Below, in pieces: positions 1-48,965 of a stretch of DNA of 48,965 nucleotides. The first letter of the stretch is position 1. Every line of letters begins with the position of its first letter. The position numbers and the translations under genes are program-made. The notes beneath the pieces are model-generated. The model did no database searches. It was given only the letters and a program-made list of their open reading frames with translations, and was not told the origin of the DNA. The stretch comes from Physcia stellaris (taxonomy: Eukaryota; Ascomycota; Lecanoromycetes; Caliciales; Physciaceae): contig JABSSW010000089.1 in NCBI GenBank assembly GCA_018902385.1, forward strand, positions 1 through 48,965, read 5' to 3'.

Positions 1-532
1 AATTACATATTTCGAAAAGGTAAGCATACTGGTATCCGCTCACTGCACCCCACGATAATGACGTCCCTATGAACAGGATCTTGTGAAATTTACCAACATA
101 ATTCAGGGCTAATCTACGAAACACCCTTCCCGCCCTTAATGTAGCGAATTGGGTCCGTGCAGCGAATGAGGAGTCAGCAGCTGCACAGATAACCCGCTTC
201 GCCCGATTAGACTCGCATACTCTGCTTCGACTTACTCTTCTACAAGCCACTGTCTCTCTCAAAAGCCACCTCTGGTCCATCTACTCCTACATACTACTGT
301 AACTGCATTCACCCGTGACCGTGAAGCGTTGCTTGGCTGGCAGGAAGTACGTTACGAAACACCACTTCCTTCCGCTACAAAGAACCCACCACCCTCCAAC
401 TTCTTCCTGTCCACCCAAACGACCTCAACTTCATCTCCTTGTCAGCTTCTGTCACTGCTGGCTTTGTTGTCTTAGGCCACTATTCGAGCAAGCAAACACG
501 CTCGCTGACCTTTGCTTCTTGCTCCGACAAAG
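1..532. other. 5' flank and leader of rho1
   Basis: No coding region is recognisable here. The last 300 bases are pyrimidine-rich on the + strand (CT-rich tracts around 225-300 and 360-470), as is common for promoters and leaders of highly expressed fungal genes. The rho1 start codon follows at 533. I see no clear TATA box and cannot place the transcription start. Confidence 0.4.
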
Positions 533-1642
533 ATGGCTGAAATCCGCCGCAAACTCGTCATCGTAGGAGACGGTGCCTGCGGGAAGACTTGTCTGTTAAT
601 GTACGCTCCCATCCTATGCTACCTCCGGCCACTCTTCGCACACTGCTGCTGCTGACATCTATTTTCTGCATAGCGTCTTCTCCAAGGGTACCTTTCCAGA
701 GGTCAGCATTCCTCCTACTGTCTAGCCCTGCGCTCCACCTTCCTACAAGGCATACTTCGACTATACTGTATCTGCTGGAAGGTCGCACAAGGCTCAACAG
801 CATCTCGAGTGATACCCTATCAGTATAATGTTCTGACTCTGCATTTGTTCAGGTATACGTGCCCACTGTCTTCGAGAACTACGTAGCAGATGTCGAGGTG
901 GACGGAAAGCACGTCGAACTGGCGTTATGGGATACTGCGGGTCAAGAAGATTACGATCGATTGCGCCCACTATCATACCCAGATTCCCACGTTATCCTAA
1001 TCTGTTTCGCCGTCGATTCTCCCGATTCTTTGGATAACGTTCAAGAGAAGGTACAATATCCCAAAGCTCCCGAAGCTTTCATAGCTTGCCTATACCTTCA
1101 AGGCGATGAAGCGCTGATGCATTCACATAGTGGATTTCCGAAGTTTTGCATTTCTGCCAAGGTCTACCGATCATTCTAGTAGGATGCAAGAAGGATCTAC
1201 GCTACGACCAAAAGACCATAGAGGAACTTCATAAGACGTCGCAGAAGCCTGTGACCCCAGAGCAGGTAAGCCCATAGGTTTCCAATGCCGTTTTAGTCTC
1301 TCAGGAGTTGGCAGTGTGCTCTCAGCAACTCTTCCCCAGCTGGCTGCATAGGCCTTTGAAACGGTTCTATCTAAGTTTAATGGCTGACGGGACTTTTCCA
1401 CAGGGTGAGGAGGTTAAGAGGAAGATTCAAGCAAGGTACTATCTTGAATGTTCAGCAAAGACAAATGAAGGCGTTCGGGAAGTCTTTGAGCACGCAACTC
1501 GTGCAGCTCTACTGTCAAAGAAAGGAAAAGGTGGTAAAGACGGCAAGAAGTAAGTCATCACACACTCGGTGTTTTGCAATGACTCTGTCTACTGGAACCG
1601 TTCTGACAATACATTTCCAGGTCGAAATGTACCATTCTATAG
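533..1642 (+). CDS. rho1: Rho1-type small GTPase, six exons
   Basis: Rho1 is the membrane-anchored GTPase that activates beta-1,3-glucan synthase, protein kinase C and formins in fungi. Exons are 533-600, 674-701, 853-1050, 1131-1265, 1404-1549 and 1621-1642, all joined by GT-AG introns of 71-151 bp, giving 198 residues. Visible motifs are the P-loop GDGACGKT (12-19), switch I VPTVFENY (35-42), DTAGQED (59-65), the Rho-type GCKKD (116-120), CSAKT (159-163), a basic tail and a terminal CaaX box CTIL, whose final Leu predicts geranylgeranylation. Exon 5 reads straight into a TAA at 1551, but that TAA lies inside a perfect GTAAGT donor. Only splicing to the 22-base last exon supplies the lipidation signal. 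The start is fixed by the conserved [14 protein letters not shown] beginning. The reading frame is intact throughout. Confidence 0.96.
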
Positions 1643-2395
1643 GCCGATTGCCACTCTCTTGGTGATTGGTCTCTAAATGTTCCACAATCTGAATCCGAAA
1701 AATGACCTCGGCATATCACACTTACAGGTCCCCGACTGAACGATTCTCCCAAAAGGTGGAAAATCGACCGTATGAGGAGCCTTGATTGACAGGCTCTCCC
1801 CTGATGGTATTGAAGGCTTTGCAAATGGGGAGTTGTCGGAATCTTTCCTTTCTCTGAGATGCTCTCTTTGGTCTGCCTGCACTTCTGGTCTTATCTGTTC
1901 GCGCATACACCGGTGTAATAGTCATTTTAGATCCGTGTGCGTTACCGATCTGAATACTACCTACCTACCCTTCCATGTGCCTTACCTCTATAACCAGTAC
2001 CAATCCTTCCTTGTGCCTTGGCTCTTCATAAAAACCCACTTCCTTTCCCGAAATGTTCTCCCAGAAAGGCTTTATGGACATGATATTAGCAGGTTTCGGA
2101 AGAGGGGCTCTTATGAAGGCTTCAGAATTGGAATTCATTCTTGCTGCTGTGGCGGCTATATTCGTAACTCCTCCAGTCTTATGTCTCTACATCCAGGCAG
2201 CCTCAGCGCTGTTTATACGACGGAGCTCCTTATCACCATTTATTATACTTCCTTTCTTTGGACTTGCTCAAGTCGATCCTCTCTGCTACAGCCCATCGGA
2301 TGACCAAAGCCTCAAGCCGCGAACCTTTGCCGGACAATCCTCTGCGTCTTGCGATTTCAAAATCAGCATCGCTTGCGCCATCTCCTACTCCCAAA
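1643..2395. other. convergent intergenic region, rho1/MRPL40 3' flanks
   Basis: This lies between the ends of two convergent genes. The open frames in it (for example a proline/serine-rich one from 2053) are read across the antisense of the MRPL40 C-terminus and have no recognisable domain. I see no gene of its own. Confidence 0.5.
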
Positions 2396-3737
2396 TCACG
2401 CCATCGCCTCCTCCTTCCCCACACCCACCTCCCCTACCAACAGCACCTCCTTCCCGATCCCCTTTCTCTCCATCCACCCGCCCTTATTCTCAGCCATCAC
2501 CCTCCCAATCCCCACCAAGAGCCCCTCTCCCATCTCCTCCTCCCATTCTTCCTTCACCACCTCTCCCCTCGCCTCTCTCTCCTTCCTCCTTGCCTCCTTC
2601 TCCCTCCTCCCTTCCTCAACCTCCTTCATTTTCCTCCACCTCCACTCCTCCATCGGGCTCATCATGCTCACCCTCTTCGCTTCCGCCTCCTTTTCCCTCC
2701 GCTCCGCCTTTGCGTTCTTGTACGCGATATAGCTCTCATCATGGCGGTCCCGGTACTTGGAGTATTTATTCCGCAGCTCGTCGATCACGCTGGCTGGCAT
2801 AGGTGGCTGAATGAGTGTCGGGATAAAGGTCTCGAGGCGGGCGTCTTCGGCGGAGGTGTCGGAGTCGTGGGTTTCGCGGGCGGGGCGTTCGTCAGGGGGG
2901 GGCCAGGCGAGCTTGTGCGATGTGCCGGTTATGTAGCGTTTTTGTGAGCGATGGTTATGGAGCTAGGGGAGAAGAATGTTAGTTGGGTGGCTGGCGGTGG
3001 AGGAGGGGTGGGACGGAGAGGTTGGGGAAGCGAGATGGTATGGGGAAGGAAGGGACTTACTCGATGATGGTGTCTTCCTTGCGGCCTGTCGCGGGAATTA
3101 TGCAAGGGTGGACGAGACGGACGGAGGAAAGGGGGATGGGGACTTCGATGGCGCGGCTGGGGGTTTTGTCGGGGTCGTTCACGAGGAGATGTTCGGGCAT
3201 GGCGACGTCGCACTAAGTAGTTAAGATAGTCTAGTTAGTCGACGTATCCGGCAAGGATGTTGTTAGGGCAGCAACTGCTACTCTATAATCAGGGGAGAGG
3301 GAGAGACGAGAGAGAACGACTCACCATGTTCATTCCCTCCACAAGAACCGTTTCCTCCTTTGTTCTGACTTCCCGGACCGTCCCAATCTTCCCCTCTCTC
3401 TATGCGCCCCATCCGTCACCGCAACTCGATCACCCTTCCGTATCCCCCACTTTTTCCTCTCGAGCGCCTCCGGGACGTTCAGTAGCTGCTGGGGCACAGT
3501 CCCGAATGTCGCCGCACCGGCGCCCGCATCTCGCCGTGGAGCCAATGGACCGAGCAGCCAATCTTCCCGTCGGGCGGCTTTGTGCTCCTTTATGATTTTG
3601 TGGCGAGCTACGCCCACTTGTCGATGCTCCTCGACAATGTTGCTACGCTGATGCTTTTTGCGGGAGGCGGCTTCGCGGAGTTTTTGGCGGGCACGGTAGG
3701 CTTTGGCGTATTCGGTTCGGCGGATGATTTTGTCCAT
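2396..3737 (-). CDS. MRPL40: mitochondrial ribosomal protein uL24m (MRPL40-like), frame broken twice
   Basis: A large-subunit mitoribosome protein with a KOW domain. Exon 1 is 3737-3325, exon 2 3212-3061 and exon 3 2962-2396. The start MDKIIRR is chosen because fungal homologues begin this way; the frame is open 87 codons further upstream but without family similarity. Residues about 75-85 carry the EDW..GPLAPRRD signature, and the KOW begins at GDRVAV (about 102). The C-terminal part has RYITGT, PPMPASVIDELRNKYSKYR and a charged coiled-coil tail. The KOW continues (GKIGTVREV) in another frame after the run at 3391-3395, and exon 3 (LHNHRSQKRYITGT) is one base out of frame with exon 2. Each break is repaired by one extra G, in the GGGG run and at the exon 2/donor junction GAG|GTAAGT. 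Expected intact length is about 377 residues. Either the assembly dropped two bases or the gene is dying. Confidence 0.82.
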
Positions 3738-5207
3738 GGTGACAGGACCTTGGGAAAGTGGGCTGTGGAGGAACGGGCAGAAGGGAGCAGACTGGAGCTT
3801 GAAGAACCGACGAGATATTGATTTTGGAAGGGGTTTAGCGCCAATTGAGTGCGGGCTTGGCGCTGTTTTTCTCAAACTTCTCTTGAAGAATCTCTTCACT
3901 CTTACTAGATTGTCTTTTCCTCCACCAGCTCGACTTTCAAAGTATCTAGGTCGCAAATTGATCTTTACGGTATGGTCCTCTCCCATAACGGACGCCAAAG
4001 CTGTGCATATTGTTATCTATTCCAATAAAGCACGATATTTTCCTAACACCCAACGGCGAGAAAGAGTAAGGATCCTTCTCTCAAGAAGTGCTGCGAAGAT
4101 GTGTCTTGCATTGTTCAGACTTGTGGCTCATGTAGTGCTACTGGTTTTGACGCTAGAACCACTCGCTCCACGCCGTTGCAGGATCTTCGAAGACCGTTGA
4201 TATCGGGTATCATAGGGACGACTGAGGCGGACTATTCTCAATTTGTCACGAATCTCACTTCCGAAATGGCAGCAACAGAATGCTCGGATGAGTGCAAACT
4301 CTTAGTCCTAGGTTAGACACAAGATCGAATGACCGTGCCGCCATAAAATCCTCCAGTACACTGTAGAGGCCGCAGGTAAGATTCTCAAATGATTCGTCTT
4401 AGAACCATGTCTCTTTCCTCAACATGTATCCCAACGATCGTGTTCAATCGGGTCTTTTGTTATACTTCTTAGGGAGTGACGGTAAAGGAAATTGGTGTAC
4501 CAGCGGTTTCATGTTTTCTTCATCTTCAAACATACTTCAGTGCCATAGATAAGCCAATGGCTATGAATACCGTGCTGTCTGAGCAGAGCGCACCATGCAG
4601 ATCTCACGATCGTAGCTTTGAGTCCTAAAGGGTAACCGTTGCAAAGGGGATGAATATATATTTCTTTCTCGCCAAATAGCCGTGCTTCCCACGAGACGAC
4701 TACGCAAATTCTCAGAGTTTCTGCCCTTTCACTGCACTGCTATATTGTACTTAAGGGTCATTTATGGAAGTTTGAATATCATCCTATTCGATAGATTTGG
4801 TCAATTAAAAAGTCCAATTACTTTTACAAAGCCCTAGCCGCTGGATTTGACTCTTTGTTTTTACGTTCTCACATGATAAGCTATGACCCGAAGTTTTCAA
4901 TTCGATTATATGGGACCTTACAGCGGTCGCAAATTAGGCCAATGACTATAGGTTCACTCTCGTTTGAAGGACAACCGATGACTCTCGACTCACTCTACTC
5001 ACCAAGAGTCATCAGCAAAATTGCACGACTCACCACATACTAGAGATAGAAATGGCAAGACTATATAACCAACCTCGAATCTCGTAGCTAACTTATCCTC
5101 CAGAACCCTCGGAGCACATTCATCATATCCAACATTCCACCCTGATCGATATTCTCAACAGAATCAACATAGTCGACCCTCCTCAAGAGAGGCTGCGATC
5201 TATCATA
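3738..5207. other. intergenic region without recognisable gene
   Basis: About 1.5 kb between MRPL40 and the F-box-like gene. Short open frames exist (for example 4101-4316), but none shows a domain, a convincing start or splice signals. The MRPL40 promoter should lie in 3738-4000. Confidence 0.4.
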
Positions 5208-5842
5208 ATGGTGAGCCTAGCGTCACTGCTGTAGCTACCTATCGCTAAATACAGCAGAAGCTACCTCAGCCAGCTAAGCCATCTTTTCTCGAAGATCTTC
5301 CAGCAGAGCTTAAGTTGGAAGTCATCCGCGCATGCCCCAACATCGAGACACTTTTAGCACTGATATCCGCATCACCGGTCTATCTCAGCATCTACATGAC
5401 CAACATGCCTGACTCAATATTCTCTAATGTTGCACTTCAGGAGCTATGGTCCAGAGGTGTCGTTCTTGATCCTCGAGCGCAATGGATAGCCCTCCGCCTT
5501 AATTCTCCACCATTCGAACATCATCGATATGGCAAATATGGCATGAATCCCGCCATCGCAGCCTACTACGAAGCGATTGAAAACAGTACAACGAATAGCA
5601 TAGTCTTGCCGCGAACAACTTGTCGTGCTCTCCTCACAATAAAGGCTGCTTTGAGTTTATGGGAGGAGACTGACAAAGCCGGCAAGTTGAAGCCGTGCTC
5701 TTCTCTCAGTCCTACGCTTGACTGCACCGGCTTTGACGGAGCAGAGGACCATGATTTCTGGGACATCTGGCGCTCCTGGGGGAAGGAAGATATGATACAC
5801 GACCGGGGTGAGGGGAAGTCGTGGGTATCACCTAATCGTTAG
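5208..5842 (+). CDS. F-box-like small protein, lineage-expanded fungal type
   Basis: The N-terminal FLEDLPAELKLEVIRACPNI followed by a leucine-rich helix and SASPVY resembles the F-box-like modules common in filamentous ascomycetes, which recruit substrates to Skp1-cullin ubiquitin ligases. The frame is open through 5255-5842. I propose that the ATG at 5208 forms a 3-base first exon, with a 44-bp intron (5211-5254, GTGAGC...ACAG), giving a protein starting MQKLPQPAKPSFLEDLP, about 196 residues. The rest (WIALRLNSPPF, CRALLTIKAALSLWEET, DFWDIWRSWG) fits the variable C-terminal part of such proteins. If the tiny exon is wrong, translation could begin at Met 5315, which would destroy the F-box helix. 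No partner can be deduced from the neighbours. Confidence 0.55.
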
Positions 5843-6613
5843 AGACATCCTTCACAGCGTGCTAAACAGCACCGGTCAAGCTTCGAGCTCTGTATGTCAA
5901 GTGGCTTGGGTACAAGGGGTGGACACGTGCAAGCGCCGGTGTTGAAGGCCATCCTGAATCCATCCATCCGTCAAAGAGGCCTTGGACTGATCTTGGTGGA
6001 GCGTTTGCTAAATAATGTACTAGACGAAGTTATTGGTCCTAGAAACCTAAAGACAGATAAAGACATGCTTTCAGGGCGTCTTACTCCATTCATGACGGGT
6101 GATCGTGAGCCAATAACGGCCATCTAGAGTTCGGCAGAGATCCAGCTTCACCGAACAGATGGGATTTTGGAATTTTGATATACATCCCTCACTTCAATAT
6201 CCCCATATTCTTGGCGTGGAATGCAAACCCATAGCTCTCAGCCTACCATGCCGGCCGGACATTCGACGTAGTCGAAATAAACGCCCGAAGACCTGGCTTT
6301 ATGTTTCAATGGTAGTACAATTGCTCACACAAGCGCGCCGCACGTCTAGCCATTCACCCAAAGCGAAGACAAATTCCAAGGCTTGAACATCGACCAAGTA
6401 TTTACAACCCGTCCACCACCCCCTTTATACAACCCCAATCTCCCTCCCAGGCTTCCGAGCCACCGCCTAGTATATCTCCCTCCCGAAAAGCAGGAGCATG
6501 AGCGTAAACACAATCCTCGCTATCCATTCCCCATTCCCCATTCCCACCTCCCCTGCTCCCCTTCTCCCTCCTCCCTCTCTCCCCCATTTCCCCCACCTTC
6601 CCAAAGCAAGTGC
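5843..6613. other. intergenic region, no gene recognised
   Basis: Open frames at 5894-6127 and 6159-6386 (+) show no domain, splice signals or recognisable composition. The part from 6400 to 6613 is strongly purine-rich on the minus strand and lies just downstream of the broken KGD4-like gene. It reads as a Gly/Glu-rich open frame only because that gene's stop is missed in the shifted frame. Confidence 0.4.
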
Positions 6614-7108
6614 CTAACCCCACACTCGCCCCCCACTCCCCAACAGCCTCAATCTCCGCCTCGGTCCACCTCGTCCTGCGAAACCGCTCCGGCAGCTCAC
6701 TGCGATCGACACCTCGCCCTTCTTCTCGACCTGCACGCTGCCCAGCTCGTGAGCCCGTATGGCCGCCAATAGCGCCGTAGGCCGTAGGCGAAATCGCTGA
6801 GCCGGGAGTTGGGGTTGTTCATCGGCGGGGACGAGGATTGGAACTGGGATCCTGCGAGGGCCGTGTTGTTGCGCTTTGGAGCGGTAGGAGGCGAAGCTGT
6901 CCGGCTGGGAGGAGGTGGGTGAGGCGGGGTGGGCTGTTGGTTGGGGTGGGGTGGAGGGGGGATTCTGGTGGGTGGGGGTTAGTTTGGGGAGATGGGATGG
7001 GATGAAGGGGGAGGGAGGTACTGGGCGGTGAACGTTTGCCTAAGAAGTGGATCAGGGTTTGTGAGGGTGGGAGGTGGTGGTGTTGAGGAGACGGAGGGTG
7101 GGACGCAT
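6614..7108 (-). pseudogene. KGD4: Kgd4/YMR-31-like mitochondrial protein, several frame breaks
   Basis: Kgd4 (MRPS36/YMR-31 family) tethers the E3 subunit to the alpha-ketoglutarate dehydrogenase core. The order of family motifs is clear. M-RPTLRLLN starts at 7108, then PLIHFLGKRSP, a 57-bp intron (7021-6965) with a CTAAC branch site, HPASPTS..PDSFASYRSKAQQHGP, YGAIGGHTG, ELGSVQVEKKGE and VDRSELPERFRR..WTEAEIEAV. These lie in different frames. I count at least five breaks: a short C run before PLI, a C run after HGP, a 7-bp tandem duplication (cctacgg twice) before the GAIGG block, a G run after GGHTG, and one missing G before VDRSELP. A stop suited to the family end is at 6616-6614 in a shifted frame. 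It is either a decayed gene or a badly called stretch of assembly; the conserved residues themselves are hardly mutated, which favours recent or artificial breakage. Confidence 0.7.
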
Positions 7109-7886
7109 CGTTGCGGTGGATTGGAGCAGGTGGTTTTGACGGACAATGGAACGATGTGAAGTGGAAAGCTTATAAGATGGAGGTTCTACAGCTGTGGATG
7201 AGCTGTGCTGACGGCCGGACAGCTCCGGAAGCCGAGCTTGCTGAGGTGGATGTTGAATGCGACTCTCGGTTGAATGTTGCCAAGCGCAATGGCACCCGAG
7301 GACCGATACGGAGTACCTAAGTAGGTACTTCGGGGCTACATTAGCGTCTAACCCTACCGAGAGCTTCTCTTTTTAGAGAACCTTTAGTGCACTCCCAAGT
7401 TAGAGCAATATACCGAGCAAAATTCTGTCAAAAAGATGGGGAATCTTCCACTTTCCCATGCTCTTAGCATCAAAACATCATTTTTGTCTTCAATATTTTC
7501 CACCAAAGTCGATTCGCATGCTAATTGCAATGCCTGTCTGAATCAATAAAGCAGGAGCACAGCTAATGAAACGGAGTCAACTCGTTCATGTCCGAAGTCT
7601 TTCCAGCAGTGTATGGCCACAAGAATGATTGTTCGATTTGATGGTTATATCATCGACTATAGCTTGATGAATGTAAATGAGTGATTTCTGATGCATGAAT
7701 CTTGTTTGGTTCCCCGTGTCAACAGGGAATTCACAGTATAAAAAGTTTAAAAAAAGCCCAAGTGGCATCGACCAATATTGCGATTCTCTTCACTTCGTTG
7801 GCCTACGTGTATATGCATCTAGCCCTTGCCCCTTGGACAAAGTCCACTGTCCAAAAGCAGACTTGCAATAGGTGCTGCCCTTCACA
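7109..7886. other. divergent intergenic region between KGD4-like and Nudix genes
   Basis: No gene is recognised. It must hold both promoters. A TATA-like gtataaaaag lies at about 7737-7746, some 140 bases before the Nudix start codon. A near-perfect palindrome at 7312-7329 has 8-bp arms (agtaccta / taggtact), a motif type often seen in fungal intergenic DNA. Function is unknown. Confidence 0.35.
7312..7329. repeat. short palindrome agtaccta-ag-taggtact
   Basis: Two 8-base arms are exact reverse complements around a 2-base centre. It could be a transcription factor site or a cruciform-prone spot; the sequence alone does not say which. Confidence 0.5.
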
Positions 7887-8885
7887 ATGACCGGCAGCAA
7901 AACGCTCTCCAATCTGGACTTGGTCAATAGAGTCGACACGTGAGTGACAGGATGCTCATACACAGATCGCACAGTTGAATGATGTAACAGTTGGCCATAC
8001 TTCCAACGTGATCCTATCGAGTACAAAAAGACCATGTCACAATTTTACTATTTCATGATCGAAGGCTTTACCAGACCCTTTGGCTATGCTCACTCGGACT
8101 TTGTCAAAGCTATGCCTTGGCCAAGCGGCTGGTCCGTGGATCATGAGCAGCGTCTTCTCACCCTCCATGCTCCGCCAGATCTCAACAATCGAACCAAGCT
8201 TATGAACGATACCCTTCGCGCAGAGCACGACAAGGGAGATATCGCTGCGCTACGCTGGTGGACCGATGAGCTCTTCCCAGTCTATGCCGCTGATAGCGAG
8301 CACGTTTTAGACATGGATGGCTGCGGCGTCGATCTTTTCGGAGTTGTCAACTTCGCAGTCCACATGCTCGCCTCCGTCAAGACAAAGGATGGACTCAAAT
8401 TCTGGGTTGCGAGGCGGTCGACGACGAAGATGAGTTACCCTGGCATGCTGGACAATACGGTGGGAGGCAGTCTCTCCTCTAGGGAGCGCCCCATCGACTG
8501 CATAGTCAGGGAGTCCGCCGAAGAAGCCTCCTTCCCTAAAGACTACGTTCGCGACAATATTAAAGCATGCGGAAGTTTGTCATACCAAATGTCTCGCACA
8601 GATGACGGGAGACCAGGCTGTCAGCATCAGGTTCAGTACCTCTACGAGATCGAGCTCACGGAAAACATTGTTCCTAAACCTTTCGATGGCGAGGTAGAGG
8701 AGTTTACTTTGAAGACGCTCGACGAGGTTCGTGATGCGCTTGCGCGAGGGGAATTCAAATTGAATTGCGCGATGACTTGGATGGCGTATCTTATTCGTCA
8801 TGGGGTTGTCAATGCCGAGAACGAACCAAACTTCGTGGAGATCAATTCTAGGCTTCATCGAAAGCATGATCTTTTCATTGTCTAA
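7887..8885 (+). CDS. Nudix hydrolase with N-terminal DUF4743 domain (Tnr3/YJR142W-like)
   Basis: Predicted to hydrolyse damaged thiamine diphosphates, as shown for related plant and yeast proteins. Exon 1 is 7887-7939; a 51-bp intron (GTGAGT...AACAG) leads to exon 2, 7991-8885, giving 315 residues. The start gives MTGSKTLSNLDLVNRVD followed by WPYFQRDP, the usual opening of the DUF4743 half. The downstream Met at 8034 would cut this off. The Nudix box occupies about residues 177-199 and reads G-x5-E-x7-RESAEEASF, with Ser in place of the last Gly, a variant this subfamily tolerates. FDGEVEEF near residue 235 fits the downstream substrate loop. The thiamine pyrophosphokinase half found in fission yeast Tnr3 is absent. 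The frame is intact, and base usage is ordinary for this arm. Confidence 0.9.
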
Positions 8886-9200
8886 ACCATGTGATATTAG
8901 CATTCAAGACCCGCCGACGATTCGCTCACCATCAGAATCGAAGATTGCCGGCTTGAAGATAGCATTGTCAAACTATTATACAGAATTTCGTCCCAGAGCG
9001 CCCTGTGTATGTGTTGCCTCTGTACACATTGAAATTGATTGCTTCTAAAGTCGAACATTTATTATAGCCACAGCCGGGAGCAGTCGCATTGTGGTAAGGT
9101 AGTCAATAAGAAACGCTCCAGTGACCGTAGCTGGTAAACCACATGTGCAATGGATCATGGTGGGAGTGGTCGAACTCCAAACCTAGAGCTTTGTCCCAAG
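8886..9200. other. 3' flank of Nudix gene
   Basis: No gene seen. It holds the presumable 3' untranslated region and leads into the minisatellite. Confidence 0.35.
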
Positions 9201-9308
9201 CCGTTGAGAGCGGAACAACCGTTGAGAGCGGAACAACCGTTGAGAGCGGAACAACCGTTGAGAGCGGAACAACCGTTGAGAGCGGAACAACCTTTGAGAG
9301 CGGAACAA
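9201..9308. repeat. 18-bp tandem repeat, six copies
   Basis: The unit ccgttgagagcggaacaa is repeated at 9201, 9219, 9237, 9255, 9273 and 9291. The first five copies are identical and the sixth has cctttgag. Exact identity suggests recent expansion. Because 18 is divisible by three, open frames run through it on both strands, but there is no other sign of coding. Confidence 0.95.
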
Positions 9309-9507
9309 GGGATCAACAGGAAGGTAGCTGGTGATTTCTCTTTGGATGAAGCCAAGCCATGCTGGTCAAGGTGGAGGTCAATTTGTTGTTGGACGCTGAA
9401 GATGTAGGAAAGACTGGGCTTGCAGGTGTCGATAAAATAAGATTGCGTCTGGTACGGCAATTCCCGCACATCCTTCTTCCGCGCCCCCTGTGCCCCCTAT
9501 CCAGCTA

Positions 9508-10016
9508 CCGCATTAACTGACCAATAAGACAGTAAATTATAACCCAGGGGTATGTTTTGGCCTCGATTAGAACGGTGTTTTATAATCAAAGGTGTTTTAT
9601 AAGCCAAGGTGCTTAATAGGTCAGTTAGTAGAGTGACTAAGCAATTTCTAACCAATAGAATCGCTTACCACCCGCAATTCTGAGGCGATTCTTGGTGTTG
9701 AACTGTTTCTGGTGGTTTCGTATCACTCGGTATTCATTGACTGGCCATGATTAACGATTCGAGAGCATAAAGTATCAAAATGAAAGTGTAGATAAATCGA
9801 AGTTGAATAAAATTTCAATGAAAACACGATGATACTTCATTTCCCTAGGATTTCGAACCAAAATTCAGGTACCTTAATTGCAGAGTCCAGGGAGGTCAAA
9901 AAAACGTACCTTATAAACAAAACCCCCCCTACCGTCCAGAAACCTCATTTGGAACCGTGTTTTATAACTCAGGGTGTCTTATAACCCGAAGGGGTCTTAT
10001 TGGTCAGTTAATGCGG
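9508..10016. mobile_element. MITE-like element with 26-bp inverted termini, TA-flanked
   Basis: The stretches 9505-9530 and 9994-10019 are perfect reverse complements over 26 bases. If the TA at 9506-9507 and 10017-10018 is the target duplication, the element proper is 9508-10016, with ends ccgcattaactg. This fits a non-autonomous Tc1/mariner-type element. Inside there are further copies of the sub-terminal motif gttttataa and a degraded second copy of the end (9571-9629 resembles 9953-10013 as a direct repeat), as if one copy landed in another or the ends were duplicated. No transposase is present. The intact TIRs suggest recent activity. Confidence 0.8.
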
Positions 10017-10319
10017 TAGGTCTCAAACCCTAACTCCCAGAACCCATAATTCTGAAGTGCAGCGTCGACATTGTGGTTTAACCGGTATGAGATGGACAAA
10101 AATAAGAATGAGTAGAGATGTCTCTTTATTCACACGTACCATTTCATAGAGATCTGCCAGAGCCGAAGGAAATCCTAGATTTCGTTTGCATGTAATACGC
10201 CATGGCGACAGAAAATCAACTTCAAGACAGTCATTTGGGAACCCTCGAATAGCATATAACATCTCAGTAGTCTTTTACTTTCTCGTCTATTCCTTTCCCA
10301 TCTCTCCATTCTCACAAAC

Positions 10320-11430
10320 ATGCACGAGCTCCTCCTCCACACGACAATCCCCTCCACCCGACACCACCAAGTTCTCTCCGTCCTCGCCGGCATAGCAGCC
10401 ATGCAACCCGTCCCCATCCACGAAAAACATCTCATCTTCAAACCCCTGCAGCAGCCCGCTTTACCCGGCAGACCGAACCAGAACCAGGGTGTGGGTGCGC
10501 AGATGAAGCCGCTGCAAGGGCAGATGCAAGGAGATTTGTTCTACTTGAAAGTCGTTGGGGAGATGAGTTCTCAAAGTCAAGGTGGAGCGGGGGATGGGGA
10601 TGGTGATGAGAAGATGAAGGATGCTGCTGAGGTTAGTGTGGAGGAAGTGCGGGATGAGGAAATGGCCGATGAGGGGGAGATGGTACGAAACCCCTTTTCT
10701 CATTTTCTCTTTTTTTGGGGGATGGGGGCAGTTGTCATTCTAGTTGCTATGGTCTGAGGACCTGGACTGATGCCACTGTTTCAGAAGCAGGAGAACACAC
10801 TCAACGACCCACTCACCGCCAACTCCTCCACTTCAACAGCATGGACGCTCCAATTCCGCGACCTCCCCGATCCTTCCGGCCGCCGACCTGTAACCTCCCG
10901 CCTCATGGCCGACATACCCATCACAGCCGGGGACCCAGAGAAATTCATGAAAGCAATGGAGTACTCGTAGGCGATTCCATACTCTCCTTCCCCTTCCTCT
11001 TCTCTATCCCTCCTCCCAATCTCTACCCCTCATATCATCCCAACTACATCCTCCTTCCAAAGCCACCTCCCCTTCTATTTCTCGACCCACCCCAAGCTTT
11101 GCATTTTCTTATGTATGGACTAACACCCCCTTTCCCCACCCCAGCCTCATCACAACCTACCACACCCACGGCCACCGCCTAACCCACAACGCAATCGACA
11201 TCCGCCTCTACCAACCTCTGCTCCCCCCTGCCCCCTCGTCCGGCGCAGAACCCACTCCCCTGGATCCCGCCTCCTACATGCTGCAAACGAGTCTCAAGGT
11301 TCAAGACGGACAGAACGTGGCCCTGATGCAGGAGGGTGTGAGGCAGCTTGTGGAGCTGAAGGAGATGTTGAGAGGGGTTGTGGACTTGGAGGTTGGGGAG
11401 CGGTTGGCTGTTGATACGAGGGTTCGATGA
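10320..11430 (+). CDS. med18: Mediator complex subunit 18 (Srb5)
   Basis: Med18 sits in the head module of Mediator and links activators to RNA polymerase II. Exons are 10320-10682, 10785-10966 and 11145-11430, giving 276 residues. Intron 2 has a clear branch site (gactaac near 11117) before its AG. The start MHELLL and the early block SVLAGIAAMQP.PIHEKHLIFKP are typical. A linker rich in Gly, Asp and Glu follows DLFYLKVVGE. WTLQFRDLPDPSGRRPVTSR comes in exon 2. Exon 3 begins LITTYHTHGHRLTHNAIDIR and ends DLEVGERLAVDTRVR, the conserved end of the family. Reading through the second donor would give a false stop at 10968. The frame is intact. It is the last host gene before the AT-rich island, whose edge is about 400 bases downstream of its stop. 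Confidence 0.93.
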
Positions 11431-11460
11431 TGGTGCGCGGTGAGAAGAAGAGGGGAGAGA

Positions 11461-11550
11461 GAGACGAGAAAAGAAGAAGAAGAAGAAGAAGAAGAAGAAG
11501 AAAAAGAAGAAGAAGAAGAAGAAGAAAAAGAAGAGAAGGAGAGGAGAGGA
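11461..11550. repeat. GAA/GAAA microsatellite
   Basis: A purine tract made of GAA units with occasional GAAA sits about 30 bases after the med18 stop, probably in its 3' untranslated region. It makes a poly-Glu/Lys open frame on one strand and poly-Phe/Leu on the other, neither of which I regard as genes. Confidence 0.9.
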
Positions 11551-11849
11551 GTGAAGAAGCATGAGCGAGGAAGGGTTGGAGCGTGGGTTGAGAAGGCGAG
11601 GGGGTCTTTTGAAGGAGATAGATGGGTTGCCTGTGCTCTAGGGCATTACAAAATTTGGATCGCCGCGTCGGACGATGAGGCACCGTGGGGCGGAAAACTG
11701 TTGAAATGCAACTCAACAAACTGCTGGCTGGGAGTGATAGACGCGACATCCTCCGCATCCAATTAGTGAAATTTAGCGTGTTTATTTCGCGATCTCCTTC
11801 CCCACCTGCAATCACCATTTACTCCATCAATAATACGTTTATTCTGGCC

Positions 11850-12453
11850 ATTGCGACGTTGTTTGAATCGTCTGAATCGAGTCTATTTTATCATATAAAC
11901 AACATGTCATTTGCTGAATCAATATTTGAGCTAGTCATCGTGCAAAGAAAAAGAAAACACGCGTTGATGCAAACGTTTTCATTTCGAAATCGAAAAAAAC
12001 GATCTTTCACTGTATTGAAGCAGCAAAAGTCATTCAAACGTTTGAATTTGATTATACATTTTTTTATTACATTTATTTATCGATCATTTCATTGAATCGC
12101 GTTTGTATGACGTTTTGAAAATTCGTTCAATTGTTTTTGTTTCTTTTGCAATCGATATTCGATTTATTGTTTCATCACATCAATCAAACGATTTATATCA
12201 AAGAAATCAACTGAAATGCGCTGTTATGATGAAATTACGTCAATTGTTATACGCATTTTCGCTGATTCAACATTTTGCAAAAAAATTCAACAATTCAATC
12301 ATTTTGATTTCAAAAAAATGTCAACAATTTATCATTCAATCGCGATCGATATCAAATCGTTGAACGTCATTTGAACGTTGAATTTAGTCAACAAATGTCA
12401 TACAACAACAATGCATCGTGATTTTGAAAAATCGAAAACGTTTTGAACGTTTT
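11850..12453. other. left edge of the island, unassigned AT-rich DNA
   Basis: Composition shifts gradually: CC and CT are still present to about 11830, ApG persists to about 11990, and then the CpR-only pattern is established. I cannot assign this piece to any element. It may be a leaked edge or an older truncated repeat. Confidence 0.5.
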
Positions 12454-12682
12454 TGTTACGAGCATGTCTGACAAATAGATTTGACAAATAGATAGTTGAT
12501 ATGATATGTGATCGAACAACGAATTATGTTCTAATTTCACGTTGAAATTAACGTGATTTAAAATTTGACGTCGCACATTGTTTGCAATTTCAACATTTTG
12601 TATTTATTTGTTTTTGCAAATTTATTGTTTTCGTTTAATTAGTCAATAATACGTTTATTCAAACACGATTCATGATATTACA
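12454..12682 (+). repeat. family 1 LTR (copy A, 5')
   Basis: Starts tgttacgagcatgtctgaca and ends gatattaca. It shares nearly its full length with 33627-33844 and 39286-39535. It still contains some ApG and CpT sites (gag, tag, tct), so it is less mutated than the element interior. Confidence 0.85.
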
Positions 12683-12938
12683 ATAAGTTTTCAATTTTTA
12701 TCGCTCGTCGTGATACGCGAACGCTCAAAAATAAAATTTCAAATCGATTAAATTTTTTTGACGAGACAAACGACGAAAAAGTTCTGCTGATCAAACAAAC
12801 GATCAAAAATTTTTTTTGACGAAACATCTGATGAAAATCGTGAAATAACAAATCGATTTTTCACGCAATCGACGATAAAAGACGAAAATTGATTCGATTG
12901 ATTTTTTTTTTATCACTTTCAATTTTTCATTTTCAGTT

Positions 12939-14600
12939 ATGACTCGAAGTCATCACGAAACAATTTTTTTCGAATTTTTTATTTCGATGAAACAACGTTT
13001 CAAAACGTTACGCGTCAACGTGAATCGCATGTTGCATGAAATTAACGACAACTTTTTTGATGAAAATTTCGTTAATCAATTCAAACGTCGTCGATTTGTA
13101 TCATCGATCGAATTCATAAAAATGAAAAATAAAAAAATCATTCATTTTTGAATATCGTCATCATCGATCAATTGAAATGATGAATCAATCATAAAATCGT
13201 CGACTTTTTAAAGAAATTTGATCGACTACGCATCGATCGTGATAATTATTTGAACGTTTTGACTCAATATCAAAATTTGTACAATATTGTCAACGTCGAT
13301 CGTGACGAATCGATCAATACGAATGTCGAATTAAATGAAATTCGTCGAAAATTGAATATTTTGAAAAACGAATACGAAAAACAACGTGATTTACTTTTGA
13401 TCAAACAAAAAAATTATATTTTTTGAAAAAAAATCACGACGTTTTGTTGATCAAAATTCGCGATCGTGCACGAAATTTTGTTGTCGACGATGAAAAAACG
13501 ACGATGAAATCAACGTAATTAATTTTTTCAAAAACAAACGACGTTTCAAAGCACATTCAAATTCTTTTAAATTCATCGATGAAATAAAATTCATTTGACG
13601 TGTTTGAAAAACAAAAATACACGATAAAATGACGATCAACGTTGATCATTACGACACGAACATGATTGCGATCATTATTGTGATTGATTAAATTGAAAAT
13701 GATGTCGATGATCACATACAATCGATTCGTGACATTGATATAAATCATTTCAAAATTTGACATATGATGTTGAAATTTTTGAACATTATTTACGAAAATT
13801 TTGATTTCAAACGCAATATGCGTAATCAATTTCGAACATTGATCATGAATATTCAAAATTTTCAATTTTTTTATTTCATTTTTTTTCGTTTTAGCAATTG
13901 ATTGATTATAACGAAGTCATCAAAATCGAGAAATTAATGAACAAAATTTTCTAAAATTTGAAAAACGATGAATGTATATTCACGTGAATTTATCACGTTC
14001 GATGAAATTCGAATCATTTTGCAACAAATATACAATCGACAATCGAATTTTCGAAAAAAAAAATCGCGACACGTCAACAACGTTTTGAATTGTTTCAATT
14101 CAAATCAATTTTTGTCGTTTCGATTTCGATGTTTTTTACGAAATTTGCTATTTCGATTTTTTTCGTGAAATTTGTCGTTCATTTTCATTTCAACGTTGAA
14201 ATCAAAATTCGTGATTCGATGACAAACAAATTGATCGTCACGAACAAATGTTTCACATGCGATGAAATCGATCACGTATGAAAAGAAATGTTCGAACGTT
14301 TACAAATATCAAAAAACGTCATTGACACAAAATACAAATGTTTTACATGAATATGATTAACGAGTCGAGCGAATTTGATTCAAAAAATTGATAATTCACA
14401 TCAAAAACGCGATTGATGAATGTTTAAAAATTTTTTTTACTCATCATGACGAATTGTTTGACTTTTTTGTCAAACGATTTTTAATTATCAATTGTACGTT
14501 GTCATTCAACGATAATAAACATAAATTAAAAATTTTAATAAACATTGATGCAATTGATTATGTTTTTATTGATAAAAAATTGCGCAATTTGTATTAACAT
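12939..14600 (+). pseudogene. gag and protease relic, family 1 copy A
   Basis: Fragmented frames carry a gag-like start (12939) and, near 14255-14290, the zinc-knuckle residue pattern CFTCDEIDHV followed by TGA. A protease block at about 14535-14570 reads LINIDAIDYVFID where the family has a DSGATG-type active site. The Gly-to-Asp and Thr-to-Ile changes are those expected from G to A after a purine and C to T before a pyrimidine. Most of gag is unrecognisable. Confidence 0.6.
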
Positions 14601-15523
14601 GTTGAACATGAATTTCGTATTTTTATTAAAATCGAAATTCATTATCGAATTCGACGATCGTCAAATTTTTCAATAATTCATGTCATTTATTTCAAATTGA
14701 CAATTGATTTGCATTTCGAGTTGACAATTTTTTTGTTTATCATCGATTTGAGCAATCATTCGATAATTTTAAAAAATCGTGAATGAACAAACATGAAATT
14801 ATTTTGAATATAATTTACGATAAATTGATTTTCAAATCGTTTCGATGTAATCATCATGATAATATATTCATCAAATCGATTGCAAATTCGACGTTTGAAA
14901 ATTTTTGATTCAAATCGTCGATGAAACGTATTTAATTGACGTCGCGATGTTTTTTATCGAAAACAAATAACGCGAAACATATTGTTGCAATAGAATTTCG
15001 ATATACGATTTTATTTCGTTCGCAATTTAGTTTTTCAACGTTTTATGTACAGAACGAGTCAAACGTATTCGATTCAAAATGTTTCGATTGCTTTATTCAT
15101 TCGAAAATCGATCAAAATGACGAATCGTTCGTCGTTCAATCAAATCATTCAAAAATTGATATCACAGCGATTACGAAAACGACATTCGTCAAAAAAAAAA
15201 ATTTGAAAAACAACGCAATAAACGTTGAAAAATCAAAAACAACAATTCGAAATTTTTCATTTTCGAAATGAATTCAAACGATTCGATGAATATCGCGATA
15301 ATTGATGCGATTTTTTTTGTTTATTCGTCGATTTCAAAAATCGAAAACAAAAAATGCAATGCTTTTTCATTATGATCAATCAAATCGATTTCGCACTCAA
15401 AACATTGCGAACGAATTTTGAATCGTTGAAAATTGTCGTCATGATCAAGAAAATTTTGAAACACGAACAAATCAAATCGATTCTTGAACGTATAATGAAA
15501 AAATATCGAAATATTTCAAACAT

Positions 15524-16260
15524 TTGTTAAAAGTATTCGATTTTCAAAAAATCATTGAATTGTCGTCGCATCGAATTTACGATCATAAAATCGAATTTTT
15601 AAACGATAACAATACATTGTTTCGAAGTCGAATATATTTTTTGTTCGAATTCAAATTTCAAAAATTCAAAAAATATTTGAAAAATAATTTTCAAAAAAAT
15701 TTCATTGTATTCAATCAAACAACATACGTTTCGTTCGTTTTATTTGCAATCAAATCAAATGATCAATTACGTTTGTGTGTGAATTATCGACGATTTAATC
15801 ATATCACGAAACGCAATCGATATTTTATTTTTTTGATCGAAAAAATTTTAATTAGAATGCAAAATTGCAAATATTTGATCAAATTGAATATCATATCGAT
15901 TTTCAACAAATTTCGAATGAGTGAAAAAAATGAAAAACTCATCATATTCGTTATTTTCATGAAATCGTACAAATATTGAATATTATTTTTCGAATTGATC
16001 AACGAATTCGCGAATTGACAACATTACATTTAACGATTTGTTGTTCAACTTTTTGAACGATTTCTGTCAAATTTATTTAAATGATATTTTCATTTACAGC
16101 AAATTCAAAAAAAAACATATCGTTCACGTTCGTAAAATGCTGAAAAAATTCAAAAAAATCGAATTACAAATGAATATTGAAAAATGCGAATTTTTCAAAA
16201 AGAAATGACATTTTTGAGCGTCATATTATCGATGAATGATTTTCGCATAAATTCGAAAAA
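15524..16260 (+). pseudogene. reverse transcriptase relic, family 1 copy A
   Basis: LRLCVNYRRFNHITKRNRY at about 15765-15825 is the Ty3 RT fingers/palm block. FCQIYLNDIFIYS near 16065-16105 is the catalytic block, with YLND in place of YLDD. HIVHVRKMLKKFKK and LQMNIEKCEF follow. Conserved Gln and His codons (CAA, CAT) survive, while Pro, Gly, Ala and Trp codons have changed to Phe, Asp, Val and TGA. Confidence 0.85.
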
Positions 16261-16459
16261 AATAAAAATCATTGTCAATTGAAAACGTTTTACAAATTTG
16301 AAAAAAATGCAAATTTTCGTGAATTTCGTCAATTTTTACAAACGATTCATTCGTGACTTTTCGAAAAAAATTCGAATTTTCATTCGAATGATTAAAAAAT
16401 TCGTGAATTTCGAATGAATTGTTGAAATCGAAAAAATTTTCAATTTTTTCAAAAAAACG

Positions 16460-16930
16460 ATGATCGAAATTTTCATATTACGACATTACGATCGAATCAA
16501 ACAAATCATTTTAAAAATTGATTTTTTTGATTACGTCAATGCGAAAATATTGTTTCAATACGACGACGAAAAAGTTTTGCATTTCGTTGTTTTTTATAGT
16601 CGCAACATGATTTCAATCGAATGCAATTACGAAATTTATAACAAAAAATTGTTGATCATTATTCGTTGTTTAAAACATTGACGTTTTGAATTTAAAAACA
16701 TTGAAAAATCGATCAAAATTTTCATCGATCACAAAAATTTAAAAATTTTCATGACGTCAAAAAAATTAATTTTTCGTCAAATTCGTTGAACAGAAATTCT
16801 TTCGAAATTCAATATTGTCATTCAATTTCAATTCGAAATTCAAAACGTTAAAACAAATGTTTTGATTCGTATGTTTGATTCACGATCAAAAAACGATATT
16901 GACAAACGACATAAATATCGAAAACAAATA
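16460..16930 (+). pseudogene. RNase H relic, family 1 copy A
   Basis: LFQYDDEKVLHFVVFYSRN and ECNYEIYNKKLLIIIRCLKH match the Ty3 RNase H domain. The frame is closed at 16679-16681 by TGA in the conserved HW position and again at 16787-16789 in the conserved QxRWxExL position, 108 bases later in the same frame. Both are Trp codons turned to TGA. The relic stops at the family 2 junction. Confidence 0.88.
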
Positions 16931-16932
16931 TT

Positions 16933-17106
16933 TGTTAAATGTTATCGACGATTTGATCTGCTTGATTTGAATGTCTGTTCGCTGAAATGATTAACTTCAT
17001 CGAAAAAAACGAAAAGAGTTTCTTTCTCACATGTAATTAAGATTTATAAGTCGAAATTTCTCGATAGTTTCTAATGCATCTTTTTTACACATTTCTGTTT
17101 TCAACA
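16933..17106 (+). repeat. family 2 LTR, left
   Basis: About 174 bp, matching 32685-32870 over its length. It retains more CpT/ApG sites (gatctgcttg, aaagagtttctttctc) than the right copy (gatttgtttg, aaaaaaatttcttttt), so the two LTRs were mutated to different degrees. Confidence 0.75.
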
Positions 17107-17538
17107 TATGATAACATCATCGTTACAATCAATCGTCACTTTGCATCATTGATTGCATTTGACAATCATCATACAGAATATTCTGTTGATTTAATTTGCT
17201 TGTTTTTATTTTATCAAAGTTTTCGTGCTTTCGCAATCTTGTTACTCGATGATTTTTTCATCTCATTTTTTTCGATCGATTTTTCATCAATAATCATTGT
17301 TTGAGTATTTCTTTCTGTCTGTTTTTCAATTCTGTCTGTGTAGTCGATTTGTGAAAGCTTTTCAAAAAATTTCTCACATTTTGAAAATTTTTCACATCTC
17401 ATTATTCTGACTAAAAAGACAATTTCAGACATTTTTCATTAGTCGACATTTTGATTTTTGTTTTTAGTGAAATTATTGACTTGCGTGATCATTTCACGAA
17501 TTTTGACAAATCGATCACGAATTTATTTTTTTGCTCAA
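17107..17538 (+). other. family 2 leader segment left of the nested insertion
   Basis: Partly mutated AT-rich DNA with no recognised coding. It ends in ctcaa (17534-17538), the left half of the family 3 target-site duplication; the sequence resumes after 25092. Confidence 0.55.
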
Positions 17539-17735
17539 TGTAAAAATGTAAACGCTGCGTGACTAGAATGTGCGAATAATAATATTAATTGTTATAATAA
17601 ATGCTAAACACATAGTAGAACTAATTGCTAAAAAAAAAAAAAAAGTTCGTGAAATTTCGAATATATAAAGCGCGAAATGCGACAGTTAAATTCAAAACGT
17701 TTTAGCGTTCGCTTGATCGATTTCGTCTCATTACA
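17539..17735 (-). repeat. family 3 LTR, left (3' LTR)
   Basis: 197 bp, tgtaaaaatg...cattaca. It differs from its partner mainly at CpT/ApG positions, each copy keeping some sites the other has lost. Confidence 0.92.
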
Positions 17736-20100
17736 ATTGTTTTTTTTGAATGATCGATTTTTCGCGTCAATTATCAATGTTTTTATAGCATATCAGAAAT
17801 GTATCGCAACAACGTTGTTTTGTAAATAACTTTGTGCTTTTGACGTGTAGTTTTGAAAAATTGTAATTCAATAGATAAAAGTAACAATAACAATGTAATG
17901 CAATTTCAAATATCGCGCTCGTGTTGTGAAGTCGAGTCGAAATGAATCGCGTCGTGTGTTGATGAATGTTTATTTCAATTTTTCAATTCATTTTTTGAAT
18001 TTTTTTTTTTAGCATTTTTATTTCATAATATAGTAAATATCTCGTTTGATTTTTTTTGTTTTTGCGATAACAACAATTATTGCGACAATGATGTCAACAT
18101 GATATATCGCTGTTTGTAAAGTTATTACATCGTTTTTGCAAATGATGATGTTGTCGCAATGATGTTTCAATGACGACGAAATTGATTTTCGAACGTCGAC
18201 AATGCAATGCGTGTGTTAACGATACAACAAATCATGATTTCATTTTTTTTTTCGTCGTTGTTTGTTACGTTTCGCAAAAACACGCAATTTGTTGTTTTTG
18301 TTGTAAATGTATTGTAAATAACGATGACGTTGCTGACTCAATGTTAAATTGATAAATTTTTTTCATTTGAGCAATTGAATGAGAACACGACAATTCAAAT
18401 GTTTTTTCGCGTGACAATCGCGAACGCACGTTGTTAAAATTTAATAAACAAACACGCACAATTGTTTCGAATCAATGTTAATGTATAACAGAATCAATTC
18501 ATTTATGATGTCGGAATCGTCGTTGCGTTCGAAAATTTCGCATAAATTTTAAACACGTTTGCGAAATTTCGAAAAGTAACAAACGCGTCAAATGTCAGTT
18601 TTGTAGCAAAAATTCGCATTATTGCGAGAAAAACATGATTTTTTCGCAATTTCAAATTATTGTTCGCGTTTTTGCTGTTCAAAATAACGTTCAAAACAAA
18701 TTGAAAACAACTTTGAAATTTTGAAAAAATAATAGCATGCAAATTTTGTGCGTAACGTGATTAACATGACGCAAAAACAAATCGAAAAAATTCGTTGTTT
18801 TTTGTTTTTATCGCGTTTCGCAAAATTGTTGCAACAATTACATCAAAATTTGTCACAAAAAACGATTTTTTGTTCGTTGTTTTTTCGTTTTCGTTTGTTT
18901 TTGCGTTTGCTCGAAAGCAAATCAAAATTTTTTTGTTTCGTTTGTTGATTTTGATTTTGATTTTGATTCGCTTCGCGTTGTCTTTTTTCGATTTTTTTCG
19001 TTTTCGATTCGTTTGCGTTTGTTTTCGATTTCGTTTCGTTTGCGTCGCAAACAAATTCGTTTGTTGTCGCGTTTGTTTTTGCGTTTGTTTTCGCGCAACA
19101 AAATCGCGTAATACATGATAAACAACGTTTGATTAAACGCGACGACAATTAACATGAAAAATCGAAATCGATTTGATTGTTGTGATTTGAATTTTGATTG
19201 ATAAGTTTATCGACGTGTTGACGTACATTTTCGTGTTTTTTTTGAATTTATTAAATCGCATATCATATTGATTTTGTTTGTTTTTGTGTTTGTTTGCGTT
19301 GAGATGCTGATGTTTCTTGATTTTTTGTTGTGACGTGTTGTTCTGTGATTTGTTTGTTAAAATTTACGAATTTCATATATTTTTATAGCATTGAAATGTA
19401 TGCAGATTGCAACAATCAAAATCAAGAACAATTTACAATATCATTTTATTGTTTGTGTTTTCGCGTCGCAATTATTGTTATTTTTGCTTTTTAAATCGTT
19501 CACGTTTTTTCAGTTTTAAAAACTGACGTGTTTGTTTTTTGTTGAAAATTTTTCGCTCGATTTCGTTTTGAATTTGTTTGTTTTTCGACGTTTCGCAATT
19601 TTTTCAAATTTGCGTAATTCGCGCGCATTTTCGAATTTGACAATTGCGTTTTCGCATTTTCGAAATGTTTAAATTGATTTTCACGAGTTTTCATATGACG
19701 ATGAGTTTATTTATGCAATAAAATATTCAAATTGATTTTTTTTTTTAATGCGTTTGTTTAGCATTTGCGATATTTTTCATTTTTTTTTCGTTTTTTATTA
19801 ATATTGATTGCGATTTTGAATTTGCGTCGTCACGACTATATCAAAATTCGAATAAAAAACATGAAACACAAAATGTATAATTCATATTGTTTAAACAAAT
19901 CAAATTCGTAAATTTGCGTATTTATTTTTTGACAATTTCAAAAAAATTCAATTGTTTATGATCAATTTTTTTTTTTTTTGAAACGCAATGTGCGTATATT
20001 GATTTCACGTAACAACATTTTTTTTCAAATTCAAAATTTTTCATTATATGATTTTCATTATAATATTTGATTTGCTGTTCGAAAATCGTTTTCACAATTT
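17736..20100 (-). other. 3' part of family 3 without recognised domain
   Basis: About 2.3 kb between the integrase relic and the 3' LTR. It includes low-complexity tracts (18890-19090, repeated ttttgattttgattttgatt and cgtttgttttt runs) that open long frames on both strands. I see no domain. It may be a poorly preserved integrase C-terminus plus a non-coding tail, or another small insertion. Confidence 0.4.
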
Positions 20101-20102
20101 CA

Positions 20103-20801
20103 TTAAATGCGCTCGATTGTTTCGCAACGTTTTTGTTTTGTTTGTTGCAAATGTTGTTTTTTTTTTTGAAAATTGTTCACAAAATCGCTGTTTAAAATCG
20201 CAACGTATTCAAACAAAAATTTTTGAAAAATTTGATCAATGTTTGAATGTTTGCTGTTATTGTAAACAAATTGTGTCATGAATAACAATTTTGATCAATT
20301 ATTTTGTTTGAAATTGCAATACACACGCAAATAATGTTCGAACACAACATTTTGTTTTTTTGTTTGTTTATTTGTTTGTGAATGAAAAACAATGCTAAAT
20401 TTACGTTTCGTTTTCAAATTTTAGCACAAAATAAATCAGAAATTGTTTGTGAAAAAAAATTTTCGATTCGAAATAATGCTACGCATCATTTCATGACGAC
20501 ATACGAATTCTCGTCATAACAAATTCGCAAAATTTATCGCGTTTAACGTTTTTGTGATTGTTATGTACGTTGCGTATTTCGTCAATTTGTTTATCAATAT
20601 TAATATTGAATCGTTAATCTTTTTCGTATAAAGATTTTTAACAAAAAACATATTTGTAATGAAATTCATGATAATTGTATCAAATGATTGTTTTTCATTT
20701 GATGAAATTGCTATCATATCGTCATAAAATTTATGTCGATGAATTCGCATTCGTTGACAATTTGAACAAATGCGTACATAATTTGTTATTTTTTTAATCA
20801 T
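20103..20801 (-). pseudogene. integrase relic, family 3
   Basis: On the minus strand, from 20801, NYVRICSNCQRMRIHRHK is the zinc-binding end of the integrase, followed by the core start (TIIMNFITNMF and, further on, NDSILILINKLTKYATYI). The block FVYNNSKHSNI near 20265 is the late integrase core. Gln and His residues survive; Pro, Gly and Trp positions do not. Confidence 0.85.
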
Positions 20802-21086
20802 GTTAAATCAAAAGTATTTGCGTCGCACAGCATTTTCGATTTTTGTTCGCGCAAAATGTTCAACATTTGAATCGTCATGATTCATACGAAAAATTTTTTG
20901 TTTTGTAGCGAAATTTTCAAACACATAAATTGCGAAATCACGACGAAACAATTCATTTTTTTCAACATTTTATTTCGAAAATTCGTTTTGTTTGTTTGCG
21001 TATTTTTGACGTCATTGCTTTTCAACAACAAAAACGTTTTTTTGTTGTAGTTTGAAATAATCGTCATGTCATTGATTTTCGCAATT

Positions 21087-22898
21087 TCAAATAAAATTTT
21101 TCGATTTCATAATTTGATGAACTAAAAGTCGAAATGCGACAATGTTTAAAATTTTGCAAACACATTTATCGAAAACTTTTTCATTCGAAACAATATTTCG
21201 AATATTTGTCGTAACAATGTTACGCAATCGCGTTGTCGATGTTGCAAATTTGATTGAAACAAACACACGTTGATCGTTTTGCAAATCAAATTGATAATTT
21301 TGATTGCGAAATTTGTTTCGCAAAATAGACAAAAATTTATCGTTGTTTTTGTCGTTATCGTTCGATTTTATAAAATCAGATTTTTTCGACGACGCGTTCG
21401 CAAAATTCAATTTGTTTTTGCGATATTTTATATTGAAATCAAACGCAATTAGCTTTTCAATTTAGCGAATTTGTTTCGCATTGAGTTTTTTGATTGTCAT
21501 AAAATATCGAAAATTGTTGTAATCAAAAATAACGCGAATGAAATGTTTGCTATTTTGCAAATAATGTTTTCAATTTTTGAAATCAAACATTATCGCATAC
21601 AATTTTTTGTCATGCGTATTTCAATTAATTTTTGTTTTTTTGAATTTGTAATTGAAAAACGCAATGAAATGTCATTGATCGTTTTTGTTTTTTGATTGAA
21701 CACATCATTTGTTTCGCGATTAGAAACATCAGTTTTTATGCGTAATTTCGTTTTTCAATCATAGTGCGTAAAAATAAAAGCAATCGTGAATTTAATTTTG
21801 AATTCGTTGAACGCAATTTTAGTTTTCTTTGTCATAACAAATGAAAAACGATTTTTTTTTTTTTTCGTATCACGCGTTAAATTCGTAAATGATGTTACGA
21901 TTTGCGAAAATTTTTAACAAAACGTCTATAAAATTCAGCAAAATTTAAAAAAATTATGATATTTTTCGCATTTTCGAATTCAAATCAATCGACGATTGCG
22001 TTTATACGCGAACGTTTTATTTGAATATCATTGCGTTCAACAACGAAATTTAGAAAATTGATTTTTTTTTTTTGTTGAATTCGCATTTTTTCAGTTTGAC
22101 ATACAAACGATAACGTAACAACGTTTTAAGCATCAAACGAACATGTTTTCAATGTTGTTGTTCATTTTCAAAGTAAATCAGCATATCATTCAGATACATC
22201 ACGCAGAAAACGTCAATGTATGATTTTAATGTTTCATTAACATAAGATTGAAAAATAACAAAAACGTTAACAAAATCGAAAAACATAATTTGATATTCGT
22301 ATTGTTCATAACGAGTACGAAAAGCAATTTTTCACTCATTTTTTTGACGAATACGAATTTTATGATACGCATTTCGAATGTTTATTTTGATGAAATGTTT
22401 AGCATTCGCGAAACGTTTTAACGTCTCAAACAATAGCGACAATGAATAATTGTTTTTGATCGTGATTTCATTGAGTTTTCGATAATTCACACATAAACGC
22501 AAATTGTCATTTGATTTTTTGACAAACAACACAGATGTTTTCGCAAATACGTTGAAAAAACGAATTCATTTTTTCGTCAACGCGTTTTCGAAATAATTGC
22601 GTATAACAGTAAATTCGTCATGTGACATATTGTATATAAATTCAAAACGCGATTTTTTGTTTGATTGCAAGTCAATAATATGTTCGATTTGATCATGTGT
22701 ATTCAAATTGTTCGACAACGTTTTGAAAAATATTTCGATTATTTTTTTGATAACATCAAAAATGTGATCGTTGCGATTCATTTGTAACGCATCACAACGA
22801 ACAACATTTCGTTTTCGATATTGATAATTTTGTGTTAAAAAAAACATTTGATATGACATTGCGACATAAACACGATCACGATTCGCAATGACAATCAT
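21087..22898 (-). pseudogene. reverse transcriptase/RNase H relic, family 3
   Basis: From 22898 the pre-RT block ends FIYNMSHDEFTVIRNYFENA. LRLCVNYRKLNEITIKNNY follows. TGA at 22334-22332 replaces Trp in the family motif E-W-K. The following palm motif, in the same frame, reads MFFDFVNVFVIFQ where active elements have a Pro, Gly, Ala and Thr rich version. The catalytic box is YLND. The linker to integrase is at 21410-21087. Confidence 0.88.
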
Positions 22899-23068
22899 AA
22901 TTAAATCAACGAATTTTTTCGCAAAGCAAAAATTGATTGAAATTTGTTTGAGTTTTTATAATTATTATCACGATATAATCAACGACGATCATGTCAACGA
23001 ATGTCAAAATCGACAACATTCAATCATGAATATTCAAAAATCATGTCGTATTCACGCATGTCAATCGT

Positions 23069-23464
23069 TCAAAAATCAACATTTTGTTTTTTTACATGTT
23101 TTTCATTATTTCGTGTCATGATATGCACGTTTTCATGATGTTTATACATTTGAATCACACGATCGTCAACAGTCTTTACATGTTGTTTAGCAATTTTTTT
23201 GAATTCAGACAATTGCATTTGTTTGACAAAAATTTGTGATATAAAATTCGTTTCGACATCAAAATCAATCAAACAAATAATTGTTGTATTGTTTGTTTGC
23301 GTAATAAATGTTTTGATTGATAACGTGATTATCAAAACACGAAATTTATTTCGTTTTAGATTTATTTTCAATGTTTCAGCGACAAGCATCAAATTCGTTT
23401 TTTTTTCGACGATTGATTTTGATTTTGATTGCGTTTTTTTTGAATTTGCGCATATTTTTCGCAC
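23069..23464 (-). pseudogene. aspartic protease relic, family 3
   Basis: TTIICLIDFDVETNFISQ occupies the place of the DSGA active site; Ser to Phe and Gly to Asp are the expected results of TCC to TTC and GGN to GAN. The downstream text (VDDRVIQMYKH) fits a Ty3 protease. Confidence 0.75.
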
Positions 23465-24738
23465 GCAAAATCATTTGTTATGTAATTCGATTTGTTACAT
23501 GCGTAACACGTACGTTCGTCGAATTTTGAAAATGCGAAATTTTGATTTTGATTTCGATTTTCATTTTTTTTTTCATTTTGTTGACTTTGCTGCGATTTCG
23601 AGAATTGATTTTGATTGTTTTTTTGAACGTTGTCAGATTCAGCAAATTTGTTACGCGAAATTTTTTTGTTTTTATTTTTGTCATCGTCATTGTCATTTTC
23701 GTGATTTTTTTGATCATTTTCATTATTTTGTTTTGTTTTCGTAACATTGTTCGACGATTTATTTAGAATATTATCGTCGACAAACAGTTGTTTCGCAATC
23801 AACAAATTGACGATTAATTTGAAATAAAAATCGATTTCATGATTTCGCATTTTTACACATTTGATGCGAATGAAAGCATGAACTTTGATCAGCAATTTTT
23901 TTTGTCGTTTTTCGTTCGAAACGTGACGTTTCAATTTGTTTCACAATTTAATTAAATATTGATTGAACGCAACAATGCTTTGTCGAGACAACTGTTTGAC
24001 ATTTTCAATGACAATAGTCGTGTTCATGACACGAATTATCGAATTGCTAAACAACGTTAACAAATAATCTTTATATTGTTTTCATGTTTGTTTTTCAAAT
24101 TGAACATCAACATAATTACGTCATTGATTTTTTTTTGTCGTTATCAAAAGCGACGTCGATCAACTTGTTTTCATTTTTTTTGTTTGAAAATTAACAAAAT
24201 CGAAAACGATATATTTTTCGCAATCACGCAATCAATTTTTCAAATTGTTTCAATTTTCACATTTTTGCGTGTTTGAGATTTTTGATCGTGCGATTCGTTT
24301 CTTGATATGCGAAAACGAATTTTCATATTGATTATCGTTGTTGCGACGACGACGACGATTTCGATCACGTTTCGTTTTCGTTTTAATCAAAAATATTTTA
24401 AAATCATTGAATTTTGATTCAGTTTTCAACATTTTGATACGCATTTTCATTTGTTTGAAAATCACGTTTGAATCGACAGCAGCAAACACAACGACATCGC
24501 TATTTGACGACAACGAAACAAAATCATTTTTTCGTTGTGTTTCATTTTGATTAGAATGCGTAACAAATGCTGAATTGAAAAATTGATCAACATTTGAAAT
24601 CAGAAATTCGAAAATTGAAATGTGTTTAATTGAAACGTCGACATCATCAAAATCGACAAAATCATTGTTTTCATCAAAATTTTCGAATTGAACATCATCA
24701 AACAACTCAGTAACTCGATTGATAAAAGAAGAAAACAT
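23389..24738 (-). pseudogene. gag relic with zinc-knuckle remnant, family 3
   Basis: The frame 24738-24250 is a gag-like start region. The frame 23934-23389 is Asn/Lys-rich and contains RTCYACNKSNYITND, a degraded CCHC knuckle that has lost its His and last Cys. It overlaps the beginning of the protease frame, as usual for fused gag-pol relics. Confidence 0.7.
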
Positions 24739-24890
24739 AAAAAAATTGCTTGATAAAATGATGTTTGATTGTGATGCAATCGATACGATCGCACGATCAC
24801 GAGTTTGCGAACGAATTTCGCGACGACGAAACGCATTTGTTGAATTGAATATTTTTAATCGAACAATTCTTGATGTAAAGCAATTAGAAT

Positions 24891-25087
24891 TGTAAAAATG
24901 TAAACATTGCGTGACTAAAATGTGCGAATAATAATATTAATTGCTATGATAAATGCTAAACACATAATAAAATTAATTGTTAAAAAAACAAAAAAAAGTT
25001 CGTGAAACTTCGAGTATATAAACACGAGATGCGACAATTAAATTCACAGCGTTTTAGCGTTCGCTTGATCGACTTCGTTTCATTACA
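24891..25087 (-). repeat. family 3 LTR, right (5' LTR)
   Basis: 197 bp, the same length as the left copy. Followed by the right target duplicate ttcaa at 25088-25092. Confidence 0.92.
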
Positions 25088-25092
25088 TTCAA

Positions 25093-27000
25093 TAACGAGA
25101 ATCAACGTGCGATTCAAATTTTGATTGTCAAAAATTTTCGATTTTTCAAAATCAAAATCAATGATTTTTTTTATTCATCTCAGTGAATCAACGACATTGT
25201 TTCATTGCAAAACGTTATCAATCAATTTCGTGTCGATATTCAGCAATTCAAACAATCGAAAATTTTTCGCAACTTTTTGTCTCGATTTGAAATTATCAAT
25301 TCAACGTTCAATAATTCAATTTTTTCATCGATGTCGCGCGTAATCAAATTAAAAACGCTCGTTCAATTTATTGTTTTTGATCAATTTGATGTCTTTGTCA
25401 AATCGAAATTTCGACGAAATAGCGTTTCAAAAATTCGTAGTTTTAATTTCTCGTCACGAGCATTTAGCTATTTTCTCATTATCAATTTTGATAGTGAATC
25501 GAATATTTCTCGTCAATTCATCATCGAATCAAAAACGACTGACAATGAGCATTCAGTCAGCGCTCAAATTAACAATAATCAAACATTTTTTTTCATTCAG
25601 ATTGAAAAAATTCGTCGCATCATGTTTTCAACAATTTCGTCGTCAATTGAAATAAATTCGACTTTATGAAATGACATCATGATCGTGATTATCGCGTTCG
25701 TTTCAGTATTTTGATTCGCTGTTGACACATTTTTTTCTGTCAACAACAATAATGATTTGCAATCGATCATCAAATTTGCTGAAAATGTTGATTATTTTGA
25801 TTCGAATTATGAAAATTCGATCGATATTGATCAATTTATTGTGAATTTCGATAAACACAACTTTTATCGAAATGTTTACATTTTTATCGATCATTTCAAA
25901 AATTTGAACAAAATCACGTCTGATTCTAGAATCAAAGAATTTGTGACTATTTGTTTTAAAAAAAAGCTTTACGTTGATACAATTCGAAATTTACTGAAAT
26001 CGAAAAAATTTTTTTCAAAAAAATTACAATTGAACGTTGATGCACGCATTTGATAAAGCGATTCAAAAAAAAAATTCTGTAACATTGAAAAAATTACAAA
26101 TTGAGTTTTATATTTACGTCGATGCTCGTCGTGAACGTAAATCACGTGTTTACATGCAAAATATATTACGATATTTCAGAATCGTCGATTATTCGTTCGT
26201 TTTTCATCAATGTATCACTGTTTGAAACAATTTTGAGATTGATTTTCGAGCGCAAATTTCTGAGTTCGCGAAAGATATTATTTTATTCAACTTTCTGACT
26301 CAGTTGAACGTTAAAAAAAATGTCTGAATGAATATGACTGCTCGTCAACGTGATTCTAACAACTTTGACGTTGATTTCAACAATATTGCTGATCGAATTA
26401 ATCGATTTAATAAACAAAATCGAAAACGACAAAATGATTATCAATAACAATTTGACGTCAACGATTTTCAATTTTTTTATTTTATTTTTATTCAGAACAA
26501 TATGAAAAATGATTTTCATTTGATTACATTTCATATCAATTCAAAAATTCAACTTATCAAAATCAAAAAAATCAATATCAATTTTTCGTCGAAAAATTTG
26601 TTTCAATTGCAATCGTTTTATCATTCGTCAAGCAATTTTTTCAATTAATTTTCGAAAGCGAATCAGATTCGAAAAATCAAGCGAAAACGAAATCTGATTC
26701 TCAAACAAACGAAAAAAAATTCGATAATCGTGTTGACAAAATCAGAACATACGTTGTCGACGAGAAAAATGAACTTGAGAAAAACTTTCACGAAAAGCAA
26801 AATCAAAAGCAAAAAAACTATCACGTTGACGATGAAAATTTTACATATTACGAATCGAATAGTCAAAATGATGAGCAAATTGTCAATTTCATTTTATTTG
26901 TTTTTGCGACGACGTCGAAGTCTTGCTGTCGTCATTGTAAAGAATTTTTTTCGTTCAATAATAATTTGCATCAGCATTTTCGTGTCAGTTGTTCAACGTT
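25093..27000 (+). pseudogene. gag relic, family 2
   Basis: The frame 25757-26053 and its continuation (ARRERKSRVYMQNILRY, then VFHQC, to about 26225) match the gag of a fungal Ty3 lineage. At about 26918-26960, CRHCKEFFSFNNNLHQHFR keeps a C-x2-C...H-x3-type zinc finger typical of that gag. Stops and frame changes interrupt it throughout. Confidence 0.75.
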
Positions 27001-27379
27001 AATCAAAATCATATGAAAAAATTTTCACAATTGATTTTGATTCGTCAAAAAATTCGAAATCGTGTATTTTGTCGTATTCGTGTCATTTATCGAAATTATC
27101 AAAAATTTCGTTTCGTTCAAATCGATGTCATCGATTTCGTTAATCGTTTCATTATTCGACAAAATTAATTTACGTTTTAACGTTAATTTCGTTTTTGACG
27201 TCGATATCGATTACAATTTCAAAAATTGAAATTATGTCAAAATTAAAATATTTTTTTTGTTAATCGTCGAATTAACAAATGTTTGTTTAAACATTGACGT
27301 CGACGTTTCATTGATAAATCGTACGTTTTTCAAAATTCAAACGTCAAATACGTTCGTTCGAATTATGATTTCTTTTTGC

Positions 27380-27780
27380 AAATTCGTGATTTGAGCACGA
27401 ATCGTCATCAAACATGAAAATATGCTGTTTGTGACATTTATTTGTCAAAATCGAAAAACGACAAAAATGTCATTTCGTTTATTCAACGAAAAAATTCATT
27501 TAATAAACAATTTTAAAATCAATATGTTAATTGACAATGATATCATCGACTTTGATTGAAGCAGTTCATTATTGATATGAAAATTAAACAAATTGTAATT
27601 GAAAATATCGACGTTTCAATTTTTATCGAAATGAAATCAGCAAAGACGTCGTTTCAACGTTTAATACATTTAAAGAAAATCGTTATTATTTCGTCGCATA
27701 TTGAAATGATTCAATTCACAACGTCAATTTATTTGTTTCGCGCGATTTTCTGTTCGAATCAAAAGACACGAAATTGATCA
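27380..27780 (+). pseudogene. protease relic, family 2
   Basis: CDIYLSKSKNDKNVISFI, KIHLINNFKINMLIDNDIID and, after a TGA at about 27558, FIIDMKIKQIVIENIDVSI match the protease and post-protease region of the same lineage. The fragment 41640-41929 is a second, related copy. Confidence 0.78.
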
Positions 27781-28099
27781 TGTATGTTCATTTTATTGAC
27801 GTCAACATTATTGCTATATTGATACGCAATGATAAAAATATTTCAATCAAAATATCACGCAATTATCGACTAAATCGTGTATTTGAGCTAGATTTTTTCG
27901 AATGTTTTTCACATTGAAATTTAAATGACGTCAAACATTTCGCGATCAAAAATTCAAAATTTTTCATAAAGATGAATGATTTAAAAAACTCATTTCTGTC
28001 TGCGTTACAACGTATGTAATTGTTATCGTTATCAAAATCGAAACAACATTCATCGATTTTTCAATCTAATCAACGTTTTCATATCGTTTAGCACGTCAG

Positions 28100-29310
28100 A
28101 AATGTTTGATTTTTCAATCGCGTCATTTTTTAATTTTTGATTTGAAAGATTTTTCTCAAATGTTTTTAATTCATCAGAAACTGTGCTATTTAACGACGTC
28201 ATTATTTACAATTTTGAATCGAATATTGTTGATTTTTTCGTCAAAATCGTCAACGATTTTTCGACATTATGACACGACATCGATTTTGTTAACATGTTTG
28301 AAAACAAATGAATGCGTATATTTTTCAAATTTGATTGAAAAACGCGTGTATTTGACAAAATCAAAATATATTCATTAAAAATCAAAAATCGCGAATTAAT
28401 CGATTAAACATTCGACGAATTTCATCGTATCGACAAGTTGTTTTGAATTAACGAATCAACGTTTTTTTTTATTCGATTTTTTGTGTTTGAAAAACAATTG
28501 AAAAAAAACGAAAAAACAAAATGATCGTCGACATTCGTGATTTCAATGTTATTATTCAATCGAATATTTTTTTTTTGTCGTTTCAAATGAATATTTTCAT
28601 TTTGATTCGCGATTGCAAATATATTTTCGTTATCGATTGTTTTTTTTTATTAATGAAAAATACATTCGATCGATAAACACAAATTTATCGTTGTTAATCA
28701 TCGAAATCAAAAAAATTTCAATGTGACGATAATGAATTACAAAAATTCATCGATATACGTTTAACGTCAAATAAATCGATTATTTCGCACGTTTCGCGAA
28801 TTCGTTCGCGCATATGTCGATGACATCGTGATTTTTTCATATATTAAAAAAAAACATAAATTTCATTTGCGACGCGTTTTTATCGTTTTGATCGAAAACA
28901 ACATATTCGTCAAAATTGTCAAAAAAATTTTTGATTATTCGTCGATTTCATTTTTAAATCAAAAAATTGATTCATTTAATTTGATTATTTTTGAAAAAAA
29001 ATTTAAAACAATATCGAAATTTCGTTTTTTACGTATTTTACGTCAATTAGAAATTCATTTGAATTTGATCGATTGAATGCGAAATTACGTGTTTTATTAT
29101 GTTAACATTTTTAAATTATTTCAAAATCGTAAAATCGAATTTTTGCGTCATGATTCGACAATTGACAATGTTCGAAAATTTTATTCGATCAAAATTCGAT
29201 TAAAAAATTCAATTGAATTAAAAATAATTTTTTTCGAAATTTTGCAAATCATGTTGTCAAAAATTTTTTTATTTGATTCACGTCGACATCAAACGATCAT
29301 TATTTATTGA
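28100..29310 (+). pseudogene. reverse transcriptase relic with intact YVDD, family 2
   Basis: The catalytic block RAYVDDIVIFS (28803-28840) has both Asp codons. The continuation reads LRRVFIVLIENNIFVK and LRILRQLEIHLNLID. TGA at 29074-29076 stands where the family has Trp (GW-x-RDYVPYY), and MRNYVFYYV follows in frame. Confidence 0.88.
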
Positions 29311-29399
29311 TTTAAATGTCAACAAAAAATTTGATTTCGAAATTATGTTGTATTATGTTAAAAAATTTTTTGAAAAATAATTTGAAAAACAAATATTTT

Positions 29400-29861
29400 T
29401 CGCGTCATGCAATAAAATCGATATTTTTTTTCAATCGTTTTGTTATTGACGCGAAATCAAAATATTGATCAACAAAATTTGAAATTGTTGACATTGTATG
29501 AATTTTGAAAAAAATTCGTCATATTGTTGAAATTTTAAATAAAAACATTATTTATATCGATCATGATGCAACGTTGAAAATCGTTAATCAAATTATTTTT
29601 GTTATTTCATCAATCGACAAATTGAATTTTCGATTAATCAAAACGTTTGATTACATACAACGTTTCAATTTGAAAATACGTCACAAATTTGACAAACAAC
29701 ATATCGTGTCGAATGTTTTATTCAAATTAATCAACGTCAATATCAATTCGTTTAATTACAATGAAAACGAATTTGATGTTTTGTTCATTGTTTCATTAAT
29801 CGAAATGAATTTCGTTTTTAAACAACGCATTTTGAATGATTACAAAACAAATTTCAATTGA
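29400..29861 (+). pseudogene. RNase H relic, family 2
   Basis: In one frame, TGA at 29466-29468 and at 29499-29501 occupy two conserved Trp positions (YWPTE... and VW-x-LRKIRH). KKIRHIVE, IIYIDHDAT, DKLNFRLIKTFDYIQRF and IRHKFDKQHIVSN follow. Confidence 0.88.
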
Positions 29862-32684
29862 CAAAAAATTGTCAACATTTTGAATCAAAATGTCGAATTG
29901 AACAACGAAAACGTCGTTAATTTTTCTTTTTATAAAAAAAAAAACGATTTTATTTTTCGTCTTTGAAAAGATTATTTTGCGAATTTTGTTTTGTCGATTC
30001 AGTTATCGATTTTGTCGTTTTTAATATTTTGACGATTAATTGATCGACGATTAACACGTTGATTGTTTTTGATCAATGTTTCGAGAAAATTTCGTAAAAA
30101 AGATCTGAAATGTTTTATTAATTTGAAAATTTTCGACATTTTGACATTTTTATTTTTTATCGATTGTTTTTAATGTGAGACTGAAAATTGACGTCGTTGT
30201 GATTTTTAAAATTTATTTCGTCAATTTGATTTTTCGATTGCGATTTCAATTTGTTATTTTGAATTTCATTTTTCGTTTTGTTTTTATTCGAAAAAAATTC
30301 ATTACGATTATGTCAACGTTTGCAAATTTTTTTTAAATTTTTATTTTCGATGTTGAATTTGAATTTATCGACATTGAATTGACAAAATTTCTATTTTCTC
30401 GAATCGAAATAAACTGACGATTTCTCGATTCGTTTTTTGTTTTTTTCGACTTTCTCGAAATTTTTGAGCAACGAATTATAGTTATTTCGTTTAGATTTCG
30501 AAAATTTGAATTTTCCGATATGATCGATTTTCAATATGATTCAACATTTGAAAAATTGAAAATAAATTTTTGCGAAATTGTTGAAATTCGACAAATATTT
30601 ATTTTCAAATCGTTCGAACAAATTTGCGTCTTTAAAAAACGTAATTTAAAAAATTGTTTTTATCAATTTGAATGAATCGACGATAATTTGTTGATTTTTC
30701 GAAAAAATGTTATTGTTTGACTAAAAATTTTGCGTTTAAATTTAAAAGAATCGTCGACAAAAAAAATGTTGATAAAAATAAACATTTAATGAATTTTTAT
30801 GATTTTCAACGTCAATTCGACAATAAATTTTTAGTTTGTTCTAAAAATTTGATCGATGAAAAACAATCGAAATCAATTTGAAATGAAAATTTTCGATAAA
30901 AACGTGTTGATTTTGATGAATTTTGCGCGATAAAAATGAATGTCGTTGATTTTATCGCGTTTGTTGATTGAAAATTTGACGATTATTTTGAAAATTCAAT
31001 TTTCGATATATGAATTTGAAAATTACTTTCGCGATATTCATTTTTTTAAATTATAAAAACGATATTTTTGTTATTGCGATGTTTGATTCGTTCGAATTTA
31101 GTCTTCTTGACAATGATTTTGAAATTTTTAAAAATTTTTGAAATTTTGATTTATGAATAAATTTTATCGACTTGAAAAAAAATCTGTTTAAAAATAACGT
31201 AAATTCTGTTTACAATGACAACAATTGAAATCGACGTCTTTTGACGAAAATTTTTATCGTAAATCAAATTTATGAAAATTCGTAATTTCGTCTTTGTTAA
31301 AAAAAAATCGTTTGAATTGATAAATTTTTTTGAATTCGAACGTTTAATAAAATAAAATGTTAATTCGTTCGTCGTGATTTTGAATATTTTGTTCGTTGAT
31401 TCGAATATTCTTCGCAAGTATTCGACAAAATGACGCAATTTTTCGAAAAAAGAAAACGCATCAATGAATTTATTGTTTTTCGATTTTATTTGATTATTAT
31501 GAAAAATTTTGTTGAAATTTCAAATTTTTTGTTTGTGATTAAACGATATCGACAGATCGACTAAAAACAAATCGACTAAACGTTATCGAAAAACTTTTAA
31601 TGAAATCGTTTATGATTTCACGTTTGACGATTTTTAATTTCGAAAATTTTCGATTAACAAAACAATCGTTCGTCGATGAAAGTTTTTTCAAAAAACGTTA
31701 TTTTCATTTTTCGTTTCGTCAAAATCGAAATCGTTGATTTTCGCGTTTGTTCAAATCAAATCAATTGAACGATTGAAAAATCAATTTTTTGATATGAAAT
31801 TTGAAAATTACGTTTATATTGATTAGAATTATGAATACGATATTTTTGTTATTGCGATGTTTGAATCGAAATTTAAAACAATACGTTGAATTTTTCAAAA
31901 TTAAAAAAAAATTGATTTTGTTTTATCGATTTAATTTGTTTACGCATTGAATACATTTTGTTTTATCAATGACACAATTGAAATCGACGTTTTTTGACAA
32001 AAATTCATATCGTAAATCACGATTTATTTATTCGAATTTCGTTTTTATTGAAAAAAAAACACTAAATTGATAAAATCGTTTGAAATTGAACGTTTAATCA
32101 ATAAACGTCAAATCGCTCGTCGTGATTTTGAATATTTTGTTCGTTAATTAAAATATTTTTCGCAATTCGATGAATGATTTTCGAAATTAAAAAACGCAAT
32201 GAATTTAATTTACGATTACGAATTCGTCATGAAATTTGCAATTTTTTTGTTTGATCGATTAAACGATATTGACAAATCGATTAAAAACAAATCAATTAAA
32301 CGTTTCGATATGAAAAATTTTTCGCAATCGAACAATTTATTGTCGCATTCAAAAAATTTTTTGCAATCAATCAATTCAACATTTTTACATTTAATCAACG
32401 ATTTGTCGTCGTCGTTCGAAAATTTTTCACAACAAAATCAAATTCGTTCGTCGATTCAAATTTTGTTTCGTCAAAATTTACATCATCGATTTCGTCAATA
32501 ATTGATTCGATAATTTTTCGATTCGTTCGATTATTGAAAAAATAAAAATATGATATGATTGAAAAATATAATTAAAAATTAACTTTTTGATGAACGTGTA
32601 TTGACATACAATGAAAACATTGTTAACATACAATAAAAACATTGTTGACATCGAAACGTTGTCGTTTTTTTGATTGAAACAAAA
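29862..32684 (+). other. 3' part of family 2, integrase not recognisable, with internal duplication
   Basis: An integrase is expected here but I could not recognise one. Two blocks, about 30950-31620 and 31725-32330, are direct repeats of each other. Examples are atttttgttattgcgatgtt near 31065 and 31843, and gtcgtgattttgaatatttt near 31370 and 32120. Confidence 0.55.
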
Positions 32685-32870
32685 TGTTAAATGTTATCGA
32701 CGATTTGATTTGTTTGATTTGAATGTTTGTTCGTTGAAATGATTAATTTTATCGAAAAAAACGAAAAAAATTTCTTTTTTTCACATGTAATTAAAATTTA
32801 TAAATCGAAATTTCTTTATAATTTATAATTTATTTATTTTTTACATTTTTGTTTTCAGCAAAAATATGAC
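32685..32870 (+). repeat. family 2 LTR, right
   Basis: Matches 16933-17106 but is more heavily mutated and carries a small insertion of TTATAATTTATT-type sequence around 32817-32832. Confidence 0.75.
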
Positions 32871-33626
32871 GTGTTGACGACAAACAAACAAACAAAAATT
32901 TGTGAAAAAACAAATTGAATTGATTGCGTGACAAATTCATATTGATTGTTGTTTTTATTTCTTCATGTCATGTTATTTGTTTTCGTATCGTTGTATGTAA
33001 CAAATTCAATTTTCGTTGATGTTGATTGCGAAAATGTAAAAAAAAATCGAACGTATACGTTTTTGAAATCGTCGTAACGAATTCATTTGAAATCGACGTG
33101 CGAATTCGTTCATAAAATGTCATTAAAACAAAATCATTAATCGTTGTAACGAATTATTGAATGTCGTTGAAACAAACGAATCGTTGAAAAAAAACGAAAC
33201 AAAACGAATAAATTTTTTTTGTTTGAAATTTTGAATAATTGTTTGTTGATTTGAAATTGTTGTATATGATTTTTTTTTAAATAAACGATATTTCAACGTT
33301 TAAAAAAATAAATATTGTAAACATTATTTGATGAATTAATTGATTCGAAAAAAACATGAAAATCGTTTATTGATTGAATGTCGATTGATTTCGACGAACA
33401 AAAAAATCGTTTATTAATTGTCATTTTCGCAAATACACGTGTTGATTGATTTTCAAAACAAAAAAATCGATTATTGAATCGTTTCGTTGACATGAAAATG
33501 CTTTATGTAAATTTTTCATTCAATTCACGAAAACGTCATGTTTCGTGATTTTTTTTAAGAAAATTTTTGACGATTTTCTTTTAAACATTCGCGTATTTTT
33601 ACGAACGATGAAAATTTTATTTTTAT
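32871..33626. other. unassigned AT-rich spacer
   Basis: About 760 bp between family 2 and copy B of family 1. No coding relic is recognised. A small internal repeat (acaaaaaaatcg plus ttattgaat-like text) occurs at about 33355, 33400 and 33460. It is not the missing end of copy A as far as I can see. Confidence 0.4.
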
Positions 33627-33844
33627 TGTTACGAACATGTCTGACAAATAAATTTGACAAATAAATAATTGATTGAATTCGAACAACGAATTATGTTTTT
33701 TTTATCGAAATTGACGTGATTTGAAATTTGAAATCGACAATTGTTTGCAATTTCAACGAATTTTGTATTTTTTGTTTTTGTAAATTTATTGATTTCGTTT
33801 AATTAATCAATCAAAAAACTACAAACACGATTCGTGATATTATA
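33627..33844 (+). repeat. family 1 LTR (copy B, 5')
   Basis: Starts tgttacgaacatgtctgaca and aligns with 12454-12682 and 39286-39535, with several short deletions. Confidence 0.85.
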
Positions 33845-36169
33845 ATAAATTTTTTATTTTTACGTCGTGATTACTCGAAACGTTCAAAAAATAATTTTCA
33901 AATCGAATCAAATTTTTCGTTTGAAAAACAAACGACGAATTTTTTTTGACGAAACAAACGACGAAAATTATATAATTACAAATCGAATTTACGATCAAAC
34001 GACGAAATTTCGACGATAAAAAACGACAAAAAACGACGACGTTTTTTTTTTTTTTTTCGAAATGATTCGAAATCGTTGATACAATGCAAATTCAATTTTT
34101 TGCGTCAAAATTTGAATTCGACAAATGCGACAAAACGTTGAAAAAACGAAATTTCAAAAAATCGTCGAAAAATTCACGATTCGTTACAAGTTTCGTCAAT
34201 TTTTTTTACGTCAAACGTTGTGTCGAATCAAAACGACGATGTCAGTTTTTGAACATAAAATCGTTCGTCAATTGAAAATAAATTCGAATTTTGAACGTAT
34301 TTAACGAAAATGCAACGTACGTGATCGTTTTAAAAAAATTTATCAATTCGTCAAAATTTACAAATTTAAAAAAACAAAATGAACGAAACATGAAATATTT
34401 TCGAAAAAAAACGCGACAAATTTAAAACGATAAATTGATTTTTAAATCGTTCAAATGCAATATCACGACAATATATTCAATCAAACAATACAAATTCGTC
34501 GTTTAAAAATTTTCAAATCAAATCGTCGATGAAAAAATGTATTTAATTGACGTTACGATTTATCAAAATTATCGCAAAAAAATAATACAAAACACATAAC
34601 GACGATAAAATTTCGATATATCATTTTTTATTACGTTTCAAAATCAACGTTCATTATTTTTTATTGTTGAAAACGAATTCGATATATTCGATTCGAAATG
34701 TTTCGAATGTTCAATTCAAAAAATCGAAAACGACGACGAATCGTCAACAATCGAATCAAATAATTCAAAAATTGATATTACGACGATTACGAAAACGACA
34801 TTCGTCAAAAAAATTTGAAAAATCAACGCAATAAACGATGAAAAACGAAAAACAACAATCAAAATTTTCGTTATTTTCAAATTATTTTTTCAAAATATCG
34901 AATGATTTTTGACGATTCAAAAATCGAAAACAAAAATATCAATGTTTTTTCATTACGATCAATCAAATCGAAATTTCAAAACATTTTTTTTTGTTTCGTT
35001 AAAAATTGTCGATAATCAAAAAATTTTGAAACATGAAAAATCAAAACGATATTCGAACGTTTTTGAAAAAATGTTAAAATATTTTCATCATTTATCAAAA
35101 ATATTCGATTTTCAAAAATTATCAAATTATTTTTTGATAAACATACGATCAAAAATCGAATTTTGAACGATAACAATGTTTTTTTATTTCGATAAAAATG
35201 TTTATTAAACGATTTTTTATTCGAATTCAAATTAAAAAAATTCAAAAAATTTTAAAAAAAATTTCAAAAAAAAATTATTGAACATTTAATCAAATCGATA
35301 TTTGCAATCAAATTCAATTTTTACGTTTTGATTGAAAATTATCGATTGATTCGAATCGTTAAAACGTTATTCAAAATAATTACATTTCGAGATAATTTCA
35401 AATTTCGATAAATTTTATTACACAAATTTTAAAAAATCGTAAAAGATTAATTATCGAAATTTTTCAAAACATAAAAATTTGAAATTTTTTCAAATTAAAT
35501 TTTCAATCAAACGATACAAATTCGATTTTTTTTCATGAAAACGAATTCGATAAAATTCTTTTTTTTTTTATCAAAAAAAATTTCGAAAACGACGATTATC
35601 GTTTGACAAAACATTTTCAAAATCATTATTTTTAATATGAATTTCGATATATTCGATTAATATTTTCAATCAAAAAATTCGAAAACGACGACGAAATGAC
35701 GTTTCAACAAACGATTTTTAAAAATTCGAAAACGACGTTCGTCAAAAAAAAATTAAAAACAAAAAAAATTTGAAAAACGAAATCAAAATTCGTTCAATTA
35801 ATTTTGACGATTTTCAAAATTGAATTAAGAATAAAATGATTGATGCAATTTTGTTTGAATGCTCGAAATCGAAAAAATTCAATGTTTTGCAAAAAAAATT
35901 TATCGTGAAAATTTTCAAAATTCGAAAAAAACAAAACTCGATATTTGAAAAATGAAAAAAAAAAAATTTTTTCAAAAATTTCGATTTTCAAAAAAATTTC
36001 AAATTATTTTTTTAAATTTACGAAAATTTTAATGATAACAATTTTTGATTTCGAAGAAATGTATTTTTTGAAAACGAATTTGAAAAAAACTGTAATGATC
36101 GTAAAAAAAAAAAAAATATCGTCGATTTGTTTTTTGACTTATGAAAATTTGTTGTCTTGAATAAATATT

Positions 36170-36616
36170 GTATCGAGAAATATCACGAAACGTAATCGAT
36201 ATTTTATTTTTTTGATTGAAAAAACTTTGATCAAAATTCAAAATTGCAAATATTTGATCAAATTGAATATTATATCAATTTTCAATAAATTTCGAATGAA
36301 TGAAAAAAAATGAAAATTCATCACGTTTGTTATTTTTATGAAATCGTATAAATATCGAATATTATTTTTTGAATTAATCAACGATTTTGCAAATTGACAA
36401 CATTACATGAATGATTTTTTGTTCAATTTTTTGAACGAATTTTGTCAAATTTATTTGAATGACATATTTATTTACAACAAATTCAAAAAAAAACATATCG
36501 TGCACGTTCGAACAATATTGAAAAAATTCAAAAAAATCGATTTACAAATGAATATTGAAAAATGCGAATTTTTAAAAAAAAATGATTTTTTTAAACGTTA
36601 TATTTTCGATGAATGA
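36170..36616 (+). pseudogene. reverse transcriptase relic, family 1 copy B
   Basis: ITKRNRYFIFLIEKTLIK at about 36190, then FCQIYLNDIFIYNKF near 36437-36485 and LQMNIEKCEF. The same YLND change as in copy A is present. Confidence 0.85.
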
Positions 36617-36836
36617 TTTTCGCATAAATTCAAAAAAAATACAAATTATCGTTGATTGAACACGATTTATCAATTTCAAAAAAATACAAATTTTCGTGAA
36701 TTTCGTTAATTTTTATCAACGTTTCATTCGTGACTTTTCGAAAAAAATTAAAATTTTCATTCGAATGATCAAAAAATTCGTAAAATTCGAATGAATTACG
36801 AAAACAAAAAAGATTTTCAATTTATTCAAAAAAACG

Positions 36837-37240
36837 ATGATCGAAATTTTTATATTTCGTCATTACGATAAAATCAAACAAATCATTTTAAAAATCGATT
36901 TTTCAAATTACGTCAATGCGAAAATGTTATCGCAATACGATGACGAAAAAATTTTACATTTCGTTGTTTTTTACAATCGAAACATGATTTCAATCGAATG
37001 CAATTACGAAATTTATGACAAAAAATTATTGATTATTATTCGTTGTTTAAAACATTGACGTTCGAAATTCGAAAACATTGAAAAATTTATCAAAATTTTC
37101 ATTGATCACAAAAATTTGAAAATTTTCATGATTTCGAAAAAATTAATTTTTCGTCAAATTCGTTGAACAAAAATTTTATCGAAATTCAATATCGTTATTC
37201 AATTTCAATCAAAAATTTAAAACGTTAAAACAAACGTTTT
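36837..37240 (+). pseudogene. RNase H relic, family 1 copy B
   Basis: YVNAKMLSQYDDEKILHFVV and ECNYEIYDKKLLIIIRCLKH. TGA at 37056-37058 and 37164-37166 occupy the same two Trp positions as in copy A, again 108 bases apart. Confidence 0.88.
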
Positions 37241-37499
37241 GATTCGCATGTCAAATTCACGATTCAAAAACGATAACGACGAACGACATCAATATAAAAA
37301 ACAAATGTTGTTTATTTCGAAACGATTCGAAATTCATGTCGTCGAATTTGACGAATCAATTTACGAACGAATTTTCGTCGTCAACAAAACAAACGACGAT
37401 TGCAAAACATATCGTGAAACATTCAATCAAAATTTCATTTTCGTGAATAAAATCAATTTACGCGATTGTCAAAAAAAAAACGATATTTTATATTACAAA

Positions 37500-38580
37500 A
37501 ATCGATTATGAATGTTCGTCGATGTTTTTTTATTTGTTGATTTTTTCAAAAAAATTCATGAATTTTCAACGTCGAATCATTTTGAATTTAATCGCAATAA
37601 AAAAATTTTTACGTCGTGATTATTATTGATTCAATATGCGCAAAAACAATTCGTCGATACGTACGTAATTGTCACGAATATCAACGAATTAAAATTTTCA
37701 AAAATCGCAAAAACGATTTATTCATTTTTTTGATTATATTTTTGCAACGTTGAATCGATATATCGATGAATTTCATTACGAAATTGTTTGACGTTCACGA
37801 TCATAACGTCATTTGCACGATAATCGACAAATTTAACAAAAAACGTTATTATGCATTTTGCACAACAAAAAACGAAAACACGAATGTTGAAATCACAACG
37901 AAAATATTCATTCAATACGTTTTTCGTATTCACGATTTTTTTTTATAACATTTGATCGAAATTTTCAATTCGTGTTATTCGTATGACAAGTTTTTTGCAA
38001 AATTTTCGACATCAAATGTAAATTTTTCACGATTTTTTATTCAGAAATTGATGATCAAATCGAAAAAATCAATCAAAACATCGAAAAACAATTGCGACAA
38101 TATTGCAATTACATGCAAAACGATTAAAACGATTGATTATTCATGATTAAATTTGTAAACAATAACGCGACTTTTGTATCAATTGAATTATTATCGTTTT
38201 TCGTCAACAAAAATTTTCATTTTCGTATGAATTTTTATCGAATTTTATTTCGTACGTTATTACAAAAAAACGATTGTTGATCGTCAAAACGAAAAATATC
38301 ACGAACACGATGCAAAACATTTTCAATTACGTGCGAAATCACGTCGACGTAATTCAAAAACGCATGACGATTCAAATCAACAAACATCGCAAAATTGTGA
38401 AATACGTCGAAAAAAATTACGTTTTTTTGAATCGACGAAACATCAAAATCGTTAAATCATTTGACAAATTCGATGACAAAAAATTGAATTCGTTCAAAAT
38501 GTTAAAACGTCGAAACAATTTTTATCAATTCGAATTATTTGAAACAATGCGAATTTACGATGTGTTTCATTGTTGATTTT
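37500..38580 (+). pseudogene. integrase relic, family 1 copy B
   Basis: DISMNFITKLFDVHDHNVI with CTIIDKFNKKRYYAFCTT is the integrase core start, preceded by IRRYVRNCHEYQRIK of the zinc-binding module (the second Cys of the knuckle is gone). Later text with MTIQINKHRKIVKYVEKNYV (about 38365-38425) matches the post-core region before the C-terminal domain. Copy A has lost this part. Confidence 0.85.
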
Positions 38581-39285
38581 TTTAAAAATTTTTGTGATTT
38601 TTCGAAAATCAAATCAACGAATCATTCGATTTTGTTATAATCAACGAAAATTTCGAATGAAAAATGAACGATATTTTGAAATTTCGATATCATTACGATC
38701 GTTTTCAATATCGCGTCAATTGATCAAATTGATCGCATGATCGAATTTGATATTACGTCGATAACGATAAGTTCGATAACGTTCGTGACGTGATAAAAAT
38801 GATTATCATCGAAATCATTTCATCGTCGCAAATTCGAAATCATTCAAATTACATTTTTCGTTTTCAAATCGATGATCAAAATTCATTTGCAAATCGTCGT
38901 CGTTTTCGAAAAAAAAATCGTCGTTTTGATTTTCATTGAAATTACATTCGATTAAAATTTGAAAATTTCAAATTCGAATTTGAATTCATTTTGATTTTAT
39001 TCGTTCGTTTCGATTTTTTTTTGACAATTTAAATTTCATTATTATCGTTTCGACGTTGTTTACAATCAAAATTTACGTCGCATAAAAATTGAATCGTGTC
39101 AAAAACATTTTCAAAAATTGTTGTTCGATTTTACTAAATTGTGAATTGATACAACATATTGAAAAAATCAAAAAATAATGATCGTGAAAATTTCGAATTT
39201 TGAATTCGTTCAAAACAATTGACAACGTTTTTGTTTCGAATTAATGACGAATCGTCGAAACGACGTTCGCGAAAAAAAAACTTAA

Positions 39286-39535
39286 TGTTACGAACATGTT
39301 TGACAAATAAATTTGACAAATGTTTAACAAATAAATTTGACAAATAAATAATTAATATGATATAATCGAACAACGAATTATGTTTTAATTTTACGTCGAA
39401 ATTAACGTGATTTGAAATTTGACGTTGTACATTGTTTGCAATTTCAACATTTTGTATTTATTTGTTTTTGCAAATTTATTGTTTTCGTTTATTTAATCAA
39501 TCAATATAATTATACAAACACGATTCATAATAACA
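39286..39535 (+). repeat. family 1 LTR (copy B, 3')
   Basis: Starts tgttacgaacatgtttgaca and ends cataataaca. A short tandem duplication (the ttgacaaataaat motif occurs in extra copies at 39300-39350) makes it longer than the other two LTRs. Confidence 0.87.
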
Positions 39536-42500
39536 AACATTTTTTTTCTTCGAAATTATGTTTGAATATTCATTTCGCATGTTTTTCGAAAAAACATAAA
39601 ACAAAAAAATTAAATTCAAAAAAAAAAACACGTTGAACATTTAATTGAATTATTTCGAATATTGAAAAACAATTTATTCGTGACATAACAACAACAAACG
39701 ATGTACAAAAACGAACACACAAAATCAATGTCATTTATAACGTCGAAAATTACGTGAATTTAAACGAAAAAAACATCAAAATTAAACGAAACAAAAAACT
39801 AAAATGAAAATTTTTCAAATTATTCAAAATTTTAAAAATTATAAAAATCAAATTTATCGTTTAAATTTATTCAAACGTTGACGTATTCATAACGTTTTTC
39901 ATTTTTTTTTTTTGAAAAAATTCAATTTTGAAAAAAAAAACGCGCAAACGTCACAATTTTCTGAATTTTCGTATCAAGTTGAAAATATCGAATTAAACGA
40001 AAACATGAAAATGAAAATCACGAAAAAATTCTATGAAATCGAAATCATTAAAAACAACAAAATTTTCAAAACAAATGAAATTTCAAACAAATTTTACAAC
40101 GAATTCGATTTTTATTATTTAATAAAATGAAAAAAATTATGAAAACGCGATTTGAAAATTTGCATCGTTTGTCAAACATTTTCGAAAAACTTTGCGACAA
40201 TTTCACAACGAAAATTCAAAAAAATTTAATATCAATAAAAAAACAAATCATCGAAAATCACGAAAAAATGAATTGAAATATTTATTACATGTTAACATAT
40301 TTTCGTTTTCAAAAATTTTGTGTATTATTTATTGTTTAAAATTTACGACGCATGAAAAAGTTGAATTGTGTTAAAAATATTTTCAAAAATTGTTGTTCGA
40401 TTTGATCGAACGATAAATCGTTGAATAAAAAATGTGAAATGAAATAAAAAAACAATTTCGAAATTTGAATATTAAATGCGATCGCGACTAAAAACGTTTA
40501 TCGCGTTACACATTTTTTCATAATATCGATGTTGATATTCGAAATAAAAAAAATGAAAAAATGAAAAAATGTTCGAATTCAGAATTTTCTGTCAACAAAT
40601 CAATTGTCAATCATTATATCGAAAATTGTGAATTGTACGAAATCAAACATTCGATCATGAAAACAACAAACAATTGATTCATCAAATTATGTTTTTTTTG
40701 AAACATTCAAAAAAATGTTTTTTCAAATTTTTAACGCAAATTGATTATCGAATTCGAAACAAAATATTTCGAAATGCGAAAATCACGATCATAATGATTT
40801 TTCAAATCGATGCAAAAACAAAACAAACAAAATACGTCAAAATTTTTGTTAACATGTTGATTTCAAAAAATTTCGATGTTTTGAAAAACGTATGTAAAAA
40901 ATAAAAATTCAAAATTTTCGAAAATGCGATTCGCATTTCGTTAAACAATTCGATTATCGAAATTCGAACGATTTCGAAAAAATCAATTTCAATTATTTTA
41001 CAACTCGATCAACGATAAATTCAACAAATTCATATTTTTAGTCGAAATCGATCGAATTCGTACGATTGAACAAATAAAATGTAAATAAAAAAAATTGCAA
41101 AACGTAATTTGTTTTGTAACGATTAATAAATCAATATATTACATTTCAAATTATACATTTTGATGTCAATAATTCATTAAATTATATTATTTCTAGTATG
41201 AATTTTACAATTTTCGTGTTGATTGTAATTTGATTTTTTTCAAAAAAATCGAAATTTTTTAACGACGTCGAAATTTATTTTGTCAAAAATGTCAATTCAT
41301 TTACAATCGATGTTACAAAAAAATTAACGAATTCGATCAATCGAATACGATCACGTTTGCTGAATTTACGAATTCATTTATTTCGTTCAATTCATCATTA
41401 TTCGTTTTAACGTCGATTCGTCAACAAATATTGACATCGAATACGAATTTCGTGATTGAAATTACGTCAAAATCAAAATTTTATTTGTCGTAATCGTCGT
41501 TCAAAAAATTGTTTGAACATCGATGTTAACGTTTCATTTATGAATCGAAATTTTTTCAAAACACAAACATTCAATATTTTCATTCGTATTATGATTTCGT
41601 CATTTCAAATTTTGATTTAAACATTAATCGAAATGAAAATTGAAAATATGTCATATGTAATATTTAAATGTTTGACACAAAAAAAATGATCAAAAATCAC
41701 GTTGTTGTTCAAACGCGAAATTCATTTCGTTGACAATTTGAAAATCAACATGTTTTTAAACAACGACATTATTGAATTCGAAAATTTCGTTATCGACATG
41801 ATTAAAAAACACGCAATGATAAATAATATCGACATAATTATATCATTGAAAATACGCTTTTTCAAATTGACGATTCAACGATTTGTTCATTTCAAAAAAT
41901 TACAATCATTTCGTCACATATCGAAATGAAAATCGTCGTTTATTATGTTGAATTGTCAATTACAAAAAAATTCTGATTTGAATCAACAAAAATGACAATT
42001 TCAATTTCATTTTGTATGTTCATTTCGTTGACGCGTTTATTAAGTTTATTGTTGTACGCAACGATAAAAAAATTTTCAATCATGATTTTTAGAAATTTTC
42101 GACTAAACAAAATATTTGAAATTGATTTTTTCAATGATTTTTATATCGATATCGACGACGAAAATGTTAAATATTTCGTCGTCAAAAAATCAAAATTTAT
42201 TCACAAAAATGATTGATTCAAAAAATTCATTTTCGTTTGCGTTGATTTACGTCGTCGTTGTTGCAATCGATAATAATTTTTCGATTACGTCAATTATTTC
42301 ATCGTCGTTAATTATTTCGTCACAAACATCAATATCGTTTGTAATCATTTTGTCACAAATTTCGATGTCAATTGCTGAATTGCGAAAAATTTTTACAATC
42401 AAAATCAATGATAGCGATTTCGAAAATCTTTTACAAACGTTTTTATTTCGTTGATTTCGAAATCGTTTTGTTTAACGACGTTATGAAAATTTTCAATTTC

Positions 42501-43061
42501 GACGAATTAAATTCATTCGTCAAAATTGTTAAAAAATTCGACGTTTTGACAAAATATCGACTTTGTCGAAATGTCGAAAAAGAATTGAATAAAAATATCA
42601 TTGAAAAATGATTAAAAAAAACGTGTATCAAAAAAAATAAAAATGTATTTTGAATGCAAAAACAAAAATGTATTTTTTGAATGCAAAAAACAAAAAATTG
42701 ATTGACAAAATTTTCGACGATTTGCATTGAATTAATCGAATGTTCTGAATTAATCAATCAACGTCGTTTTTTTTTTTTTGTTTTTGTGTTTGAAAAACGT
42801 TGACGACGAGAAAAAATCGTGTAATTATAAACATTAAAAATTTCAATATCATAACACAATTTGAAAATATTCGTTATCATTGCAAACAAAAATTATAATC
42901 GCAATACGAAATTGCGATTACACATCAATCATTGATTGTTTAATTTTTTATCAATGACAAATTCATTTAAATGATCGACACAAATTTACTGTCGTCAATC
43001 AAAAATCAAAAAAGTTTTAACGTAATTATTATGAATTACAAAAATTCATCGACGTACGTGT
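39536..43061 (+). mobile_element. fragment of a family-2-like Ty3/Gypsy element
   Basis: REIHFVDNLKINMFLNNDII (about 41710-41770) and the following text match the family 2 protease region. The stretch 42880-43060 matches the family 2 RT up to ELQKFIDVR. There the relic is cut off by an LTR-like sequence. No LTR of its own was found. The part 39536-41600 has no recognised domain but may be gag. Confidence 0.65.
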
Positions 43062-43236
43062 TGTTACGAACGTGTTTCGAAAACATTGTTTGTCGCAAAA
43101 TTGAAAAAAACACGTGATTAAAATTTGATTTTCGCAAATTTTACACATCAATTTTCGATTTTCATTTGTACATATTTTTTTTTTAGTTTTAGAATTTTCG
43201 TTTAATGAATATCGACTATCATGCACGATTGTAACA
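43062..43236. repeat. possible solo LTR
   Basis: It begins tgttac and ends gtaaca (6-base inverted ends) and interrupts the RT relic. Only its first dozen bases resemble the family 1 LTR. No target duplication is visible. Confidence 0.35.
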
Positions 43237-43248
43237 TTATTTTAAAAG

Positions 43249-43580
43249 TGTGACGAACGTGCATCGAATTCAACATCTGAAATCAACATCTCGATCAGTC
43301 ATTAGAACTAACATTCTTATCTTATCACATCGAATGTTGAAAAAATCGAAATTCGTTTTGACGCATTTTAACGATCTAATTTTCTACATATGTTTTTACA
43401 GAATTTTCATGTATTTGCTTCTCATTTAGAAATTCTCGTATAATTATATATTAGTATCATATCAATGCATTGACATCTCACATTATTTCTAAGTCATTTT
43501 AATTTTTTCAAGTTGTTCGAAATACGACAAGTTTATTCAATAAACAAAATTTCAATCAAACGCGAAAATCTAAAACGTCA
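43249..43580 (+). repeat. family 5 LTR, mutated copy
   Basis: Starts tgtgacgaacgtgcatcg and ends aaaacgtca. It aligns with 46373-46661 through several ungapped blocks separated by small indels. It keeps a fair number of CpT sites, so mutation here is incomplete. Confidence 0.87.
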
Positions 43581-46372
43581 ACAATCAAATTCTAAACGTG
43601 CAGCGAGAACGAAAAAGTTTTGTTCACGTGAAATCAAAAGTTTTCAAACGATTCGAATTGAAAAACATCGAAATTTATTTCACGCAAATCATTTTCTAGA
43701 AAAAAGCGATTTCGAATGCGAACTTTCACGAAAAATCATTTCGATATTTTAGCAAAACGACGACGAGATCGTACGTTACAAATCAAAACGACGAATTGAC
43801 ATCATTTTCGATCAATAAACGAAAACGACAAATTGTGTAAACGACGTTCGTTTTCATCAAAAATTTTTCATCAAAAATCAACATCAAAAATCAAACATCG
43901 ATTATCAAAATTTTATTTATTACATTTTTAAAAACACGATTCATATCGTTGCTTTTCGCAATCGATAATGATTTTTTTTATTTTTTATTGCAAACGAAAT
44001 CGATTTTTTTTTTTTGCAAGTCAATCATGTTTACTTTTATCAACATTTCTTTTGTGATCATTTTTTCTAAATTTAAGCGCAAGATTTTCAATCAAATTCA
44101 ACAATTAATCAATTTTTTCGAAGAACGATCAAACTATCGTTGATTCATTCAGATTGATAAAAAACATTTTTTTAAATTACGTTTTTTCGGAGAATACAAA
44201 TTACAATTCGAACGATGTTAAATTCGTCGTGAACATTTGCATCATTGAACAATTTCAAATGAATTCGCAAAGATTTTCACAATAATTCAAATGCTAAATC
44301 AATTCAAAATTGATCGTGACGTTGAAATTCAAATCATTTTCGATTGAAATTTTCATGTAAAAAACTATAATTCGTTGCTCAAAGATTTCGAAAAAATTGA
44401 AAAGAACAAACGAATCAATCGAAAGATCGTCAGTTTATAGCATACTCAAACGCGAAAATAAAATCATAAACAAATTCAAATTCAAATTGAAAAGTTCATT
44501 CGAAAAAACAAAATTTACACGACGAAATAAACATTTTTCGTTTGAAAAACAACGTTTACATTTCAAAATGATTTTAAATTCAAAATCGAAACGTTAAATT
44601 AATCAATCGTAATATAAAATTACAAAACGAAATAAATTTTTTAAAAATTCAAGCAACGTCAATCAATTTCAGATTGCTCATCGATAAAAAAAAAAAAAGA
44701 ATGTCAAAATGTCGAATTCTTTCAAATTCAATGAAAATATCTCGAAATTTCTTTTATGAAATTTGAAAACAATTCGATTCAAAAATAAATTCGTTGTCAA
44801 CGTCGATCATTTCGTCGACGAATAAATCAAAACAACGACGTTCATCAATTGAATTGAAAACAAAAATTCGAAAATGTTTTTCGCTAAACGTAATGTCGAT
44901 ATGTTTTTTCAAAACTTTTCAAATGATTTTGATGTTTTATTTCTAATTTACGCAAAAAAGAACAAGAAACGAAACGTACGAAATAAATTCAAAACTTTTA
45001 TCATGCGTATCAATCAACGTTTTTCGAAATTTTTTTCGAAATTTTGTTTGTAACATTCAATCAATTGTTTCATTATTGAAAACAAAATTTGACAGATGAA
45101 TTTCGCGAAAAATTCATTTTTCAATTTCAGCGAATCATTGTTAACAACGACAAATTTAACACGATCGAAAACTTGAAAAAATTAATTGAAAAAATAAATC
45201 AAAAATTTCACAATTTGAAAAATTATCGAAAATCGTCAAATTTGAAATATTCACGAATTATCAATCGATTAATAAAAAAATTGTCAAATTTTTTATTCGC
45301 GTTTTCATTTTCAATTTTCAAAAAATTTTCGATTTCAAAATTGATCGCGCTTAAAAATTTTCAAGCAAAAATAAAACGTCGAAAATTGTTACAAATGCGA
45401 AACGTTCAATTATTTGATCGAAAAATTATTCAAAATCAAAATCGATTGTTTTTTATATTCAAAAATTAAACAAAAAACGTTTTGAAAATCAAAACATAAT
45501 CGATTTTCTGTTTAAAAATCGAATCAATTAAATCAAACTTTCACGAACGATGAATTTTAACGAAATTAGCGACGAATTTTTTCATTCGAACATGAATCGA
45601 AAAACGTTTAAATTTTTCAAAAAAAAAATGTTGTCGATTTCAACAATGTTCAAAAGCATTTAAACGTTCAATAAATTTCAAAACAATTGATAATTAATCA
45701 TTCAATCGACGTTAATTTTCGATAAATACGAACATAACGTGCAAACATTAATTAATACAAATGTCATCAATTGTTTTCATTGATGAAAAATTGCGCAATT
45801 GATTTGTGAAAAATTTCAAATAAATTTTGTAATTTTTTGATTCGAAACGTCAACGAATTTGACGATCGAAAAATTAAATTTATTATTCATGTCATTTATT
45901 TTACAACACAATGCAAAATCATTTTGAATTATTTATTTTCATGTTTATTACGAAAATAAACGTTCATTTTTTTGATTTTTGAATAAATTTTGAATAACAC
46001 GCACGACGTGATTCTAAACATGCAAATCGATAAAATTATTTTTTAAATCAAATCGTCATAAATTTTTCGAAACGTTTAAAAATCTGAAAACGTTTTTTGA
46101 ACATCGACATTCATCAACGAATATTTATTTATCATTTTTCACATCGTTCGAAAAGTCTTCAATATCGATAAATTCGCAAAAAATATACGATTTTGCAAAA
46201 ACGTTCATCGTCGAAAACGATTAAAATTCATTTATTTCGTTTTACAATCGAAAATTACGATGAGAAAAATGAATTTTTTCGACGATCGATGTTAAATTTC
46301 ACATTCTCGATATATCATCAAAAAAAATTGATAAAAAATATTTTTTCGTCAAATTCTTTAAAAAGAAACGAC
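43581..46372 (+). pseudogene. family 5 gag/protease relic
   Basis: Frames at 43513-43752, 44397-44597 and 45089-45469 contain Lys/Arg/Ser-rich gag-like text. The rest is broken. The hypermutated pattern continues up to the base before the right LTR. Confidence 0.55.
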
Positions 46373-46661
46373 TGTGACGAGCGTGCACCGGATCCAACAT
46401 CTGGCAAGACTAACACCTTATCTTATCACATCGAGTGGCAGGCCCGAACCCCGCCTATGACCAAACCTTTCTACATATGCCCCGTCAGGCCCCCATGTAT
46501 TTGCTCCCACTTCGATATTCTCGTGTAGTTATGTATTAGTATCATACCAATGCATGACATCTCACATTATATCGAAGTCACTATTTCTTCAGGCTGCTCG
46601 AGATACGACAGCCTATTCAATAAACAAGATCTCAAACCCAATGCGAAGACCTAAGACGTCA
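46373..46661 (+). repeat. family 5 LTR, unmutated copy
   Basis: Starts tgtgacgagcgtgcaccgga and ends aagacgtca. It is rich in CC, GG, CT and AG, in contrast to the base-by-base adjacent DNA on its left. Features such as tattcaataaac near its end fit an LTR poly(A) region. Confidence 0.87.
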
Positions 46662-48965
46662 CCCCCCAAAGTCAGGCTGAACAACGAGGCTCGACTCTAT
46701 CCAGCGGGTCAGCAAAGAGAAATAAAGAGCATAGTCGCTCTAGTGTTGTACAGAACTTTCAAGGAAGTGCCTATCGCGGAAGCCGATGTATCAAGCAGAA
46801 CTCACCGAAGGACGGGTTGCAAAGGTAGCCGTCAAACAAATTTATCAGTATCAGAAAGCAGACCTAGGCCATTAAGTCAACAAAACCTCCTTACGTCAAG
46901 AAACACCATATCAGAAATATCTGAGCAGTGGCCAGACCAGTAACTCCGCCGTTGAGTCAGGAACCAGGTCCTTGACCACCAATACTCGAAACACCCTCCT
47001 CCCCGAGAATCTTTCGAAAATCCTATCTACATCCTTAGTAAAACGACCTCCCTCTCCAGCCTCTGCGGTCAATTCAATATCAGTCCTTCAGAACCCTCAT
47101 CGAAGACTACGGGCATCAGAAACCTAGTCATTACATCAGAAACCCTCGATCGAATTCGGACCATCTACCTCCTTCGAGAATCCTTCAGAATCCTACCTAC
47201 TTTACCAGCAACTCCACCGTCCTCTCCTATCTGCTCGATAGCTTCAATACTCAATCAGAAGCTCCGGAATTGACTCAGATACCAAGTCAAGAAGCCCACA
47301 TATCCCGATCCAACACTACGCCAACACCGAAGCTATTCTCTTGCTTGAGAGCCCGCTCGAAAACATACCCATCGACCTACCGATTCAGTGTTACTTCTCC
47401 TACTTCGGTGGTAGACTCGATATCCAGTCAGAAAGTCAATATCACCTCGAGTTTAGAGACCCTCAATATCCACATTGCCTCAGTACCGAGACCACCTATC
47501 TCTTTGGAGAACATTGCGAAATTATACCTGTCTTTCTCAGTGAACGACCATACTCTTTGGTCTCAGCGGTAACCTCAGTATCGATTCCACGGATCGTTCG
47601 AACCTCCATCAGCATCAAGTATTGCAACCATCCTCTCACCCGAGAGTCTTTCGATATTCTACCTATCTACCTAGCAAATCAGCATTTGTCTCCCTGTCTC
47701 ATTGTTAGATTCAATATCAAGCCTTCAACGTCTAGAACCTTCTAGTGAAGCTCTCGCCGCATTCGATATCAACATCATCTGGAGTGTTTGAGAATATTCA
47801 AGAATCACATCTGTTTGCCTAGCAAATCGGCCCTGATCCCCAGTTTCTGCGGTAAAGTCAATATCACTTCAATCCAGAAAAACTCATATCGATTCTTAGA
47901 ATCTTCTTCAATACCCAGTATCCTCATCAGTTCGTTCACTCGAGAATCAGTTCGAAAACGTATCTATCCCCTTGCCAATCGACTGTCCTCTCCAGTTTCC
48001 ACGATGACTTCAATGATTCAACATATCGGTGTCTTCTATTCAGGACTCATTCTTGAAGACTTGGATGCTGAACTGTTCAATGAAGCCGTGAACTTTCTGC
48101 AACATCTTCAACAATGCTGAAACCAATATTCGGAGTCAGATATGCTCGAATGATTATCAGCATGTCTTGAAGGGTCTGCTCTCGAATGATTTAACGATCA
48201 ACCGGAATTTACTTCCTTGTATGAATTCGATATAGCTCTGGCGAATGCATTTCCCTCCAAACAAGACAATAGCTCATCTTTCTCAATTCTTGCACTCAAG
48301 TCAACGTGCGGAACTTCCGAGAGCTCAGCAGATTCTACTTTGATCGTTTCGGCTGCTCCGTCTACTTCGTCAAAGGAACAACAGAAGTTGGAAATCTCAG
48401 TTTCAAAGTGCTGTCAATGATGTCAGTCAGATTACGAGAATTATTACTCGCATCGTCTTCAATATTCTTCATGTAATGCCGAAATCAGCAAGCATACGAA
48501 TCAGCTTGTAATTTTTGAAGAGAAGATCTGCGAAACTTCCGAGAGTTTAGCAGCTTTTGCTTTGACTATTTCGCTCGCTTCGCTTGCTCAACAGAAACTA
48601 AATGCTCTGAAGATCGCGAAGAAGACTAAGTTCAACGCAGTCAAGAATGCTAAACGAGCCAAATCAAAAGCTTTGAAAGCAGAAGAAGCTGCAAAATCAA
48701 CATCAACACTTCAAGATATCGATATCTTCGATTCAACTCTTAAGCACGCCAAGATCGACAAGCGAACCCGAAGTTCTTGCAACATCTTCAGCAATGTCAA
48801 AGCCTGTATCGAGAATCAGATCTGCTCACGCTGTTGTTCACTTGCCTTTGAGATCCTGCTTTCGATATTTGATTTGTTAAACAAACAATCATGAGATCAA
48901 CATCATTGTAGTTAATTGAAATCTTACGAGTCGATTTCGCGAATGTCTCATTTGCAAGAGTTCAA
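46662..48965. other. normal-composition DNA with diverged internal repeats, function unknown
   Basis: No known domain. From about 46980 to 48120 a unit of roughly 150 bp recurs about seven times with strong divergence: (c)gagaatc-ttcgaaaa-ctacctac followed by tctcc-agt..tctgcggt-aa-tcaatatc. Later pieces also recur: tgcaacatcttcaacaatg at 48095 and tgcaacatcttcagcaatg at 48778, and gaacttccgagag at 48313 and gaaacttccgagag at 48533. Short frames at 48217-48420 and 48562-48894 (Lys/Ala-rich, KIAKKTKFNAVKNAKRAKSK) could belong to a repeat-bearing gene or a decayed one. Base content is ordinary and CpY-rich. Confidence 0.5.

Follow-up and report, generated by a model that had tools for sequence, protein, structure and literature searches.

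The window, the whole 48,965-nucleotide stretch of Physcia stellaris contig JABSSW010000089.1 analyzed here, contains a hypermutated island with retroelement copies, flanked on one side by unaffected DNA and on the other by a further repeat family. No Rfam families or tRNAs were reported within it. Its features are as follows.

1..11848, no strand assigned: unaffected flank, GC about 0.50, CpC 27% of CpN
8034-8885, in the unaffected flank: NUDIX-domain ORF
11849..46387, no strand assigned: hypermutated island with CpA and CpG kept, CpC erased and CpT at about 7% of CpN
13552..16921, minus strand: hypermutated Gypsy-type retroelement copy of family A, placed by blastn alignment to the family member L026
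20901..22100, no strand assigned: piece of another multi-copy family, containing 21301-21600
22065-22520, minus strand: reverse-transcriptase match RVT_1 (G000:C89:22065-22520) with 2 internal TGA, overlapping the end of 20901..22100
36182..38791, minus strand: older family A copy, linked to the younger one by the direct repeats D1-D3
46388..48900, no strand assigned: third repeat family, adjoining the island; 95 matches listed, pieces included (query from 46381)

Judged by the positions of CC/GG, the edges of the island are sharp: the final occurrence on its left is at 11848 and the next on its right at 46388, and the interval 11849-46387 holds just three CpC/GpG (18513, 30515 and 44189; both strands counted). 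Base shuffling of the island core gave an expected CC+GG of 1134.8 on average and 1067 at minimum (50 shuffles). Both strands of 12001-46000 together contain 3 CC, 589 CT, 4173 CA and 4006 CG, versus 1591, 1604, 1525 and 1198 in the flank (1-11800), in agreement with the claim of an earlier, sequence-only reading that the loss affects both strands and is confined to the island. The local counts given in that reading were exact (in 21301-21600, C is followed by G 19 times, by A 17 times, by T twice and never by C, and G is preceded by T, C and A 20, 19 and 5 times), and the flank is normal where it said so (10 of 15 C precede C or T in 8041-8100). Its statement that CpC and CpT had both been erased holds almost completely for CpC, but CpT lags, with the 7% of CpN noted above still in place. 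Eight sampled stretches were normal. Counted per kb across bins of GC content declining from 48% to 32%, CC dropped from 119 to 15 and CT from 134 to 71, and CA went from 140 to 132 and CG from 105 to 122; TpA/ApT was 0.42 in the island and 0.71 in the flank.

Both of the two island pieces tested were multi-copy: a piece of the 13552..16921 copy had 40 long matches among those listed, its own place included, and 20901..22100 had 32 on the same terms, mostly at 93-95% identity. Two Gypsy-type families, A and B, were each scored against non-hypermutated copies. In the 20 family A copies scored against one comparator, which include L045 (not hypermutated) and L064 (partial), C had become T at 3199/3547 CpC (90%) and 2965/4009 CpT (74%), versus 157/3568 CpA (4%) and 118/3737 CpG (3%), with the reverse T-to-C change at 111/14315 sites. 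The 12 family B copies gave 2173/2226 (98%), 2022/2328 (87%), 102/2163 (5%) and 75/2087 (4%), respectively, and 117/8567 for the reverse change. Transversions amounted to 0.000-0.014 per site across these 32 copies, and the 5' base had no visible influence on the C-to-T rate in either family's alignments. CpC was not equally scarce in unmutated copies, making up about 0.22-0.34 of CpN in the comparison copies (L026; L025 from position 501), nor did most changes fall at CpA. Both alignments thus support the proposed C-to-T process with a 3'-pyrimidine preference; the "CpY" label is better taken as an order, CpC going first and CpT after it. Some members of these families (L026, L045 and L025) escaped mutation, which was counted against the reading given below. 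One scan of viral contigs turned up nothing related to the family A protein.

The window's own copies behaved likewise. Relative to L026, the copy at 13552..16921 had changed at 448/462 CpC, 377/416 CpT, 37/445 CpA and 15/420 CpG, with 14/1619 T-to-C changes and 29 transversions. The older copy at 36182..38791 had changed at 337/371, 301/329, 72/337 and 56/350 of these sites, with more background change (58/1218 T-to-C changes and 114 transversions). Heavy hits were found on both strands in the copies examined by strand, and copies from many contigs carried the same pattern. The order of loss shows in the least mutated of the hypermutated set, L046, which had lost a fraction of 0.82 of its CpC and 0.45 of its CpT, with 83/94 of the CpC preceding a purine changed. 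The action was also recent and fast: in L049, 338/388 CpY had changed and 176/181 CpC were lost (97%), yet CpA (4/183), CpG (2/192), T-to-C (1/733) and transversions (0.000) were near zero, indicating a burst rather than slow decay.

One result counted against the reading came from aligning 20 hypermutated copies of family A solely among themselves, with no intact copy as reference: segregating C/T sites were about equally numerous before A (82) and before T (94), with 31 before G. This comparison is uninformative on CpC, since none is left in hypermutated copies; in our view CpC has vanished, most CpT sites have become fixed as T, and CpA is being lost slowly. Some heavily mutated copies had lost more CpA than CpG (19/178 versus 8/170 in L075, 13/179 versus 0/170 in L072), so CpA is probably a weak target. 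Two other accounts of the spectrum were rejected. CpA-type RIP seen late, with its CpA sites exhausted, does not fit the retention of about 95% of CpA relative to non-hypermutated copies. An APOBEC-like change of the second C, turning CC into CT, fits neither the copies, which keep C before A and G, nor the plentiful TCA and TCG and scarce CTA trinucleotides.

A degraded rDNA copy, scored against the Rfam consensus, had changed in the same direction, context and order as the two repeat families (CpC 23/27, CpT 17/33, CpA 0/24, CpG 0/34). That its CpT were merely half changed was counted against the reading. Furthermore, 150 scored reverse-transcriptase matches contained 250 TGA, 33 TAA and 3 TAG in-frame stops, and 10 of the 150 were stop-free; the TGA excess fits the conversion of TGG to TGA, the stop expected under CpC targeting. 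Such conversion of TGG codons would amount to gene damage of another kind.

We consider it very probable that the island is transposable-element DNA under a RIP-type defence of the lichen fungus that acts on CpC and then CpT, leaving CpA and CpG almost untouched; CpC > CpT >> CpA, CpG is the best reading of the target order. Under such a defence, most likely by way of the RIP pathway, repeats would be recognized by homology, presumably in the sexual phase; the target C would be acted on by a cytosine methyltransferase of the RID, DIM-2 or DmtA kind, and deamination would then yield T, with the enzyme's sequence preference departing from that of known RIP. Canonical RIP in Neurospora crassa, which depends on RID and DIM-2, likewise changes C to T on both strands of repeats and leaves AT-rich islands, but its order is CpA>CpT>CpG>CpC in the portion of PMC5496416 available to us. 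RIP in Trichoderma reesei also extends beyond strict CpA, although the order printed there, "CpA~CpG CpT>CpC", again places CpC last, unlike the island. CpT is a known secondary target, its changes being prominent in Tad1 in the available part of the RIPCAL paper, and excerpts of van Wyk et al. describe CpT/ApG as dominant in control-fungi alignments. The RIPCAL excerpts also describe RIP-like processes of variant context in Microbotryum Ty1 and Aspergillus MATE elements, with CpG or TpCpG, or CpG and CpA, as targets; in Physcia, by contrast, CpG is spared and the 5' base is without effect. CpC-to-TpT double changes are mentioned in the accessible text on RIP in Monilinia (Sclerotiniaceae) alongside classical CpA-to-TpA, but CpA is spared in the Physcia island. 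For Rhizoctonia solani AG8, the available text gives CpC as the most closely spaced of four CpN SNP classes (214 bp genome-wide), although sparser in repeats (301 bp), under a section heading that says CpG-biased; these are SNP-based counts, unlike the copy alignments here.

The genome does encode relatives of RID and DIM-2, the enzymes that the earlier reading had named as possible agents. A RID-type methyltransferase gene, ordinary by its motifs, lies on C5 (SPPCQFFSDAHT, EQT motif), and a DIM-2-type gene lies on C3 (ENV motif). The odd one is a third, divergent RID/DmtA-like methyltransferase gene on C6, with SPPCQSFSPAQ and EET, in a long-branch clade. The tree holding this clade took in 16 of the 120 proteins first listed, together with the majority of the new entries from a later search; 22 sequences without the motif in the searched form were dropped, including Haloplaca, Oleoguttula and several proteins closely related to the C6 gene (P0137, P0140, P0147 and P0151-P0158), and its deep nodes are weak. 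It is conceivable, though on balance doubtful, that this third enzyme, neither RID nor DIM-2, is a mutator that arose in the lichen lineage and switched RIP from CpA to CpC/CpT. If so, turnover of enzymes would determine the target context, which could then evolve, and the AT-rich genomes of related lichen fungi would hold RIP invisible to index-based surveys.

Alternatively, repeats carrying CpY methylation (a MIP-like or CHH-type mark) could have decayed slowly through spontaneous deamination of 5-methylcytosine, without an active mutator. The methyltransferase genes are compatible with this, as is the larger CpA and CpG loss of the older window copy, which accompanies its general divergence. 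The increase in C-to-T rate that methylation brings by itself is usually about ten-fold. A decay process would run modestly above background and track age, whereas the ratio of CpC loss to other change in L049 is in the hundreds, making this explanation improbable. In favor of slow decay, the low GC of a rust fungus has been attributed to such a process, at CpG, in the accessible portion of PMC12774611. Editing of retroelement cDNA or single-stranded DNA by an APOBEC/AID-like cytidine deaminase, a deaminase route having also been raised in the earlier reading, would produce directional C-to-T hypermutation, and a strand-local patch in L046 (3/36 on one strand versus 32/40 on the other) and eight PF00383 matches in the genome could be taken in its favor, although PF00383 covers housekeeping deaminases as well. 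APOBEC-type editing has a 5'-neighbor preference, the known APOBECs to our knowledge all reading the 5' base, and is strand-specific on cDNA; here the 3' base sets the rule, both strands are heavily hit and an rDNA copy is affected too, so we regard this origin as quite unlikely. Nanopore reads can err at modified bases. Such reads went into the published assembly, but it also reports 30-fold Illumina coverage, and an assembly or base-calling artefact would have to recur with the same pattern across many contigs, stop abruptly at normal DNA and leave transversions as rare as they are. Foreign AT-rich DNA, mitochondrial or contaminant, is at odds with retroelements that occur throughout the genome. 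Artefact and foreign origin together seem to us barely credible.

A RIP-type defence with CpC as its first target would contradict a shared-CpA rule: a 2025 kingdom-wide screen concludes, in the part available to us, that CpA preference is common to RIP-like defences, and the two printed measured orders, as excerpted, put CpC last. Such a genome suggests that mutator context can be inverted, and it supplies three candidate enzymes. The RIP composite index, positive when >0 according to the available text of PMC7882544, was <=0 in 67/67 island windows, so a survey based on it would score such islands as RIP-free. In Lecanoromycetes, RIP has been reported, in the sources as far as accessible, from Gyalolechia flavorubescens, Cladonia metacorallifera and C. 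rangiformis, the last with RID and DIM-2 homologues. It was detected in the first two by CpA/TpA-based indices, which fail on the Physcia island, and "CpC", "CpT" and "dinucleotide" do not occur in the accessible text of the C. rangiformis paper. A further point against the reading is that a multi-copy family right beside the island shows little mutation over 46388-48000: CpC is normal, at 23% of CpN, from 46388 to about 48000, and from 48001 onward CpC is low (8%) and CpT is not (35%).

Transposable-element DNA in Physcia stellaris has been mutated in a RIP-like way whose context is nearly inverted, CpC > CpT >> CpA, CpG (cytosines classed by 3' neighbour), and this signal is real, strong and clean. 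Its spectrum and order, its action on both strands, its presence in two retroelement families and an rDNA copy, and its recency are established. The hypermutated island at 11849-46387 retains 3 CpC/GpG (positions 18513, 30515 and 44189); shuffling its bases gives a mean CC+GG of 1134.8. Counted on both strands, the island core (12001-46000) holds 3 CC, 589 CT, 4173 CA and 4006 CG, compared with 1591, 1604, 1525 and 1198 in the left flank (1-11800), and the dinucleotide counts of the sequence-only reading at 21301-21600 and 8041-8100 were reproduced exactly on recount. The RIP composite index was <=0 in 67/67 island windows, so an index-based survey would score the island RIP-free. A multi-copy family with normal CpC adjoins the island at 46388-48000, and has either mostly escaped mutation or is new; there is a strong C over G skew in 46381-48000 (479 C, 265 G).

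Two Gypsy-type families, A and B, include a non-hypermutated copy, against which C-to-T changes were scored by 3' base. The proposal that CpA is spared held up in both alignments, where changes were not mainly at CpA: in 20 family A copies (including L045, itself not hypermutated, and the partial L064) they affected CpC 3199/3547, CpT 2965/4009, CpA 157/3568 and CpG 118/3737, and in 12 family B copies CpC 2173/2226, CpT 2022/2328, CpA 102/2163 and CpG 75/2087. The reverse change, T-to-C, occurred at 111/14315 and 117/8567 sites, respectively. These copies represent 20 of 39 (A) and 12 of 19 (B) other places among the matches listed, and the most decayed copies are under-represented because mostly better-matching ones were taken from selected match lists. 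Two family A copies lie in the window, with far higher background change in the second:

13552-16921, minus strand: family A copy, changed at CpC 448/462, CpT 377/416, CpA 37/445, CpG 15/420
36182-38791, minus strand: older family A copy, changed at CpC 337/371, CpT 301/329, CpA 72/337, CpG 56/350

A degraded, hypermutated rDNA copy (L077, G000:C41:44700-48300) offers an ancestral base that is independent of every copy in the genome. It is the sole genome match to a degenerate 28S motif at up to 2 mismatches, and no second 28S start was found in the assembly by that search; Rfam identifies 28S, 5.8S and parts of 18S within it. Scoring in the Rfam alignments was confined to upper-case consensus positions, the strongly conserved ones, and left out two 28S blocks without such positions, the broken first 18S piece and the later part of the 28S alignment; changes affected CpC 23/27, CpT 17/33, CpA 0/24 and CpG 0/34, with 0 other C/G changes and 3/231 A/U changed. 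A narrower count gave CpC 13/14, CpT 8/21, CpA 0/14 and CpG 0/17.

The order of loss is visible in L046, which carries the fewest mutations of any hypermutated copy scored; there the changed fraction was 0.82 for CpC and 0.45 for CpT, and CpC followed by a purine was changed at 83/94 sites. Likewise, the 48% GC bin holds 119 CC, 134 CT, 140 CA and 105 CG per kb, and the 32% bin 15, 71, 132 and 122, respectively; CA and CG drop as well in the lowest bins. CpA is probably a weak target, because its loss exceeds that of CpG in some heavily mutated copies and because hypermutated copies compared mutually show 82 C/T differences before A, close to the 94 before T (31 before G). The pattern in copy L049 (CpY 338/388, CpA 4/183, CpG 2/192, T-to-C 1/733) looks like a burst rather than slow decay. 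At ~750-1050 of the family A alignment, L046 is mutated nearly on one strand alone (3/36 on one strand versus 32/40 on the other), hinting at processive, strand-wise action.

This order departs from reported systems. RIP in N. crassa follows CpA>CpT>CpG>CpC (PMC5496416) and T. reesei also places CpC last, whereas in Physcia stellaris CpC comes first. Reported targets are CpG or TpCpG in Microbotryum and CpG and CpA for the Aspergillus MATE element, and a kingdom-wide 2025 study describes a shared CpA preference (PMC12543289, section 9). Since CpT is already an accepted strong secondary class in known RIP, the novelty here lies in CpC being first and CpA being spared. For R. solani AG8, where the hypermutation is headed as CpG-biased, CpC SNPs are listed as the most closely packed of the CpN classes. 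No CpC- or CpY-first RIP, nor RIP in Caliciales, was found in the titles and passages covered, which lay mostly outside subscription journals.

Mechanistically, repetition of sequence may trigger the mutation, which would occur in the sexual phase, with C-to-T arising via a putative methyltransferase route. A DNA-methylase profile search of the genome returned 4 matches in 3 genes, all candidates for the enzyme that sets the context:

Contig C5: RID-type methyltransferase, EQT motif
Contig C3: DIM-2-type methyltransferase
Contig C6 (L005:3401-5100): third, divergent RID/DmtA-like methyltransferase, motifs SPPCQSFSPAQ and EET

EQT was present in 120/120 of the RID-type homologues listed (of 458). 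The C6 gene keeps QIGNAVPP at the domain end, with introns probable between its motifs and that end. In the tree it groups in a long-branch clade of 28 sequences (support 1.0), among which Heterodermia aff. obscurata alone carries a species name, Heterodermia also being a member of Physciaceae. Heterodermia served as outgroup for Physcia in PMC7513301. The genome contains 8 PF00383 matches.

The published assembly of this lichen-forming fungus spans 46.57 Mb in 184 scaffolds at 43.32% G+C (PMC7513301), in a paper whose main text contains, by word count, zero occurrences of "repeat-induced"; the genome used here comprises 44 Mb in 147 contigs, and the window is the entire contig C89. If gene space is ~49% GC, islands ~26% and the mean as published, roughly a quarter of the genome would be affected. 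The pattern extends across the genome: among 16 hand-picked, non-random 10-kb stretches, 7 (L013, L018, L020-L024) were largely or partly of island-type composition, 8 were normal, and in L009 low CpC was confined to the first kilobase. L009 opens contig C1 with telomere-type CCCTAA repeats with CpC intact (1-100); 14 such repeats fall in its first 500 bases, followed by low-CpC DNA at 501-1000. In-frame stops in 150 scored reverse-transcriptase matches (out of 527 candidates) comprised 250 TGA, 33 TAA and 3 TAG, with 10 matches stop-free; TAG and TAA are the stops expected from CpA-type RIP, and TGG -> TGA corresponds to C-to-T at CpC in the complementary strand.
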